Assembly: GCF_014897815.1 (NCBI RefSeq)
Contig: NZ_JABUZG010000053.1
Location: forward strand, 1 to 64,000
DNA: 64,000 nucleotides
Origin: Psychrobacter sp. PG1
GTDB lineage: Bacteria; Pseudomonadota; Gammaproteobacteria; Pseudomonadales; Moraxellaceae
Direction of reading: 5' to 3'
The translations under genes and the position numbers were made by a program. Shown piece after piece: positions 1 through 64,000 of this stretch. The notes beneath the pieces are model-generated. The model saw only the letters and a program-made list of their open reading frames with translations, was not told the DNA's origin and did not search any database. Every line of letters begins with the position of its first letter. Position 1 is the stretch's first letter.

Positions 1-83
1 CCAAGTCAATGTCTACAGATTTGACAGCATAGGTCAATCCTGTGGACGATTGATCCCCTAAAAGTATTATAAGAAGAGATAAA

Positions 84-1151
84 ATGAAATATGTGTTTGA
101 TAAGCAATTAGAAATGATTAATGACTGGTGCATGGTAAAAAATGTACAGCGGTTTAATCAGTTAAGTCAAATCATTTATATTGATAAGTCTATTGGTGAT
201 GGCTACTTTGAACGTTATGATTTCGGTAGCATTGGTCTATCACGGGTCAATTGCTACTTTCATAGAAATCATCAATTCATTAATCCTAATTGCCAAACCA
301 GTTATGTTTTATACATTGTTTTGCAAGGGAGCTATGAATATCAGCTAGACGACAAAGTGACTATAGAAGAAAAAGTAGGAGTAAAAGCAACAGTAAAAAC
401 AGAAGTAGGAACAGAAGTAGGAACAGAAGCAAGGCAGGTAAATAGAACCAAGCTAAAACAGTTTGAGCAAGTAACGATAAATGCGCCTGCCATTTGGTTA
501 ATAAAAGGCGATTTAGGGAGATTGAGCACAATTATTAGCGCTAAGGAAGACATTAAAGCCTTATATATTGAGCTAGATAAAGACTTTGTTGGTAAATTAG
601 CCGCACAAATAGAGCAGCAGACAGATGCCAATAACTTAATCATATCCAAATTAATGACTATGTCCGATTCGTCAATTTTACCTTTAAATCTGACTACCAA
701 AGCGGCAAATTTTGTAATGCAGGGCTGGGAGGTTTATAACACGCCTAGTCCCACTGATGATATTAAATTTATGGCACTACAAGGACAATGCTTAACCTTT
801 ACGAGTTTATTATTGAAACAATGTATTACTGAAATAGGCGGGGCTAAAGTACAGGCTCTTAATTCTGCTTATCAAGCCAAACTGCTTCTTGATGAGTTTT
901 ACAATAAGAATTGGACGATACGAGAGCTTGCGCAAAAAACAGGCACAAATGAATGTTATTTAAAGGCCGACTTTAAGAAATTAACGACTCGAACGATTGG
1001 TGATTATCGAACTCATAAACGCATGCAGTTAGCCATGAAACTATTACAAGAGAGACAAAAAATTGCTCCAATTGCTAATCAGCTTGGTTTTAGTAGTACT
1101 CAATATTTTCGTCGGGTGTTTTACAAGTTTTATGGCTATATGCCGGATTAA
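84..1151 (+). CDS. AraC-family transcriptional regulator, PchR-like
   Basis: A 355-residue protein with an AraC-type double helix-turn-helix at its C-terminus (about residues 265-355; IRELAQKTGTNECYLKADFK, then IANQLGFSSTQYFRRVF). It ends soon after the family's terminal Tyr-Gly/Pro motif. The N-terminal part has no motif I recognise and would be the ligand-sensing domain. A low-complexity Lys/Glu/Val/Thr stretch near residues 95-120 is encoded by a small direct repeat. It lies directly upstream of, and in the same direction as, a TonB receptor, the usual place for a siderophore-responsive activator such as PchR. That role is inferred from position. The start follows a purine-rich AAGAAGAGA stretch. 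Confidence 0.85.
   Translation: MKYVFDKQLEMINDWCMVKNVQRFNQLSQIIYIDKSIGDGYFERYDFGSIGLSRVNCYFHRNHQFINPNCQTSYVLYIVLQGSYEYQLDDKVTIEEKVGVKATVKTEVGTEVGTEARQVNRTKLKQFEQVTINAPAIWLIKGDLGRLSTIISAKEDIKALYIELDKDFVGKLAAQIEQQTDANNLIISKLMTMSDSSILPLNLTTKAANFVMQGWEVYNTPSPTDDIKFMALQGQCLTFTSLLLKQCITEIGGAKVQALNSAYQAKLLLDEFYNKNWTIRELAQKTGTNECYLKADFKKLTTRTIGDYRTHKRMQLAMKLLQERQKIAPIANQLGFSSTQYFRRVFYKFYGYMPD
399..430 (+). repeat. 12-bp in-frame tandem repeat inside the AraC regulator
   Basis: The unit ACAGAAGTAGGA occurs twice in tandem, followed by a partial third copy (ACAGAAGC). It encodes Thr-Glu-Val-Gly repeats in the linker of the regulator. Unit loss or gain would keep the frame. Confidence 0.7.
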
Positions 1152-1239
1152 TATATGATAAATTTTTATAAATCAATAGCTTTCCTGATTTTACTAAATA
1201 ATTACGTATAGTCTAAAAATTTGTGTTAACTTTGTAATT

Positions 1240-1258
1240 GATATTGATTATCATTAAC
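1240..1258 (+). promoter_or_regulatory. Fur box upstream of the TonB receptor gene
   Basis: GATATTGATTATCATTAAC matches 16 of 19 positions of the classical Fur consensus (GATAATGATAATCATTATC). It lies 34 bp upstream of the preferred receptor start, so iron-dependent repression of the receptor and the downstream permease is likely. Confidence 0.8.
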
Positions 1259-1292
1259 ATTGTTTTTCATTTATGTTACTTTGGATTTATAT

Positions 1293-3722
1293 ATGTTGCC
1301 TAGCAAATCATCTTCCCTTCAATATTATCTCAGTGACCGTCATCTCAGTAAGGATATCAAAACGACTAAAAAATTTAATGCTTTATATATGCCCTCCTTA
1401 TATCTAGCGCCATTACTCAGTTTATATATTCCTACCACAGCATTGGCAGCCCCATATGAAAATAGCCTGTCCTCAAATGTGCAAACCTTTAATGCGGAAC
1501 AGTTTGCTGAGAGGAAAGAGGTCGCTGAACAAAATAATGGTATTAATGAAATGACATCTGATGACATGCCTACTGTCACCCTTGATGCGATTACTGTTAA
1601 TGCTCGAGGTATTGAAGAAGACGAGTTAAAGACCCCCTTTGTGGTTGATACGATTGACGCGCAAGAAATTGAAGACAAGCAATATGTGACGGTAACAGAT
1701 GCTTTGCGAGATGTACCTAGTATAGATATCCACGATGGTGGTAATGTGGGCTACTCGACACTATGGATGCGTGGTACAGGCTCGTTAAGTATTACCAGTC
1801 TTGATGATAATTCTGTTGATGTCCGAATAGATGGTATCAGTAATGGTAAAACGGGATTGGCACGAAACTTAATTGATGTTGAAAAAGTTGAAGTCGCAAA
1901 AGGTCCTCAAGGGACAATATTGGGTTCAAGTGCTGAGGCTGGTGGTATCATTATCAAAACCTTTGACCCATCAGATTATACAGAAGGCAGGGTCAGTGTG
2001 GGTGTGGGTAATCATAATCTTAAGCGTGGCGAGGCGATGCTAAATCTACCTATAACGGATAATGTTTCTTTTCGCATTGCAGGTATGCTGGAGGAACGTG
2101 ATAATAGTCTGATAAAGCGAGAAGATGGCAAACCGCTTAATAAAAAAGACAAACAAGGCATACAAGCCAAGTTGCGTTGGCATGATAATAACGAAGACAA
2201 TAATGTCGTCTTAACCGCTTATCATGATGAGCAAACCAATAATGTTCCTGTCCTACAAAAAGATTTTGATACTTATAAAGTTGCCACGTTTAATCTACCA
2301 CATGAAAATACAAACACCGCTAAGGGCATGAATTTAGTGGTGAATAGTACCGCTTTTGATTTTGCTGATATAGAGTCAAAAACAGGTTATCACCATTATG
2401 ATAGCGATATTCTGCGCCCCTACCTACCGCCAGAGATGTTGTCCTTACAATTCAGCGGATACCGAATTCCAGAAGACCAACAGCCCATATTCAGTGAGGT
2501 TCTTACCCATCCTGATAACAATCGTCAATACTTAGAGGAATCGATTAAACAGGTTTCGCAAGAAATAACATTGGTCTCTAAGCCAGAGAGCGAAGTCCAG
2601 TGGGTCGCAGGACTCTACTTCGCAAACAAAGATAGGGTGTGGAAAAACGATGCCCGAATGAACTTAAATGACATGCCAGATGGGTTATTGAAAAACAGCA
2701 CTCTTGGTAGTGCGAACAACGCAATTACCGATAAAACATTTGATACTCAGACGAAAGCCATATTTGGTGAAATAACGTATCCTGCGACCGAAAGTCTAGA
2801 TGTGATAGCAGGGCTACGTTTGGCAAATGAAGAGCAAACACACGACGCCGTTTGGCAAGGCAATGATAATAACCCATTGGGTAATGATGTAAAAAGTGGC
2901 AGTAAAACGCTGGAGGACACCGCAACGACGGGACGCTTTGGTTTGAGCTATGCTATAAGTCCTAATTGGCGGGTATATGCGCTACAATCACGCGGTCATA
3001 AGTTCGGTGGGTTTGCCGATTATGACAATAACATGGCTTATGGTAACCCCCTTGCATATTACAAGCCGACGACAATTGATGCCTCTGAGATTGGTACAAA
3101 ATATCGCAGTGCAGACAATCGCTTAAATTTGGGGTTGGCACTTTATCGTAACAAAATGAAAGACGACCATATGAGCGTAACAGCCTCACCTCCTGAATAT
3201 AAAAGTGAAACGTTCAACGTTGATAGCCGTAGTCAAGGTATCGAGCTATCCGCAGATTGGCGAATAACCAATAATTGGCAGATAAAAACCCAACTTGCCT
3301 ACACCGATGCAAAGGTCACTGATGCTAGCGAAGTACCACCACCCGCTAGTCCGGGGATGTTACCGCTAACGGCAGAAGATAACCACATGCCACAAGTGCC
3401 AAAATTCAGTGGCAGTATTGGTATGCAATACAACGATGATTTACTGTTTACATTGCCAGTATTTGGTAAAGCGCAGTGGTTCGCTGATGCAAAATATCGC
3501 TACGTGGGTGACCGTTATGCGCAAGCGTACAATGGTATTGAGCTTGAGAGTTATGGTTTGGTTGACGCTAGTCTAGGACTCACCAGCTACAACCACGAAC
3601 TAAGCATTTGGGGTAAAAACTTAACAGATGAACGCTACGAGCATATAAAAATATATCCGATGAATGTTGGTATATTAGGAACTGATAGAAGCTATGGTCT
3701 TAAATATAGTTATTACTATTAA
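1293..3722 (+). CDS. TonB-dependent ferric-siderophore outer-membrane receptor
   Basis: An 809-residue receptor importing a ferric siderophore across the outer membrane using TonB energy. The signal sequence has an unusually long N-terminal region and a hydrophobic core (LAPLLSLYIPTTALA) with cleavage expected after TALA. The plug domain begins with a TonB-box-like stretch (TVTLDAITVNA), then TPFVVDTIDAQEIED, DALRDVPSIDI and VEVAKGPQGTILGSSAEAGG. The rest is a 22-strand barrel-type sequence with NLTDERYEH near the end and a terminal aromatic residue. An in-frame upstream ATG at 1260 is rejected because it touches the Fur box; neither start has a strong Shine-Dalgarno. The permease gene starts 29 bp downstream, so the two are probably co-transcribed. 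The ligand is presumably the siderophore made by the adjacent operon. Confidence 0.93.
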   Translation: MLPSKSSSLQYYLSDRHLSKDIKTTKKFNALYMPSLYLAPLLSLYIPTTALAAPYENSLSSNVQTFNAEQFAERKEVAEQNNGINEMTSDDMPTVTLDAITVNARGIEEDELKTPFVVDTIDAQEIEDKQYVTVTDALRDVPSIDIHDGGNVGYSTLWMRGTGSLSITSLDDNSVDVRIDGISNGKTGLARNLIDVEKVEVAKGPQGTILGSSAEAGGIIIKTFDPSDYTEGRVSVGVGNHNLKRGEAMLNLPITDNVSFRIAGMLEERDNSLIKREDGKPLNKKDKQGIQAKLRWHDNNEDNNVVLTAYHDEQTNNVPVLQKDFDTYKVATFNLPHENTNTAKGMNLVVNSTAFDFADIESKTGYHHYDSDILRPYLPPEMLSLQFSGYRIPEDQQPIFSEVLTHPDNNRQYLEESIKQVSQEITLVSKPESEVQWVAGLYFANKDRVWKNDARMNLNDMPDGLLKNSTLGSANNAITDKTFDTQTKAIFGEITYPATESLDVIAGLRLANEEQTHDAVWQGNDNNPLGNDVKSGSKTLEDTATTGRFGLSYAISPNWRVYALQSRGHKFGGFADYDNNMAYGNPLAYYKPTTIDASEIGTKYRSADNRLNLGLALYRNKMKDDHMSVTASPPEYKSETFNVDSRSQGIELSADWRITNNWQIKTQLAYTDAKVTDASEVPPPASPGMLPLTAEDNHMPQVPKFSGSIGMQYNDDLLFTLPVFGKAQWFADAKYRYVGDRYAQAYNGIELESYGLVDASLGLTSYNHELSIWGKNLTDERYEHIKIYPMNVGILGTDRSYGLKYSYYY

Positions 3723-3751
3723 GACTGTCACTACTATTAAGGTAACAACAG

Positions 3752-5020
3752 ATGAAAATATCTTCCAATCGCAAGCCTTGGGTTTTGCTTGCCAGTATTT
3801 ATATCACTCAGTATATCGGGCTGGCTTTTATTTTTGCCTCTTCCGTTGCCATCATGCGTGACATGAAGATGCCATTAAATAAAATTGCTTTATTAAACTT
3901 CATTGCCTTACCGTTATTACTGAAAATACTTTACGCACCGTTTATAGACCTTATTCGACCCTCATTTATGCACAGACAGTTACAAGGGCGTTATCGCAGT
4001 TGGTTACTTATAGCGCAGTTTTTAATGATGATTTTATTGGTTATCATCGGTATGCTAGATATTGCGACACAGTTTAGTCTAATGATAGGATTAATGCTTG
4101 TTTATGCTTTGGCCGTGAGCGTGCAAGATGTTGCGGTAGATGGCCTTGCGAACAAAATCTTTAGTAAAAATGAGCGGCAACGAGCAAACAGTGTGCAGTT
4201 CTCTGGTAATCTTGTGGGTAATATTATTGGTGGTGGCCTGATACTTATGGCATATCCTTGGCTACAATGGCAAGGGTCACTGCTTGTGCTAGCGTTATTA
4301 ACAAGTATCTCATGGTTACAACTGCTGCGTTATGTAGAGCCGACAATAGAGTTACCAGACAATGCTGATACCCGCACAGCCGCTACGCAGTTTGTGCAAA
4401 AGACGTCTTTAACGCGCTCGTTAGTTATCTTATTAGTCGCCATGTGGCAATTTATAAGAAGTAATCTGGCATGGTTTATTTTATTAGTAATTTACCCTGT
4501 CGGATTTAGTGCCGGTTTTACCCTATTGAATCCAATACTGGTGGATGCGCACTGGACGTTTGCAGATATAGGTTTTGTGACTAAAGTATACGGTTCTGTG
4601 ATTGGGGTGATTTCTGCGCTTAGTGCCAGTCTTCTTATTGACAAAATGGGCCGAGTTAAAACATTGCTCGTGTTAACGGTAGCGCAAGCTTTGGTACTGA
4701 TGTTATTTTTACCTCTAAGCTATGGTTACACCAATAAGCTTATGGTATATAGTGCAGTGACCACCTACTTTTTAGTAAACCCTGCACTCATGGCGACTGT
4801 TGCCACAATTGCGATGGATAAAGCCAGCCTAAACTCTGCCAAAGCCACGTTCTTTACCTTGCAACTGGGTACTTTTTCTTTTATGGGCTTTGTTTGTGCA
4901 GGTGTAGCGATGACGGCAGCCAATACGTTTGGCTACAGCAAAGTGCTAATGGCAAGTATCTCTCTCACCCTCATCATTGTCTTATTTATGCGCGCAAAAC
5001 AAACCATGTTTAATAGCTAG
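3752..5020 (+). CDS. MFS siderophore permease, RhtX/FptX type
   Basis: A 422-residue integral membrane protein with about 12 hydrophobic segments and no signal peptide. The opening (PWVLLASIYITQYIGLAFIF) and the short KILYAPFIDL loop are typical of the RhtX/FptX group of single-component inner-membrane siderophore importers, related to AmpG. A start with weak upstream AAGG lies 29 bp after the receptor stop codon, suggesting one iron-regulated transcript. Its likely job is to move the ferric or desferri-siderophore from periplasm to cytoplasm, where the nearby SIP reductase would release iron. No ABC transporter or periplasmic binding protein is present in the locus, which fits this import route. 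Confidence 0.85.
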   Translation: MKISSNRKPWVLLASIYITQYIGLAFIFASSVAIMRDMKMPLNKIALLNFIALPLLLKILYAPFIDLIRPSFMHRQLQGRYRSWLLIAQFLMMILLVIIGMLDIATQFSLMIGLMLVYALAVSVQDVAVDGLANKIFSKNERQRANSVQFSGNLVGNIIGGGLILMAYPWLQWQGSLLVLALLTSISWLQLLRYVEPTIELPDNADTRTAATQFVQKTSLTRSLVILLVAMWQFIRSNLAWFILLVIYPVGFSAGFTLLNPILVDAHWTFADIGFVTKVYGSVIGVISALSASLLIDKMGRVKTLLVLTVAQALVLMLFLPLSYGYTNKLMVYSAVTTYFLVNPALMATVATIAMDKASLNSAKATFFTLQLGTFSFMGFVCAGVAMTAANTFGYSKVLMASISLTLIIVLFMRAKQTMFNS

Positions 5021-5036
5021 ATCTCAGTCACTTAAT

Positions 5037-5202
5037 CTAGGGCGTGTCTTCATTTACAATTTATGGGCTAAAAATGGCTATATTACCGCCAAACTTTGTC
5101 TAATTCGTAGTCAATATGTCTATATTAACTGCGAAATTATTCGCGTTTGACAACAATCTATCTCATTTTTATCTCTATAATCCAATTGGAGACATGCCCT
5201 AG
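5037..5202. mobile_element. MITE-like element, copy A
   Basis: A 166-bp non-coding element bounded by CTAGGGCGTGTC and GACATGCCCTAG, imperfect inverted repeats matching the ends of the IS5-family element at 25,321. Its interior (GCTAAAAATGGCTA, CTATCTCATTTTTAT) is shared with the copy at 43,060. It lies between the permease and the SIP gene and would separate them transcriptionally only if it carries a terminator, which I do not see. Confidence 0.8.
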
Positions 5203-5411
5203 ACAGACCCTAGTCTTAATCAACCTTAAAAGTAGTACACGGCAGATGATTGCAAGTACTACAGTAATAGGCTAAGCGAGTCTTACATCGTAACTCTTTA
5301 AGGGTGGGCAACTATAGTATCGCTTCTACACATTTTCTTCTATTACGCTAGGGTCTGTTAATTGTTTAATAAACCCTAAATTCTATTCACTAGCACAGCA
5401 CAGGTTACCTT
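5203..5411. other. Intergenic region upstream of the SIP gene
   Basis: About 210 bp without a coding signal. No Fur box comparable to those elsewhere in the locus is visible, so expression of the SIP gene may depend on read-through from the receptor transcript or on an unrecognised promoter. Confidence 0.4.
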
Positions 5412-6572
5412 ATGCCAGCAACCCCCCCCTATACGCCGATAGCAGATATAGATGCCAAGTTAGACATCATCGAGCATCTTAATCAAGACCATATCGAAGA
5501 AGTACAAGCGATTGCAGCGTATTATTACCCCGATTTAGCAATTACAAATCCCCTTATTATAGATATTTATAAAGAAGGGATGCTGATATCAGCACAGGTA
5601 AATAATAAATCCCAAGAGTTGTTTGTCGATTTTAAACTTGAAGGTGATTTAGAAGAACAGGTGCTTTATTTGGCATATACTGCGATGGCGGAGCAAGGTC
5701 GCGATTTAACAGGTAATAAAAAGCATTACTTTGAGGTGATTGGTAAACAAAAATTAACGCCAAACATGACGCGGTTGACGCTACATAGTGAGACGCCGCT
5801 ACCAGAAAATTATGCCGGCTATGCTTATGGAATGATACTAAAAGTACTGAATAAAACACCCCTTCAGCAGACAGTAGCAGACAAGCAGCAAATCACCTCG
5901 CTAACCACCTCCATAAAAGAACAGGTTAATAAACAAGTAAAAAAACGAGGCAATCAAGCATTCTTATGGCTGCTTAAAAAAGTATCTAGCGATAGAAGGC
6001 AAAAGATTGTAAAAACCATCAATAAAGATATTCGTCTGTACACACTACGCTCGGCTTGGAAGAGTAAAAAATCTGATTTTAATAATCAAGGTTATATGGA
6101 TGTGTTCACGCATGGAAATAGTGCAGGTAGCTTATGGATTGAAACAGTAAATTTGGGCGATATTGTTTTTAGTCGTACAGAAACCGATGACAAGCACGCG
6201 CATTTACAGGAGGGGCAAACGGTGTTAATTGCTGATGAAACGGCTTATCCTGCTTTGGCGGGTATTCTGGACTTTTGGCAAAACGATATACCGCCTCATA
6301 TTGTTATCTTAAGTCAACAACCGTTAGAACAAGATTACTTTGACGATAATGAATTTCCGGTAGGAGCGACTATTCATCGTATTGTCAGCCCATATAATCA
6401 ACAAGGGTTAAAAACCCTTGAGATATTAAAAGATATTGAGTCTATAGACGGGGTATGGGGCGCGTTTGAAAGCAAGGCGTGTAAAGTCGTGCGTCATTAT
6501 TTACGTAATGAGCGCCAGTTAACTGGCAAGCAGAACCATATTAAAGGATATTGGAAAGCCACTACTGATTGA
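5412..6572 (+). CDS. Siderophore-interacting protein (ferric-siderophore reductase) with N-terminal DUF2470 domain
   Basis: A 386-residue cytoplasmic flavoprotein. Residues about 15-95 form a DUF2470-like domain (HLNQDHIEEVQAIAAYYYPD). From about residue 105 follows a ViuB/YqjH-type SIP reductase: FAD-binding segment (DIRLYTLRSAW, MDVFTHGNSAGSLW, LGDIVF), then the NAD(P)H-side domain (VLIADETAYPALAGILD) and the closing WGAFESKACKVVRHYLR and GYWKA motifs. A Lys-rich insertion (about residues 145-210) lies within the FAD domain. It would reduce imported ferric siderophore to release Fe(II). The gene is convergent with the MATE gene. SIP assignment is firm; the role of the DUF2470 part is unknown. 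Confidence 0.9.
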   Translation: MPATPPYTPIADIDAKLDIIEHLNQDHIEEVQAIAAYYYPDLAITNPLIIDIYKEGMLISAQVNNKSQELFVDFKLEGDLEEQVLYLAYTAMAEQGRDLTGNKKHYFEVIGKQKLTPNMTRLTLHSETPLPENYAGYAYGMILKVLNKTPLQQTVADKQQITSLTTSIKEQVNKQVKKRGNQAFLWLLKKVSSDRRQKIVKTINKDIRLYTLRSAWKSKKSDFNNQGYMDVFTHGNSAGSLWIETVNLGDIVFSRTETDDKHAHLQEGQTVLIADETAYPALAGILDFWQNDIPPHIVILSQQPLEQDYFDDNEFPVGATIHRIVSPYNQQGLKTLEILKDIESIDGVWGAFESKACKVVRHYLRNERQLTGKQNHIKGYWKATTD

Positions 6573-6576
6573 TATG

Positions 6577-6608
6577 GCTAGGCGGCTAGTCCAGCCTAGC
6601 TGCCTAGC
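6577..6608. terminator. Convergent hairpin between SIP and MATE genes
   Basis: A stem of GCTAGGCGGCTAG and CTAGCTGCCTAGC (13 pairs counting one G-U) with a six-base loop lies where the two genes converge and includes the MATE stop codon. There is no clear T-run on either strand, so it is only a probable terminator. Confidence 0.5.
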
Positions 6609-7993
6609 TGTATATGTTTAAACTTTCTTCGGCATACTATGGCAAGAACAAATGACGACACCGCCAATCCCACTACCATTAATAACCATATGTCTTCAAC
6701 GCGCAGTCTCATTATCCAATTAAATTTAATAGAGAGGATAACGACGGGAACAATAAATAGCCAATAATTGATAAGTATCACCAATAAGGGTTTTACGAAA
6801 TCTTCAAAACCTCGTAAAACACCACTGATGAGCATTTGCATGGCACTAAAAAATTGAAAAGCAGCGCCATATGTCATCAGAATGGTGGCTATCTCTTTTA
6901 CGCCATCGTCATTGGTAAAATAGCCCACTATCTTATCATCGTAAACGACTAATAAGGCGGCCATAATCGTTGCATACACCACCGTAACCAACAGGGTGAA
7001 TATTGCCACTTTTGCAGCGTTTGACGCATCCGCTATACCATTAAAGTAGGCGATGCGAATCGTTGTTGCATTCGCAATAGCCACAGGAATCATAAACGCA
7101 ATCAAGGTGATGTTTAAAACAATTTGATGCGCAGCAATGTGCCGAATACTGTAGGTGGAGATTAAAAAAGCCAACACGGTTAACGCCATGACTTCGAGTA
7201 AAAAAGAAAAACCAATGGGCAATCCTTCTATGAGTAAGCGTTTACTGTCTTGTTTGTCTACAGAAACATTATTACCAGAGACCGAATGACCAGCACTGGC
7301 AACCCAAGGTAACTGTTGAGTAATCTGTTTTTTTAAGAACATACAAGCGATATACCCACTTACTGCCGTCGCCAGTCCGCATCCCATCCCACCCATTTCA
7401 GGAAACCCTAAAAAACCATGGATAAAAATAACATTCAGACAAGCGTTCATAATAACCAGTAGAAAGCTCACTAAAACAATAGGTTTTAGGGTACTATTCC
7501 CTTCACCCGTTATTCTATACATAAGCATATGAATAATACCTGGCATTCCAAGGCCAACAAACATTAAATAATTTCTCGTGATTAAACTGACCTCGTCATC
7601 TTGAATAAACCAAGTGACTGAAAAGGCTAATAGTTCAATGATTACGAATCCAATAATAGACAGCCAAAAAGCAACGTTTTTGGCATGTAAAAAGAGCTTT
7701 TGAGCCGCTATATGTGTATTGCCGTGATAAATGTTATTGGCATCGGCGTTATTGGTATCAACAGTATTGTTAAGGGCGGCAAATTTAGGAACAAAGACAT
7801 ATAACACACCCGTAAAAAAAAGAAAGACAGGTGTCCATATGGCACTGCCTAAACCCACGGCGGCTAGATCTTTATAATTATATTGTCCAGCAACCATCGC
7901 ATCAACGATACCGAGCGAGGCTTGGCAAAGCTGTATGAGTATCAATGGAATAGCAAGCTTTAAAATAGGTTTAATGATGGTAGAGTTTGTCAT
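6596..7993 (-). CDS. MATE-family efflux protein, probable siderophore exporter
   Basis: A 465-residue membrane protein with about 12 hydrophobic segments in two homologous halves. MATE features are the N-terminal PILKLAIPLILIQLCQASLGIVD and the mid-protein ISTYSIRHIAAHQIVLNI. MATE proteins export small molecules by Na+ or H+ antiport. It is the last gene of the leftward biosynthetic operon, 111 bp after the thioesterase gene. Putative siderophore exporters are often placed this way, so export of the finished siderophore is the likely role; this is inference. A His/Asn-rich loop near residues 80-95 is unusual but may be only lineage-specific. Confidence 0.85.
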   Translation of the reverse strand: MTNSTIIKPILKLAIPLILIQLCQASLGIVDAMVAGQYNYKDLAAVGLGSAIWTPVFLFFTGVLYVFVPKFAALNNTVDTNNADANNIYHGNTHIAAQKLFLHAKNVAFWLSIIGFVIIELLAFSVTWFIQDDEVSLITRNYLMFVGLGMPGIIHMLMYRITGEGNSTLKPIVLVSFLLVIMNACLNVIFIHGFLGFPEMGGMGCGLATAVSGYIACMFLKKQITQQLPWVASAGHSVSGNNVSVDKQDSKRLLIEGLPIGFSFLLEVMALTVLAFLISTYSIRHIAAHQIVLNITLIAFMIPVAIANATTIRIAYFNGIADASNAAKVAIFTLLVTVVYATIMAALLVVYDDKIVGYFTNDDGVKEIATILMTYGAAFQFFSAMQMLISGVLRGFEDFVKPLLVILINYWLFIVPVVILSIKFNWIMRLRVEDIWLLMVVGLAVSSFVLAIVCRRKFKHIQLGS

Positions 7994-8104
7994 TTTAAAT
8001 AGGCTTCAAAAAATAAGGCGATAGGGGTTTATTACTAAATGTTGGGCGGATACCAGCTTTTATATTGGGTACTTATGCTGCGTTCTTATATACGGTTCGA
8101 TATA

Positions 8105-8836
8105 TCAGATGGTAGTTGTTGTATACTCAATGGCATAAGTGACTATTTGTAGCATCTCTTTGCACACCTCACGATTGTTAAAATAAAAATGACCGCCTGC
8201 AAAAACGTAACTTCCTAGCCAGTTTTCACTATAAGCTGACCAAGCATCCATTTTGGTCTTGTCAGCTATATCCGTGTCGTCATCGCCATATAATGCCAGT
8301 AGCGGCACGGTGGTCTTCTTTGGATTGTCTGCTAATAATCTATCGTTCACTAAAAAATCATTACGCAAAATACGTAAAAAGAAAGATAAGGTGTTTTTGT
8401 TGTCAAGAATTGCTTTTGGTGTGCCGTTATAATGCGTTAATGCCTCAATTAACTCCTCATCCGTTAATAAATGCTTGAGTGGCATATGCCGAGTATGCTG
8501 ATAGCTTGGTCTACCACTGACGATAATGAGACTAAGAAAGGGGCGAGTAGACGCATCTAAATAATTAATGACTTTCCAGAGTAACGCTGCTCCCAAACTA
8601 TGCCCAAAAAGTGCAAAAGAGTGCTGTCTTTTGCTAACGTCTCGATTGATATTTTCAGCGATTTCTTGGGCAAGAACGTCTGGACAATCGCATAATGGCG
8701 TGCTCATTTTAATACCATGGCCTGGATATTCTACTGGTATCACATTAAGATAGCTTGGGAGTAGTTTTTGCCAAGCGCTATACAACATAGAGCTACTCCC
8801 TGCTGGCGGTAAACAATACATATCATATGTCGTCAT
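8105..8836 (-). CDS. Type II (external) thioesterase of the NRPS system
   Basis: A 243-residue alpha/beta hydrolase. It opens with the type II thioesterase signature (CLPPAGSSSMLYSAW), has the nucleophile elbow GHSLG with Ser80, the acid in LALYGDDD, and the catalytic His in GGHFYFNN. Such enzymes hydrolyse misprimed or stalled acyl groups from carrier domains. None of the three NRPS proteins has a C-terminal thioesterase, so this protein could also help with release, although a condensation domain using the hydroxylated amine as nucleophile is the expected release mode. A good ribosome site (AAAGGAAAG) precedes the ATG. The acyltransferase gene ends 42 bp upstream. Confidence 0.9.
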   Translation of the reverse strand: MTTYDMYCLPPAGSSSMLYSAWQKLLPSYLNVIPVEYPGHGIKMSTPLCDCPDVLAQEIAENINRDVSKRQHSFALFGHSLGAALLWKVINYLDASTRPFLSLIIVSGRPSYQHTRHMPLKHLLTDEELIEALTHYNGTPKAILDNKNTLSFFLRILRNDFLVNDRLLADNPKKTTVPLLALYGDDDTDIADKTKMDAWSAYSENWLGSYVFAGGHFYFNNREVCKEMLQIVTYAIEYTTTTI

Positions 8837-8878
8837 GCTTTCCTTTTGTACCCTACGTTTTTTATCATTGATGACGCC

Positions 8879-9472
8879 TTAAGCGCTTACCGGTGACGTA
8901 TTTTGAGCGTTATAGAAAGTGTCCCGGTAACAAAAATATAACATTGCCACTTTTTCGGGCATATCAAGCTCACCTTGAGGCTCATAAGACAAAGCGTTCA
9001 AGATCTTCGACATGGGTTTATTCTTGCTATCAGGCTCTACGATAACTTTACGAGCGCGACTGTTTTGGAATATAAAATCTGTTAGGCACCGTATAATGGG
9101 TTTAGCATAGCCTTTACCGACGACGTCCGTTTCTCCTAGTAGGATATGAAAGCCCATATCTGCCGCCTCAATATCATAATATAAACGGACACGATCTCGG
9201 GCCGCTTCATACACTTCAATGTACCCCACAGCCCTACCATTTATCGTTATGAAATAAAGCCTTTGATGGTCGTCTACAATCATCTTTTCATAGTAGGCCA
9301 GTAGTTTAGGCATCGGCTCATTTAATTGCCATTGCGGGATAACGTGTTCTTTATGCATCCAGTCATATATCAGTGGCATATCGTCGGGGTATTGAATTTT
9401 CCTTAGTCCATATACTGTGTCCGCTATTTTTTTTTCATAATTATTTGGCAATATTTGCGATAGGGTTGGCAT
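8879..9472 (-). CDS. GNAT-type siderophore N-acyltransferase (hydroxyamine acetyltransferase)
   Basis: A 197-residue protein of the IucB/AlcB/MbtK acetyltransferase group (Acetyltransf_8). Visible family features are HVIPQWQL near the N-terminus, GYIEVYEAARDRV, GFHILLGE, GKGYAKPIIRCLTDFIF and a C-terminal KVAMLYFCYRDTF. Members transfer an acyl group from acyl-CoA to the hydroxylamine made by the partner monooxygenase, giving a hydroxamate. The monooxygenase gene is 26 bp upstream and a diamine-forming decarboxylase is encoded nearby, so the product is probably N-acetyl-N-hydroxyputrescine, as in the fimsbactin pathway. The acyl donor cannot be read from the sequence; succinyl-CoA is an alternative. 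Confidence 0.88.
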   Translation of the reverse strand: MPTLSQILPNNYEKKIADTVYGLRKIQYPDDMPLIYDWMHKEHVIPQWQLNEPMPKLLAYYEKMIVDDHQRLYFITINGRAVGYIEVYEAARDRVRLYYDIEAADMGFHILLGETDVVGKGYAKPIIRCLTDFIFQNSRARKVIVEPDSKNKPMSKILNALSYEPQGELDMPEKVAMLYFCYRDTFYNAQNTSPVSA

Positions 9473-9498
9473 ATCAAGCTCTCTTTATTATAGTAAGG

Positions 9499-10821
9499 CT
9501 ATTGTAATGCTTTGGGTAGAAAGTCTTGGAACGCTATTTTTTTCTCTACTTGATAATATTCTTCACCCAATATTTGGTTGATGATGATCGAGTTTCTATA
9601 ACATCCCATGCCGAGATCCGGCACAGAGATACCATGAGAATACAAGCCAACATTTTGCACAAAGATAGTTTCGTCATCATCTATGCTATAGTTCCGAGCG
9701 ATTTGATAACGCCCCTCCGTATCATCTCTATTGATTTTTTCAGAGATAGAATGGATAAATTCTGGTGTTTTATATTCGTAGCCTAGTGCTAAAATCAGTG
9801 CTTGGGTATCCATCTTAAATTCTTTATTTAAATCTAGATGATTCAGTTGCAAGGAGAGTGTCTGGTCATTTTTTTTCTCTACATCGTTCAAGCGTACGTT
9901 AATGAGCATGTTGACATTAATCGGACTTTTTTTCGCTTTGATATAGAGCAAGTCATAGATATCATTAATAAGTTTTAGGTTAATGCCTTTATATAAGTGA
10001 TCTTGTCTACTAATCACCTGATTTCTGGTACTTTCAGACAATGAAAAAAAGTAATCTGTATAATCAGGCGAGGTCATCTCTAAAGACAGCTTACCCAAAT
10101 CCATCGCAAAAATACGATTGGCCATGGTTACCCAGTTAAGCTCGTAGCCATAGACATCTATATCTTGCAATAAATCATAGAAAATCTCTGCACTACTTTG
10201 ACCACTACCCACGATAGTGATAGATTTCTTCTGCTGATATTTAGGTTTGTTTATTGAATAATGAGCGCCCAAATTAATGTCTTCTTGATCTATTTTACAA
10301 AAGTCAGGAACAATAGGAGCGCGGCCTGTACCGAGGGCGATGTTTTTCGTTTGCACGGCAAAATTGGAGTCTGAGCCGTTTTGTCCGAAAACGGTATATA
10401 GCTTTTGTTGCTCGTCATATGTTATATCGGTGACATGACAGCTATAGTTTAGATTCTCTAATTGATTAGATACCCATGAACAGTACTGGTTATATTCGGA
10501 CCTTAAGGGACAAAAATCTTCTCTAATATAAAACTGATATAAACCGCCCGTTTTTTTTAAATAGTTAAGATAAGAGAATCGGCTGGTGGGGTCAGCAAAA
10601 CTTACCAAATCGGCTATAAAAGGAATTTGTAAGGTGCTCCATTCGGGCATAATACCTGTATGCCAATCAAAATTAGGCTTTTTTTCAAAAAAACAGGCAG
10701 TTATGTCTGTTAAATCATTAGTCAATGCAGCCATACCTAAATTAAAAGGTCCTAGGCCAATGCCAACTAAATCATAAATCGTATTATTCATGTGATTGTG
10801 AGAGGTCATTATTGTGTCCAT
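9499..10821 (-). CDS. Flavin-dependent amine N-monooxygenase (IucD/AlcA family)
   Basis: A 440-residue member of the lysine/ornithine/diamine N-hydroxylase family. Near the N-terminus is the FAD motif DLVGIGLGPFNLGMA followed by the family hallmark WHTGIMPEWSTLQIPFIADL. The NADPH motif is IVGSGQSSAEIFYDLL and the late substrate-side motif is LILALGYEYKTPEF. These enzymes add a hydroxyl to a terminal primary amine. The accompanying ornithine-decarboxylase-like gene suggests putrescine as substrate, as for AlcA and the fimsbactin enzyme; free ornithine or lysine cannot be excluded. Starts at residues 5 (MTSHN) or 11 (MNNTI) are possible because no ribosome site is strong. Confidence 0.9.
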   Translation of the reverse strand: MDTIMTSHNHMNNTIYDLVGIGLGPFNLGMAALTNDLTDITACFFEKKPNFDWHTGIMPEWSTLQIPFIADLVSFADPTSRFSYLNYLKKTGGLYQFYIREDFCPLRSEYNQYCSWVSNQLENLNYSCHVTDITYDEQQKLYTVFGQNGSDSNFAVQTKNIALGTGRAPIVPDFCKIDQEDINLGAHYSINKPKYQQKKSITIVGSGQSSAEIFYDLLQDIDVYGYELNWVTMANRIFAMDLGKLSLEMTSPDYTDYFFSLSESTRNQVISRQDHLYKGINLKLINDIYDLLYIKAKKSPINVNMLINVRLNDVEKKNDQTLSLQLNHLDLNKEFKMDTQALILALGYEYKTPEFIHSISEKINRDDTEGRYQIARNYSIDDDETIFVQNVGLYSHGISVPDLGMGCYRNSIIINQILGEEYYQVEKKIAFQDFLPKALQ

Positions 10822-10904
10822 TTTTTAACGGTTACTTACAGTGAATTATTTTTATTGATTAGAGACGGCTTAATTTGCCAATCAGGCAGTGCAAATCAAG
10901 CCAA

Positions 10905-12524
10905 TTACTTACGCACTTTACCGACCAAGGTATATTGAAAGTCGGTAACCAGTTCTAATTCGTCAGGTAACTTATAATGGGCAATGTTCTTTTGCATAAG
11001 ATGGGTGCGTAAGGTCTGCAGCGTTAGGGTACGGCTTTCATCTTTTAAAACAACAAAAACCTTTATTTTTTCTCCTAATCTCACATCTGCAATGCCCACG
11101 ACAGAGGAGTCTTTCACGGCGTCATGTGTTAGGATTAAATTCTCTAATTCACTTGGTGCTATCTTCTCGCCAGCCCTATTAATTTGCTCTTTACCACGCC
11201 CCGTTATGACAATATTTTGCTGATTATCAAGATAGCCCAGGTCGCCTGTTTTATAAAAACCATCGGGGGTAAAACTGTCTTTATTTATCAGCGGTGAATT
11301 GTAATATCCGTTGATGGTATAAGGCCCTTTAGTCATAATTTGACCCACCTCGCCATGACTTAATACGCTCCCGTTTGGCGCAATAATGCTAATGACGTCA
11401 CGGGGGGATAGGGGACGACCTTGCGTATGGATGATGGTTTGTTCATCGTCGTCTAACCTTGTGAAGCAAACGAGCCCTTCTGCCATCCCATAGACTTGTT
11501 GCAGCGTAATGTCTAACGTTTGCATCACCTTTTTAGCCATTTCGGGAAGCAATTTTGCGCCTCCCACTTGTATCACCTTTAAGCTGGATAGGTCATACTT
11601 AGGGAGGGCAGGTGAGTTAATCCATAATGACATCAAAGAAGGCACTAACGAGACTTGGGTAACGTGTTGGTTTTGCATGAGTTTAAAGCACTGTCTGGGG
11701 CTGGTTTCAGCGGTAAGAATGACAGTCGCCCCTTTATAAAATACGCCTAAAAACCCCGGAGAGCTCATCGCATAGTTGTGCATCACAGGCAGCACTACCA
11801 ACTGCTTTGTTTGTTCATTGACACCCGCAATATCGGCGCTCATTTTAACCGAATACAGATAATCGGCATGGGTTCTAGGAATGAGTTTTGGAATACCGGT
11901 GGTACCACCTGATAACTGTAAAAAAGCCACTTTGGTTGCACTCACCTCACTGATATCTAACGGCTGATGGTCTTCCGTTATCATAGGCAGTGACTGCTCT
12001 ATTGTCTCTTGAACAGTAATGGTTTCTCTGTACCAAAGCGTGAAATTGGGATAAGCAAATTTATTTATTATGTCCATCGCATCATCTTGATGAGCATTTA
12101 CAGATTTTATTTTGATATAACCCACGGCTTTGCTCTGCTTAGCAATATTTTCAATTTCATAGGCGCCATAGCCATCTAAACAAAATATGGGCCTTGCGCC
12201 GATGGTATAGATGGCAAACAAGACAATAAAGAACTCAATCGTATTGGGCGCTTGTAGAATAATGAAGTCATCTTTTTTGAGATTTTGAGACTTCAGGTAG
12301 CTACCAAACTGTCTAGCCTTGGTATAAAGCTCAGTGTAGGTAAGCTGCTTGTTGCCATCAATAACCGCTGTGTTGTTGCCATATTTTTGTTGGATATTAT
12401 CTAAGAACTGGATGTGGTTATGTGACCGCCACAGTCCTTCTTTCTGGTAGGTCGAAATTCTTTGTTTATCAAAAGAGACATAGTCACTTTCTAAGTCTGC
12501 CGTTAAGTCTTCGGTTGCAAGCAT
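10905..12524 (-). CDS. entE: 2,3-dihydroxybenzoate-AMP ligase
   Basis: A 539-residue stand-alone adenylation enzyme that activates an aryl acid and loads it on the aryl carrier domain. Core motifs are LQLSGGTTGIPKLIPRTHADY, VYGMAEGLVCFTR, YKTGDLGYLD, and ITGRGKEQINRAGEKIAPSE; the catalytic lysine is in the final VGKVRK. The segment LPVMHNYAMSSPG corresponds to the aryl-acid pocket, where the HN-Y/F-x-x-SSPG pattern is characteristic of DHB/salicylate activators. With a DHB dehydrogenase and isochorismatase encoded in the same operon, the substrate should be 2,3-dihydroxybenzoate. An excellent AGGAGAG site precedes the ATG. It starts 12 bp after the upstream NRPS gene, implying tight coupling. 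Confidence 0.95.
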   Translation of the reverse strand: MLATEDLTADLESDYVSFDKQRISTYQKEGLWRSHNHIQFLDNIQQKYGNNTAVIDGNKQLTYTELYTKARQFGSYLKSQNLKKDDFIILQAPNTIEFFIVLFAIYTIGARPIFCLDGYGAYEIENIAKQSKAVGYIKIKSVNAHQDDAMDIINKFAYPNFTLWYRETITVQETIEQSLPMITEDHQPLDISEVSATKVAFLQLSGGTTGIPKLIPRTHADYLYSVKMSADIAGVNEQTKQLVVLPVMHNYAMSSPGFLGVFYKGATVILTAETSPRQCFKLMQNQHVTQVSLVPSLMSLWINSPALPKYDLSSLKVIQVGGAKLLPEMAKKVMQTLDITLQQVYGMAEGLVCFTRLDDDEQTIIHTQGRPLSPRDVISIIAPNGSVLSHGEVGQIMTKGPYTINGYYNSPLINKDSFTPDGFYKTGDLGYLDNQQNIVITGRGKEQINRAGEKIAPSELENLILTHDAVKDSSVVGIADVRLGEKIKVFVVLKDESRTLTLQTLRTHLMQKNIAHYKLPDELELVTDFQYTLVGKVRK

Positions 12525-12536
12525 TATTCTCTCCTA

Positions 12537-15500
12537 TTAGAGGTTTTCACCTTTTGCTATCTTATGAAATAACTGTTTTCTAAGGGTTCTGACAGTAGCT
12601 GTATGTTCAGTATGGGCAGTCGCTGTTATTAAAGCGTGTACGGTCTGTTTAATAAGGGCGATTTGTTGGTCATTATAATTTTGAGTGCGATAACATATCA
12701 GCACTCTTAAGGCCGCAAGTGGATCTGCTTGCTGTTCGAACATCTCAAAATGTAAACCAAACTTTGATAAATCTCGTATGGGCTCCAAAAGCTCGATATT
12801 TATTGTTTTATCGGCCGTCTTTATGTCACCATTTAGCATATTGGTGGTATGAAATTGGATATAAAATTCACATAGATTGTCGGTTACTTCTTCTACGGCT
12901 ACGGCGTCTTCTACGATGCTAAATGGAACATCGCTATAAGGAAGGCCGGATAAAATAGACGTTTTTACTTGGGCGATAAGTTCAGCAAAGGTTAGATGTT
13001 CGTTGATAGCGACCTGATGCAAAACAACGTTGGTAAAAAAGCCAATCGTGTCTTGAAACGCCACCGCTTCACGGCTAAACATTGAGGTGCCCACCAAGAT
13101 TTTTTTACCGGCTCCGAGATAATATAGTGCTAGGGTGATACAGGCATACAGAACATGGAATAATGAGGCTTTATGGATGTTGGCCCATCTGCTCAAGGCT
13201 GCATGCACTGTTTTGTCAAACTCTATTTCAACAATAGCGCCGGTGTAATCTATGTCATCGGGTAACTCATTCTCTTGACTAAATAAGGGGCGTCCTTTCT
13301 CAACCTTACCTAAATAGGTTTTCCAATAATCAAGATGCTTACCTAATATTTCTTCGCGGTCCTGATTGAACACATATTCTATATAGGATTTAGGTGTCGA
13401 CTGCCAAATGGGGAGCTGACCGTTCGCCCGTGTTTGATAAGCAGTTATCAGCTCTTGCATAAAGATTGCCGTAGACCACTCGTCAAATGACAAGTGATAT
13501 ATCAATAACGATAAAATTTGTTGATATTTATCATCTTTTAATAGCCGTACTCTAATAGGTATCTCTTTACTTAGATTAAACCCTGTCGTTGCTTCACGGT
13601 CCAATATTTGCTGATAATGTTCGCCATTTTGATGGCTTGAGTCTAAAAACCAGGCGTAGTCTGCCAAATCTGCCATCGGGATGACGTTTTGTAGGATGCT
13701 ATCGTCTTCTGGAAGAAATAACGTACGCAGCGTAGGATGTCTTTCAATGACATCTAAAAATGCCTGTTGCAATAGGGTTTCATCGACTGAGTCAGAAAAG
13801 CGTAAGGCATAGGGGATATTGAACATTGGATTTAAACCAAAATCAGCGAGCTCAATGTAAGAGCTTTGAAGAAGACTGAGCGGAGCTCGATTAAGATTAT
13901 TTTTGCCCACTTGTTTATTCTCTTTTTGTTTCTCCTCTCTGTGTTCATCGTCTTCGTGTTTGTCCGTAGGAGTCTGTACGTCTCCTGTAGAGCCCAATGA
14001 CCCCGGAGACACTGATTTTTTTGCCAGCTCTTTTGCAGAAGGATGATTAAAAAAATCGACTATTTGGATGTCTAAATTATGTTTTGTTTTGAGTTTGCCA
14101 ATAACTTTGCTGGCTAATAACGAATGCCCGCCTAACTCAAAGAAATTATCGTCTGCTGTGAGGTCTTTATCCTCTAGTACGTCTTTAAACGTGTTAAGAA
14201 TAATATCCGTTGTCTGTTGTCGCTCTAGCGCTAAATTGGGGGACTGTACTGATGGTGTCGCCAACTCCTCTCGATTCGTGCTCACTGCCACATTATTGGC
14301 AGTTTGTGCTACAAAACTTGAGAATAAGGTGTCTGTAGTAGGGAATAAACTGACTACAACAGGGGACTTGCCTATGACAATGGCCTGTAAGTAATCAACA
14401 AACTGAGTTAATAAAAACGTCCCTAGTGAGGGCTCTACGATGTCCTTTAAGGTCATTTCTAGATGAAGGTTTTCATTGGCTTCTATTCTAAAAGCCAACG
14501 TAATATCTTGGTCTGTGTTGAGCGGTGGTACCGCTAAGCTTTTCATCCCTATATTTGCTAGGTTCAAATGTTGCGCTGCATCATCGAACTGGGTAATCAG
14601 TATATTGGGTAAAGCCTGACGCTGCGATTGGGTGATCGTGATAATTTCTTCAATGGCCCTATTATTTTCAATCGCCATTAAAACCTGATTACGTGTGTCT
14701 TCGACAAAATTATTGAAATTAGTATCTACCTTTGTTATGCGAATAGGTATCACATTAGAGCTGGTTTTTATTTGATTGAGCGCAGTGATAGCGTTGGTAT
14801 CGACGACTGGCATTAAAACATCTATAAACTCTTTAGTGAACAAGGTGGCTATATAATTGCTAAAAAGTGCCACTATAGTATGGGTAATACTAACTTTTGT
14901 GTTGTGACTAAATTTTTTTATACTGTCTATAGCAATAACAGTACGAAATCTATTGGCGGCAGGTGATATGTCTAAATAATTGTGCCAACCATCATGACTA
15001 ATCGATAACGTTTCTTTATGTCGTTTTAAATAGCTGTTTGGCAAGGTGGTCTTTATTAATCCATTTGGAAACTGCGTGCGCCAATACGACGTTGATTTTT
15101 GTAAGCTTTCTTGCGGTGCAGTAAATACAGATGGCTGTGACGGCAAGTTTTCTTTAGCATAATAGTGATTTAAGGCATTAAAAATGGGTTGCCAAGCCGT
15201 ATCATCTAGTAATATATGATGACCAATAATACCTAGAACCGTTGTATTGGCATCAACCGAAAAAAGTATAAATCGAATAGAAGGCTCTTTAGACAGGTTT
15301 ATGGAAATAGATTGGAGTTCCAATATATAATTGATAGCCGCTGGTATACTCTCTATAGATAAAATAGGAACGTCTACAGGATAACAGGTTAAATGCTCTT
15401 TTTTTAAATCGCCGTCACTATCTAACTGATACGCGAGGTTGAGACTTGAATCTGCCCTATAAAGTTGTTTAATCGCCTGTACAAGTTGTTTTTTGTTTAA

Positions 15501-15752
15501 ATCTCCCTTTAGCTCTAAAGCCATACTAAAAGGTCCAGCAGCAGATAAAGGGTCTTGTTGATGCAGCATCCAGGCACGTTGCTCTGCTAAAGTTAACTGT
15601 GAGGAGACTGTATGGTCTTGGTCTATAGTCGTATCAACAACGGTATTAGTGTCTATGGTATTAGTAACGATATTAGAGTTTGAAATACCAAGCGCCTCTA
15701 ACTTTTTCTGAAAAGCAATATGCGTATCTTTGTTTAAGACAGTGTCATTCAT
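12537..15752 (-). CDS. NRPS, C-PCP-C (BasB/FbsG-like)
   Basis: A 1071-residue NRPS without an adenylation domain. The first condensation domain (about residues 50-480) has HHILLDD at 178-184. The carrier domain (about 510-580) has FFELGGHSLLA with phosphopantetheine Ser544. A Glu/Lys/Asp-rich linker leads to a second condensation domain (about 620-1050) with YHLSFDEW at 752-759; the second, catalytic His and the Asp of HHxxxDG are kept, but the first His is Tyr and the Gly is Glu. The layout resembles acinetobactin BasB and the fimsbactin NRPS FbsG as I recall them. One condensation domain probably joins the aryl-azoline chain and the other uses the hydroxylated diamine as a free nucleophile. 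The carrier must be loaded in trans. Confidence 0.9.
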   Translation of the reverse strand: MNDTVLNKDTHIAFQKKLEALGISNSNIVTNTIDTNTVVDTTIDQDHTVSSQLTLAEQRAWMLHQQDPLSAAGPFSMALELKGDLNKKQLVQAIKQLYRADSSLNLAYQLDSDGDLKKEHLTCYPVDVPILSIESIPAAINYILELQSISINLSKEPSIRFILFSVDANTTVLGIIGHHILLDDTAWQPIFNALNHYYAKENLPSQPSVFTAPQESLQKSTSYWRTQFPNGLIKTTLPNSYLKRHKETLSISHDGWHNYLDISPAANRFRTVIAIDSIKKFSHNTKVSITHTIVALFSNYIATLFTKEFIDVLMPVVDTNAITALNQIKTSSNVIPIRITKVDTNFNNFVEDTRNQVLMAIENNRAIEEIITITQSQRQALPNILITQFDDAAQHLNLANIGMKSLAVPPLNTDQDITLAFRIEANENLHLEMTLKDIVEPSLGTFLLTQFVDYLQAIVIGKSPVVVSLFPTTDTLFSSFVAQTANNVAVSTNREELATPSVQSPNLALERQQTTDIILNTFKDVLEDKDLTADDNFFELGGHSLLASKVIGKLKTKHNLDIQIVDFFNHPSAKELAKKSVSPGSLGSTGDVQTPTDKHEDDEHREEKQKENKQVGKNNLNRAPLSLLQSSYIELADFGLNPMFNIPYALRFSDSVDETLLQQAFLDVIERHPTLRTLFLPEDDSILQNVIPMADLADYAWFLDSSHQNGEHYQQILDREATTGFNLSKEIPIRVRLLKDDKYQQILSLLIYHLSFDEWSTAIFMQELITAYQTRANGQLPIWQSTPKSYIEYVFNQDREEILGKHLDYWKTYLGKVEKGRPLFSQENELPDDIDYTGAIVEIEFDKTVHAALSRWANIHKASLFHVLYACITLALYYLGAGKKILVGTSMFSREAVAFQDTIGFFTNVVLHQVAINEHLTFAELIAQVKTSILSGLPYSDVPFSIVEDAVAVEEVTDNLCEFYIQFHTTNMLNGDIKTADKTINIELLEPIRDLSKFGLHFEMFEQQADPLAALRVLICYRTQNYNDQQIALIKQTVHALITATAHTEHTATVRTLRKQLFHKIAKGENL

Positions 15753-15993
15753 AACTGAACCTTTTTATGCTTATATAGTCGAACCGTTTTTAAACCGATA
15801 CGGTGTTAAGCTCGCTGAATATGCTATCTGCGCTCGTTTGCCTTGTATCGATTTTAAAATCGCTTGACTATAAATGTAATAATAAACGTTATAACCCACT
15901 TAGACTTATCGCCAAACTAACTTGTCTAAGGTTGGTTTTATTATCGTGAAACCATTCGGATGAGCGACTGAGATAATGTGTTGTTTAGATGAT
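15753..15993. other. Spacer inside the NRPS operon
   Basis: A 241-bp gap, much longer than other gaps in this operon. An AAGG ribosome site precedes the downstream NRPS start. A TATATA-like box lies close upstream of it on the minus strand, so an internal promoter is possible, but no Fur box is seen. Confidence 0.3.
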
Positions 15994-18900
15994 TTATTGT
16001 GGTGCTATTCGTTGTTGTACTAAATGAATCAGCGACTGTATCGTCGAGCAGGCAATCAACGCGTAAACGTCTATATAAATTTGGAAGTGAGCGTTGATTT
16101 TCTCTTTAATGGCAGCCAGTTGTTTGGGTCTAATGCCTAACGTTTGCAGGTCAACAGTTAGGTAGTCCTGTGATTTTGGTACAACGGACGCAAAACATTC
16201 GCTAATATATCTTGTAACCGCTGTTAGCGTTGTATCTGGTTTGGTATGATTGGACTGGTTTGTTGTCGCGGCTTTAGTGACCACACTAGGGGTCAAAGAC
16301 TTGGTGGCCGCTTCATTATCATAAAGGCTGGATTGAGCCAAATTTTTTATCAATGTTCTATCAGCTTTACCGTTGGCGGTGAGCGGTATACTTTCTACAT
16401 GTAACCATTTGGAGGGAATATGGGAGCTCGGGAGCTCATTGTTTAAACATTCTCTAAATTTTTTAGCAGAAATAGCCTGATGGTCTTTTGTCTGATAAAC
16501 AGCCACCAGCTCATCTGTATCTAGCTTGGCATTATGCGTGCATAAGACGATGGCCGAGGTAATGTTTTCCAATTTCGCTATGGATTGTTCTACATCTAAA
16601 GACGCAATACGTACCCCTCTCACTTTCAGATAGCCTGCGTGTCTGCCCGAAAAGATGATATTGCCATCTTCACGTAAGTACCCTAAATCACTTGTCAAAA
16701 ATCCGAGTTTAGTCTGCCCCTCACTGTCGGTAATATTAACGAAATCAGACTGATCTAATTTTTTATTTTTTAAATAGCCGTTAGATAAGTTACCGCCCGT
16801 CATACATATCGTGCCAACAACGTTATAGGGGCAAACCTGTAAGTCATCATCGACAATATAATGTTCATTATTTGCCATGGCTTTCCCATAAGGAATGACC
16901 TCTATATCCTCTTTTTGGATGTTATGCCAAATGTTCCAAATGGTTGTTTCGGTAGGGCCGCCTATAGAGTAAAACTGTGCATGAGGGATTAGCTCTCTGA
17001 GCTCTTGGATAACGTAAGGCTTAATATAATCACCGCCTAATGTAATATGGCGGATGGACTGTAGCTGCGAAGCCGTAGCACAGGTTAGCAACATATCGAC
17101 AATCGCGGGCACGCTAGACCAAAACGTAATATGATGAATATCGACCAGATTGGCCCAATCAATGGCACTTTTAGCTTGGGTGGGTGTGGGCAATACCAGT
17201 GTCGCACCGACAGATAATCCGCCAAAGATATCAAAATTGGACATATCATGATGAAAAGGTGTCACCGCCATGACGACATCTGACTGATTTAAACGCCATG
17301 TTTTTACCGATTGTTCGACTACATTTGCTGTGGCAAGGTGGTTTAGTACCACGCATTTGGGAGTGCCTGTACTGCCTGAGGTATATAGATAGTAAGCTGG
17401 CGTGGTATCTATAGTATACTGATGATTGAGTGTGAGATTAACAGCAGTAGCAGTAGCAGACAAGATATTGTCAATATCAAGCCATTTAATATTATCTGCA
17501 ATATCCCAATCTCCTTCTAGCGCTTTACTAGAGCCGATGATGGCATCTACATTGCTATTGTCTAAAAAGTATTGGATTCTTTTAGTAGGGGCTTGGATAT
17601 CAATAGGTACCCAAATCACCCCTTGGAGCGCACAAGCCAAGAGGCTATAAATAAATTCAGGACTTCTATCGAGGCAAATAGCCAAAACCTGGCCACGCTT
17701 TATGTTGTTTTTCTCTAGCGCTTGGATAACCTTTGCCACCTCATTGCCTAACGTTTCATAATAGATGGCTGTATCGCCAAATATAATGGCCGCTTTATGG
17801 GGTATGGTTGTCCATAAATTCGAAGATATCTTACCTAGGTAGTCCTCTATAGCCACGGTGTCTGTCTCATGGTCTGTTTTGCTAGCAGGCGGTGAGTTGT
17901 CTGAAGTCAAGCTATTAGCCGTCATAAAACTATCAACAAGAGCTTTTGATAAACGGTCTACCGCAGCGGCATTTAAAAAGATAGTTTCAAGGGTAGCCGC
18001 AAATTGCTCGATAAAACTCGTAGATAATGCGTCAGTGGCGTAATCAAGGTCCATAACAAGACGGTTGTCTGCGGATAATGAAAGACGAATATCAAGGGCT
18101 AATTGTGGCGTCTGGGTGAGGCCAGAATGGTAACGAACGCCATGTGTTTCTAAGGTGGGTTCGCGCCAAGATAATCCATTAGTAATAGCAACAGGTAAGC
18201 TTATAATTTTACCTGTTTGCTTAACCAGCAGCTTACCTAACTCAATACCAGAGAATGACGCATGTTGCATGGCGGCTAATATGTCTTGTTGTACTGATTT
18301 AGCATATACAGATATCTGCTCTTGGGGGTTATATCTGCTTTCAAGAACAATAAAAGAGGAATGTGTGCCTAAGGTATTAATCATCGCTGAATTCGATATT
18401 GGCAGTGACACTATTATCTCATTGGTTGCCGTGTAATGAGATAACGCCATAAGAATAAGGGTGGTTAACAGGCTATTTGGTAATAGTTTGTCTTTAGCCG
18501 CTATTGCTATTAAATCCTTGTAATCTTGCCCATCAATTGAGATGGTTTTTCTACTATATTGAGCACAGCCAGAGTCAGAACGATAGATGCTATCTAATTC
18601 TTTTTCCCAAGGCAGTTGCATGACGGTGGTTATAGGTGCTAGCTTTTGTTGCCAATATTGTTTATCAACGTCTTTATTGTCATAAAGGATAGACGCCTTA
18701 TTGTTATTTTGTTGGAGGGTATGTTTGCTTGGATGTTCCTTAATAGCGTCTTTATTCTCACTAAAGGCGTCTAGTATAATTTGATTTATGGCATAACCAT
18801 CAAATGTTAAACCATCAAAGCTTGTAAAAATAATAGTTTCTTTATCGGATTCATTATCTTCTTTAGCGTTGGCGGGCAGGTTGAACAACCAGAATTTCCA

Positions 18901-19248
18901 TAGTGGCTGTTTCAAAAGGTGCTGATAATGGGAATAACGCGCTCTTAATTGTTCGTAAGTGTGTTGAGCCTCTATAGGACTGCTATCGGATAAGTCGATA
19001 ACCTCAAACTGACTGTCTCCCGATTGCCAAACGTTACTTTGTAGTTTTTCAGCATCAATCGTGGTGCGTAATACATCGTATTTATCCACCAGTCTTTCGA
19101 GGTTCTTTTGTAAAGTCTCAGCATCTATGTTGCCTCTATACTCCCTAAAATCATGCATTGCTAAGCCACTAAGGGGTAAAATATTTTCTCTTGCTAATAG
19201 ATACGCTTTTTGTAGAGGATTTAAAGAATCGGACCGTGTTAAAATCAT
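15994..19248 (-). CDS. NRPS, Cy-A-PCP with inactive carrier domain (AngR-like)
   Basis: A 1084-residue NRPS. The N-terminal heterocyclisation (Cy) domain starts at LNPLQKAYLLAR and has the DxxxxD motif at Asp145-Asp150 (DGLTFD). The adenylation domain (about 470-960) has YLYTSGSTGTPKCVVL, GGPTETTIWN, TSDLGYLREDGNIIFSGR, GYLKVRGVRI and catalytic Lys in PLTANGKADR. Pocket residues read by eye (about D-M-F-S-T-G-I-I-W-K) fit the Cys/Ser/Thr class but do not decide between them. The terminal carrier-like domain reads TLGIRPKQL where LGGHSLQL is expected, so the modified Ser is Pro1041 and it cannot be phosphopantetheinylated. AngR of anguibactin synthesis, as I recall, likewise lacks this Ser. 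It must therefore load another protein's PCP in trans. The ATG overlaps the previous stop by 4 bp. Confidence 0.92.
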   Translation of the reverse strand: MILTRSDSLNPLQKAYLLARENILPLSGLAMHDFREYRGNIDAETLQKNLERLVDKYDVLRTTIDAEKLQSNVWQSGDSQFEVIDLSDSSPIEAQHTYEQLRARYSHYQHLLKQPLWKFWLFNLPANAKEDNESDKETIIFTSFDGLTFDGYAINQIILDAFSENKDAIKEHPSKHTLQQNNNKASILYDNKDVDKQYWQQKLAPITTVMQLPWEKELDSIYRSDSGCAQYSRKTISIDGQDYKDLIAIAAKDKLLPNSLLTTLILMALSHYTATNEIIVSLPISNSAMINTLGTHSSFIVLESRYNPQEQISVYAKSVQQDILAAMQHASFSGIELGKLLVKQTGKIISLPVAITNGLSWREPTLETHGVRYHSGLTQTPQLALDIRLSLSADNRLVMDLDYATDALSTSFIEQFAATLETIFLNAAAVDRLSKALVDSFMTANSLTSDNSPPASKTDHETDTVAIEDYLGKISSNLWTTIPHKAAIIFGDTAIYYETLGNEVAKVIQALEKNNIKRGQVLAICLDRSPEFIYSLLACALQGVIWVPIDIQAPTKRIQYFLDNSNVDAIIGSSKALEGDWDIADNIKWLDIDNILSATATAVNLTLNHQYTIDTTPAYYLYTSGSTGTPKCVVLNHLATANVVEQSVKTWRLNQSDVVMAVTPFHHDMSNFDIFGGLSVGATLVLPTPTQAKSAIDWANLVDIHHITFWSSVPAIVDMLLTCATASQLQSIRHITLGGDYIKPYVIQELRELIPHAQFYSIGGPTETTIWNIWHNIQKEDIEVIPYGKAMANNEHYIVDDDLQVCPYNVVGTICMTGGNLSNGYLKNKKLDQSDFVNITDSEGQTKLGFLTSDLGYLREDGNIIFSGRHAGYLKVRGVRIASLDVEQSIAKLENITSAIVLCTHNAKLDTDELVAVYQTKDHQAISAKKFRECLNNELPSSHIPSKWLHVESIPLTANGKADRTLIKNLAQSSLYDNEAATKSLTPSVVTKAATTNQSNHTKPDTTLTAVTRYISECFASVVPKSQDYLTVDLQTLGIRPKQLAAIKEKINAHFQIYIDVYALIACSTIQSLIHLVQQRIAPQ

Positions 19249-21791
19249 ACGAGTTCACCTTCTATTACTGATAAAAATGCAGTAGCAATCGGCATTGCCG
19301 TTTCGGGTTTTTTTTCTTCAACCAAACTGCCAAGGTTGCTGGCTGTTCTCTGGATAAAAATATCTACAATAGTTAAATTAGCGTTTTGGAAATACTGATT
19401 AATGGCATTCACAAAATGGGTGGCCGTGAGAGAATCACCACCAATATCAAAAAAATCGTCCGTTGCCGCAATCTCGGACATGGCTAAGCCAATTATTTTA
19501 GAAGCTATGTAGACAATGACATGCTCAACGGCGCTATTAAATTGCGCTTTTTCTTGCAGTTGATTAGAAGAGAGGTAACTTGACAGTAACCGGTCAACAT
19601 CTACTTTATAACTATCAGACACTGGGAATTCATCAACGGTCTGATAAAAATGTGGCATAAGATAAGACGGGAGCATTTCTACTAATTGTTCAGTAATATA
19701 GTTATTGATGAGTAGGGTAGGCGTCGAATCGGCAATTAAAAAGGCAAATAGTTTTTCGGCATGGTAACAGACACAGACGTTGGCAATACCGTCTAATCTG
19801 CGTATCTTATCTGCGATTATTTGTGTCGGTATGAAGCAACCTTGACGCTCTATATAGGAGTGATAACTTGTATATTGTTGAATCTCAAATGTATCATCGT
19901 AATAAGCCAAATCAGATTTTCTATGCACTTGTCGCATGTTGTGATCGGTGTTCGATGGTGTCTCACTCCTTTGAGTTGTCAGGGGTTCTTGAGTCGCCAG
20001 CGTGCCTATTACCCAAGCCGGACAAGTCAATCCTAATTTATTATAGATGGGGATATGAGGCAGGGGCGGACTAATTATTGATTTGATGCTGTTAGAAGTG
20101 GCTAAATGAGTATCTAGCGTGTGGAAAACATCTGTCAAGGCGTCATCTGTCTTTATCGTACCCGCTACAAATGCTTTGATAGCATGGATATAGTAGTTGA
20201 ACATGTCAGTTGCACTATTGCCTTTAAAGGCATCGTGGCGTATGTCCCAATTAATCACAAGCCTACTATTTAGGTAGGCAATTTGTGCGTCCAAATCAAC
20301 TTTTGGCCCTTGGGAAACACAATATACGGGCTCACCAAAGGTTTTTTGGAAGTTTTTTGAAAAAATTTCTTTAGAGTCTAATAAGGAAGAAAAGACAATA
20401 GGGGAAATTTCATGCTGATGGGTGAAGTCTGATAAGTCTCGAAGGACATGAATACCCGAATAAGCCGTATGTTCTTTTATAGCGCTTAATTCATTATGAA
20501 TCTGTTCATAAGTCTCTATAAGAGACTGCTGACCACTTAGTGCTATATTTAATAAAGTAAACTCTGAAAATTCACCAATCACATTTTTTAAAGCATCAGG
20601 TTTGTTAAATAAAGGGTAATTTAAACGAAAATAGTTATTTGTCGACCATCTGCCGATACTTAAACCAAATAAGGTTAACAATATCTCTGACATACCTAAA
20701 GATTGTGAGACGGCAAAAGCGTGTAGAGACTCGGTTTCTTGCGCTGATAACGTATGGCAGAGACTGTTAGTTTCGATAACCTCGCCTCTGAGTCCCTCAG
20801 CAATACGCGGTAATTGGGGTATGGGCGCAATAGTATCTAATCTACCTTGCCACCACCGTTTATCTGCTTCTACCTTTGTACTATGAATAGCGTTGTGTTT
20901 TTTTTCGTTGAGATAGTCAAAATAAGCGGTGGGTTTAGCGTCCGCTTGATGCCATGGTGGCGATAATTCATTATGGTGAGGGCTATTATTGTTATGAATG
21001 TTATAGCTATTATAAACAGTGCTGAGATGTTCTAAAGCGGTAAGCAACGTCACGGGGTCAACGCTGATCATATCGACATCGATATGTAAGTAGGTTTTAT
21101 GATGAGGTAGGACGCTCACGCTAATAGCAAAAACCTGCCCTTGGCTGATGTTAAGCTTTTGATGAGCAAAGGTGCGTCTTTTTTCTTTTAAAAAGGCTTG
21201 TATCTCTGCGGCAGACTGCTTGGTTAAGTCATCAACATGGATGACGTTATCAGGATGATAAAAATTTGCAAATGATTGCTTGCCTTGATTAGAGACTTGA
21301 ATCGTTAACATGGGGTGTTGTTGAATTAGCTCTAGAACCGATGTTTTCAGATGACCAATACGAAGAGTTGGACTATCAAATTCCAGATAAATATGCGCCG
21401 ACATACCTTCACTTTGTCTGCCTACCCAATACGCATACTGCATGTTAGAGAGTTCATACTCCTCGTTATCAGAAGTGGCATACTTATTTTCGATAATGCT
21501 TTGAGAAGATGCTGACCCATTATCGCTGACTGCTTCCTCGCTTGTCATATTTGTAGGGTTTTTTGCACCCTCAATTTCATGTTGGATAATTTGCAACCAT
21601 GAATCAACATTAGGTTCGGTCACAAAGTCGATATAAGAAAACTCCTTATTGTATTGTTCGCTAAAGGCATCGACAAGTTCCATCACAATTAATGAATGTA
21701 AACCAAATTCGATAAGATTATCGTGCGTCTCTATATTTTCATTTTGCAGGACTTGTCTAACCTGCTCTAGCAAATCACATTGTAAGTTCAT
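19245..21791 (-). CDS. NRPS, ArCP-Cy-vestigial A-PCP
   Basis: An 848-residue NRPS. Residues 1-75 form an aryl carrier domain with NLIEFGLHSLIVMELVDAF (attachment Ser33), the domain normally fused to isochorismatase in EntB. A heterocyclisation domain follows (about 110-560), with MQYAYWVGR at 117-125 and DMISVD (Asp240-Asp245). Residues about 640-745 look like only the C-terminal subdomain of an adenylation domain (IRRLDGIANVCVCYHAEKLF, LPSYLMPHFYQTVDEFPVSD); the ATP-binding core motifs are absent. A normal PCP ends the protein (DDFFDIGGDSLTATHF). It should hold DHB on the ArCP and join it to the amino acid on its own PCP, followed by cyclisation to an azoline. Confidence 0.9.
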   Translation of the reverse strand: MNLQCDLLEQVRQVLQNENIETHDNLIEFGLHSLIVMELVDAFSEQYNKEFSYIDFVTEPNVDSWLQIIQHEIEGAKNPTNMTSEEAVSDNGSASSQSIIENKYATSDNEEYELSNMQYAYWVGRQSEGMSAHIYLEFDSPTLRIGHLKTSVLELIQQHPMLTIQVSNQGKQSFANFYHPDNVIHVDDLTKQSAAEIQAFLKEKRRTFAHQKLNISQGQVFAISVSVLPHHKTYLHIDVDMISVDPVTLLTALEHLSTVYNSYNIHNNNSPHHNELSPPWHQADAKPTAYFDYLNEKKHNAIHSTKVEADKRWWQGRLDTIAPIPQLPRIAEGLRGEVIETNSLCHTLSAQETESLHAFAVSQSLGMSEILLTLFGLSIGRWSTNNYFRLNYPLFNKPDALKNVIGEFSEFTLLNIALSGQQSLIETYEQIHNELSAIKEHTAYSGIHVLRDLSDFTHQHEISPIVFSSLLDSKEIFSKNFQKTFGEPVYCVSQGPKVDLDAQIAYLNSRLVINWDIRHDAFKGNSATDMFNYYIHAIKAFVAGTIKTDDALTDVFHTLDTHLATSNSIKSIISPPLPHIPIYNKLGLTCPAWVIGTLATQEPLTTQRSETPSNTDHNMRQVHRKSDLAYYDDTFEIQQYTSYHSYIERQGCFIPTQIIADKIRRLDGIANVCVCYHAEKLFAFLIADSTPTLLINNYITEQLVEMLPSYLMPHFYQTVDEFPVSDSYKVDVDRLLSSYLSSNQLQEKAQFNSAVEHVIVYIASKIIGLAMSEIAATDDFFDIGGDSLTATHFVNAINQYFQNANLTIVDIFIQRTASNLGSLVEEKKPETAMPIATAFLSVIEGELV

Positions 21792-21834
21792 AAAGCTACC
21801 ATATTTATTGTTGTATTTGTTCGGTATTGTTTAT

Positions 21835-22599
21835 TCATATACCCAGCGTGGCCCCACCATCTATAACGATGTCATGCATGGTTATATGGGCAGCGGTAGG
21901 CTCAAGTAAGAAAATGATAGCGTTAACAATATCTTTAGGATTAGCGAGTTTTTTGAGCGGAATACCCACTTTATAATTAGCGTGATCACCATTAATGGTA
22001 TAGCGTATATTTGCCTCACTATCTAAACAGTTATCCCAAAGACTTGTTAACATAGGCGTCATCGTAGAGCCAGGCGAGACTATATTCACCCGAACATTGT
22101 ATTTCGCCAATTCAAGACCAATGGCTTTCGCAAAATGGGTAAGCGCAGCTTTTGTCGCACCGTACGCGGCCATGCCTACTCGCGGTGTTCTTCCAGCGTT
22201 TGAGGAAACAATAACAATACTGCCTTGTTGTTGTTGTCTAAAATGCGGTATTAAATAGTACATAAAATAAAAAACAGCATCGACATTTATGGCAAACATC
22301 TCCCTCCATTGTTGGCTAGTGATATCCTCATGCTTATCGGTGTACATAACGCCAGCCACATAAGCAACATATAGCGGTGGGTGCGTGGGTAACAGCTGTT
22401 CACATAATGCGCCAATTTGCTCTTCACTGGTAACATCACAAAGATATAAGGACAGTTTAGGATGCTTAATGATTTTTGATATGTTATCTAAATCTCTATC
22501 CAAACCTATTACGTCGTAACCTTTAGCAAGCATAGATTCAGTTAACGCCAGTCCGATACCTTGATTTACCCCAACGATCCATATAATTTGTTGTGTCAT
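21835..22599 (-). CDS. entA: 2,3-dihydro-2,3-dihydroxybenzoate dehydrogenase
   Basis: A 254-residue short-chain dehydrogenase that oxidises 2,3-dihydro-DHB to 2,3-dihydroxybenzoate with NAD+. It has the nucleotide-binding glycine motif as GVNQGIGLAL, YVAGV in place of NNAG, the catalytic Ser in IVIVSSNAG, and YGATKAALTHF with catalytic Tyr and Lys. The C-terminus (DIVIDGGATLGI) is typical of EntA. The frame is open upstream to a GTG at 22,608, but the ATG at 22,599 is preferred. It sits between isochorismatase (25 bp upstream) and the first NRPS gene, and its presence argues for DHB rather than salicylate. Confidence 0.93.
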   Translation of the reverse strand: MTQQIIWIVGVNQGIGLALTESMLAKGYDVIGLDRDLDNISKIIKHPKLSLYLCDVTSEEQIGALCEQLLPTHPPLYVAYVAGVMYTDKHEDITSQQWREMFAINVDAVFYFMYYLIPHFRQQQQGSIVIVSSNAGRTPRVGMAAYGATKAALTHFAKAIGLELAKYNVRVNIVSPGSTMTPMLTSLWDNCLDSEANIRYTINGDHANYKVGIPLKKLANPKDIVNAIIFLLEPTAAHITMHDIVIDGGATLGI

Positions 22600-22624
22600 A
22601 ACAGTCACTTATTGATATCTATTT

Positions 22625-23260
22625 CTACGAACGAATAATTTCAGCTGTGGTTACTACTTTTCCTAGATTGCGTTGCACATAATTTAAAGCGAAAATATGG
22701 TCTTCTCTAGAAAAGTCAGCGACGGCATCTTCGACAACAAAAGGCTTTATATTGTCCATAAATGCCACAGAAGCAGTTTGTAATACGCCGATATGCGCAT
22801 ATACACCGCAAATAATGATTTGGTCTTTTTTCTGGTTTTGCATATCCTCGCCTAGCTGAGTTCTATAAAAGGCGCTGTAACGCCATTTTTCAAGAATAAT
22901 ATCATTGTCTTCTGGCGCTATTGAGGCAGTGATATTTTCTTGACCTAATTTATCGGGTTCTGTCAACCCTTTTCCCCACATATCTGTTAATAAGCCTCTA
23001 TCTTCTGTAGATTGTTTTTGGGGCTGCGCTGAATAATACACTTGAACATTATGGTCTTTCGCCCATTGTTTTAACTGTTTTATATGCTCAATAACAGAGG
23101 CAATAAGCACGCTATTAGCACCATAGAAGCTTAAGAAATAGTCTTGCATGTCATGAATCAATAAGACTGTTTTATTGGCATCTATGGTCCAATTCACTTT
23201 TGCTGTTGGATACTCATGTTGCTGGATAAGCTCGTAATTATTTATTTTGCTAATGCTCAT
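22625..23260 (-). CDS. Isochorismatase (2,3-dihydro-DHB synthase), stand-alone
   Basis: A 211-residue isochorismatase-fold enzyme that removes pyruvate from isochorismate. Key elements are the catalytic Asp in LIHDMQDYFLSFY, YYSAQPQKQSTEDRGLLTDMWG, the Lys in ILEKWRYSAFYRT and the GVYAHIGVLQTA segment typical of EntB rather than general cysteine hydrolases. EntB-type proteins are usually about 285 residues because they end in an aryl carrier domain. Here the protein stops after the hydrolase domain, and the carrier is found at the N-terminus of the NRPS two genes downstream. The gene lies between isochorismate synthase and the DHB dehydrogenase. Confidence 0.93.
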   Translation of the reverse strand: MSISKINNYELIQQHEYPTAKVNWTIDANKTVLLIHDMQDYFLSFYGANSVLIASVIEHIKQLKQWAKDHNVQVYYSAQPQKQSTEDRGLLTDMWGKGLTEPDKLGQENITASIAPEDNDIILEKWRYSAFYRTQLGEDMQNQKKDQIIICGVYAHIGVLQTASVAFMDNIKPFVVEDAVADFSREDHIFALNYVQRNLGKVVTTAEIIRS

Positions 23261-23389
23261 AAAAAGCCTTATGCCGTAGGTAAAATGAATGGTGAGGGCA
23301 TTCGATAATCAATCTATTTGTTGTTTTTAGTCACTTTAATGGCGGATTAACTGGATTATGTCAGGGGCGTATACGCGATGTTGATTAAG

Positions 23390-24595
23390 TTATTCATGTA
23401 ATGTAAACACATTTAACATCGTTTCTAGCTTTTTTTGGGTTTCTATCCATTCTGAGTCTGGACACGAGCCTGCAACAACACCAGCACCTGCATATAAAGA
23501 CATATGATTACTCTCTAAAAGCCCACAGCGAATGGTCACTAACCATTCACCGTTGCCTTGCGTGTCCATCCAGCCAATCAAACCGCTATAAAATCCACGC
23601 TCATACGTCTCTTTGCTTTGAATGAACTGTTTTGCCTGCTCTGTCGGGGTGCCACATATCGCGGGGGTGGGGTGGAGGTTTAATGCTAAAGTAAGCGCAT
23701 CGGGGGCGTTGTGTCGCAAGGTGCCATTGAGCACTGTGGAGAGGTGGAGCATGGTGGAGGTTTCTAAAATTTCTGGTGTTTCTGTCACCGTCAAGCTAGA
23801 ACAATAGGGCGCTAAATGGCTCACTACTTTATCGACAACCAAACTGTGCTCGCGTTGATCTTTCGGCGAACTTTTTAGGATTGTTTTATTTTTTAGGTCT
23901 TGTTTGAGGTTTTTGGTCAGTGCCAACGACCCCGCCAAGGGGTTACTTTTTACGCGGTGCCCTTCTTTAGATAATAATAATTCCGGACTTACCCCGACGA
24001 TTGTTTCAGTATCCGATACCGGCACCGCAAAGGTATAAGCTTGCGGGTTTTTTTCAACCAAGATTTTAACCAAACTCGCAACGTTTGGCGCACTGTCTAT
24101 TTCTAACTGCAACATACGCGATAGGACAACTTTACTTAACGCGGTTTTTTCAATGGTGTCCAAAGCGTGTTCTACCAGTTCTTTGAAATCTTGTTCGGAC
24201 ACCGAGCTTTTAACTTGGTGAACGTTAAATTCTTGTGGCTTACTATCAAATAAGTCATCGAGACAGCTTTTTGTGGATTCAGTGTAAAAGCTTAAACTGG
24301 AGTTTTGCTGCGTATCAAAAGGAATAGCACCCATTAGGATAGGGTTTGGGTTGCCTGCTGCTATTAACCTAGAAAACTCATGATCAATGTGGTTTTTTAG
24401 GATGGCAGTATCTTTTGCTGGCGTTGCTATACAGGACACAAGTTGACTGGCGTGAATTTGGTATTTATCGGCAATAAAATAAGCGTCATTTTGGGTAGAT
24501 ATTTTATTATTTCTATAGTTGCTGGGGGCGTATGTGCTGTTTTGGGATGTTTCTTTAACAAAACGGCTTCTTTCTTCTTGAAGAGTATTAAACAT
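23390..24595 (-). CDS. entC: Isochorismate synthase
   Basis: A 401-residue chorismate-utilising enzyme, first of the leftward operon, converting chorismate to isochorismate. The conserved C-terminal half is visible: VVLSRMLQLE, ETIVGVSPELLLSKEG, SNPLAGSLALT, KDQREHSLVVDKV, HLSTVLNGTLR, LHPTPAICGTPTEQA, ERGFYSGLIGWMD and AGAGVVAGSCPDSEW. Length and motifs fit EntC/DhbC. The lysine-containing VVLSR region and the PTPAICG/E-rich motif indicate isochorismate rather than anthranilate chemistry. Transcription probably begins near the Fur palindrome about 365 bp upstream, leaving a long leader. Confidence 0.94.
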   Translation of the reverse strand: MFNTLQEERSRFVKETSQNSTYAPSNYRNNKISTQNDAYFIADKYQIHASQLVSCIATPAKDTAILKNHIDHEFSRLIAAGNPNPILMGAIPFDTQQNSSLSFYTESTKSCLDDLFDSKPQEFNVHQVKSSVSEQDFKELVEHALDTIEKTALSKVVLSRMLQLEIDSAPNVASLVKILVEKNPQAYTFAVPVSDTETIVGVSPELLLSKEGHRVKSNPLAGSLALTKNLKQDLKNKTILKSSPKDQREHSLVVDKVVSHLAPYCSSLTVTETPEILETSTMLHLSTVLNGTLRHNAPDALTLALNLHPTPAICGTPTEQAKQFIQSKETYERGFYSGLIGWMDTQGNGEWLVTIRCGLLESNHMSLYAGAGVVAGSCPDSEWIETQKKLETMLNVFTLHE

Positions 24596-25320
24596 TGTTA
24601 TGCCTTTTTTAAATTGTAGTTATTATCTTTTCTTTATTTTTCTAAAACAGATAAAATTGCATCAGAGTTAAGTAAAGAGTTTCTTAACCAGTGAGCAAAC
24701 ATATCTAGATAAGTCTACTAAAAAAATTCCGATGTTTTTTTAAACATTCCCAATCATACGTCGTCACTTTTTTCGTATTTTTTAATACTTAAGTTGAACG
24801 TCTCGTTTATTTATTGGTTATATTTTTTACCATGTACAAAAATGAACTATTGTTCATTAAAAATACTCTCATTTAATTTATTGTGGACGCAGACGATAGT
24901 AACGACTGCAGGTTTTTTAAGCATTCGGGGATTATATATACAAAAGATTTTTATTTCAATGTTAATGATAATAATTATCATTAACATTACAATTATCATT
25001 AACAAATAGCAACATAGACCTAGAATAATCAGCTGTCTAGGCAGACACTCATATATAATAATTATTATTGTAACTTTATGTAAAAATGTGTATAAAATAA
25101 ATTTTTTAATAGTTATGAATATAAATTTAGTTGTCAATAACATATAAGGTATTGATATTTAATAATATTTTGCATAGTAAGAATATTTTTTTTGGGTGAT
25201 TTTTTAAAATCTTAGATATTTTCGGTTTTAAGCAGAACCGCCAATAGGTTAGCGTTATTATGAGGTTTAAATGGTTTTATCATTAAAAAAAGCGATGAAT
25301 AGCAGGAAAAATTAATGTTG
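24596..25320. other. Regulatory intergenic region upstream of entC
   Basis: About 725 bp of very AT-rich DNA upstream of the leftward operon. Apart from the Fur-site cluster at 24,961-25,003 I see no gene or strong secondary structure. The small open frames here cross the Fur sites, are AT-composed and have no ribosome sites, so they are not credible. Confidence 0.6.
24961..25003. promoter_or_regulatory. Overlapping Fur boxes of the siderophore biosynthesis operon
   Basis: A perfect 12-1-12 palindrome with half-site GTTAATGATAAT occupies 24,961-24,985 and contains the 6-1-6 Fur core GATAAT-A-ATTATC. A second partial site (AATTATCATTAAC) follows immediately to 25,003. This arrangement favours cooperative binding of more than one Fur dimer. 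Confidence 0.85.
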
Positions 25321-25352
25321 CTAGGGCGTGTCCCTAATTGGAAAAAGCGCAT

Positions 25353-25389
25353 ATATCTTCTAAAATAAAGCATGCATTTTAGAAGATAT
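25353..25389 (+). promoter_or_regulatory. Hairpin covering the transposase start codon
   Basis: A perfect 14-bp stem (ATATCTTCTAAAAT and its inverse, nine-base loop) ends on the AT of the first transposase ATG. In mRNA it would hide the initiation region, which fits the known habit of IS elements to limit transposase translation from read-through transcripts. Confidence 0.55.
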
Positions 25390-26148
25390 GAGGCAAATAA
25401 CTAAGATGGCCAGACAAGCATTAACCGATAACCTTTGGGAACAGTTACAGGTAACTATGGCACAGCATGGTTGCTATCAAAAAGAAAAGAATCGCGAGGT
25501 TATGGAAGCTATTCTCTGGAAACTCCGTACAGGCGCTCCTTGGCGTGACATACCTAAAGAGTTATGCCCGTGGAAAACTGCTTATAATCGTTTTAATCGA
25601 TGGTCAAAGACTGGTTTGTGGCAGAATTTTTTTTGGCTTACGAAAGGAAGTTGATACGGAATAAGTATTCATCGACGGAAGTTATATACGGTGTCATCAG
25701 CATGCAAGTGGAGCTCGGCTTGGTGAATGTCGAGCAATTGGACAAAGCCGTGGCGGAGCAACTACAAAGATACATTTATCCTGTGATGCCGATGGATATC
25801 CGCTCGATTTTAAAATCACTGGGGGTGAAGTCCATGACAGTCAAGTTGCAGGTGAATTGATTAAAATGATTGGACAAGCTGATTGCTGACAAAGGCTATG
25901 ATTCAGAGTCTATTAGAGACAAAGCTCTAAGCTGCGATATGATACCCGTCATTCATAAAAGAAAGAATGCCAAACACCCTAATCCAGAGTTTGATAGCTA
26001 TTTGTATAAACTGCGTCATCTTGTTGAAAATATGTTCGCTAGACTTAAGCATTTCCGCAGTATAGCCACTCGCTATGAAAAGTTAGCTCGTAACTTTAAG
26101 TCAATGCTTTACTTGGCCTGCACTATCATTCATTGCAAAATAAATTGA
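25388..26148 (+). pseudogene. IS5-family transposase, broken
   Basis: The transposase is spread over three reading frames. Frame one (25,388-25,654) gives the N-terminal part (LWKLRTGAPWRDIPKEL). A run of eight T's at 25,627-25,634 could be a slippery site. The next part (FIDGSYIRCHQHASGAR, first catalytic Asp) lies in another frame just behind an in-frame TAA at 25,662-25,664. The last part (ADKGYDSES and HLVENMFARLKHFR, giving the second Asp and the Glu) is in the third frame from about 25,880. IS427-type elements often use one programmed frameshift, but one shift cannot join these pieces, so the gene appears dead. Confidence 0.8.
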
Positions 26149-26186
26149 GGACACGCCCTAGTTACTTTACTCAGATAATAGGTTAT

Positions 26187-26205
26187 GATAATGATAATTA
26201 TTATC
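26187..26205 (+). promoter_or_regulatory. Near-consensus Fur box
   Basis: GATAATGATAATTATTATC matches the classical 19-bp Fur consensus at 18 of 19 positions. It is about 640 bp upstream of the decarboxylase gene and 26 bp from the right end of the IS element. Confidence 0.88.
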
Positions 26206-26841
26206 ATTTTATAGTTAGTGATTTATTTTTAGGCTATGGATGGTAGAAACGTTCTTATGAGGTATAAAAATCTACTATGTAACGACTCATCGCTAAGAAT
26301 TACACCGTTATAAACGGGGTAAACTGCAGGTTATTTTTAAGAGCAGGCAGCATACAAACCATAAAAATATGCCAAAATAATCATTAGGGGTAAGTGAAAA
26401 ACGTACGAGAGCATACTGGGTTAAAGAGCCAAAGAACGCTAACAAAAGGAAGAAGAAAAGGCTTTATATTTATAAACTTATATTTGTAGATATAAAGCCT
26501 TTTAGCAAGTAATCGGATGAGGCGACAACATACATATTCCAAATATGTATCGCTAATGACCACAGATATTTACGATTAAAACCTTATGCTATGGTCGTAG
26601 TGATGCGAACCAAAAAACAGTGTTCTAAACTAAAAAATGAGTGGAATGAAGGGGTGGACTGTTATGAATAGTCTTATATGGATTGTTTTAAAACACGTAT
26701 TATTAAATGAGGGATAACACCCGATATGTATTGCTTAAGCCATGGATATAATAAATATAACTTTATATAAGATCCAAATAAACCATACGCCACACATAAA
26801 ATGATAAACCAAATAAAATGATATTTTATTTAAAGGGAATA
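26206..26841 (+). other. Long leader or intergenic region upstream of the decarboxylase gene
   Basis: About 635 bp between a Fur box and the decarboxylase start with no convincing protein gene. It contains a strong hairpin at 26,456-26,503. It is either a long 5' leader or holds a separate small transcript ending at the hairpin. Confidence 0.5.
26456..26503. terminator. Strong hairpin downstream of the Fur box
   Basis: A perfect 14-bp stem, AAAAGGCTTTATAT with ATATAAAGCCTTTT, and a 20-base loop. The 3' arm ends in four T's on the plus strand, and TTTTCTTCTT follows on the minus strand, so it may terminate from either side. Confidence 0.5.
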
Positions 26842-26844
26842 ATG

Positions 26845-28017
26845 ATGTTTGATATTAATACGTATTTACAACATGAAAAATGGAATAAAATACTACGACT
26901 CTCTGAGACCAAATCGTCGCCTTTTTTGGTGGTAGATTTGGACTGTATCCAATCTAACTATATGGATATGGTCGGGCTATTTCCTAGATTTAATATCTAT
27001 TATGCCATGAAAGCAAACCCTGCCCATGAAGTGATTAATCTGCTTAAGAAGATGGGATCGTATTTCGATTGTGCGTCTACTTATGAATTGGATAAAGTTT
27101 TAGAAAGCGGCGTACACCCCGATAAGATATCGTATGGCAATACGATAAAAAAGATAGAAGACATAGCATATGCGCATAGCAAAGGGGTGAGATTGTATGT
27201 GACCGATTCCGATGCCGATATAGAGAACATCGCCAAGTTTGCGCCAAACGCTAAAGTATTTGTACGTATCTTAGTCGATGGAGGGGACACCGCAGAGTGG
27301 CCCCTGTCGCGTAAATTTGGCTGCCACCCTACCATGGCCGTGCATCTTTTAATCAAAGCAAAGAAGCTCGGCTTAGTGCCTTATGGGGTTTCGTTTCATG
27401 TCGGCAGCCAGCAGCAAAATATTTCGTCATGGAATGAGGCGCTGGTTAAGGTTCAAGCGATATTTAAGCAATTACAAGAGAAAAACATTACGCTAAATAT
27501 GATTAATCTTGGGGGTAGGTTTCCTGCTCGGTACAAAAAATATATTAACCCCCTGCAAGATTACGCTAACAGTATTAATCGTTATATAGATGAGTACTTT
27601 CCCAACTGTGAAGACCTAGAATTGGTTTTGGAACCAGGGCGCTCGCTCGTCGGTAACTCTGGGGTATTGGTCAGCGAAATTGTCCTCATATCGCATAAAT
27701 CGCTCAGCGATAAAGCGCGTTGGGTGTTTACTGACGTTGGATTGTTTCAGGGGTTATTCGAAACCTTGGGCGAGGCGATTAAATATCCCATCTATACCAC
27801 CGCTATGGCAAGCTCAAAGCAATGTGAAAGCGTGATTTTAGCAGGGCCGACGTGTGATTCCGCCGATATCATGTATGAAGAAACCATGTATCAATTACCC
27901 GTAGAGAATAAAATAGGGGACAAGCTGTATTGGCTAACTACAGGCGCTTACACCTATTCTTATTCCTCGGTTGAGTTCAATGGTTTTCCGCCGCTCAAAG
28001 TTCATTACTTAGAATAA
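26845..28017 (+). CDS. PLP-dependent ornithine/diamino-acid decarboxylase (fold type III)
   Basis: A 390-residue alanine-racemase-fold decarboxylase of the eukaryotic-type ornithine decarboxylase group. The PLP lysine is Lys56 in YYAMKANPA; other family features are FDCASTYELDKVL, GVSFHVGSQQQ, NLGGRFPA, LEPGRSLVG, the Cys in LAGPTCDSADIMYE, and TGAYTYSYSSVEFNGF. It should make putrescine from ornithine for the N-hydroxylase, as FbsJ does in fimsbactin synthesis; lysine to cadaverine is an alternative. The start at 26,845 has AAAGGGA six bases upstream; ATG 26,842 and 26,818 are alternatives. It is transcribed away from the main operon with a DAHP synthase gene 88 bp downstream. Confidence 0.9.
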   Translation: MFDINTYLQHEKWNKILRLSETKSSPFLVVDLDCIQSNYMDMVGLFPRFNIYYAMKANPAHEVINLLKKMGSYFDCASTYELDKVLESGVHPDKISYGNTIKKIEDIAYAHSKGVRLYVTDSDADIENIAKFAPNAKVFVRILVDGGDTAEWPLSRKFGCHPTMAVHLLIKAKKLGLVPYGVSFHVGSQQQNISSWNEALVKVQAIFKQLQEKNITLNMINLGGRFPARYKKYINPLQDYANSINRYIDEYFPNCEDLELVLEPGRSLVGNSGVLVSEIVLISHKSLSDKARWVFTDVGLFQGLFETLGEAIKYPIYTTAMASSKQCESVILAGPTCDSADIMYEETMYQLPVENKIGDKLYWLTTGAYTYSYSSVEFNGFPPLKVHYLE

Positions 28018-28105
28018 AATTCTTTTAGATGGCTAGCTATTGAATACAGTTGGTTTTAGCTAGGTGACCTAATAGCCTTTATTTAAATTAAAGGAAAAAT
28101 ATACA

Positions 28106-29179
28106 ATGCAGTTTATGAGTAATTTTCAGAATAAGATACATAACGATGACATCGGTCGTAAGTTTTCTAGCCTGCTAACTCCTAACGATTTAAAGTTACG
28201 CTATCCTTTAGCCAAGGACGATATAGGCAGAATTGCTAAACATAGAGAAGTTGTAACAAATATCATTCAAGGCACTGATTCGCGTTTGTTATTAATTTGC
28301 GGACCTTGCTCGATACATGACCCGGCGGCAGCCGTAGATTACGCCTATCGGCTAAAAGCATTAGCGCAAACAGTTAATTCAGATATCTATATTGTGATGC
28401 GCACCTATTTTGAAAAGCCACGTACCACTGTAGGGTGGAAGGGTTTTGTAAACGATCCAGACTGTGATGGCACCTGCAATATCGAAAAAGGGTTGTTAAA
28501 AGCACGGGAACTCTCTATTCTATTAACTAAAATAGGCTTACCCCTCGCTACCGAAGTCCTTGATCCTTATGTCTGCCACTACTTTGATGATGTTTTTAGT
28601 TGGGGTGCGATTGGTGCGCGCACCACCGAATCACAAATCCATCGTGAAGTAGCGTCTTCGCTGCAAGCTCCTATAGGTTTTAAGAATAGTACCAACGGGA
28701 ATGTTGTAGTTGCTGTTAATTCAATAAAAGCAGCCTCTAAGGGACATCATTATATAGGTATCAACCAACAAGGTGATATTTGCAAAATCAAAACGCAAGG
28801 AAATACTTGTGCTCATTTGATTCTACGAGGGGGTAAGGTGCCTAATTATAGTAGTAAACAGGTTAAAAACTATGCTAATAAAATGCGAGAGTCAGGTGTT
28901 TTACCTGCTATTATTATAGACTGTAGCCATAATAATTCGAATAAAGATTATAGAAAACAACGCTTAGTTGCGGATTCTGTGGTGAAGCAAATAGTGGCAG
29001 GTAACCACTCAATTGTTGGTATGATGCTTGAAAGCAATATTAATGCAGGGAAACAATCTGTAAGCTCTGAGATTAAGAGTATGCAATACGGTGTGTCGAT
29101 TACCGATGAGTGTTTAGATTGGCAAGCGACTGAAAAAATCGTACTCGATATTAATAAACAACTATCTAAAAGAAAGTAA
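28106..29179 (+). CDS. 3-deoxy-D-arabino-heptulosonate 7-phosphate synthase, class I
   Basis: A 357-residue class I-alpha DAHP synthase (AroF/G/H type), the entry enzyme of the shikimate pathway. Motifs include LLLICGPCSIHDP, VMRTYFEKPRTTVGWKG, NDPDCDGT, LPLATEVLDP, IGARTTESQIHRE, GFKNSTNGN, LRGGKVPNY, IIDCSHNNSNKD and MLESNINAGKQ. Siderophore loci sometimes carry a dedicated copy to raise chorismate supply for DHB. It follows the decarboxylase gene, so iron limitation would induce both. Whether it is feedback-insensitive cannot be decided by eye. It is convergent with the phosphopantetheinyl transferase gene. Confidence 0.94.
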   Translation: MQFMSNFQNKIHNDDIGRKFSSLLTPNDLKLRYPLAKDDIGRIAKHREVVTNIIQGTDSRLLLICGPCSIHDPAAAVDYAYRLKALAQTVNSDIYIVMRTYFEKPRTTVGWKGFVNDPDCDGTCNIEKGLLKARELSILLTKIGLPLATEVLDPYVCHYFDDVFSWGAIGARTTESQIHREVASSLQAPIGFKNSTNGNVVVAVNSIKAASKGHHYIGINQQGDICKIKTQGNTCAHLILRGGKVPNYSSKQVKNYANKMRESGVLPAIIIDCSHNNSNKDYRKQRLVADSVVKQIVAGNHSIVGMMLESNINAGKQSVSSEIKSMQYGVSITDECLDWQATEKIVLDINKQLSKRK

Positions 29180-29226
29180 GGTTATAGTTAAAGATAGCTC
29201 ATATACATTTTATGTACGCGCTTCTC

Positions 29227-29946
29227 TTATTTGATTATAAACGTAATAATATGGTTGCCATATACTTTATATCCCCCACTAAAATTGTTAGAAACAGCGA
29301 GTTGAATATCTTCAGATACTATTATCTCGAATGTTTGTTTTTTATAATCAACTTTTGTTAGCATCGCCGCTTCAAAACCTACATAGCATTTTATATGACT
29401 ATATATTGTCTTAAACAAAGCTTCTTTTGCAGAAAAGACCAGCGTACAGAAAAATTCATATGATATGTGATCTTTATGATAAAAAGAGCGGTCGTTGCCA
29501 CATAATATCGCAGTTGATAGGTTTTTCGCTGTCTTTAAGCTCATTATCTTCTCACAGTCCACACCAACTCCATAAATAAAAGACGATTTTTTAGCTATTG
29601 CCGCAGACATTTCATTAGTGTGTGTTATTGAAACGTTATAGTTTGAATAACATATCGGTTCTCTACGCGCACCATTAGTCACTGAGAGTATAGGTGACCC
29701 TTCTTTGAATAAAGCCATTGCTGCTACAATTCGACCTGCTAAAAACTCTGCCCGTCTCTTGTTTATCGACTGTTTGATATTATTTGGCTCGGAAAAAGGC
29801 AACTCGTTATATAAGGAGGGGTTAAAATGCGAAGAATTATAGACACATACCTGTATGACGCAAGAAAGTGTCGCGATGTCATGTTTCACTGAATAAATAA
29901 AAGATTGTTGAATAAAATCGGATAGCTTTAAAAAATCTGTACTCAT
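29227..29946 (-). CDS. entD: 4'-phosphopantetheinyl transferase, EntD type
   Basis: A 239-residue Sfp/EntD-type enzyme that activates ArCP and PCP domains with the phosphopantetheine arm of CoA. Seen are RRAEFLAGRIVA and VTNGARREP in the N-terminal half, NVSITHTNEM, the Mg-binding GVDCEKI and the signature FSAKEALFKT. This fits the EntD subgroup. The expected clients are Ser33 of the first NRPS, that protein's C-terminal PCP, and Ser544 of the C-PCP-C protein; the AngR-like protein has no usable serine. The gene is single and opposed to the decarboxylase-DAHP synthase pair. No Fur box is visible upstream. Confidence 0.92.
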   Translation of the reverse strand: MSTDFLKLSDFIQQSFIYSVKHDIATLSCVIQVCVYNSSHFNPSLYNELPFSEPNNIKQSINKRRAEFLAGRIVAAMALFKEGSPILSVTNGARREPICYSNYNVSITHTNEMSAAIAKKSSFIYGVGVDCEKIMSLKTAKNLSTAILCGNDRSFYHKDHISYEFFCTLVFSAKEALFKTIYSHIKCYVGFEAAMLTKVDYKKQTFEIIVSEDIQLAVSNNFSGGYKVYGNHIITFIIK

Positions 29947-30417
29947 AGTTAGTTTACCAAGTTTGGTTCTACAGTTTTTTCAGCATAGCTCAATTAAATT
30001 TGTGATCAAAAAGGTGTAAAAGCTCGCTTTCAATTGAGACCTGATTAACTAGTTACGGCAATCATCCTCATCATCTAAATGGATACTAATCCATTTAGAT
30101 GATAGCAAAAATAACTTTGATATTTATTAATTCTTTGCTTATGGTTATAAGTATTTGGATGGTAGTGGGGACAGGATGCTTATTTACTCTAAGTATCATC
30201 AGTTCGAAACACCTTTGGAGTGTTTTTATTTAGCAGAAAAGTTAAGGTTGTGGGCCATAACATTTTGTATTGAAACTAACAAAATGATTACGGATAAATT
30301 GATAGAACGCTTTTCATTTTTATCTTAAGCTCAGTTTGATTCTTAAGTTTCAAGCTACTGAATTTGTTAATAATAATAAGTTACAGGGATCAGTTACCAT
30401 AACCGACTTTTAACAAT
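29947..30417. other. Intergenic region with an isolated hairpin
   Basis: No gene is supported. The only structure is an inverted repeat at 30,070-30,103 with a 13-bp stem (ATCATCTAAATGG and inverse) and eight-base loop, without a T-run. The region marks the change from the siderophore locus to accessory DNA. Confidence 0.4.
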
Positions 30418-30650
30418 CTTGGTCACAAAATGGTCACCGTTTGGTCACTGAGCACTTGGTCACCGACTTTCAAAAGATAGAGCTCATACGCAAAAACTTA
30501 TCATTCATGCATTGTTAAAGAGTAGACCATTTAGTAAAGATAAATAGAGAAAGAGCATCCATCCCTTATAAGGAAAGGGCTTGAGAGGAAACTCAGACAC
30601 AAAAAAACCTCAAGTAAACTAATACTTGAGGCGAAACTTGCTTGAAATGT
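30418..30650. repeat. Flanking repeat of the accessory region, left copy
   Basis: This stretch resembles 40,862-41,093 in order and content: several TGGTCAC units, TTTCAAAAGATAGA, a variable middle, then AGACACAAAAAAACC with a hairpin and GAGGCGAAACTTGCTT. The copies are diverged but collinear. The right copy lies downstream of tRNA-Asp. Confidence 0.7.
30601..30631 (-). terminator. Rho-independent terminator, minus strand, in the left repeat copy
   Basis: The stem CCTCAAGTA/TACTTGAGG with a six-base loop is followed on the minus strand by seven T's. No minus-strand gene lies immediately to its right, so it appears orphaned. Confidence 0.7.
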
Positions 30651-30672
30651 TTTGTGACATTTAATATTAATA

Positions 30673-31359
30673 ATGGAGAAAACTATTAGAAATTTACTAA
30701 CAATAACTTTCATTGCTTTGGTTTCGTCAGGATGCTATCAGAGTATAGAGAAAAAGGGATCTACAATGACAAATGATCAAAAGATAATTAATGCAGTAGT
30801 CAGATCGAAGAATATTAATAAAAATATCACTAATGGAAATGGCAACATTAATGAAGCTCTTAAGTCATCTATGGAAATACTTTCTGGAAAGTCTACACTA
30901 TTAGATAATGTTGATGAATTTGGAGAATTCAAACCACATGTTCCTAAACAAGGGCCTATGAAAGATTACTTCTTTATAAATGATCCATTGCATATATCTA
31001 TTAGTTTAAACAACGAAATTACAAATATTGAAAGAATTAAAATAGCTACGACTACTCAGAAAGAGTTAAAAACAAAAAATTTAGATTTTGATGCTTTAAA
31101 CCTTAAAAACTATGATATAGCAAAAAATAAACGTTTAGAAAGCACCTCTACAAACAAATATACTTACCTATTAAATCGCTTATATAGTTCAAAAGACTAT
31201 CCAAACGTTATAGTCAGTATTTTAATTAAGACATCAGATGAAAAAGAGTACTTGAATTACAACACAGCTAGTGAATTACCTGAATATATACCACGCATTA
31301 GAATTTCTTTAAAGGATCAAAGATCATTACGACCATTTCAAACAATAGGTAATATATAG
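30673..31359 (+). CDS. Putative lipoprotein of unknown function, possible T6SS immunity protein
   Basis: A 228-residue protein with a lipoprotein signal (TITFIALVSSGC; lipobox Cys21) and then a hydrophilic, Lys/Asn-rich body I do not recognise. No ribosome site is evident, but the signal peptide supports the start. It directly precedes a VgrG 3' remnant and lies in an array of other lipoproteins between VgrG remnants, so a role as a periplasmic immunity protein against a lost effector is possible. Base composition is lower in GC than the flanking chromosome, suggesting acquisition. Function is unknown. Confidence 0.65.
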   Translation: MEKTIRNLLTITFIALVSSGCYQSIEKKGSTMTNDQKIINAVVRSKNINKNITNGNGNINEALKSSMEILSGKSTLLDNVDEFGEFKPHVPKQGPMKDYFFINDPLHISISLNNEITNIERIKIATTTQKELKTKNLDFDALNLKNYDIAKNKRLESTSTNKYTYLLNRLYSSKDYPNVIVSILIKTSDEKEYLNYNTASELPEYIPRIRISLKDQRSLRPFQTIGNI

Positions 31360-31371
31360 AACCATTTAAAA

Positions 31372-32511
31372 ACGGGCGAAGCATTAGTACTCTCAACCCA
31401 GCCGCAAACCCACGCACAAGCCCAAGAGCACGACTACCAGCAGCATACGCCAACGCTGACCCAAACCGCACTCGGTGGTCAGCACCTAGCGGAGCGACTC
31501 ACGCAACTGGCAACGGGATTGGGTCGCAATAGCAAAGATCATAAAGCGATTAAGACTCAGCTTGAGAGTATCGTCAAAGAGCAAGATGCTAACCAGCTTA
31601 ATAAGACCCATCAAACAACACCATTCACGCTGATTGATAGTGCAGCGGATACAAGTTACGTCAGTGACGACACGATTATCCAACGCACTATGGGTGAGCT
31701 GCTAACCACCACTCAGCAAGACTTAAATATTAGTAGTGGCGATAGTCATAACCAAATCAGTAGCGAATCACTCAATATCATAGCCGATGGTCAATTTAGC
31801 ATGACCAATGCCAAAGAGAATATTACCCTCTCCGCCCATACGGGTAAGCTTGAAGCCACGGCTAAGCAAGATGTGAATATTGCCTCCTCGACTAAAGAGG
31901 TTGAGATAGTAGCGACGAATAAAATTACGCTGACGGCTGGTGGTGCGAGTATCACTTTAGATGGTGGTGATATTACGATTACGGCAAAGCAGTTTACGGA
32001 GAAGGCTGGTAAGCATAGTAGGGCTGGAGGCGGTGTAGATGGGTTGGGATTGGCAGGGTTGCCTAGCATAATTCCTGAGAAAAAGACGCTGATGGATGGA
32101 GTTTATAATTTGGCATACCAGTTTATTTTTGCAAGAAATATGCCTTATGCTAATGTAGCTTATACAGCTAAAAACATTACAACGGGTGAAACAACTCAAG
32201 GTATTACAGATAAAAATGGCTGGACTGAACAATTCTATACAGATACCGAAAATGAAATTGAAGTCCATTTAGGTTTACCGTGGCAGAACTCAACAGATGA
32301 TAAACCTTATAATCTAACTTATCAGTTTGTATTTGCTAACAACCTACCTTATGCAAATGTTAAATATATAGGTAAAAATATAAGAACTGGAGAAGTCTAT
32401 CGCGGCACTACTGACGAAAACGGATGGACTGAAGAATTCCATTCAGAAAGTGAAGACGAAATTGAATTAAGCTTAAATCTACCATGGCAAAATAATAAGG
32501 ACTCTTTATGA
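31372..32511 (+). pseudogene. VgrG 3' remnant with two C-terminal repeat domains
   Basis: The reading frame runs without a start codon from 31,372 (GEALVLSTQPQTHAQAQEHD) into the open frame from ATG 31,519. The sequence is the C-terminal DUF2345 region of a T6SS spike VgrG (QTALGGQHLAERLTQLATGL, LNIIADGQFSMTNAKENITL, NKITLTAGGASITLDGG). The gp27/gp5 N-terminal part is missing. After it come two near-identical modules of about 60 residues (YNLAYQFIFARNMPYANVAY and YNLTYQFVFANNLPYANVKY, each ending in LPWQN), a kind of adaptor often found between VgrG and its toxin. The next gene overlaps the stop by 4 bp. Without the VgrG core it should not act as a spike. Confidence 0.8.
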
Positions 32512-32924
32512 GTGATCCAGTAACTCATGCTAAAAGATATACTAGTAACAGAACTAAAGCTAAACCTACAAATAAGGTGGTACAGAAGGTCTCATATATC
32601 TCTCAAGAGCAAGTTAGCAATATTGAAGATAGAGCGACAGATATGATAGTAACAGCGCTATTGAGAGAGTACTCTAATGCTCCTGGTGGACTTTTAGGAG
32701 CATTACAAGCTTTGTTAGTAGGTGGACAAGCAACTCTTAATCATGTAAAGAGTATTTTCCAAAAAGATTACAACTGGTACAAAGCTACTGGGGAAAGGCT
32801 AGAATATCAGGAACTTAGTTCTATGCCTGGAATAAGAAGATGCTTAGATTATATGAACTGGGATAACTACGAGACGTTCGACGAAGCTTGGAAAGATGTG
32901 GGAAACCAATGCTATAACAAATAA
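32508..32924 (+). CDS. Unknown protein, candidate T6SS effector fragment
   Basis: A 138-residue protein starting in an ATGA overlap with the VgrG remnant. It has no signal peptide. The N-terminus is basic and disordered-looking; the middle has a hydrophobic helix-like stretch (GGLLGALQALLVGGQATLNH); the C-terminus is acidic and aromatic (CLDYMNWDNYETFDEAW). I recognise no toxin fold. Its position, tied translationally to a VgrG C-terminus and followed 24 bp later by a lipoprotein gene, is that of an effector followed by its immunity gene. It could instead be an adaptor or a truncated toxin. Confidence 0.6.
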   Translation: MSDPVTHAKRYTSNRTKAKPTNKVVQKVSYISQEQVSNIEDRATDMIVTALLREYSNAPGGLLGALQALLVGGQATLNHVKSIFQKDYNWYKATGERLEYQELSSMPGIRRCLDYMNWDNYETFDEAWKDVGNQCYNK

Positions 32925-32948
32925 TCAACTTATAAGAGTAATATAACA

Positions 32949-33695
32949 ATGAATATTATTATTAAGTCTTTACTATTTATTAGCATAATATGTTTATCAT
33001 CTTGTACTAATAACTCAAATTTAGCTGAACCTAAAAAAGTTTCATTAATAGACTATATCGACAAATCTGATTTAGAGAAATATGGTTTTTCAGCTAATGA
33101 TATTGAGAACTTCGATACTAAAATCAAGGATAATGGTGTATTTGCAAACGACTATAAGAGCTATGAGGTTAATGGATTTACAATCTTATCAAGTACTGAA
33201 AATACTGAACATATATTCATACTAAAAAATAATAAGTTTATTGCTACTTTTGATGACCAATCAAGAAGCTTATACTCTACACAAACTAATATTCCTACAC
33301 GATTAGATGCTATTGTTACTTATATACCTGAAATTCCTTCTTTGAGCTATAGCACTAATAAACTAAACCATTACGACCTTAATCTGGATGGTATTGATAT
33401 TATTAGTGAGATCATACCGAGTGATGATAAAGGATTAGATTATTTCTCTGCAGAGCTTTTAGGTGCACCAAATCTTAATATCGTTGAAGCAAGTATAAAT
33501 GGTAAAGAGTGCAAAGCCTTAGCAGGCTCTTTTGCCTGTTGTCTTTCATCTCAGGAAAGTTATGATGCATATAAATTCAGCTATCAAGATGGTTGGATTA
33601 GTCTTCCCACTAATAAAAAATTAAATACAATGTGCAATGCTGAGGATTTCGAAACTTCTAAACATGAACTTAAAAACAAGCTTTTCTTAAAATGA
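32949..33695 (+). CDS. Putative lipoprotein, candidate immunity protein to the upstream effector
   Basis: A 248-residue protein with a clear lipoprotein signal (KSLLFISIICLSSC; Cys19). The mature part shows no family I know. The C-terminal half contains a Cys cluster (GKECKALAGSFACCLSSQ). It follows the candidate effector by 24 bp. A periplasm-facing immunity lipoprotein would imply that the cognate toxin acts in the periplasm or membrane; this is inference from position only. Confidence 0.65.
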   Translation: MNIIIKSLLFISIICLSSCTNNSNLAEPKKVSLIDYIDKSDLEKYGFSANDIENFDTKIKDNGVFANDYKSYEVNGFTILSSTENTEHIFILKNNKFIATFDDQSRSLYSTQTNIPTRLDAIVTYIPEIPSLSYSTNKLNHYDLNLDGIDIISEIIPSDDKGLDYFSAELLGAPNLNIVEASINGKECKALAGSFACCLSSQESYDAYKFSYQDGWISLPTNKKLNTMCNAEDFETSKHELKNKLFLK

Positions 33696-33753
33696 CAAGT
33701 ACGAAATTTACCAATTCTTATTAATGATCTAAAAGTTCTTGCTCACTAGTAAT

Positions 33754-33831
33754 AGTCACATCAACATCAAATATGCCAACACCCTCGTCCTCTCCACCCA
33801 GCCGCAAACCCACCTCCAAGCACAACTCTAA
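33754..33831 (+). pseudogene. VgrG remnant, second copy
   Basis: A short frame reading INIKYANTLVLSTQPQTHLQ and ending at TAA 33,829-33,831. It repeats the LVLSTQPQTH segment at the start of the larger VgrG remnant; 18 bases (ACCCAGCCGCAAACCCAC) are identical. Confidence 0.75.
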
Positions 33832-33868
33832 ATCTAACCCTTAGAATAAGGCAAATTATATCAAACTA

Positions 33869-33910
33869 ACTACGCCAGTCATGTGGCAGTTTGAAGGTGA
33901 ACAAGGGTAA
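33869..33910 (+). pseudogene. 3' end of a lost lipoprotein gene
   Basis: The frame TTPVMWQFEGEQG followed by TAA closely resembles the last residues (EVIWQFEGKKG) of the intact lipoprotein just downstream. It looks like the tail of an older homologous gene left by recombination. Confidence 0.65.
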
Positions 33911-33944
33911 GGCTATAAAATCCCATTATTCAAGCAACTAAGGC

Positions 33945-35147
33945 ATGTTTGGTATTATGTTTAAACAAATTTTCATTACTCTGATTTGCTTTAGCTTCCT
34001 TTTTTTAGCTACTGCCTGCCAAGCAGAAAAAGAGGTTATTATGCCTGATAAACCTTTAGAAATTGCCTTAAACATGACTGCTAAAGATTTATACGATGCC
34101 AACCCTGAGTATAAAGCTTTCCAAGAAGCAGATGCTCAGCCTATGGGAGTTACCTTTCAGGGTTATGACTTTCCAACAAACAACATGGGGAAAGTAATTT
34201 TCCATTATTCTGACGGTAGTTTCAATATTGACCAAGTTGTCACTGTTTTAGCGATGGATAAGGTAACTAGCGAGCAGAGAGGGTTGAATAAAATTACAGT
34301 TGATTTTTTCTTCGATAAGACAGACAACGGTATATCAGACGCAGATGCTTATCAAAAAATGATGTTTTTCTTTAAAGAACTACAAGATAAAGGTTGGACG
34401 TATGCGCATTCAAATAGCGCTCCTAGGTTGACTGCCAAAGACAGTTTTACATTTGCAACGACAGATGAAGGTTCAGAACTATATCTTGATTACAGTTACC
34501 CACTTACTTTTAAAGAGTGGATGCAACTTAATGATCTACAGCTATGGCGATTAATATATGGCACAGAAATCTATATGGACATTAGAATAAATAGGCAAAG
34601 TGACCCTGAAACAGGCAACCGTCATTACCTGATTAGCTTAGATATTTTCGATGAGTTAGAGTTAATAAGACAAATCATTCCTAATAACTATGATGAATCT
34701 TTGACCAAAGAATATAGTAAGCTTTATGGCGGATTACCTGAAGCTAGACTTTTTTTCGAGACTAAAGCCATTAAAATGGGATTAAAGATTCAGCAAAATC
34801 AACCTGATTATACGCTACCACTCGTACTTAAAGAGACAGGTATTGACACCAGCAAGTTTGTCTCTATCGACCCCTATAAAATCACTTACAAAGAGTTTAT
34901 GAAGCGTTCTGAGTCAGGCGAAGACATGACGCCCTATTACGAGAACCAGCCTACCGCTAAACCTGAAATCACCAGTCAAGCTCGAGGCCATTGCCTAGCC
35001 GAACAACCCTGCCCTAAATCAGGCTACTGGTTCACTTTAGCCAAAGCAGACAGTCGTGCCTACTTTAAGCAAGACGACACCATGCCAGACTATCCAAACA
35101 ACAACTGGGGTGAAGTGATTTGGCAGTTTGAGGGTAAGAAAGGTTAG
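33945..35147 (+). CDS. Putative lipoprotein, probable T6SS immunity protein
   Basis: A 400-residue lipoprotein (signal FKQIFITLICFSFLFLATAC). The mature protein has a long mixed alpha/beta body and a C-terminal module with GHCLAEQPCPKSGYWFTLAK and EVIWQFEGKKG, a Cys-x5-Cys...Gly-Tyr-Trp pattern that I associate with proteins encoded next to T6SS effectors; I cannot name the family with certainty. An internal ATG at 33,957 could be the true start. Remnants of VgrG lie on both sides, and a remnant of a paralogue's tail lies just upstream. A clear terminator follows, so it is an independent unit. Likely an orphan immunity gene. Confidence 0.65.
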   Translation: MFGIMFKQIFITLICFSFLFLATACQAEKEVIMPDKPLEIALNMTAKDLYDANPEYKAFQEADAQPMGVTFQGYDFPTNNMGKVIFHYSDGSFNIDQVVTVLAMDKVTSEQRGLNKITVDFFFDKTDNGISDADAYQKMMFFFKELQDKGWTYAHSNSAPRLTAKDSFTFATTDEGSELYLDYSYPLTFKEWMQLNDLQLWRLIYGTEIYMDIRINRQSDPETGNRHYLISLDIFDELELIRQIIPNNYDESLTKEYSKLYGGLPEARLFFETKAIKMGLKIQQNQPDYTLPLVLKETGIDTSKFVSIDPYKITYKEFMKRSESGEDMTPYYENQPTAKPEITSQARGHCLAEQPCPKSGYWFTLAKADSRAYFKQDDTMPDYPNNNWGEVIWQFEGKKG

Positions 35148-35165
35148 TTTGTTATTATTTTACTT

Positions 35166-35188
35166 AAACCACCTTTGTGTGGTTTTTT
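35166..35188 (+). terminator. Rho-independent terminator
   Basis: AAACCAC/GTGGTTT stem with a six-base loop followed by T's, 19 bp after the lipoprotein stop codon. Confidence 0.8.
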
Positions 35189-35194
35189 ATATTT

Positions 35195-35341
35195 ATGACT
35201 CTCAACTCAAGCTCGAGCTCCAATAACAAACAGGACAACTACCAGTATCATCCTGCTACTTTGATGCAACTAGGGCTTGATAGAGAATTAAACGACCACA
35301 GGGCAATTAATAAGGCATTATTAAACAGTAATAATAAATAG
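35195..35341 (+). pseudogene. VgrG remnant, third copy
   Basis: A 48-codon frame reading DNYQYHPATLMQLGLDRELN and then DHRAINKALL. It aligns with DYQQHTPTLTQTALGGQHLA and DHKAIKTQLE of the larger VgrG remnant, in the same order but with internal loss. It precedes the Tdi1-like gene. Confidence 0.6.
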
Positions 35342-35414
35342 CAAGCCAACACCTACCAACAAATATCATTGACACTGATTAATATGTACAAATAAACATC
35401 TAAAGGATAGAAAA

Positions 35415-36128
35415 ATGAGTCACTTTATTATTGATGAAGGATTTGATTACTTTTTAGAAAAGTTTGGTCAACCTGACTGGCAACAGCCTGTTGAACAAGC
35501 TACCTTGGAATATTATCGTGGCAAGTTGCCTGACAAACTTCTTTTCTATTGGGAGAAAATGGGCTTCTGCCGCTTTAAACAAGGTCTATTTTGGATGGTC
35601 AATCCTGCTGACTATGAAGATGAGCTCGTGCTTTGGCTAGGTGAAGACATTTTAAAACAAGACAATTATTATGTGATTGCTCGTAGTGGCTTTGGCAAGT
35701 TATACGTTTGGGGTGAAAAAATGGGTCATGCCTATACAATTACTCCAACTCTTGGTTGGGTTTATCAAGAAAAAGGGGAAGCGAAAGATATTGCAAAAGG
35801 CCTAGCAGATAGAAAAATTGAATTATTTTTTGCTTTTAAAGAGACAAAATATGTTGATATGGTTGATAACAATAGCAAACCCTTATTCAATCGCTGCGTG
35901 AAAAAATTTGGAGCACTTGAATACGATGAAATGTTTGGCTTCGTTCCTGCCCTTGCCATAAGTGACAACGCGTCTATCAAAAATGTCGATAAAATGAATA
36001 TCTTTGTGCATCTTAGTCTCTTACCTGACTTGATTGAAATCCAATACATCGACTTTAAGAAATTAGGACAAATGGCATTCGGTGTTGAAGATTCATCAAA
36101 TCTACCTGATTTAGATGACTTAGTATAA
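35415..36128 (+). CDS. GAD-like/DUF1851 protein, Tdi1-like T6SS immunity protein
   Basis: A 237-residue cytoplasmic protein without signal sequence. The N-terminal half looks like the GAD-like domain (YYRGKLPDKLLFYWEKMGFC, GLFWMVNPADYEDEL, YYVIARSGFGKLYVWGEKMG) and the C-terminal part like DUF1851 (PLFNRCVKKFGALEYDEMFG, FVPALAI). This two-domain build is that of Tdi1, the immunity protein to Agrobacterium DNase effector Tde1. A cytoplasmic location fits protection against a nuclease. No effector gene is adjacent, only a VgrG remnant, so it is probably an orphan. AAAGGATAG precedes the ATG; a UUCG-loop terminator follows. Confidence 0.75.
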   Translation: MSHFIIDEGFDYFLEKFGQPDWQQPVEQATLEYYRGKLPDKLLFYWEKMGFCRFKQGLFWMVNPADYEDELVLWLGEDILKQDNYYVIARSGFGKLYVWGEKMGHAYTITPTLGWVYQEKGEAKDIAKGLADRKIELFFAFKETKYVDMVDNNSKPLFNRCVKKFGALEYDEMFGFVPALAISDNASIKNVDKMNIFVHLSLLPDLIEIQYIDFKKLGQMAFGVEDSSNLPDLDDLV

Positions 36129-36136
36129 TTAATTAT

Positions 36137-36160
36137 TTAAGCCACCTTCGGGTGGTTTAA
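36137..36160 (+). terminator. Rho-independent terminator with TTCG loop
   Basis: The stem AAGCCACC/GGTGGTTT closed by TTCG lies 9 bp after the Tdi1-like gene. Confidence 0.75.
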
Positions 36161-36186
36161 ACACAGATACACTATCCTAGCAAATC

Positions 36187-36299
36187 TTATTCATATCAAT
36201 GGCGTACCTAGGAGACTCAACCTTTTAAGGCTTATGGTAGACAAAGGTGGCGACGTGAATATTGATGCAGGCACTAGCGAAATTTTAGAAAAAATATAG
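36187..36299 (+). pseudogene. Ankyrin-repeat remnant
   Basis: One frame reads ILFISMAYLGDSTF then stops; a shifted frame continues NLLRLMVDKGGDVNIDAG to a TAG at 36,297-36,299. Together they resemble one ankyrin repeat (AAYLG...LLRLLVDKGADVN), so this is the frameshifted tail of a lost gene. Confidence 0.55.
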
Positions 36300-36377
36300 A
36301 GCAGAAGAAGCAGTACCTTAATAAATATAAGACACTGCTTTTTATCTAAAATACCTCCATTCTTAAGCACTCGTTAT

Positions 36378-37112
36378 TTAACTATTATGCTTGGCTATCC
36401 AGTTTTGCATTTGCTCAATTTCAGGCTGCTGCGCGTCAATTACTTGTTGTGCCAATTGACGCATTTCTTCATTTTTGCCATACTTTAGCTGTATCTTTGC
36501 CATATCTACTGCGCCAATATGATGCGGCAACATACCGCGAGCAAATGCCATATCTGGGTTAGGGTCAGCGATACCTGCCATCATTTCACTATGCATCGTA
36601 TCCATACCTTTAGCATAAGCTGTCTGCATGGCTTCAGTATCAGACGTTGGCTCAGCAGCATCAGGATGGTTGGCAAGCCAGTTCTGCATTTGCTCAATTT
36701 CAGCTTTCTGAGCGTCAATAATCTCTTGTGCCAACTGACGCATTTCTGCATCTGTACCATACTTTAGCTGAATCTCTGCCATATCAACAGCACCCATATG
36801 ATGACCGAGCATTCCTTGAGCAAAGGCAGCATCGGGATCGTTGTATGCCATGCCTGCCATCATCTCATCATGCATCTTAGTCATAGAGTCATTATACTCT
36901 CCATGCATGCCCGTCATCGCATCGCCTGACATATCATGACCTGCATGAGCATCCATCGCGCTAGTGTCTGTTGTAGCATTATTAACAGGAGCCGCCTCGT
37001 CTTTGACAGTAGCCTCTGTTACATCATTCGTCGGCTGACAAGCGCTAAGCAGCATCATGGCACTGACACTAACTGCAAGCATGGCAAGACGTGAGTTTCT
37101 TATCATTTTCAT
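36378..37112 (-). CDS. Lipoprotein with two DUF305 domains, probable copper binding
   Basis: A 244-residue lipoprotein (lipobox LLSAC). A His/Met-rich linker (DAHAGHDMSGDAMTGMHG) precedes two DUF305 four-helix units, each with the metal-ligand motif (FAQGMLGHHMGAVDMA and FARGMLPHHIGAVDMA) and ending in an EIEQMQNW helix. DUF305 proteins of the CopM type bind copper in the periplasm. It is the last gene of a minus-strand set controlled from a CusR-type operator, so envelope copper sequestration is likely. The two units are very similar and come from internal duplication. Metal preference between copper and silver cannot be settled here. Confidence 0.88.
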   Translation of the reverse strand: MKMIRNSRLAMLAVSVSAMMLLSACQPTNDVTEATVKDEAAPVNNATTDTSAMDAHAGHDMSGDAMTGMHGEYNDSMTKMHDEMMAGMAYNDPDAAFAQGMLGHHMGAVDMAEIQLKYGTDAEMRQLAQEIIDAQKAEIEQMQNWLANHPDAAEPTSDTEAMQTAYAKGMDTMHSEMMAGIADPNPDMAFARGMLPHHIGAVDMAKIQLKYGKNEEMRQLAQQVIDAQQPEIEQMQNWIAKHNS

Positions 37113-37237
37113 GGTAGATCCTTAATTACGATCGTTTGGTAGTTATGGTTCATATAAAAACTGGCAAATCAGCTAAGATCCACCAGTTGGAAAAATCATT
37201 TAATTTATGTACTAAGAGGAGTGTGTTTTAAGGCTAT

Positions 37238-37705
37238 TTATTCTAATGCTTCGATCAGTGCCTGCATCTCTTGGATTTCACGTTTTTGTGCTTCGATGAT
37301 GTCGTCAGCAAGCTGCTGTACTCTAGGGTCTTCTATATCGGCTCTTGAGCTGGTTAAGATCGCAATTGAATGATGCGGTATCATAGCCTGCATCCAATCC
37401 ACTTGATCGACGGTTGCTTGAGATCTGACGCCCCAGATACCCACGGCAAACATCAGCACACTAAGACCATAAATCATTAAGTTGACCTTAGTTTTCTTGT
37501 ACATATTGCTCATAAAGGCGAGCATAATTACTGCCATGCCTGCGCCCATATATAGCGCCATATAGGCTCTGGTCTCACTAAAATAAATATGATCCCACTC
37601 ATAAGTATTGAAGTACATCATGATATACATCACCACGGTAGACGTCAGAATCATGAGGGTGAACTTTACATAAGGGTTCATCTGTTTTTGCTCTGTATGA
37701 TTCAT
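37238..37705 (-). CDS. Membrane-anchored DUF305 protein
   Basis: A 155-residue protein with three hydrophobic segments (FTLMILTSTVVMYIMMYF, YMALYMGAGMAVIMLAFM, LMIYGLSVLMFAVGIW) followed by one short DUF305 module (DWMQAMIPHHSIAILTSSRA, IIEAQKREIQEMQALIEAL). The PHH motif is the probable metal site facing the periplasm. It lies between the DUF411 and the two-unit DUF305 lipoprotein genes, all on the minus strand, consistent with an operon for copper handling at the inner membrane. Confidence 0.85.
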   Translation of the reverse strand: MNHTEQKQMNPYVKFTLMILTSTVVMYIMMYFNTYEWDHIYFSETRAYMALYMGAGMAVIMLAFMSNMYKKTKVNLMIYGLSVLMFAVGIWGVRSQATVDQVDWMQAMIPHHSIAILTSSRADIEDPRVQQLADDIIEAQKREIQEMQALIEALE

Positions 37706-37782
37706 CAGTCAGTCTCCATCAATGCTGCTATCAGTACTACAATGAGTAGCTGAAATTTAAAAAATCTATCTAAAGTATTGGC

Positions 37783-38391
37783 TTATAGTTGCTGCTCTGC
37801 GGACTCAATCTCAGCGTATACTTGGTTTGTACCATCTTTATTGATTTGCATAATTTGGTATGGCATAAACTTATCTTGATATTCCATACCAGGGCTTCCG
37901 ACGGGCATACCCGGTACCGACAAACCAATGGCTTGCTTTGGTGGGTTTTGCAAAAACTCAGCCACATACTTAGCAGGAACATGACCTTCGATGACATAAC
38001 CATCACTGGTAACGGCGGTATGGCAAGAACGCATCTCAGCAGGTACACCGTAACGCTCTTTAAATAATGACAAGTCTGCAACATCATGGGCAGTTGTCGT
38101 TAACCCATTATCTTCTGCGTGCCCTATCCATTCTTTACAACAGCCACAATTGGCATCTTTATAGACAGTGGCTGACACGTTCTTGAGCAGGTCTGGGTTG
38201 TTGGCTGGTGTCTCTGTCACTGTTTGCCTACTCTGTATAGCGTTTGCCTCACCACTGCTGGCGTTAGCGGCATTGGCAGTAGAGGGGCTGGCATTAGAAG
38301 CATTGCTGTCAGATTGCCCGCACGCTGATAATATGGCAGCAGTTAATAAGACCGCTGACCCTCGAACAAACTTAACGGTAAAAGGCATCAT
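37783..38391 (-). CDS. DUF411 metal-binding lipoprotein
   Basis: A 202-residue lipoprotein (AVLLTAAILSAC) with an Ala/Ser/Asn-rich linker and then a complete DUF411 domain: VYKDANCGCCKEWIGH, the pair MRSCHTA, IEGHVPAKYVAEFL and SVPGMPVGSPGME. DUF411 proteins accompany copper and silver resistance genes and probably bind metal through the CGCC and CH cysteines. First gene after the CusR-type operator on the minus strand. Two adjacent ATGs make the exact start uncertain by one codon. No P-type ATPase, CusCBA pump or multicopper oxidase is next to it. Confidence 0.88.
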   Translation of the reverse strand: MMPFTVKFVRGSAVLLTAAILSACGQSDSNASNASPSTANAANASSGEANAIQSRQTVTETPANNPDLLKNVSATVYKDANCGCCKEWIGHAEDNGLTTTAHDVADLSLFKERYGVPAEMRSCHTAVTSDGYVIEGHVPAKYVAEFLQNPPKQAIGLSVPGMPVGSPGMEYQDKFMPYQIMQINKDGTNQVYAEIESAEQQL

Positions 38392-38475
38392 AGAGGCTTC
38401 TCATGGTGTTGAATATTAAAATTAGGATGTATTGAAGCCAAACTAGCATAACCACTCTGACAGTCAGATGACGCC

Positions 38476-38497
38476 AAGATGACAATTTTGTCATCTT
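38476..38497. promoter_or_regulatory. CusR/CopR-type operator
   Basis: A perfect 10-2-10 inverted repeat with half-site AAGATGACAA, two T's between. It matches the E. coli CusR box pattern (AAAATGACAA-NN-TTGTCATTTT) apart from one base per arm. It sits between the divergent DUF411 and response-regulator genes and can serve both. Confidence 0.85.
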
Positions 38498-38597
38498 CTA
38501 GACTGAGCATAGGTTTATTACCAGTATTCCTCTATGATTGATAACAATAGAGACATTTTATATTGATCTCATCCTAAATAATTGGCGCGAGTATGCT

Positions 38598-39365
38598 ATG
38601 AAAGTATTGTTAGTCGAAGATGAGTTATCACTTGGCGACTACATTAAAAAAGGTTTAAGCGAGGCAGGTTTTATCGTTGAGCATAAAACCACAGGTTTAG
38701 ATGGGTATCATGCTCTGATGACTGAGGACTTCACTGTCGTGGTGATGGATGTGATGCTGCCTGATGTCAGTGGTTTTGAGCTGGTCAGTAATTATCGCGC
38801 TGCTGGTAACACCACCCCTGTATTATTTTTGACCGCAAAAGATGACCTTAGCGACCGCATAAAAGGCTTTGAGATTGGCGGTGACGATTATCTCACTAAA
38901 CCTTTTGCCTTCGCTGAGCTGTTGGTCAGAATCAAAAGCTTACTACGCCGTGCCAATCAAGCAGATTACGCCAGCACAGTGCTTCAAATAGCTGATTTAA
39001 AACTGGATATCGCCAAACGTAGTGTGCATCGAGATAAAGGTTCTATCAAATTGACGGCCAAAGAATTTGCGCTATTGCAGTTTTTACTTGAGCATCAAGG
39101 CGAAGTATTGCCCCGCTCTGTCATCGCTTCACAAGTATGGGATATGAATTTTGATAGCGATACCAATGTGATTGATGTGGCGATAAGACGCTTACGAAGT
39201 AAAATCGACGATGGCTTTGAAAATAAGCTCATTCATACCGTACGCGGTATGGGCTATAAACTAGAAGCGGACAATAGCGCCGTTACAGTCAATAATGAAA
39301 CTAGCATTGATATGAGTAATGAGGCTAATACGGTTTCTAAACTCAATCATGTTGAAGTAAAATAG
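38598..39365 (+). CDS. OmpR-family response regulator, CusR/CopR-like
   Basis: A 255-residue two-component regulator. The receiver domain has acidic residues in LLVEDE, phospho-acceptor Asp51 (VVVMDVMLPDVSG), LTAK and Lys101 in LTKPF. The winged helix follows (LTAKEFALLQFLLEHQGEVL, NVIDVAIRRLRSKID, TVRGMGYKLE). The frame is open further upstream, but ATG 38,598 (MKVLLVEDE) is the family start. A non-conserved Asn/Thr/Glu-rich tail of about 30 residues is extra. It probably senses copper or silver through the adjacent kinase and binds the palindrome 100 bp upstream. Confidence 0.92.
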   Translation: MKVLLVEDELSLGDYIKKGLSEAGFIVEHKTTGLDGYHALMTEDFTVVVMDVMLPDVSGFELVSNYRAAGNTTPVLFLTAKDDLSDRIKGFEIGGDDYLTKPFAFAELLVRIKSLLRRANQADYASTVLQIADLKLDIAKRSVHRDKGSIKLTAKEFALLQFLLEHQGEVLPRSVIASQVWDMNFDSDTNVIDVAIRRLRSKIDDGFENKLIHTVRGMGYKLEADNSAVTVNNETSIDMSNEANTVSKLNHVEVK

Positions 39366-39366
39366 C

Positions 39367-40848
39367 ATGACATATAAATCGGAGCATCGACGCTTGTCAT
39401 TACTGTGGCGCACTACCCTAGTATTAACGGTATGTGTGCTGATATCTCAAGCTTTTTTGTACATATGGATACAGCGTTCGGTTAATGATCATTTTGAACA
39501 AATGGACTCAGAGATCCTGACTCATGCTGCGTTTAATTTACGACAGTATATGACAGAGGTGACATCGGATGATCAGCGCTCTGACAACCTTTCCGACCCT
39601 GCTCATCTCGCTAATACAGCATCATCCGTGATAGATATTTTTCGACCAGATTATGAAGTCAAAACAATTATCACTGACCATAATGGACAAGTCATTAATA
39701 GTCAGCCAAAGGATTTTATTGATAAACTCAATGACTCCCAATTGGTCGAAAAACTATGGCAGCAGCACCGCGATCAACCCTTTGACTTGCAGCTTAATCA
39801 TCGTCATTATCGCGCGCTGGTCATTGAGCACTCTAATCGCTTGGCATTAATCGCGCTACCGATTGATGTGCATCATCAATACCTTGCCCAGTTTAATCAC
39901 CATCTTATTCTGATACTTATTGCGATTACTTTTATCTTGGTATCAGTGGCGGCTTTTAGCGTCTATTTAGGATTCGCCCCCTTAGCGACCATCAGTCAAA
40001 AAATGGCACGTATCAACGCCGAGCAGTTAGACGATAGAATCATCGTCTCTGAAATGCCAAGCGAGCTGCGACCATTGGCTGACGCTTATAATGCCATGAT
40101 GGATAAACTCGAACATAACTTTGCCTCATTATCACAGTTTTCAGATGACATTGCTCACGAACTGCGCACACCACTGGCAACATTAAGTACCCAAACTCAA
40201 GTGATGCTCAGTAAACCTAGAGACCATCAAGAATATGTCGAGCAGCTACATCATCAACACGACACGCTCAAGCAACTATCCCTGCTAATTAACAATATGC
40301 TATTGCTGGCAAAAACTCAAAAAGGTCTTTACGATTCACAACGTCATCTTGTCGATACTGACTCACTGATAATTAAGCTCATCGATTATTTTGAGCTGAT
40401 AGCCGAAGAGCGCGGTATCTCTTTTGAGAAAAAAGGGGCATTTGATGTGGTATTAGGGGATGAGAGCTTGTTACAAAGGCTGTTTGCCAACTTGATATCC
40501 AATGCGGTTTACTACGCCGCCAGCGACAGTATCATTACTATTACCGCCGTTTCTAAGACTGCTAGCCTCATAAAACATAACGCTCACGCCCTTAGAGAAA
40601 CGGCTCAGCAGCCCTCGCTAAACATCACCATCACTAATCGCTTGCAGACGCCTCTAACTCAGGCGGAAGCAGATAGACTGTTTGAACGCTTTTATCGTCA
40701 TGACAAATCCAATAATCAGCACTCGGGCACAGGACTAGGATTGGCCATCGTACAAGCAATCGTCAATGCCCATAACGGCAAAGTCAGTATTACCATTAAG
40801 GATGAGTATTACTTTCAAGTTAACGTACAGTTATTAAAAGAATCATAG
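39367..40848 (+). CDS. Sensor histidine kinase, CusS/CopS-like
   Basis: A 493-residue membrane kinase. Two transmembrane segments (about 15-35 and 178-200) bracket a periplasmic sensor of about 140 residues containing many His (RHYRALVIEHSNRLA). HAMP linker, then the phospho-acceptor His264 (DDIAHELRTPLATL), N-box (LFANLISNAVYYAA) and G-box (HSGTGLGLAIVQAI). The F box region is FERFYRHDKS. It starts 1 bp after the regulator stop codon, so the two are translationally coupled. Copper sensing is inferred from the operator and the neighbouring DUF305/DUF411 genes. Confidence 0.92.
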   Translation: MTYKSEHRRLSLLWRTTLVLTVCVLISQAFLYIWIQRSVNDHFEQMDSEILTHAAFNLRQYMTEVTSDDQRSDNLSDPAHLANTASSVIDIFRPDYEVKTIITDHNGQVINSQPKDFIDKLNDSQLVEKLWQQHRDQPFDLQLNHRHYRALVIEHSNRLALIALPIDVHHQYLAQFNHHLILILIAITFILVSVAAFSVYLGFAPLATISQKMARINAEQLDDRIIVSEMPSELRPLADAYNAMMDKLEHNFASLSQFSDDIAHELRTPLATLSTQTQVMLSKPRDHQEYVEQLHHQHDTLKQLSLLINNMLLLAKTQKGLYDSQRHLVDTDSLIIKLIDYFELIAEERGISFEKKGAFDVVLGDESLLQRLFANLISNAVYYAASDSIITITAVSKTASLIKHNAHALRETAQQPSLNITITNRLQTPLTQAEADRLFERFYRHDKSNNQHSGTGLGLAIVQAIVNAHNGKVSITIKDEYYFQVNVQLLKES

Positions 40849-40861
40849 GACGTGTTTAATC

Positions 40862-41093
40862 GAGAATAGTCACCGTTTGGTCACCGAGCAGGTGGTCAGC
40901 AAGGAGGTGATCAGCGATTTTCAAAAGATAGAATGTATGCAACCAAACTTATAGAGAATACTTTATCTAAGATAGACTAGTCCCTAAGAGTTGATAAGGG
41001 AAAAAAAGCCAACCTTTATAGATAAAGGCCGTAAGAAGAATTTTAGACACAAAAAAACCCCAAACAAAATTATGTTTGAGGCGAAACTTGCTT
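40862..41093. repeat. Flanking repeat of the accessory region, right copy
   Basis: Diverged but collinear copy of 30,418-30,650: GTCACCGTTTGGTCACCGAG, TTTCAAAAGATAGA, then AGACACAAAAAAACC, a hairpin, and GAGGCGAAACTTGCTT. Here the hairpin serves as terminator of the tRNA operon. Confidence 0.7.
41051..41081 (-). terminator. Rho-independent terminator of the tRNA-Val/tRNA-Asp operon
   Basis: On the minus strand the stem CCTCAAACA/TGTTTGGGG (one G-U pair) is followed by seven T's, about 100 bp beyond the tRNA-Asp 3' end. Confidence 0.75.
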
Positions 41094-41129
41094 AAACTCG
41101 AGAGTTTAAATTTGTTTTAGCTTTTTACT

Positions 41130-41161
41130 AAATATGGCGCAGCGGACGGGACTCGAACCCG
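41130..41161 (-). repeat. Partial copy of the tRNA-Asp 3' end
   Basis: 32 bases identical to 41,181-41,212, covering the CCA end, acceptor strand and most of the T-arm of tRNA-Asp plus five flanking bases. A similar TTTAAATT(T/C)GTTTTA sequence precedes each copy. Such a duplicate is what integrases leave at tRNA attachment sites; a local tandem duplication is the alternative. Confidence 0.75.
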
Positions 41162-41185
41162 TACAGTTTAAATTCGTTTTAAATA

Positions 41186-41262
41186 TGGCGCAGCGGACGG
41201 GACTCGAACCCGCGACCCCCGGCGTGACAGGCCGGTATTCTAACCAACTGAACTACCGCTGC
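41186..41262 (-). tRNA. tRNA-Asp (GTC)
   Basis: A full 77-nt cloverleaf with encoded CCA. Acceptor stem GCAGCGG/CCGCTGC, D-arm with AGTTCAGTTGGTTAGA, anticodon loop CTGTCAC giving GTC, and T-loop GGGTTCGAGTCCC. It is co-transcribed with tRNA-Val. Confidence 0.97.
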
Positions 41263-41327
41263 TTAGGTCGTACTTAGTTTATTTAACCACTTAGCCTACT
41301 ACTTGAGAGTAACGCTATACTAGATAG

Positions 41328-41403
41328 TGGTGGGTGATGACGGATTCGAACCGCCGACATTCTGCGTGTAAGGCAGACGCTCTACCAACTGAGCTAATCA
41401 CCC
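41328..41403 (-). tRNA. tRNA-Val (TAC)
   Basis: A 76-nt cloverleaf with encoded CCA. Acceptor GGGTGAT/ATCACCC, D-arm TAGCTCAGTTGGTAGA, anticodon loop CTTACAC giving TAC, T-loop GGTTCGAATCC. It is first in the operon. Confidence 0.97.
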
Positions 41404-41563
41404 TGAGAAGCGTTAAAAAATTGCACTGCAATTTTAGCTTCGCAAGTTAAAATTCCTTAAAAGGAATTTTATAGAAAGTTTAATCTTTAAAGTTGTCACG
41501 CTTTAAGTCAGTAAAAATTCTAACAACATTGAACTTAATTAAGTCCCCTTGCTGTGGGTGTGT

Positions 41564-41591
41564 ATTATATAGATTTACACATGGCTGTCAA
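41564..41591 (-). promoter_or_regulatory. Sigma-70 promoter of the tRNA operon
   Basis: On the minus strand, a perfect TTGACA (41,586-41,591) and a perfect TATAAT (41,564-41,569) separated by 16 bp. Transcription should begin near 41,557, about 155 bp upstream of tRNA-Val. Confidence 0.85.
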
Positions 41592-41707
41592 ACAGTATTT
41601 TCATTTTTTTAACCTATTTTATAGGTTTTTATTTATTAATCTGACAAGCCTATGTTTTCATTGGATTTATATTTTTATAAAAAACCAATAAATTTTCAAG
41701 CATGACC

Positions 41708-42193
41708 CTATTTACTGGCTAATGCTTGTTCGATATCCATTTTTATGGCTTCTGGTTTGGTGGTTGGCGCATAGCGGTCAATGACCTGTCCATCTTTACC
41801 AATTAAAAACTTAGTAAAATTCCATTTGATACCGTCTGTTAATACGCCACCCTTTTGCTCTTTGAGCCAATCAAAAATAGGATGAGCGTCTTTGCCATTG
41901 ACATCAACCTTCGCCATCATTGGGAAACTGACACCATAGTTCTTTTGACAAAATGCGCCAATCTCCTCATTACTGCCTGGATCTTGCCCGCCAAATTGAT
42001 TACAAGGGAAACCAATAACGACCAATCCTTGATCTTTATATTGCTGATATATTGCTTCTAAACCTTCAAATTGCGGCGTAAACCCACATTTGCTGGCGGT
42101 ATTGACGATTAATAACATCTTACCTTGATAATCAGCAAAGGCTTGTACAGTTCCGTCCATGTGCTCAGCAGTAAAATCATAAATAGTACTCAT
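41708..42193 (-). CDS. Glutathione peroxidase (BtuE-type thiol peroxidase)
   Basis: A 161-residue thioredoxin-fold peroxidase reducing hydroperoxides. The catalytic Cys is Cys36 (VNTASKCGFTPQFEGLE); the conserved Gln is in LVVIGFPCNQFGGQDPG and the Trp-Asn pair in IKWNFTKFLIG. The second of two adjacent ATGs is chosen because it is six bases from AAGGA. With the neighbouring msrB gene, 160 bp downstream on the same strand, it forms an oxidative-stress repair pair, though a separate promoter for msrB is likely. Confidence 0.94.
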   Translation of the reverse strand: MSTIYDFTAEHMDGTVQAFADYQGKMLLIVNTASKCGFTPQFEGLEAIYQQYKDQGLVVIGFPCNQFGGQDPGSNEEIGAFCQKNYGVSFPMMAKVDVNGKDAHPIFDWLKEQKGGVLTDGIKWNFTKFLIGKDGQVIDRYAPTTKPEAIKMDIEQALASK

Positions 42194-42352
42194 CATTTGT
42201 CCTTAAATTGATTAATTTATTATTTTGGTTTTTTTAAGCCGTGCTCATGTCTCAATAACAGTGAAAACATTAATAATGCTAACAACTGGCAAGGCAGCAT
42301 CTCGCGCTTCCCTGCCATGACTCTAAAATATTCTAAGCAATTTTTTTAACAA

Positions 42353-42778
42353 TTACTTTTCAGATTTATCTAGATCAATAGACACAGAATTGATGCAATA
42401 GCGCATCCCCGTCGTCTCACTTGGGCCGTCAGGGAAGACATGACCTAAATGTGCGCCGCAGTTACTACAGGTCACTTCTGTCCGCGTCATGCCCAGCGAA
42501 TTATCCACATGCTCCTCGATAGCGCTGTTATCAACTCCTTGGTCAAAACTTGGCCAACCACAGCTGGCATCAAATTTATTGCTTGAGTCAAATAAGCTGG
42601 CACCGCAGCCTTTGCAGCGATAAATACCGTCATCAGTCGCATCGTTATAGACGCCCGTAAATGGGCGTTCTGTACCCTTTTCACGCATCACGTGATATTC
42701 ATCAGCACTCAAACGCTCTTTCCAATCAGCTTCTGTTAATTGGCTGATCTCTTCTTGGCTAAGTTGATTGTCTTGCAT
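42353..42778 (-). CDS. msrB: Peptide methionine-R-sulfoxide reductase B
   Basis: A 141-residue MsrB. Two zinc-binding CxxC pairs ([11 protein letters not shown] and [14 protein letters not shown]), the substrate region [21 protein letters not shown] and the catalytic Cys in [11 protein letters not shown] are all present; length is normal for the family. It repairs oxidised methionine (R form) in proteins using thioredoxin. No signal peptide, so cytoplasmic. Confidence 0.97.
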
Positions 42779-43059
42779 AATGTATCCTTAATTTGGGTAT
42801 GTATTATCTCATCCATTAGCATTAGCTTTTATCTGCTATTAACTAACACTTTATCGCCATATTTTTATAAAACCGATGGGCCTTATCTATTGTTTATCCA
42901 CTCAATATTCAAGGTATACATTACAAGAAAACTATCATAAACAAGCGATAGTGTAAGGTATTGAAAAAGCTATGATAAATAAAATACAGCAAATTTTCTT
43001 AACGTATCAATGAATATAGATGTAGCCACGACAATGATTCTCTGAAAGAAGTTTGATAT
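42779..43059. other. Intergenic region upstream of msrB
   Basis: About 280 bp holding the msrB leader. I see no gene, terminator or repeat before the MITE-like element that follows. Confidence 0.4.
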
Positions 43060-43235
43060 ATAGGGCGTGTCCTCAATTCAATCGATTATCTTCTAAATGA
43101 GCTAAAAATGGCTAAATTTTGCCAAACATCGTCAAATAGCTTAGCAATATCTCGATATTATTTGCACTACTTTCCTTGTTTAACGACAATTTATCTCATT
43201 TTTATTACCATTTTTAAAATAAGGACACGGCCTAG
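43060..43235. mobile_element. MITE-like element, copy B
   Basis: A 176-bp element with ends ATAGGGCGTGTCC and GGACACGGCCTAG, flanking TA at both sides. Interior matches copy A (GCTAAAAATGGCTA, TTTATCTCATTTTTAT) and the IS element near its left end (ATCTTCTAAA). It has no coding capacity. Confidence 0.8.
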
Positions 43236-43264
43236 TAGAGCAGCAATGAGGCAGCGATAATATT

Positions 43265-43352
43265 GTCAATGCAAGTTATTCTTGCATTGACAAATATACC
43301 ACCCTTAAAAACAGCTTGCATTGATACTGATAATGCAATAATATCTTGCATT
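43265..43352. promoter_or_regulatory. Operator-like cluster of CTTGCATT sites upstream of the HTH-aminotransferase gene
   Basis: An 11-5-11 palindrome with half-sites GTCAATGCAAG and CTTGCATTGAC (43,265-43,291) is followed by a direct CTTGCATTGATA (43,315), an inverted AATGCAAT (43,332) and a direct CTTGCATT (43,345). Five related half-sites in 88 bp just ahead of a gene that encodes an HTH domain suggest autoregulation. Confidence 0.6.
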
Positions 43353-43418
43353 AAGGCTTAATTAAAACAAATGCCTGCTTTCCTTCTCTCGATTACCAAC
43401 TACTGAATAAAGGCTTGA

Positions 43419-45068
43419 ATGATTATGGCTGATGACAAAAATAAAAGCACACAAGCCGAAAGACTGGTACAGCTACGTCGTGATAAAGGGCTGACTGCTG
43501 AGCAATTAGCGCAAGCCATGACCGCAGCAGGCGCAAAAGTCAGTCGCGGTGCTATCTCGAATTGGGAGCGTGGCACCAATGGCATTGTGTCATCTAAACT
43601 ACCAACGCTAGCACACATTTTAGGCTGCAGCGAAGGCTATCTGTTACGCGGTGAACTAAAAAACGACAGTGATAATAATAAAGAGGTAAGTGAAAGCACT
43701 CATTCTCATAACAAAAATAGTCAAAACATGTCATTTGCTCAAACTGACAAGATACATGACTCCCAAATTAATCAAACAGCTACAACTCCTACTATAGATA
43801 CAAACTCACAAAATAACCCTATGAGTGGTCACCCTATGAACACAATAAAAAAATCGGATAAATTACAAAATGTTTGCTACGACATTCGCGGCCCGCTATT
43901 GCAAACAGCCAATAAGATGGAAGCAGAAGGCAAACGTATATTAAAGCTGAACGTCGGTAACCCAGCCCCCTTTGGTTTAGAAGCCCCGCATGAGATTTTG
44001 CGCGATGTGGCGATGAACCTACCAGACGCGACCGGTTATTCCGACTCGCAAGGGATTTTTTCAGCGCGTAAAGCTGTCCTACAGTACTATCAATCAAAGG
44101 GGTTGCTATCGGCAGTTGATGTCCGTGATGTCTATTTGGGCAACGGAGTTTCTGAGCTGATTGTAATGACCATGCAGGCTTTGATGAATGATGGTGACGA
44201 AGTGCTTATCCCAATGCCAGACTACCCGCTTTGGACGGCAGCGGCGAACCTAGCTGGCGGCACAGCGGTACATTATCGCTGTAATGAAGACGACAATTGG
44301 CATCCTGATATCGAAGACATTAAATCTAAAATCACCTCTAAAACCAAGGGTATCGTGGTGATTAATCCTAATAATCCAACGGGTTCACTTTATAGTGATG
44401 AATTACTGAAACAAATTATTGAGGTCGCTAAAGCGCATGATTTAATCATCATGGCCGATGAAATTTATGATCGTATTCTTTATGATGATATGGTACACAC
44501 CCCAATGAGCACCTTGACTGATGATGTGCTGGTGCTCTCATACAATGGATTATCTAAATCGCATCGTATCGCGGGATTCCGCGCAGGTTGGATGATGGTG
44601 TCTGGCAAAAAACACCATGCCACTGACTTTATCGAAGGCTTGGACATGTTAGCGTCTATGCGCTTGTGTTCCAACGTCCAAGGTCAATATGCCATCCAAA
44701 CCGCGATGGGCGGCTATCAAAGCATGAAAGAGCTCACGTCAGAGCGTGGGCGCTTATATAAGCAGCGTGAAATGGCTGTGTCACGGCTTAATGCGATCAA
44801 AGGTATCTCTTGTACCATGCCACAAGGCGCGTTTTATTGCTTTCCAAAGATGGACCCTGATGTTTACCCTATCGAAGATGATATGGCATTTATGATGGAT
44901 TTGCTTGTTGAAGAAAATGTCTTAATGGTGCAAGGAACAGGCTTTAACTGGGATAAGCCAGATCATTTCCGCTTGGTGTTTTTGCCAAACTTACATGATT
45001 TAGAGGATGCCATGGATCGCTTGGATCGCTTCTTTGCCAAAAAGCGCAAACAATTTGGTACCGAATAA
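43419..45068 (+). CDS. alaA: AlaA-like aminotransferase fused to an N-terminal XRE-type HTH domain
   Basis: A 549-residue protein. Residues about 12-80 form an XRE helix-turn-helix (ERLVQLRRDKGLTAEQLAQA, AISNWERGTN, LPTLAHILGCSEGYLLRGEL). A Ser/Asn/Gln-rich linker runs to about 140. From there it is a class I PLP aminotransferase of the AlaA (glutamate-pyruvate) type: LKLNVGNPAPFGLEAPHEIL, ATGYSDSQGIFSARKAV, YLGNGVSELI, INPNNPTGSLY, ADEIYDRILYD, and the PLP lysine in YNGLSKSHRIAGFRAGWM. AAAGG five bases upstream supports the first ATG. The fusion suggests an enzyme that senses its own substrate or PLP state and controls transcription, perhaps of its own gene. Confidence 0.9.
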   Translation: MIMADDKNKSTQAERLVQLRRDKGLTAEQLAQAMTAAGAKVSRGAISNWERGTNGIVSSKLPTLAHILGCSEGYLLRGELKNDSDNNKEVSESTHSHNKNSQNMSFAQTDKIHDSQINQTATTPTIDTNSQNNPMSGHPMNTIKKSDKLQNVCYDIRGPLLQTANKMEAEGKRILKLNVGNPAPFGLEAPHEILRDVAMNLPDATGYSDSQGIFSARKAVLQYYQSKGLLSAVDVRDVYLGNGVSELIVMTMQALMNDGDEVLIPMPDYPLWTAAANLAGGTAVHYRCNEDDNWHPDIEDIKSKITSKTKGIVVINPNNPTGSLYSDELLKQIIEVAKAHDLIIMADEIYDRILYDDMVHTPMSTLTDDVLVLSYNGLSKSHRIAGFRAGWMMVSGKKHHATDFIEGLDMLASMRLCSNVQGQYAIQTAMGGYQSMKELTSERGRLYKQREMAVSRLNAIKGISCTMPQGAFYCFPKMDPDVYPIEDDMAFMMDLLVEENVLMVQGTGFNWDKPDHFRLVFLPNLHDLEDAMDRLDRFFAKKRKQFGTE

Positions 45069-45084
45069 AACTTAACTTGACATA

Positions 45085-45123
45085 AAAAAACGCTTATCGG
45101 CATGATACTGATAAGCGTTTTTT
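45085..45123. terminator. Bidirectional terminator between alaA and pit
   Basis: A 14-bp stem, AAAAAACGCTTATC with GATAAGCGTTTTTT, between convergent genes; A/T runs on both sides serve both strands. Confidence 0.9.
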
Positions 45124-45188
45124 ATTTGAAACGTGCTTATAAATAAGGTTAAATAAGATTTAAGCAAAAACCTTAATAAGCGTACGTG

Positions 45189-46796
45189 TTAAAAAATATT
45201 GACCAAAATAATATAACTGATTGCAGACATTGCCGCTGCTGCAGGAAGAGTAATGATCCATGCCAAACCGATAGGTTTCATCAACGCCCAATTGGTGTCT
45301 CTATTGACAATACCGATGCCAAGTACTGCACCGACCAAGGTATGCGTGCTCGATACGGGCAGACCCATGGTTGATGCGCCCATAACCACTGCTGCCGCAG
45401 CCAATTCAGCTGAAAAACCAGAAGCGGGATGCATTTTTGCCAAGTTGGTACCAACCGTTTGAATGACTTCTTTACCAATGAACCAAAGACCAACGATAAG
45501 CGCAACACCAAAGGTCAGCATAACCGCAGGCGGTACAGCGGCTTCAGTTGCAATGCTATTGGTACGGATAACATCCATAATCGCGGCAAAAGGACCGACT
45601 GCATTAGCAATATCGTTTGAGCCATGGCTAAAGGCAAAAGCAGAGGCGGTAAAGACTTGCATCCAGCTAAACATAATAAACGTCGCTTTGGTCAAATCCT
45701 CTTTATGTTTACCGCGGATACTCTTGGTATAGATAAAGGTCGCAAGCCACACCAGCGCCGCGATCATACCCATGATTAAAAAGCCTTGCAGCGTCGTCAT
45801 GCCATTATTGACATTCTTTAGACCCTTAAAGATGACCAAAGAGGCCATGACCGCGCCGCCTGCTGCCGCAATGATAGGAACCCATTGCTTCAACGCTTTT
45901 AGCGTATCAAGGTTGCTGCGTTCATTTTCAATTTCATAAAGCTGTTTATAGTAGTCAGTCTCTAAATCTTCAACATCGCAATCATCATCTTTATAGATTT
46001 CTTGATCACGTAACATCGCTGACGTATAGGCCAGCTGTTCTGATTCTGTTAAACCGTCCAAAAATTCTTTGTGGTTTTGTTTTAAGGTTTTTTTGTCGCC
46101 TTTCAAAGTCGCAATGTGCGCCTCTGTTCTATCATTATATTCAATGATGTTTTTCTTAATCTGTCCATATAATACATAGGACAAAACGCCGCCCAATAGC
46201 GGTGATAATACCCAAGAAATCGCGATGGTGCCAATCGTACTCCAATTCACCGTTGATAATGCCATTTCAGTACCACCTAACGTGATACCTAATACAACAG
46301 AGCTACCAACAACGCCGCCAATAATGGCGTGCGTGGTCGAAACGGGCAGACCTTTTTTAGTGGCAAATAACAGCCAAAATGCGGCAGCGATGAGCGCTGA
46401 CAGCATGACATAAATGAATTGGTTGGGCGTTACCGAAAGGCCATCTAAATCGACAATGCCGCTTCGAATGGTATCGGTGACTTCACCACCTGCCAGTACG
46501 GCTCCGGATACTTCAAATATCGCTGCGATACCCAGTGCCTGCGGGATAGTCAACGTCCCTGCACCTACTGAGGTACCAAAGGAGTTGGCGACATCGTTAC
46601 CACCAATATTGAATGCCATAAAGACACCAAAAGCAGTGGCCACAATAAATAGCGTCGTCTGTTGACGCATCGTGTAATCTAGACCCCACCACAAAAAGTA
46701 GGCGGTCATCGCAATCAGTAAAATGGCAAAAAATAGATTTATTCTCATAGAACCGACTGATTTGGCTGGCTCTGTAGAACTGTTGCTAATACCCAT
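45189..46796 (-). CDS. pitA: Inorganic phosphate transporter, PiT family
   Basis: A 535-residue membrane protein with about 10-12 segments in two homologous halves. Both carry the PiT signature (FMAFNIGGNDVANSFGTSVG and AFAFSHGSNDIANAVGPFAA) and both have the VSTTHA / VSSTHTLVGA motif. A charged cytoplasmic loop (about residues 215-310) separates them. PiT proteins import metal-phosphate with protons at high phosphate. Convergent with alaA; a polyphosphate-using kinase is encoded further upstream on the same strand. Confidence 0.94.
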   Translation of the reverse strand: MGISNSSTEPAKSVGSMRINLFFAILLIAMTAYFLWWGLDYTMRQQTTLFIVATAFGVFMAFNIGGNDVANSFGTSVGAGTLTIPQALGIAAIFEVSGAVLAGGEVTDTIRSGIVDLDGLSVTPNQFIYVMLSALIAAAFWLLFATKKGLPVSTTHAIIGGVVGSSVVLGITLGGTEMALSTVNWSTIGTIAISWVLSPLLGGVLSYVLYGQIKKNIIEYNDRTEAHIATLKGDKKTLKQNHKEFLDGLTESEQLAYTSAMLRDQEIYKDDDCDVEDLETDYYKQLYEIENERSNLDTLKALKQWVPIIAAAGGAVMASLVIFKGLKNVNNGMTTLQGFLIMGMIAALVWLATFIYTKSIRGKHKEDLTKATFIMFSWMQVFTASAFAFSHGSNDIANAVGPFAAIMDVIRTNSIATEAAVPPAVMLTFGVALIVGLWFIGKEVIQTVGTNLAKMHPASGFSAELAAAAVVMGASTMGLPVSSTHTLVGAVLGIGIVNRDTNWALMKPIGLAWIITLPAAAAMSAISYIILVNIF

Positions 46797-47434
46797 ACGT
46801 TGATACGTCCTGCGTAAGCTGATTGAAATTATAGGCGGTTGATGACATTGCGCGGCTATTAATAATGCTCGTGATAACTTCTGACATTAATATAACGTAT
46901 ATGAAACGCGCAATATGCTTGCTAAAAACGGTTTTTCTTACTGCTATCTTGGTGCTCTACCCTAACGCTTATCTTTTATTTACTCGTATTTTATTTTACG
47001 TAAAGGCAGTAAATAAGGTAAAACACATCACTCAATATGTCACAAAGCCGCAAGGAATATTGCCAAATCGTCTGATTACAGCAGCTTGCGGCTTAGATAT
47101 GTCGTAGTAATAATTTTGGTTCTAATAACTGCTATTGTAAGAACCTTTGCCAAATTTATTAACCAGAGTGATTAAAATGTCTGTGTCAAAGGGTAAAAAC
47201 ACTCTACTCACTCAGTGAGTTTCGTGCACAGCAGGAGCTATTACGCGCCTATTATATTAAATATAAGCGCATAATGCATGATGATATTGCAAGATTTGTA
47301 ACTGCCAGCATATGTGTTAGAAAACATCCTGCTGTAACGCAGCATTATACTCTCTTTCCCTGAATTTATTTAACGTTAAATATATAATTATGGCGCTTTG
47401 TAACCAGCTACCTAATTGAATGACCAATCGCATA
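46797..47434. other. Intergenic region between pitA and the polyphosphate:AMP phosphotransferase gene
   Basis: About 640 bp. A perfect 10-bp inverted repeat, AAGCCGCAAG and CTTGCGGCTT (47,045-47,054 and 47,085-47,094), has a 30-base loop and no T-run. An 80-codon frame at 46,865-47,107 crosses it but has no ribosome site or recognisable motif. A further codon stretch near 47,215-47,360 (EFRAQQELLRAYYIKYKRIM) has no start and may be chance or a relic. Confidence 0.4.
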
Positions 47435-49075
47435 TCAGCTGCCACACACCGCTGATAGTTGCTTAATCGCATGATCTAAAACATCCAAACGTGCTTGACG
47501 CTTCTCATTGGTCGCGATGACGCACCACGGTGCGTGCTCTGTATCGGTACGTGCCAGCATATCCGCCGCAGACTGCACATAATCCGACCATTTATCACGG
47601 TTACGCCAGTCATCATCCGTCAGCTTAAACTGCTTGTGCGGTGTCTTTTGACGTGCCTCAAAACGTTTAAGCTGTTCTTTTTTATCGATAGCCAACCAGT
47701 ATTTGATAACGATTGTCCCCGCCGCGGCTAAATCCGCCTCAAAGCGATTGATTTCATCGTAAGCACGCTGCCATTCTTCATCCGTGGCAAAACCCTCAAT
47801 GCGCTCAACCAAAACGCGCCCATACCAAGTCCGATCAAAAATGGCAATACGGCTAATACGGTCGGTTTGCTCGTTCGGAAGTTTGGTCCAAAAACGCCAT
47901 AGATAGGGATGTTGCAGCTCATACAGCATTGGCGCACTGATATTATAAATTTGATACTCGCGTGGGTCGAGAGGCGCAACCAATCTTTTAATCGCGCCAC
48001 CTTTGCCAGCAGCGTCCATTCCTTCAAAGGCAAAAACGATATGACGCCCTTTGCGCGCACGCAGCAACTGTGCAAGGCGAACTTGTTTTTCTACCAACGC
48101 ATCACGGTAGTCCGACTTGTCAATCTCTGCCTCATCGATATCTTTTAAACATTTAGGAATTTTTACAGGTTCAAACTTTGCTGATTTGAGTGCTTGCTGA
48201 GCTTGCTTCTTAGCCTTTGATTTATCAGAGGTTTGTACTTTATTGATTTTACTACTTATTAGCGCGGTTTGCATCGCTTGTAGCACTTCATGGCAAAAAT
48301 GGTCAGCCGCATCTGATTTGTCATCACCATCAATGATGATCCAATCATCTTGCTGGCGTAGCAGAACGGTAGCCACTTGATTAAAGGTTTCGATAACTTT
48401 TTTACTATTCCAGTCAATTTGGTATAAAAACTGCGGATCGGCTTCATCGTCATTCAGTCGCGCTTGCAACGTTTCGATATCGACATGGAACCAGCATTTA
48501 AGCAGTCGGGTTTGATTGGCAGCTAGGTCTTGTTCGAATGCTTGTAGCTTAATAAGCTGCTGCTGTAAATAGGCTTGCCATTGCGCAATCGGCAACGTCT
48601 TGTCGTTGTCTGACGTTGCCATACGCATGACGTTATAAAGCAAGTCAGCATACCAGTTGCCAAAATAAACCATCACATCGCCATGACGGGGTAATGCCTT
48701 GGTATGTGCTTGCCAAATCGGCTGATACGCTAAGGGACAATCACCAACGGTTGCCTCAACTTTAAGTAGTCGAGGATCTACCCATTGTCGCAATTGCTTG
48801 ACAGCAGTGCCCTTGCCTGCCTGCTCCATACCATTGACCAATACCAATAACCCTGTTGGTTTATTGAGGGTTGGTGGCGTCTGTTGCCGCGTTGCTCGTA
48901 GAGCATATTGGGCCGTGACCAGTGCCAATCTCAGTGCATCTTTGTCCATAGAAAACTGGCTCAGGGGATTGGGAGTTAAGCGCTCACAGACAATTTTCTC
49001 ACTAAATTGTGCACTTAGCGCTTGTGGTGCGGTGGGTTCAGCCGTCTTATTATTTTTGCTCATAACTGTCATCAT
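47435..49075 (-). CDS. pap: Polyphosphate:AMP phosphotransferase, two-domain PPK2
   Basis: A 546-residue protein with two fused PPK2 kinase domains. Each has a Walker A motif: GMEQAGKGTAVKQL (about residue 85) and GMDAAGKGGAIKRL (about 350). The C-terminal, catalytic copy also has the lid and Asp motifs (AIFDRTWYGRVLVERIEGF, YWLAIDKKEQLKRFEARQ, DWRNRDKWSDYVQ). Class II PPK2 enzymes of this fused build convert AMP to ADP with polyphosphate, as known from Acinetobacter PAP. The central Lys-rich linker (SKAKKQAQQALKSAK) joins the units. Its position near pitA fits phosphate storage metabolism. The exact start is uncertain among three in-frame ATGs. Confidence 0.93.
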   Translation of the reverse strand: MMTVMSKNNKTAEPTAPQALSAQFSEKIVCERLTPNPLSQFSMDKDALRLALVTAQYALRATRQQTPPTLNKPTGLLVLVNGMEQAGKGTAVKQLRQWVDPRLLKVEATVGDCPLAYQPIWQAHTKALPRHGDVMVYFGNWYADLLYNVMRMATSDNDKTLPIAQWQAYLQQQLIKLQAFEQDLAANQTRLLKCWFHVDIETLQARLNDDEADPQFLYQIDWNSKKVIETFNQVATVLLRQQDDWIIIDGDDKSDAADHFCHEVLQAMQTALISSKINKVQTSDKSKAKKQAQQALKSAKFEPVKIPKCLKDIDEAEIDKSDYRDALVEKQVRLAQLLRARKGRHIVFAFEGMDAAGKGGAIKRLVAPLDPREYQIYNISAPMLYELQHPYLWRFWTKLPNEQTDRISRIAIFDRTWYGRVLVERIEGFATDEEWQRAYDEINRFEADLAAAGTIVIKYWLAIDKKEQLKRFEARQKTPHKQFKLTDDDWRNRDKWSDYVQSAADMLARTDTEHAPWCVIATNEKRQARLDVLDHAIKQLSAVCGS

Positions 49076-49316
49076 CCTATGATTGAAAGCATATTAGCGT
49101 CATCATAGCATTGCAGCAATTCGGTAAATAACGCTGCTATGTAACAGTTTGACATTTGTATTCTGCTTTATTTTCTTTTAAGGTGAACACAATCTCAGAC
49201 ACATGCTGTAATCACGCTCTATAAATACAAAAACCAAAAGTATAAAACATGGTTTATCCTGAGCTTTTTATTCGCAACCTTTTAACTCTCTTTACTTTTA
49301 TGCAGGTTTACTAACC

Positions 49317-50027
49317 ATGGCCTCTTTAGCCGATTTACAACAACATTTGAACCGTTTTTGGGCACTGCCTTATCATGAAGATTTGGCATTAAACGATAAA
49401 CTTAGCGAGGTGCAAGCTTGGCAACGAGATCGTATTCAAAACACTCACAAAGACTTGTTTGAGCAACCTCAAAATCAGTTGATGGCAGATTATTTTTTGA
49501 CACAATTGTATGGCGGCGATGAGTTTAAATTGTTGGCCAAACAGTTAGAACGCATTGTACCCAAGGCACAAAAAGTCGAGCGTTTTGCGCCAGCAGCGGC
49601 TTTAGAAACCGGCAGCATGGCGATACAAGCCGCTATCTTAGCGATAGAGCTGGATTTACATTTAGCAGAATGGCTATTGGCTCAAGATTTAGCCGTTAAC
49701 GAAGACAACATGCTGAACGCCTATCGTGCGGTCAATGAAGCCGACACCAGACGTATCCAAATCGGTCATTTAAAAGAGGTGTGCTATCGTACCGATAAAT
49801 ATATAAACTCTTTTATGTTGCAAAAAGCCTTTGCCTTGGCTAAAGGCACCGCCTACCGTTACAACTATCAACCCTTATATGAATTTATTAATGCTGGATT
49901 TATCGCGATGCGTCCGTTAGACAGTGTCAGTGGTTTCATTGAACCATTTTGTGAGCGTGAGCTTGAGATTATTGACCGTGTTCATGAGACGGATAATGGC
50001 GGTAAGCCAATGACGTTTGGTGTATGA
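49317..50027 (+). CDS. Conserved hypothetical protein, FFLEELY-motif type
   Basis: A 236-residue, mostly helical soluble protein. The segment WQRDRIQNTHKDLFEQPQ followed by MADYFLTQLYGG resembles the family named after an FFLEELY motif, here YFLTQLY. No catalytic motif or signal peptide is visible. It lies 81 bp upstream of ubiE in the same direction, so it could be co-transcribed with the ubiquinone genes, but no link to their function is shown. Confidence 0.75.
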   Translation: MASLADLQQHLNRFWALPYHEDLALNDKLSEVQAWQRDRIQNTHKDLFEQPQNQLMADYFLTQLYGGDEFKLLAKQLERIVPKAQKVERFAPAAALETGSMAIQAAILAIELDLHLAEWLLAQDLAVNEDNMLNAYRAVNEADTRRIQIGHLKEVCYRTDKYINSFMLQKAFALAKGTAYRYNYQPLYEFINAGFIAMRPLDSVSGFIEPFCERELEIIDRVHETDNGGKPMTFGV

Positions 50028-50108
50028 TAGACGTATCATTTGCTTGGTTAGCTACTATTTTATACCTTGCAAACCAATAATCATAAAAGTGAATAACAGG
50101 ATAATGCT

Positions 50109-51245
50109 ATGACCGATAACACCCATAATAACAACGCGCATCTCAATCAAAAACCTACCATCAATGGTCACCTGCAAGATAAATTGGTCAGAGATAGCAT
50201 CACCCACAATCAAAACATCACGGCACAAGTGCAAGCACGTCAAAACTATGAAACTAATACCACGCTTAATACGGGTATTGATGCTGGCGTAGAAAACAGT
50301 AAGAAAAATGACTTTACACAAGTCCAAGACCTACCAACGGGAACGCCACAAGGCCAACAAACCACTATGCCAAACCATACTACCAGTAACAACGCCAATA
50401 GCAACACTGTAGATAATGCATCTGCACAAACACAAACCGCCAAACAAACGCTTTTTAACCAGCGTGATGACATCAATAATCCGCATACACCTGATGTTGA
50501 TGGTAATGAAGAAACGCATTTTGGCTACAAGACCGTCAATAAGGCTGAAAAACAAGCGCGCGTGGCGGACGTATTTACCTCAGTCGCCAAAAAATATGAC
50601 ATCATGAACGACTTAATGTCCTTCGGTATTCATCGCTTATGGAAGCGTTATGCGATTAGCTTGTCAGGCGTGCGTGCGGGTCAACATGTGCTTGATATCG
50701 CTGGTGGTACGGGTGATTTGGCCAAAGTCTTTAGCCGTGAAGTCGGCAGAAACGGTCATGTGGTGTTATCAGATATCAATGCCGCCATGCTCGAAGTCGG
50801 TCGTGAACGCTTAATCAATGCTGGCTGCAACAACGTCGATTTTGTACTTGCCAATGCAGAAACACTCGCGCCATTTGATGACAATAGCTTTGACCTAATC
50901 ACTATTAGCTTTGGTCTGCGTAATGTCACAGACCAAGACGCAGCGCTCAAATCGATGTACCGTGTGCTGAAGCCAGGTGGTCGTTTATTAATTTTAGAAT
51001 TCTCAAAACCTGTATTTGAGCCATTGTCTAAAGCCTATGATTTATACTCATTTACTGCCTTACCTCTTATGGGCAAGCTGATTGTCAATGATTCTGAGAG
51101 TTATCAATACTTGGCCGAATCGATTCGTATGCATCCTGATCAACAGACGCTGAAACAGATGATGCAGCAAGCGGGCTTTGAAAATTGTGATTATCATAAC
51201 TTGACGGCTGGTATTGTCGCTGTCCATCGCGGCTTTAAAGCGTAA
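50109..51245 (+). CDS. ubiE: Ubiquinone/menaquinone C-methyltransferase UbiE with long N-terminal extension
   Basis: A 378-residue protein. The C-terminal 245 residues are a standard Ubi[41 protein letters not shown], the SAM motif [56 protein letters not shown] and the closing [11 protein letters not shown]. It methylates the quinone ring carbon. About 130 N-terminal residues are extra, rich in Asn, Thr, Gln and Asp. The frame start has a good AGGA site, and no in-frame start lies at the normal UbiE position; only a Met near residue 78 is an alternative. The extension therefore seems to be translated. Confidence 0.93.
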
Positions 51246-51356
51246 GATTAAGTTAAAAACCATCGTAATAGACATGCCATCACGTAAAGTGGTGGCAACT
51301 GACCTTTATAAATGATGCGCTCTTTTAAGGCGCTCAACTGACTATGCGAGAGCCTT

Positions 51357-52061
51357 ATGCTGACTGTTCTACTTTTGGCGGGTGCCGAAAAGCTGATTAA
51401 CCTTGCTATTGCTAGTGATGAGATTACCAAATCAGGATTGGCACCGCTTGCTGGCAAAGTGTTGCGACTCAATATGGCAATGCCTGAAATTCGTTTGGAT
51501 ATTTTATTCACTCATGAGCGTTTACGTTTTGAGCCGGTGACAACCGAGAGTGTGTTTGAGCAAAGGGGCGCGATGAACGAGCACCAACAAGCCAGTATGG
51601 AGCGCGCACGGATTGGTCATAGTCGTCCAGACTGTACCATTACTGTAGATAACCCAGCGCAACTGCTGAATCTGATGCGTGGTGCCGAAGGCAATTTACC
51701 TATCGCGGGTGATTATAAGGTGCTCATGCAGCTCAAACAACTGGTCGCAGGTTTCGACCCAGATGTCGCAGGACAGCTTGAGCCATTTATTGGTAAGCCG
51801 ATGGCCAGTCAGTTACATCTACTTATATCACAGCTAAAAGGTAGCTGGCGTCATAGTGCTAAACGCGCTTTTGACGATGTCAGCGACTGGGCTAATGAGG
51901 TGGCAGGTAATAGTGCTCCTGATCCTACCGAGGCAGCAGAAGTAAACGATCTTAAGCAGCAACTGTTAAAGCTGCGGGCTGATGTCGAACGTGAAGAGGC
52001 CAAACTTGCTGCTATCAAAGATGAACAGGCACGTTTTCTCAATAACTCATTTCATCAATAA
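51357..52061 (+). CDS. ubiJ: Ubiquinone biosynthesis accessory factor UbiJ (SCP2 domain)
   Basis: A 234-residue protein between ubiE and ubiB, the usual place of ubiJ. The N-terminal part is an SCP2-like lipid-binding domain (FTHERLRFEP, DCTITVDNPAQLLNLMRGAE, LPIAGDYKVLMQLKQLVAGF), and the C-terminus is a coiled coil (EVNDLKQQLLKLRADVEREE). UbiJ with UbiK assists the hydroxylation complex in aerobic ubiquinone synthesis. A GAGAG ribosome site lies five bases before the ATG. Confidence 0.88.
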   Translation: MLTVLLLAGAEKLINLAIASDEITKSGLAPLAGKVLRLNMAMPEIRLDILFTHERLRFEPVTTESVFEQRGAMNEHQQASMERARIGHSRPDCTITVDNPAQLLNLMRGAEGNLPIAGDYKVLMQLKQLVAGFDPDVAGQLEPFIGKPMASQLHLLISQLKGSWRHSAKRAFDDVSDWANEVAGNSAPDPTEAAEVNDLKQQLLKLRADVEREEAKLAAIKDEQARFLNNSFHQ

Positions 52062-52198
52062 ATGTTGTCGTCGATGATCGCTAAATCCTACTATCGACAG
52101 CACTTTTTATAGATAAGTGCAATTTATGGACAAGCACAGTTTATAAATAAGTGCAGTGCCCACCCTATTTTCGACTTTTTTTAGAGTACCCATACCTC

Positions 52199-53860
52199 AT
52201 GCTATTATCTCATCGCGCCCGTTTACTTGAGCTTTGGCGTATCGCCGCAACTTATCGCATCGATACTCATCTTTCTATCGAAGACGCGCCACAGCTGCAA
52301 CCTTTGGCGCGTTTGATTCGCCTACATCCAGCGGCGTGGGGTAAAAAACACCAACCCAATGCGATTAAATATGCGCTTGAAGACATGGGCACACTGTTTT
52401 TAAAGCTCGGACAACTGCTGTCAACGCGTCGCGATTTAGTGCCGCCTGAGATTATCGAGCAATTGGTTCAGCTACAAGACAAAGTCAAACCTTTCAATTC
52501 TGATGTGGCCATTACCCAAATCCAAGACCCTAAACACGGTCTTGGTCAATCGATTGGCACACTGTTCGCACGCTTTGATGTCAAACCTCTAGCGGCGGCT
52601 TCTATTGCCCAAGTACATACTGCTGCGCTGCATGATGGTCGTGAAGTGGTGGTAAAAGTGGTGCGTCCTGATATTCGTACCACCATCATTGCTGATTTTG
52701 AGCTACTACGTGAGCTGGCCAATTGGGCATCAGCGCGTATTGAAGCGGCACGTGCCATCCATATCGTCGATATTGTCGAAGACTATCGCCAAGTGATGTT
52801 AAACGAGTTGGATTTGACCTTAGAGGCAGACAATACCACTCAGATGCGCAACAACTTCTTGGGTTCCGCATTGATGTATGTACCAGAAGTCTATGATTCT
52901 GCCAAAAATGTGATGGTCATGGAGCGTATCCAAGGCGTTCCTATCTCGCAAGTTGCAGTGTTTGATAAGCTAGGTTATGACCGAGCAGCACTAGCAGAAA
53001 AAGGCTTAACGATATTTTTTACCCAAGTATTCCGCGATAACTTTTTTCATGCCGATATGCATCCGGGCAATGTGTTTGTAGAGACGCCGCCAGTTAAAAC
53101 ACTCACCGCAGATATGGCAGCGGTTGACTTAGGTCATGAACCACGCTATATCGGACTTGATTGTGCCATCATGGGTACGCTATCAAAAGACGATCAACTC
53201 ATTGTGGCGCGCATGCTGTTGGCGGTGATGAATAACAACTTTACGGCGATGGTTGATATCGTCAGTAGAGCTGGCTGGATTCCACCAAATACAGACAAGC
53301 ATGCCCTGATGCGCGATATGAAACGCACGGTTGGTCCAATGCTGCAAAAATCTATCAATGATATCGACTTTGCTGGTGTCTTAATGCAAATTTTAGATAT
53401 CGCACGTCGTCACCATATGAGTATTCCGCCGCAACTTATGCTGCTATTGAAGACCTTGGTTCATGTCGAAGGACTCGGTCGCGACTTGTATCCTGACCTT
53501 GATATCTGGTCACTTGCCAAGCCGATTTTAAGCAGTTGGATTAAAGAGCAGCTCGATCCGATGCGTAATTTACAACATTTACGCCAGCAGTTACCAGAGA
53601 TTTTATTATCGACGACTGATATTCCAAAGCTACTGGATCAAGGCTTACAAAGCCTTGCCTCACAAGGATCACGCCAAGACAGTCAACTGCGAGAAATACA
53701 ACAAATTCGTGCGGATATGCTTAATGATCGCCGCCGAGATTGGCTAGCACTGTCAGGTTTTGCCATTTTCATCGCCATTGCAACACAGGTTGTTGGCTGG
53801 CTCTCGCCTATCTTTTATATATTGGCTATTTTGGTTGTCGTTTGGCGTATTTTAGCCTAA
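52199..53860 (+). CDS. ubiB: Ubiquinone biosynthesis protein UbiB (atypical kinase/ATPase)
   Basis: A 553-residue ADCK/UbiB-family protein. It has the family KxGQ motif (LFLKLGQLLSTRRDLVP), the Ala-rich nucleotide loop (KPLAAASIAQVHTA), VVVKVVRPDI, the E-rich LDLTLEADNT, FFHADMHPGNVFVE and two C-terminal membrane helices (LALSGFAIFIAIATQVVG, IFYILAILVVVWRI). The open frame extends to a GTG at 52,151, but the ATG at 52,199 (MLLSHRARLLELWRI) fits the family. It supports ubiquinone synthesis at the inner membrane. Confidence 0.94.
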   Translation: MLLSHRARLLELWRIAATYRIDTHLSIEDAPQLQPLARLIRLHPAAWGKKHQPNAIKYALEDMGTLFLKLGQLLSTRRDLVPPEIIEQLVQLQDKVKPFNSDVAITQIQDPKHGLGQSIGTLFARFDVKPLAAASIAQVHTAALHDGREVVVKVVRPDIRTTIIADFELLRELANWASARIEAARAIHIVDIVEDYRQVMLNELDLTLEADNTTQMRNNFLGSALMYVPEVYDSAKNVMVMERIQGVPISQVAVFDKLGYDRAALAEKGLTIFFTQVFRDNFFHADMHPGNVFVETPPVKTLTADMAAVDLGHEPRYIGLDCAIMGTLSKDDQLIVARMLLAVMNNNFTAMVDIVSRAGWIPPNTDKHALMRDMKRTVGPMLQKSINDIDFAGVLMQILDIARRHHMSIPPQLMLLLKTLVHVEGLGRDLYPDLDIWSLAKPILSSWIKEQLDPMRNLQHLRQQLPEILLSTTDIPKLLDQGLQSLASQGSRQDSQLREIQQIRADMLNDRRRDWLALSGFAIFIAIATQVVGWLSPIFYILAILVVVWRILA

Positions 53861-54044
53861 CGCTCTGTTATTTTTAATAAAAATAAGTATTGGTTAATAG
53901 CCATTACTATCTAATTTTTATTCAATAAGCTCTCACTCACTTTCATTGCTTTTAGTGACATTTAAAGTGAGTGAGAGCTTAGTTTTTACATTGCCTCATT
54001 TCTCATTGTGTCGTTAAAAAAGACGCCCTGTATAGGAGTCACCC

Positions 54045-55460
54045 ATGTCTACCGCTAAAATATCAATTGCTAAAAAAGACCACAGCGAGGCTATTGCTGC
54101 ATTACAAACCCGTTTCGGTAAACAACTTACTACCAATATAACGGTACGTGAGCAGCATGGGCATACGATGACGTGGCTTGCCAATCAGCCACCAGATGCC
54201 GTCTTGACAGTACAAGATAAGCACGAGGTAGCAGCTGCGGTGGAGATTTGCAATCAGTATCAAATGCCAGTGATTGCATTTGGTATTGGCTCATCCTTAG
54301 AAGGTCAATTAAATGCTCCATATGGTGGATTATGCATCGATATGCATGCGATGGATGCAATATTGCAGGTACATAATGAAGATCTGACAGTGACCGTACA
54401 ACCAGGCGTCACACGTGAGCAGCTCAATCACTACTTACGTGATACTGGACTATTTTTTCCAATAGATCCGGGTGCTAATGCCAGTATCGGCGGTATGGTC
54501 GCCACTCGTGCCTCAGGCACCAATGCGGTACGTTATGGCACGATGAAAGATGTGGTACTCGCGCTTGAGATAGTCACCGCTAGTGGAGAGATTGTCCGCA
54601 CTGGTACCCGTGCCAAAAAATCTGCCGCGGGTTATGACTTGACGAGATTAATGATCGGCTCAGAAGGGACACTTGGTATTGTTACTGAGGTGACGCTTAA
54701 ACTATTCGGCATCAGCGAGTGTATAGGTAGCGGTATTTGCCATTTCCCAACGATTGAAGATGCCTGTCAGGCAGTAATGCTGACCATTCAAATGTGCTTG
54801 CCGATTGCGCGCATTGAGCTACTTGATGCCATGCAAATTAAAGCGTGTAATCAATATGCCAATCTTGATCTGGATGAGACGCCTACGCTATTTGTAGAGT
54901 TCCATGGCACAGATGCCAGCGTCTCTGAACAAGCTCAAATGTTTACGGATATTATCGAAGAATTCGGCGGTCGTGACTTCGCTTGGGATACCAATGAAGC
55001 CGAGCGCAAGCGTCTGTGGCAAGCACGGCATAACGCTTATCATGCCAGCTCTGCTCTACGTCCTGAAGCCAGCGCCTTATCGACGGATGCTTGTGTGCCC
55101 ATTTCACGCTTAGCAGAATGTGTCAGTGAGACAGCAAAAGACATCGAAGCGTCAGGTATGATTGGACCTATCGTCGGTCACGTCGGCGATGGTAATTTTC
55201 ATGTTTTGTTATTGGTCGATACCGATAACCCTGAAGAAGTTGCTACCGCTGACGGCATTATCAGCCGCTTAGCTACCCGCGCTATTGAAATGGATGGCAC
55301 TTGTACAGGTGAGCATGGCATCGGGCAAGGCAAACAAAAATATATGCAGCAAGAGCACGGTAACGCCTTAGTGCTGATGCAAGCGATTAAATCAGCTCTT
55401 GACCCTAATAATATCTTAAATCCGGGTAAAATATGGCCTGAACCTTTACCCGCTGTTTAA
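54045..55460 (+). CDS. FAD-linked oxidase, probable D-lactate dehydrogenase (quinone/cytochrome type)
   Basis: A 471-residue flavoprotein of the GlcD/D-LDH group. FAD-binding region: PVIAFGIGSSLEGQLNAPYG, VTVQPGVTREQLNHYLRDTG, PIDPGANASIGGMVATRASG, GYDLTRLMIGSEGTLGIVTE. C-terminal cap: GHVGDGNFHVLLLVD (metal/substrate His) and GTCTGEHGIGQGKQKYM. D-lactate is the likely substrate; glycolate or D-2-hydroxyglutarate are alternatives within the family. No signal or membrane segment is seen; it may associate peripherally with the membrane. A strong terminator follows. Confidence 0.88.
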   Translation: MSTAKISIAKKDHSEAIAALQTRFGKQLTTNITVREQHGHTMTWLANQPPDAVLTVQDKHEVAAAVEICNQYQMPVIAFGIGSSLEGQLNAPYGGLCIDMHAMDAILQVHNEDLTVTVQPGVTREQLNHYLRDTGLFFPIDPGANASIGGMVATRASGTNAVRYGTMKDVVLALEIVTASGEIVRTGTRAKKSAAGYDLTRLMIGSEGTLGIVTEVTLKLFGISECIGSGICHFPTIEDACQAVMLTIQMCLPIARIELLDAMQIKACNQYANLDLDETPTLFVEFHGTDASVSEQAQMFTDIIEEFGGRDFAWDTNEAERKRLWQARHNAYHASSALRPEASALSTDACVPISRLAECVSETAKDIEASGMIGPIVGHVGDGNFHVLLLVDTDNPEEVATADGIISRLATRAIEMDGTCTGEHGIGQGKQKYMQQEHGNALVLMQAIKSALDPNNILNPGKIWPEPLPAV

Positions 55461-55488
55461 CTGTCGAATGGTGCTTATAAGAGATCAA

Positions 55489-55548
55489 AGCCTAAAAAAT
55501 GCCCCTACGTTTAACTAGAGTATTAAACGTAGGGGCATTTTTTAGGCT
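55489..55548. terminator. Bidirectional terminator between D-LDH and ruvB genes
   Basis: A perfect 26-bp stem with an eight-base loop: arms 55,489-55,514 and 55,523-55,548, with ATGCCCCTACG core and AT-rich ends giving T-runs on both strands. It serves both convergent genes. Confidence 0.93.
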
Positions 55549-55552
55549 AATT

Positions 55553-56548
55553 TCATAACATCTGGTCAATCGCCATCTGGGTCAGTACGCGTCCACGTGC
55601 GGTACGCAATACATAGCCTTGCTGAATAAGATATGGCTCAATCACATCCTCAAGCGTACCGCGATCTTCAGCCATTGCTGCTGCTACCGCTTCAACGCCA
55701 GCTGGACCGCCATCAAAGCGTTCGTGCAATATCTCAATATAACGTCTGTCCAAATGATCAAGACCACGTCTATCAACTGCCAGCATATCGAGCGCACTGC
55801 CAGCAATCGCGCCATTGATACTACCGTCGCCTCTCACTTCAGCATAATCACGTACACGGCGTAATAAACGATTGGCAATCCTTGGCGTACCACGCGCGCG
55901 ACGAGCAATCTCCACCGCGCCATCTTCACTCATCGGTACACGCATCAAACGGGCGGCACGACTCACAATCGTGGTCAAATCAGCAATATTATAAAATTCG
56001 AGCCGCTGCACAATGCCGAAACGATCACGCAGTGGTGAGGTCAATAATCCTGCTCGCGTGGTTGCCGCGACTAAGGTAAACGGCGGTAAATCCAGCTTGA
56101 TAGAGCGTGCCGCAGGTCCTTCACCAATCATAATATCCAGCTGAAAATCTTCCATGGCGGGGTACAGTATCTCTTCAATAACGGAACTCAATCGATGAAT
56201 TTCATCGATAAATAGCACATCACCCTCTTCTAGATTGGTCAACATGGCTGCCAAATCACCGGGGCGCTCAAGCACAGGCCCTGAGGTTGAACGTAAATTA
56301 CCACCCATTTCACGAGCAATAATATTGGCAAGCGTCGTTTTTCCAAGACCAGGCGGACCAAAAATCAAAGTATGATCTAATGCCTCACCCCGACCACGCG
56401 CTGCGCCAATAAACACTTCCATCTGCTCACGTACCACTGGCTGACCAATGTATTCAGCCAATAATGCCGGTCGAATATTAGAATCAGGCGCATCGCCTGC
56501 CCCTTCGAATGGATTAATCAAACGATCTTGCATCATAGGTTTTATCAT
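55553..56548 (-). CDS. ruvB: Holliday junction DNA helicase RuvB
   Basis: A 331-residue AAA+ motor driving branch migration with RuvA. Walker A ([20 protein letters not shown]), Walker B ([12 protein letters not shown]), sensor 1 (LVAATTRAG), arginine finger ([14 protein letters not shown]), sensor 2 ([21 protein letters not shown]) and the winged-helix end ([19 protein letters not shown]) are all present. Same strand as ruvA, 188 bp downstream of it, with a hairpin in between. No ruvC is in the gap. Confidence 0.98.
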
Positions 56549-56664
56549 TATATTAAATCATTATTTTTAAAGAATAGGTAGTAAATAGCATAACCAAACG
56601 CTACGTATAAGTCATGCAAAACATCATAAAGCAGCTACCAAATAAAGCACAGCCTAAAACGAAA

Positions 56665-56689
56665 ATAAGCGACAATGAATGTCGCTTAT
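56665..56689. terminator. Hairpin between ruvA and ruvB
   Basis: A 10-bp stem, ATAAGCGACA with TGTCGCTTAT, five-base loop. On the minus strand a T-rich stretch follows, so it could end or attenuate ruvA transcription before ruvB. Confidence 0.6.
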
Positions 56690-56736
56690 CTATTTAAGAG
56701 TTATTGATACTTATTGATGGTAGTGAGCTGAATGAA

Positions 56737-57357
56737 TCAAAATCCTGACAACTGTTGCAATGTGGCTTTTAGTAAACCTTGCGTATCGGCAAAGGTATTA
56801 CCATTACTCTTAGCGGCTTTAATCGCTTGCTGTGCCTCTCTTTCTTTATAGCCCAAGCTAATCAACGCGCCTTCTACCTCAGCGATGATGCTGCCCTCGT
56901 GAGACACCTCAGCAGGTTGCATGGCAAACTCTAAATGACTGCTATCGACTTCGATATTTTTCAGCTTATCTTTTAGCTCAATCAATAAGCGCTGTGCTGT
57001 CTTTTTACCAATACCAGGGATACGGGTCAATGCTGTCTCTGACTCTTGCTCGACATGCATTTTGAGCTCAGCTGCTGACATCGCAGATAGCATAGCCAAT
57101 GCCATTTTTGCCCCAACGCCATTGATTTTAATCAGCTGACGAAAGACATCACGCTCTTTACGATCAATAAAGCCAAACAACAGCTGCGCATCTTCACGAA
57201 CATGAAAATGCGTCCAAATACTCGCTTGCTCATTGAGACGCAACTGGCAAAATGACGGTAGCGGCAGCTCTATATCGTAGCCGACACCAGAGGTAGTCAT
57301 GACACATGCAGTCGGTGCCATCAAATACTGCACTTGACCACTAATCAATCCAATCAT
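56737..57357 (-). CDS. ruvA: Holliday junction DNA helicase subunit RuvA
   Basis: A 206-residue RuvA. N-terminal OB fold (MIGLISGQVQYL, GVGYDIELPLPS), then helix-hairpin-helix pair (LIKINGVGAKMALAMLSAM and LTRIPGIGKKTAQRLLIELK), and a C-terminal three-helix domain (ALISLGYKEREAQQAIKAAK) that contacts RuvB. Length is typical. It binds four-way junctions as a tetramer. Confidence 0.97.
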   Translation of the reverse strand: MIGLISGQVQYLMAPTACVMTTSGVGYDIELPLPSFCQLRLNEQASIWTHFHVREDAQLLFGFIDRKERDVFRQLIKINGVGAKMALAMLSAMSAAELKMHVEQESETALTRIPGIGKKTAQRLLIELKDKLKNIEVDSSHLEFAMQPAEVSHEGSIIAEVEGALISLGYKEREAQQAIKAAKSNGNTFADTQGLLKATLQQLSGF

Positions 57358-57451
57358 AATCCACTACCTTTATTAGAGCTGATATAAAAAATGAACTGAG
57401 CTGCTATTTAATGATAAATGCTATTAAATAAGCATATCTTGTTGGCAACGC

Positions 57452-58489
57452 TTATTTATAAAAATTGACCATACCTTCAAGGCTAATTGGGCGAATTTTA
57501 TGTGCCTGACCCGCAGAACCAAAGGCTTCGAAACGATTGGTACAGATATCTGACATTGCAACCATAGAGGCTTTGAAGTATTTACGCGGATCAAATTCAC
57601 TCGGGTTTTCTGCAAGGAATTTACGAATAGCGCCCGTTGATGCCAAACGTAAATCGGTATCGATATTTACTTTACGCACACCATGCTTAATCGCTTCAAC
57701 GATTTGCTCAACCGGTACACCATAAGTCTCACCAATGTTGCCACCATTTTCATTGATAACTTTTAGCCACTCTTGCGGCACTGATGACGAGCCATGCATG
57801 ACCAAATGAGTGTTAGGAATACGGGCATGAATCTCTTTTACACGCTCAATCGATAAGATGTCGCCTGTCGGTGGACGGGTGAATTTATAAGCACCATGAC
57901 TGGTACCGATAGCAATGGCTAACGCATCGACGTTGGTGTCTTTAACGAACTGTTCTGCTTCATCAGCACTGGTTAATAGCTGCTCGTGATCCAATACGCC
58001 TTCTGCGCCAGAGCCGTCTTCTTCACCAGCCATACCGGTCTCAAGGCTACCTAAGCAACCAATTTCACCTTCTACAGAGACGCCGCACGCGTGTGCCATC
58101 TTGACAACTTCGCGAGTCACGCTGGCATTGTAATCATAATCCATTGGCGTTTTACCATCTTCACCGAGCGAGCCGTCCATCATCACTGATGAAAAGCCAA
58201 GCTGAATTGAGCGTTGGCAAATCGCTGGTGACATACCGTGATCTTGATGCATAACGACTGGAATATGTGGCCACTCTTCGATAGCAGCAATAATCAGATG
58301 ACGCAAAAATGCAGAGCCTGCATAACTGCGTGCACCGGCACTAGCCTGTACGATAACAGGAGAATCACAGGCGTCGGCTGCCATCATGATTGCACGCATC
58401 TGCTCTAAATTATTAACATTGTAAGCAGGGACACCGTAGTTATTTTCGGCGGCATGATCTAGAAGTTGACGTAACGATATTAAAGCCAT
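57452..58489 (-). CDS. fba: Fructose-bisphosphate aldolase, class II
   Basis: A 345-residue zinc-dependent aldolase of the Cbb/Calvin-type subgroup. Motifs: [29 protein letters not shown] (zinc His), [62 protein letters not shown], and [20 protein letters not shown]. It cleaves or forms fructose-1,6-bisphosphate. The pgk gene lies upstream on the same strand with one lipoprotein gene between, a common arrangement of these enzymes in the lineage. Confidence 0.97.
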
Positions 58490-58805
58490 AAGACGCTCTC
58501 TGATTAAATTTTGAATATGATATTAAGAAATATTCTTAAAAATACGATGTTGCAACAATTGCCCTAAAACCCTAGCCTGATAATAGTCAGACCAGCAAAA
58601 AACCAGTGTTTTTTGATCGTAATTATTACGCCGTGATTATAGCAAAAATTGCCAGTGCTTCGTAGCGGTTAACCGACTATTTCTTTCTTTGCTTGATTCA
58701 CAAAACAGAATGATAGCGAGTTTCATAAAACAATTTGATAAGTTCCATATGATATGCAGCTAATTGAAAAAACGGATAAACCTTGTGCACCATATTTTTG
58801 ACTGA
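58490..58805. other. Intergenic region upstream of fba
   Basis: About 315 bp that should hold the fba promoter. I see no gene or further structure before the MITE fragment. Confidence 0.4.
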
Positions 58806-58806
58806 C

Positions 58807-58869
58807 TAAGGCCTGCCCTCAATTAAATCAATGGATATTTAAATGCGCTAAAAATGAGGACACACCCTA
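58807..58869. repeat. MITE-like element, short copy D
   Basis: A 63-bp fragment: TAAGGCCTGCCCTCAATTAA at one end and GCTAAAAATGAGGACACACC at the other. It is an internally deleted relative of copies A, B and F, sharing AATTAAATCAATGGA with F. Confidence 0.65.
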
Positions 58870-58895
58870 ACCTCTAGATTATGATTTTAAATACA

Positions 58896-58925
58896 AAAAA
58901 GCCTTGGTTATCACCAAAGCTTTTT
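58896..58925. terminator. Terminator downstream of the alanine-rich lipoprotein gene
   Basis: The stem AAAAAGCCTTGGT/ACCAAAGCTTTTT has one mismatch and a four-base loop, with T/A runs on both sides. Confidence 0.8.
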
Positions 58926-59043
58926 AAATATTTTGAGGGCTTATACAGCAATCAATATCTGCAACCAACAGCTTAATAAGCTATTCATCAATCGATAAAT
59001 TAGTAGCTCAATGGCTTAGGTTCAGTTGCTTATGTATTGATGA

Positions 59044-59430
59044 TTAATACTGTTGTTCTGCTTCTACTGCGTTTTCACTGGCTTTATTCTCAACAGCAGA
59101 TGCGCCATCGGCAACCACTTCAGCAGTTTTGGCAACGGCTTCATTTGCGCCTACCACAACTGCTTCACCAGTGTTTTTTAGTGCATCTGTAGCAGCAACA
59201 CCGGCAGTTTCAGCGCCTTCGGCAACTTCAGTACCAGCATCTTTTGCAGCAACTTCAGCTTCAGCAGCAGCGGCTTCTGTTTCAGCAGCGGCAGTATCAG
59301 CGTTAGCAGCAACATCATCACCAGCAGACTCAACAGCAGCTTCGGCGTTCTCTTCTGTTTGTTGGCTACATGCAGTGATTGCAAAAGTACCAGCAAGTAC
59401 GCTAGCAAGTAATAAATGGCGTTTTAACAT
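59044..59430 (-). CDS. Small alanine-rich lipoprotein
   Basis: A 128-residue lipoprotein: signal LKRHLLLASVLAGTFAITAC, then a mature part composed mostly of Ala, Glu, Val, Asp and Thr in a heptad-like pattern (AAAETEAAAAEAEVAAKDAG), predicted to be one long acidic helix. The start at 59,430 is chosen because GAGGGA lies eight bases upstream and the signal peptide starts there; the frame is open for 12 codons more. Function unknown; a Lpp-like or periplasmic spacer role is conceivable. Long shadow frames on the other strand come from the repetitive codons. Confidence 0.85.
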   Translation of the reverse strand: MLKRHLLLASVLAGTFAITACSQQTEENAEAAVESAGDDVAANADTAAAETEAAAAEAEVAAKDAGTEVAEGAETAGVAATDALKNTGEAVVVGANEAVAKTAEVVADGASAVENKASENAVEAEQQY

Positions 59431-59689
59431 AATAAATCCCTCATAAATAAAGCATGTCAAATACATGATTTGCGCTATTTTATAGAGTGCAAATTAGACA
59501 TGCAATCATAATTTTCAGTATAGAAACAAATAATTACTACTTAATAATAATGAGTGGCCACTGACTCTTATTTCTCTTAAAACAATAACATAAGAATAGT
59601 AGCCAAAATATTATTGATACAGCGTACATGAGATGATGAGGCTAAATTGTACGGCTAATGTTACTCATCTGCTAAATATCGTTAAAGCG

Positions 59690-60904
59690 TTACGCATCAA
59701 CCTGTAGAGCAGCAACCGCAGGCAATACCTTGCCTTCTACAAACTCTAAAAATGCGCCACCACCTGTTGACATGTAGCTAACGCCATCTGCCACTTGATA
59801 TTTATCAATTGCAGCAAGCGTATCACCACCACCAGCGATCGAAAATCCTTCGCTGTTTTTAACGGCATTTGCTATGATTTGTGTGCCCTGACCAAAAGCA
59901 TCGACTTCAAAAACACCAACTGGACCATTCCATAAAATGGTTTTTGCGTTGATAATAGCATCCGCTAATTGCTTAGCACTTTCTGGAGCGATGTCCAATA
60001 TCATGTCATTTTCGCCAATCGCATCGACAGATTTGATGGTCGCAGTGGCTTGTTGTAATGAGCCTGTGAAGTCAGCAAAATCAATCTCATTTTTATCAGC
60101 AACGACAACATATTCAGGTAATAAAATCTCAGTCTTAGTCATAATGTCACGAGCTGTCTCAACCAAGTCCGCTTCATAAAGTGATGCACCAACGCTATGA
60201 CCTTGCGCGGCTAGGAATGTATTTGCAATACCGCCACCAACGATAATCTGCGAGCATAATTCAGACAAACTGTGCAGCACTTCTAGCTTTGTCGATACTT
60301 TTGAACCACCAACGATTGCCAACATTGGCTGTGCTGGGGTCTCAAGTGCCAAGCTTAACGCATCAAGCTCAGCCGCCAATAAAGGTCCTGCACAAGCTGT
60401 TTTTCCTGCTCGATGCATAGCTTGGGTAACGCCTTCTGTTGAGGCCTGTGCGCGATGTGCGGTGCCAAATGCATCCATCACGAATACATCGCATAAATCA
60501 GCGTATTTCTGTGCTAAATCCGCATCGTTTTTCTTTTCGCCCTGATTAAAGCGCACGTTTTCTAATAGCACGACCTCGCCTGCTTTAATTGCCACGCCTT
60601 CAGTAAGGTAGTCATTGTTTAAGCTAACGGGCTTTGATAACTCCGTGGCTAATTTATCGCTTAAATACTCAGCAACTGGTGCTAGCGAATATATCGACTC
60701 AGGACTGCCTTCAGTTGGACGACCTAAGTGTGAGCAAACAATAACGGCCGCGCCTTTTTCTAACGCCATCTTAATCGTAGGCAAACTGGCTTGCAGGCGT
60801 GCATCACTGGCGACTTTACCGTTTTTAATAGGCACATTGAGATCTTCACGAATCAACACCACTTTATCCGTTAAGCTCAGCTCACTCATACGCAAAAAAT
60901 TCAT
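59690..60904 (-). CDS. pgk: Phosphoglycerate kinase
   Basis: A 404-residue glycolytic enzyme transferring phosphate between 1,3-bisphosphoglycerate and ADP. Motifs: [103 protein letters not shown] and the nucleotide loop [15 protein letters not shown] followed by [10 protein letters not shown]. Complete and of normal length. Confidence 0.98.
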
Positions 60905-61089
60905 TACCTGCTCCTATGCATCATCTCTTGTTAATCTATCGGTTGGCTTTTTACTCATTACTGAAAATATTTATCAAATCGGCTGCTCTTGTCCATGGCT
61001 GTATAAAAGCAACCAAGCAAGAATTTGAGGCGGTGTATTCTAGCAGTTTTCTAGCAAGTGATCATAAAGAACGCACTATTAAATTTTAC

Positions 61090-61180
61090 TCGGGCGTGTC
61101 CTCATTTTGAAAATGGGGATAAAAATAAGACAAATGGCTAAATTTTAATAAAAATCAGTAACATTTCGTGGTGGCACTTA
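61090..61180. repeat. MITE-like element, one-ended copy E
   Basis: Begins CGGGCGTGTCCTCATTTTG, then GGGGATAAAAATAAGACAAA and ATGGCTAAATTTT, matching one end of the MITE family. The other terminal repeat is not found, so the right boundary is approximate. It lies about 80 bp upstream of the DksA-like gene. The rest of the 60,905-61,259 gap shows nothing else. Confidence 0.6.
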
Positions 61181-61259
61181 GTAATAAGGCTGTTTAAGAT
61201 GCTATTAGTACTGATAATAAATAATACCTACAATAAAAATAACCTATTAGGAGAACCCA

Positions 61260-61589
61260 ATGAGTATCGACCTTCAAGCTGCCAAACAAGACCTACTGAC
61301 ACTTAAAGAAGAATATGAGACTCGTATCGATAAAATCGAAGATCATATCCAAAACCCGCAAGACGACCTCAATGAGCATTGGGAAGACCAAGCCATCTCT
61401 TATCGTCAAAACGACATGCGTACAAATTTGATGGTTGAAGCCCGTCAAAGTTTGATCTATGTCGAAAATGCACTAAGCCGTATTGAAAACGGGACTTATG
61501 GTAAATGTGAAGTCTGCGGTGAGCAAATTGAAGAACAGCGCTTACAAGCACTGCCTTACGCTACCCTATGTATGGAACATGCTGAATAA
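61260..61589 (+). CDS. DksA/TraR-family zinc-finger protein
   Basis: A 109-residue protein: an N-terminal coiled coil (LLTLKEEYETRIDKIEDHI) and a C-terminal zinc finger (YGKCEVCGEQIEEQRLQALP, then LCMEHAE). The finger has CxxC followed by Cys-x-x-His. The two acidic residues of the DksA coiled-coil tip are not obvious, so it may act on RNA polymerase differently from DksA or be a general stress protein of the YbiI/YocK type. AGGAG lies eight bases upstream of the ATG. Confidence 0.85.
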   Translation: MSIDLQAAKQDLLTLKEEYETRIDKIEDHIQNPQDDLNEHWEDQAISYRQNDMRTNLMVEARQSLIYVENALSRIENGTYGKCEVCGEQIEEQRLQALPYATLCMEHAE

Positions 61590-61637
61590 CGACCCATTTT
61601 ACTCTACGACAGCCATTCCAAATCAAAGTTCTAGTGA

Positions 61638-62306
61638 TCAAGTAGGCATTTTCCATTGAGAGAATGCCTGCTGCCATTGTTGACAGCGCGCAGCGATTTG
61701 ATCCACAGGCAAATCCATAATATCCCCAACGACCGCCACGTAAGTAATCAGCAAACCTGCCAGCTCGGTGACATTTTCTGCCGTCAAGCCACCGATGACA
61801 CATATCGCTATATTTTGCTGACAGCCATCTATGAGCTGCTGGCGCGAGATAATATTGGCGTTAGGTTTTGTATTTGAGGTAAAAATCGCACCCATAGCGG
61901 CATAGCTTACGCCCTCATTTTTTGCTTCTTCAACCAATTCCACATTGCCATGACAAGTGCGTCCGATCACTTGGTTTGGTTGGAGTTCGTGCTTAGCATC
62001 AGTGACTTCGCCATCTTGTTGACCCAAATGCACACCAACGCCGAGCTTGGCAGCCAATTTAATATTGTCATTGATGACGACTGGTACGTTGTACGCTTTC
62101 GCCAACTCAACTATTTGTCTAGCCTCTTCGTATAGACGAGACTCACCATCAGGTAGCGCCAGTATCTGCTTGCGACGAATTTGTAATAGCGCGATGAATC
62201 CTGTTGCTAGTGCTGCTTCTAATTTGCGATACAGTAGCGCAAACTCATCGTCATTGGTCAGTAAATATAATTTTGGCGCTGATATAACAGTCGGTGTTTG
62301 GGTCAT
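61638..62306 (-). CDS. thiE: Thiamine-phosphate synthase
   Basis: A 222-residue TIM-barrel enzyme coupling the thiazole and pyrimidine units of thiamine. Motifs: LYLLTND, FIALLQIRRK, VPVVINDNIKLAAKLGVGVH, HLGQQDGE, IGRTCHGNVELVEEA, YAAMGAIFTSNTKPNA and VIGGLTAENV. Some residues differ from canonical ThiE (for example IGRTCH for IGxSxH). The frame is open 38 codons further upstream, but those codons come from a MITE-like element; ATG 62,306 with TAGGAA upstream is the true start. Confidence 0.88.
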   Translation of the reverse strand: MTQTPTVISAPKLYLLTNDDEFALLYRKLEAALATGFIALLQIRRKQILALPDGESRLYEEARQIVELAKAYNVPVVINDNIKLAAKLGVGVHLGQQDGEVTDAKHELQPNQVIGRTCHGNVELVEEAKNEGVSYAAMGAIFTSNTKPNANIISRQQLIDGCQQNIAICVIGGLTAENVTELAGLLITYVAVVGDIMDLPVDQIAARCQQWQQAFSQWKMPT

Positions 62307-62316
62307 ATTATTTTTC

Positions 62317-62411
62317 CTAGAGTGTGTCCTCATTTTAAAAATGGAGATAAAAATGAGATAATTTTTTAGCCCATGTAGAAGTCCATTGATTAAATTAAAG
62401 ACACACCTTAA
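62317..62411. mobile_element. MITE-like element, copy F, abutting the thiE ribosome site
   Basis: A 95-bp element with ends CTAGAGTGTGTCCTC and AAAGACACACCTTAA and interior AATGGAGATAAAAATGAGAT as in copies B and E. Its left end overlaps the AGGA used by thiE on the minus strand, 10 bp before the start codon. Confidence 0.75.
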
Positions 62412-62423
62412 ATTCAACACAAT

Positions 62424-62456
62424 AAAAAGGCTGTTATATCGAATAACAGCCTTTTT
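62424..62456. terminator. Terminator downstream of pbpG
   Basis: A perfect 14-bp stem, AAAAAGGCTGTTAT with ATAACAGCCTTTTT, five-base loop and T-runs on both strands. It ends pbpG transcription before thiE, so thiE needs its own promoter, which must lie in or next to the MITE-like element. Confidence 0.9.
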
Positions 62457-62477
62457 ATAAATGCTAAAACAGTAAAG

Positions 62478-63566
62478 TTATACCGTGCGGCGTGTCGCTA
62501 GACTGTTTAGAATATTTTTGGCATCACCCCAACGTGTGGCTGAGCTGTTCGCTCCTAAGATGACAATAATTGCTGGGCGGTTATTCACACGCGTTTCCAT
62601 GACCACACAACGACCAGCTTCATTGATAAAACCTGTTTTTGAGATACCAATTGGATAATCACCGGCACGAACCAAGCTACTGGTGTTATTGGCTTTATAA
62701 GTACGGTTACCACTTGAGTAGTTAGAAACATAAAAGTCATAGCTCTTGGTAGTCGAGAAACGACGAATCACGTCATAGTTACCCGCCGCGCGAACCATTT
62801 TAACCAAGTCATTTGATGAAGCGACGTTGCGCTTATCAAGACCCGTTGGATCACCAAAGAAAGCCGTGGTCATACCCAGATCTTGAGCTTTACGATTCAT
62901 GGCACGTATAAAGGCAGTATAGCCACCTGGATAATTACGCGCTAAACTCTTTGCTGCTGGATTTTCTGATTTCATCAGTGCCATCAGCAACATCTCAGCA
63001 CGATTCAAACGATCGCCTGATTTAAGGTTAGAGCTGGCACGCTTAGGGCCGACGAAATCTTCTGGATCGAGTGTGAGTTCTTCACGCATATCGAGACCAG
63101 CATCCAATACGACCATAGCCGTCATCACTTTAGAGATACTGGCCATTGGGCGCGCAATGTCAGCATCTTTTTCATAAATAGATTCGCCCGTTTCAGCATC
63201 GATGACCGCGACACTACGCGAATCAGTGCTGATCGGTATCATGTTACTGCTACCAAATGAGCCACGATACGTTGTATTGTAGCTATTACTGCTATTGTAA
63301 CTGTTATTACTACTACCGAAGCTATTGGCGTTGGTGATACTGGTCGTACCATTGCCACTATCAACTTTCTTGATAGCTGAGCCTTTGGATTTATACATAA
63401 TATTGCGTGCTTCAGACAAACTATCGGCACCGCCCCAACTCATGCGAGCACTAGAGCTAGTGTCGGCGCTACCATTAATAGTAAGTGCCGCTTGTGCAAC
63501 ACTGCCCAAACTCAATGAAATCATAGCAGCGATTAATTGCTGTTTGGTTAATGGTAGTTGCTTCAT
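62478..63566 (-). CDS. pbpG: D-alanyl-D-alanine endopeptidase/carboxypeptidase, PBP7 type
   Basis: A 362-residue secreted serine peptidase of peptidoglycan. Signal peptide KQQLIAAMISLSLGSVAQA. A Ser/Asn/Gly-rich linker (about residues 60-110: GSSNNSYNSSNSYNTTYRGS) precedes the catalytic domain, which has SxxK in ARPMASISKVMTAMVV, SxN in VASSNDLV and KTG in IGISKTGFINEAGRC. An AGGAGG site six bases before ATG 63,566 fixes the start; the frame opens earlier at a GTG. It trims or cleaves cross-links in the wall. Confidence 0.93.
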   Translation of the reverse strand: MKQLPLTKQQLIAAMISLSLGSVAQAALTINGSADTSSSARMSWGGADSLSEARNIMYKSKGSAIKKVDSGNGTTSITNANSFGSSNNSYNSSNSYNTTYRGSFGSSNMIPISTDSRSVAVIDAETGESIYEKDADIARPMASISKVMTAMVVLDAGLDMREELTLDPEDFVGPKRASSNLKSGDRLNRAEMLLMALMKSENPAAKSLARNYPGGYTAFIRAMNRKAQDLGMTTAFFGDPTGLDKRNVASSNDLVKMVRAAGNYDVIRRFSTTKSYDFYVSNYSSGNRTYKANNTSSLVRAGDYPIGISKTGFINEAGRCVVMETRVNNRPAIIVILGANSSATRWGDAKNILNSLATRRTV

Positions 63567-64000
63567 TATGCCTCCTGCTGTCACGATGCTGTTAATTAGA
63601 GAATCAGTTACATACTAACCAATAGCAACAACGTACGTAGCGTTTATGAATGGGTTTATAAGTACTCGTATAGAGTTTTTGTATTTTTAGTGTATCATGG
63701 TTTGCATTTAAGTTTAATGTATCAAGCTGATTTAATAATTTATTTTGGTGTAATTCAAATTTTACTACAACCACTTTATATTACAGAAACATTGACTCAC
63801 ATTTCAGCAATATATCTTAACTTTGAACACTGTAATTATTCGTTTTCTGTTATATTAAACAATAGTATCTATCTAAAAGATTAGCAATATTTTATTTTTT
63901 TCAAAAACTAAAAAAACGACTCTAATGATTTTATTTTTTGTCATTTAGCGTCAATAAAAGCCTTCATTCTGACACACAACAAAGAGTATCGTTATGATTA
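63567..64000. other. AT-rich intergenic region at the window edge
   Basis: No gene is supported. The 64-codon frame at 63,690-63,884 is AT-driven and lacks a ribosome site. The last bases (AAAGAGTATCGTTATGATTA) could hold the start of a gene outside the window. Confidence 0.4.

What the first reader, a model, noticed from the sequence alone, without database searches (positions are those of the whole stretch)
1240..29946. Fimsbactin-like mixed catecholate/hydroxamate siderophore locus in a probable Psychrobacter
One locus holds DHB synthesis (entC, isochorismatase, entA, entE), three NRPSs, and genes for N-acylated N-hydroxydiamine (decarboxylase, N-hydroxylase, GNAT), plus receptor, importer, reductase, exporter, phosphopantetheinyl transferase and a DAHP synthase. 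The enzyme set matches the fimsbactin logic known from Acinetobacter, but gene order, promoter layout and NRPS details differ. The product may be a new analogue.
Basis: partly seen in the sequence, partly recalled or inferred. Interest (0 to 1): 0.75.

Follow-up and report, generated by a model that had tools for sequence, protein, structure and literature searches.

The report
Fimsbactin-type siderophore island in Psychrobacter
This Psychrobacter stretch carries a gene set that is predicted to make, export and re-import a fimsbactin-type iron-scavenging molecule; four other Psychrobacter genomes carry its import genes without its assembly genes, so those species are likely to take up a molecule that they do not make.

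Summary
The genus is Psychrobacter. The NRPSs are ArCP-Cy-T, Cy-A-(degenerate T) and C-T-C, the fimsbactin (fbs) layout, and entC to the N-hydroxylase is collinear with Acinetobacter baylyi. Core synthesis proteins are only 30-58% identical to the named loci. Three Fur-like boxes mark likely promoters.

(1) The adenylation pocket has Leu where all 35 relatives aligned have Gln, so the serine assignment is open. (2) The decarboxylase groups with the genus's own housekeeping copy, not with FbsJ; this strain's copy has a substitution in the cofactor loop. (3) The receptor resembles those of Pseudomonas japonica and Oligella clusters (40-46%), not Acinetobacter's (25%). (4) In a sister genome the cluster lies in a 48.7-kb tRNA-Asp island. 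(5) Of 105 Psychrobacter genomes, 6 have the receptor but only 2 have synthesis. Three end at the same base inside the N-hydroxylase; a fourth has a diverged AraC-receptor-MFS-SIP quartet. In two of these four no condensation domain was found.

Verdict: a new variant of a known kind. The product is untested.

The parts
84..1151 (+). AraC-family regulator (counterpart of fbsA)
   Evidence: HTH_18; AraC genes also head the Acinetobacter loci (24-32%) and the uptake-only quartet of G108
1240..1258 (.). Fur-like box before the receptor, 17 of 19; same letters in G091, G115, G025 and G001
   Evidence: the consensus is recalled
1260..3722 (+). TonB-dependent receptor (role of fbsN)
   Evidence: 45-46% to P. 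japonica, 40-41% to Oligella; best match in the A. baylyi genome 25%
3752..5020 (+). MFS permease, RhtX/FptX-like (role of fbsO), likely inner-membrane importer
   Evidence: 52% to the MFS of the A. baylyi locus (partial) and of the P. japonica locus
5412..6572 (+). siderophore-interacting protein, likely ferric reductase
   Evidence: SIP; 45-52% to P. arctica, Marinomonas, P. japonica, 42% to Oligella
6596..7993 (-). MATE transporter, likely exporter (role of fbsQ)
8105..8836 (-). type II thioesterase (role of fbsM)
8879..9472 (-). GNAT acyltransferase (fbsK), predicted to acetylate hydroxyputrescine
   Evidence: 45-50% to ten named loci
9499..10821 (-). diamine N-hydroxylase (fbsI)
   Evidence: best solved match 7us3, putrescine N-hydroxylase, 530 bits; alignment
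9944..9944 (.). point at which the three truncated relatives (G115, G025, G001) lose homology
10905..12524 (-). DHB-AMP ligase (fbsH)
   Evidence: 545 bits, below the 724-bit cut-off of TIGR02275; 53-58% to ten named loci
12537..15752 (-). NRPS C-T-C (fbsG); condensation motifs HHxxxDD and YHxxxDE, conserved in the 25 aligned
15994..19248 (-). NRPS Cy-A-(degenerate T) (fbsF); Cy motif DGLTFD at residues 145-150; pocket read DMFSILIIWK; carrier-like tail LGIRPKQ without the LGGxS serine
19245..21791 (-). NRPS ArCP-Cy-(A remnant)-T (fbsE); Cy motif DMISVD at residues 240-245
21835..22608 (-). entA, 2,3-dihydro-DHB dehydrogenase (fbsD)
22625..23260 (-). isochorismatase without carrier domain (fbsC)
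23390..24595 (-). entC, isochorismate synthase (fbsB)
24961..24985 (.). Fur-like box before entC, 17 of 19
25313..26169 (+). IS4/5-family insertion with broken transposase; ends ...CTAGGGCGTGTCC / GGACACGCCCTAG...
   Evidence: Pfam DUF4096 on the copy in G091
26187..26211 (.). Fur-like box before the decarboxylase-DAHP synthase pair, 18 of 19
26818..28017 (+). ornithine-type decarboxylase (role of fbsJ), sister of the housekeeping paralogue at G000:C55
28106..29179 (+). DAHP synthase, likely raises chorismate supply
29227..29946 (-). phosphopantetheinyl transferase (role of fbsL)
41186..41262 (-). tRNA-Asp, attachment site of the island; a partial copy (at least 26 nt) lies at 41135

Best explanation
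Window 84-29946 holds the enzyme set and core gene order of the fimsbactin (fbs) cluster and is predicted to make, export and re-import an iron-scavenging molecule built from two 2,3-dihydroxybenzoates, two amino acids (probably serine) and one N-acetyl-N-hydroxyputrescine. Proposed working. DAHP synthase, entC, isochorismatase and entA would supply DHB. DhbE would load DHB on the ArCP of E. The only amino-acid A domain (in F) would load the carriers of E and G in trans, because F's own carrier lacks its serine. The two Cy domains would make the DHB-oxazoline. The two C domains of G would add the second acyl-serine unit and the hydroxamate amine made by decarboxylase, N-hydroxylase and GNAT. 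MATE would export the product; receptor, MFS and SIP would bring the ferric form in and release iron. Shown: genes, domains, motifs, Fur-like boxes, collinearity, island, truncated relatives. Inferred: substrates, order of condensation, product, transport.
For: Domains. N-hydroxylase nearest, among solved structures, to putrescine N-hydroxylase 7us3. Eleven named loci, ten of them at 37-41% for G and 53-58% for the DHB ligase. Core collinear in all eight loci that hold the whole run entC to N-hydroxylase, A. baylyi among them. Only NRPS locus in the genome. Three Fur-like boxes, none above 14 of 19 elsewhere in 64 kb. Degenerate carrier in F shared with relatives. A nearly identical whole locus in a second Psychrobacter genome, G091 (99%, no internal stop in 18 genes).
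Against: Sequence identity to the named loci is modest (core synthesis proteins 30-58%). The A-domain pocket differs at a position that is Gln in 35 of 35 relatives. The receptor's best match in A. baylyi is 25%. Gene trees place the window differently from gene to gene. This strain's decarboxylase has the third glycine of the GGG(F/L)P cofactor loop replaced by arginine; nine loci, G091 and the housekeeping paralogue have glycine there. No product was measured. fbsP and fbsQ of Acinetobacter lay outside the stretches compared.
Confidence: 0.85

Rival explanations
1. The product is fimsbactin A itself, not an analogue: the pocket change is tolerated and serine is still used.
For: Nine of ten pocket residues fall within the variation of the family; N-hydroxylase, GNAT and DHB ligase are ordinary members.
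Against: The changed residue is one of only 2 departures at 79 columns that are invariant in the 35 relatives, its codon is two or three base changes from a Gln codon, and the 60 bases around it are the same in G091. The receptor belongs to another type.
Confidence: 0.5
2. It is an acinetobactin/anguibactin-type cluster with N-hydroxyhistamine as the amine.
For: The N-hydroxylase belongs to the same broad family, TIGR04439 (370 bits).
Against: Far below the 700-bit cut-off; a true member exists in the genus, 806 bits in G025. The decarboxylase is of the ornithine/lysine kind; no histidine-type decarboxylase is among the locus genes (the rest of the genome was not searched for one).
Confidence: 0.03
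3. In this strain the locus is decaying: the decarboxylase is damaged, an IS sits between the two operons, and the strain makes little or nothing.
For: Gly to Arg in the cofactor loop; IS in the entC-decarboxylase gap.
Against: All 18 frames are open; both Fur-like boxes beside the IS are intact; a housekeeping decarboxylase paralogue with an unsubstituted loop exists at C55 and could supply putrescine; the IS is also in G091.
Confidence: 0.15
4. The uptake-only genomes are assembly artefacts: the missing synthesis genes exist but were not assembled.
For: In G115 and G001 the contig ends near the break; both are fragmented (about 300 and 420 contigs), and G115 is rated 92% complete.
Against: In G025 the contig continues into transposase and tns genes; the 55 bases beyond the break are the same in all three; none holds the 20-kb synthesis part; no condensation domain was found in G115 or G108; G108's quartet lies inside a 239-kb contig.
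Confidence: 0.07

Closest known systems
Fimsbactin cluster fbsA-Q of Acinetobacter baylyi / A. baumannii
   Same: Same enzyme kinds, same three-protein NRPS layout, collinear core B-C-D-E-F-G-H-I (gene list read in PMC10483418, passages). Degenerate carrier at the end of F.
   Different: Core proteins of the A. baylyi locus are 36-56% identical; J moved to a separate Fur-boxed pair with a DAHP synthase and derived from the host's own decarboxylase; other receptor type; A-domain pocket Leu for Gln; tRNA-Asp island instead of the Tn7-family Tn6171/Tn6552 of A. baumannii (PMC8190619, passages).
fbs-like loci in Pseudomonas japonica, Marinomonas sp. SBI8L, Pseudoalteromonas arctica, Oligella ureolytica (products not known to me)
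   Same: P. japonica shares the run TBDR-MFS-TEII-entC...GNAT-SIP-MATE without a decarboxylase in it, and the receptor type.
   Different: Uptake genes arranged differently; Gln kept in the P. japonica pocket.
HGT Group 39 in three cheese Psychrobacter (eLife 2017, PMC5526665, passages)
   [quoted passage not shown] may be this locus.
   Different: The passages seen give no genes or coordinates for it; the supplement was not available, so identity with this locus is untested.
Acinetobactin cluster (bas/bau)
   Same: DHB, Cy chemistry, a related N-hydroxylase.
   Different: Histamine N-monooxygenase cut-off not met; no histidine-type decarboxylase among the locus genes; G025 holds a true acinetobactin-type locus, and G001 a homologous one.

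Membership tests
fimsbactin-type (fbs) cluster | DHB supply and loading: entC, isochorismatase, entA, DHB-AMP ligase | tested here: met
fimsbactin-type (fbs) cluster | three NRPS proteins with ArCP-Cy-T, Cy-A, C-T-C | tested here: met
   DxxxxD motifs in E and F, two C domains in G
fimsbactin-type (fbs) cluster | N-acetyl-N-hydroxyputrescine genes I, J, K | tested here: met
   I 54-56% and K 45-50% to ten named loci, 45% and 35% to Oligella; J present but of other descent
fimsbactin-type (fbs) cluster | serine-type A-domain pocket | tested here: inconclusive
   9 of 10 positions within family variation; 301-equivalent Leu against Gln in 35 of 35; position mapping rests on recalled motif anchors
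fimsbactin-type (fbs) cluster | collinear core gene order | tested here: met
   entC to N-hydroxylase in 8 of 11 loci; P. arctica and Marinomonas have E (P. arctica also F) on the opposite strand, Oligella is cut by its contig end
fimsbactin-type (fbs) cluster | orthologous receptor fbsN | tested here: not met
   best match in the A. baylyi genome 25%; a variable part of the locus, not of the synthesis pathway
fimsbactin-type (fbs) cluster | product is a fimsbactin | not testable with these tools
   needs mass spectrometry
Tn6171/Tn6552-type carrier | tns genes flanking the cluster | tested here: not met
   none of 15 proteins tested from the left flank of G091 matches a Tns family; two match Phage_integrase; the repeats are those of a tRNA-Asp island. 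Small frames were not all tested. tns genes stand near the truncated copy of G025
acinetobactin-type cluster | histamine N-monooxygenase TIGR04439 above cut-off | tested here: not met
   370 against 700 bits

The most novel reading that the evidence does not exclude
Psychrobacter runs a producer-and-thief economy around a siderophore of its own: the A domain of F has been re-tuned (Leu for an otherwise invariant Gln) to an amino acid other than serine, giving a new fimsbactin analogue with a matching receptor, and the AraC-receptor-MFS-SIP quartet is an autonomous, Fur-boxed theft cassette that outnumbers complete clusters two to one (4 against 2 of 105 genomes), made at least once by an IS-linked loss of the synthesis half.
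Probability: 0.2. Interest if true: 0.7.

Novelty: new variant of a known kind. Interest (0 to 1): 0.5.

Why it matters
It extends fimsbactin-type synthesis to a cold-adapted genus, gives a sequence-level candidate for changed amino-acid choice in this NRPS family, and supplies a natural set in one genus: two full clusters, three copies that end at the same base, and one diverged uptake-only quartet. That makes siderophore piracy testable by simple cross-feeding. Uptake-only gene sets and 'cheating' are already discussed for cheese bacteria (PMC5526665 and PMC12096840, passages), so the idea is not new; the shared break point and the kept Fur-like box are a clean case of it.

Tried and rejected
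Acinetobactin/anguibactin type: rejected on the N-hydroxylase cut-off and decarboxylase kind.

Plasmid or phage carriage: no near match of window 1260-13000 in 72,556 plasmid records; tblastn of G gave about 28% identity in the listed records that cover 80% or more of it in one piece; no relative confirmed in viral contigs.

In-frame stop codons in the N-hydroxylase homologues of many Psychrobacter: in the five stop-bearing copies that I read (L035-L039) they lie before the start of the protein; the others were not read.

Rfam at the gathering threshold: only the two tRNAs in window 1-42000.

The G025 remnant as cargo of a comM-inserted Tn7-like element: tns genes and a Mg-chelatase C-terminal piece (ComM by my reading) are there, but the far side is a mosaic of IS pieces, so no transposon end is shown.

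Selection on the kept uptake genes: pN/pS against the window is 0.11-0.27 for receptor, MFS and SIP, and 0.52 for GNAT. Against a simple reading: counts are small, G025 and G001 are nearly identical there, TEII is unchanged, and MATE (0.29) and the N-hydroxylase stub show no stops or marked change. The loss may be too recent to tell.

As a baseline for the pocket change: G departs at 12 of 154 invariant columns, N-hydroxylase 8 of 115, GNAT 2 of 36, DHB ligase 26 of 223, decarboxylase 30 of 173, E 47 of 227 (with 24, 11, 11, 10, 9 and 7 relatives; P. japonica and Marinomonas left out for E), against 2 of 79 for the A domain with 35 relatives. Departures are thus common in the locus; the point is where this one lies.
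Full report
OBSERVATION. Open frames and family searches give, from left to right: AraC regulator 84-1151, TonB receptor 1260-3722, MFS 3752-5020, SIP reductase 5412-6572 (all +); MATE, type II thioesterase, GNAT, N-hydroxylase, DHB-AMP ligase, three NRPS proteins, entA, isochorismatase, entC (all -, 6596-24595); then decarboxylase and DAHP synthase (+, 26818-29179) and PPTase (-, 29227-29946). It is the only locus with condensation domains in the 3.49-Mb genome. A neighbouring protein is 98% identical to one named Psychrobacter immobilis, and the other named rows listed are Psychrobacter too.

REGULATION. A 19-base Fur consensus (recalled) was slid along 64 kb. Scores of 16-18 occur only before the receptor (1240-1258), before entC (24961-24985) and before the decarboxylase (26187-26211); elsewhere nothing exceeds 14; ten shuffles within 200-base blocks gave none at 16 or more. 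Iron control is thus likely, in three transcription units.

ASSEMBLY LINE. E is ArCP-Cy-T with a remnant of an A domain between Cy and T; F is Cy-A with a carrier-like tail; G is C-T-C. Both Cy domains keep a DxxxxD motif. The tail of F reads LGIRPKQ where an active carrier reads LGGxS; none of the eight relatives aligned has an LGGxS there either. So the one amino-acid A domain probably loads the carriers of E and G in trans. Tandem Cy logic by analogy with vibriobactin and fimsbactin is stated in PMC12005286 (passages); the in-vitro work on fimsbactin itself I know only by recall.

RELATIVES. Searching with G gave 25 proteins besides the window's own at 37-41% over at least 92% of its length, then a gap to 28% over 41%. 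A scan of named genomes gave 11 loci: seven Acinetobacter (A. baylyi, A. rudis, A. pollinis and four without species name), Pseudomonas japonica, Marinomonas, Pseudoalteromonas arctica, and Oligella ureolytica at 30%. Against these loci, Oligella left out, the window proteins are: DHB ligase 53-58%, N-hydroxylase 54-56%, isochorismatase 54-56%, decarboxylase 50-55%, entA 49-53%, GNAT 45-50%, entC 42-48%, F 39-45%, G 37-41%, E 30-37% with partial hits included. Eight loci hold the whole run entC to N-hydroxylase and all eight are collinear with the window; P. arctica and Marinomonas have E (and, in P. arctica, F) on the other strand. In midpoint-rooted trees the window is a deep branch of its own in G and the N-hydroxylase, but it joins P. 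japonica for GNAT and Marinomonas/P. arctica for the DHB ligase, so the genes may not share one history. By family, each fbs gene of the list in PMC10483418 (passages) has a counterpart; fbsP is printed there as 'Side-tail fibre protein', which I take from recall to be the SIP gene.

WHAT IS DIFFERENT. (a) Pocket. With positions anchored on recalled A-domain motifs, the window reads DMFSILIIWK. All 35 relatives aligned (the 31 that rank first, plus two Vibrio, one Rhizobium and one A. larvae protein) have Gln at the 301-equivalent (F residue 737); the window alone has Leu. It is one of 2 departures at 79 columns invariant in the others; the 60 bases around it are the same in G091. Because Gln is kept in sets that I believe use serine and threonine alike, its loss could change or loosen the choice; that is inference. 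(b) Decarboxylase. It is 61% identical to a housekeeping paralogue at C55 and 50-55% to the FbsJ proteins; a tree joins it to the paralogue with support 1.0. This strain's copy has Arg for the third Gly of the GGGFP loop; G091, nine loci and the paralogue have Gly. If that copy is inactive, the paralogue could supply putrescine. (c) Receptor. 45-46% to P. japonica's, 40-41% to Oligella's; the best match in A. baylyi is 25%, shorter pieces up to 31%.

ISLAND. In G091 (two contigs) the whole locus recurs at 99% (window 1-30646) with no internal stop in 18 genes. There it lies between a copy of at least 45 nt of the tRNA-Asp 3' part (931009) and the intact tRNA-Asp (979679), with a 52-base exact direct repeat beside each: an island of about 48.7 kb with two Phage_integrase proteins and a protein matching MkoC of the Mokosh defence set. 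Contig C71 of the window's genome matches that left flank (96.7% and 99.5% over 14.5 and 5.0 kb, 92% over a further 0.4 kb), so the window's left neighbour is probably C71. The window has a further 10 kb before tRNA-Asp. In A. baumannii the cluster rides on Tn7-family Tn6171/Tn6552 (PMC8190619, passages); none of 15 left-flank proteins of G091 tested matches a Tns family.

UPTAKE-ONLY RELATIVES. Of 105 Psychrobacter genomes (own included), the N-hydroxylase search rings in 34: two whole near-identical copies (window, G091), three with only residues 292-440 at 98-99% (G115, G025, G001; the last two also have a 37% homologue), and 29 with other homologues only. The three keep the stretch from window 1093 (G115), 55 (G025) or 1155 (G001) to 9944, at 98.6-99.5%, that is receptor, MFS, SIP, MATE, thioesterase, GNAT and an N-hydroxylase stub. 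They lose homology at the same base, and the 55 bases beyond are the same in all three. In G115 and G025 the start of a transposase gene follows (HTH_Tnp_1); G025 has an IS3-family transposase just beyond, while the contigs of G115 and G001 end there. None holds the synthesis part: window 10700-30640 is matched only by IS copies, the decarboxylase paralogue, short repeats, a 71-81% stretch at its right end and, in G025 and G001, 66-72% pieces of their other NRPS locus. Receptor, MFS and SIP have no internal stop in all three and the Fur-like box before the receptor is unchanged. The receptor at E of 1e-60 or better rings in 6 of 105: these five and G108. G108 has AraC-receptor-MFS-SIP in the same order at 29, 43, 55 and 46% (Pfam agrees), with Fur-like boxes (16 of 19) before receptor and SIP, no other cluster gene found in 19 kb, no N-hydroxylase match and no condensation domain found. 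G115 has none found either, at 92% completeness. G025 has an acinetobactin-type locus instead, and G001 a homologous one. The likely reading is that these four take up a siderophore made by others; which one is untested.

NOVELTY. No paper in the library holds both 'fimsbactin' and 'Psychrobacter'. But PMC5526665 (passages) reports an HGT group with siderophore acquisition and biosynthesis genes in three cheese Psychrobacter; it may be this locus, and its gene list could not be opened. Piracy by uptake-only gene sets is a known idea (same paper; PMC12096840, passages). So: a new variant of a known kind, with a specific hint of changed chemistry and a clear uptake-only series.

Noticed in passing
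window 5037-5203: A short repeat with ends CTAGGGCGTGTC / GACATGCCCTAG; the stretch folds strongly (z -5.1). 46 matches in this genome (self and reversed halves included, about 40 places), and 87 of 105 Psychrobacter genomes match the DNA query that holds it, the short matches listed lying mostly here. Its ends resemble those of the IS at 25313-26169, so it looks like a MITE mobilised by that IS.
   Followed up: partly
L083 6838-10362 (G091), and the matching stretch of G000:C71: A 1174-aa helicase-like protein matching MkoC (Mokosh anti-phage set) lies on the same tRNA-Asp island as the siderophore cluster.
   Followed up: partly
window 31519-36128: A DUF2345 protein, small unknown genes and a GAD-like/Tdi1-type immunity protein, suggesting a type VI secretion effector-immunity cargo between cluster and tRNA-Asp.
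   Followed up: no
window 36378-40848: DUF305 proteins and a CusS-like sensor kinase with response regulator (likely metal response) in the 10 kb that does not stand beside the cluster in G091.
   Followed up: no
L088 and L089 (G025:C134): An acinetobactin-type locus: histamine N-monooxygenase over its cut-off (806 bits), DHB-AMP ligase and isochorismate synthase over theirs, ABC transporter genes and a TonB receptor; G001:C122 is homologous.
   Followed up: partly
L055 355-5788 (G025:C173): TnsA-, TnsB-, TniB- and TniQ-like genes beside a Mg-chelatase C-terminal piece (ComM by my reading), near the truncated siderophore locus.
   Followed up: partly
L056 2013-2144 (G001): An insertion of about 130 bp between MATE and thioesterase genes that the other copies lack.
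   Followed up: no
window 41135: A second partial copy (at least 26 nt) of tRNA-Asp just before the real one, pointing to repeated insertions at this tRNA.
   Followed up: no
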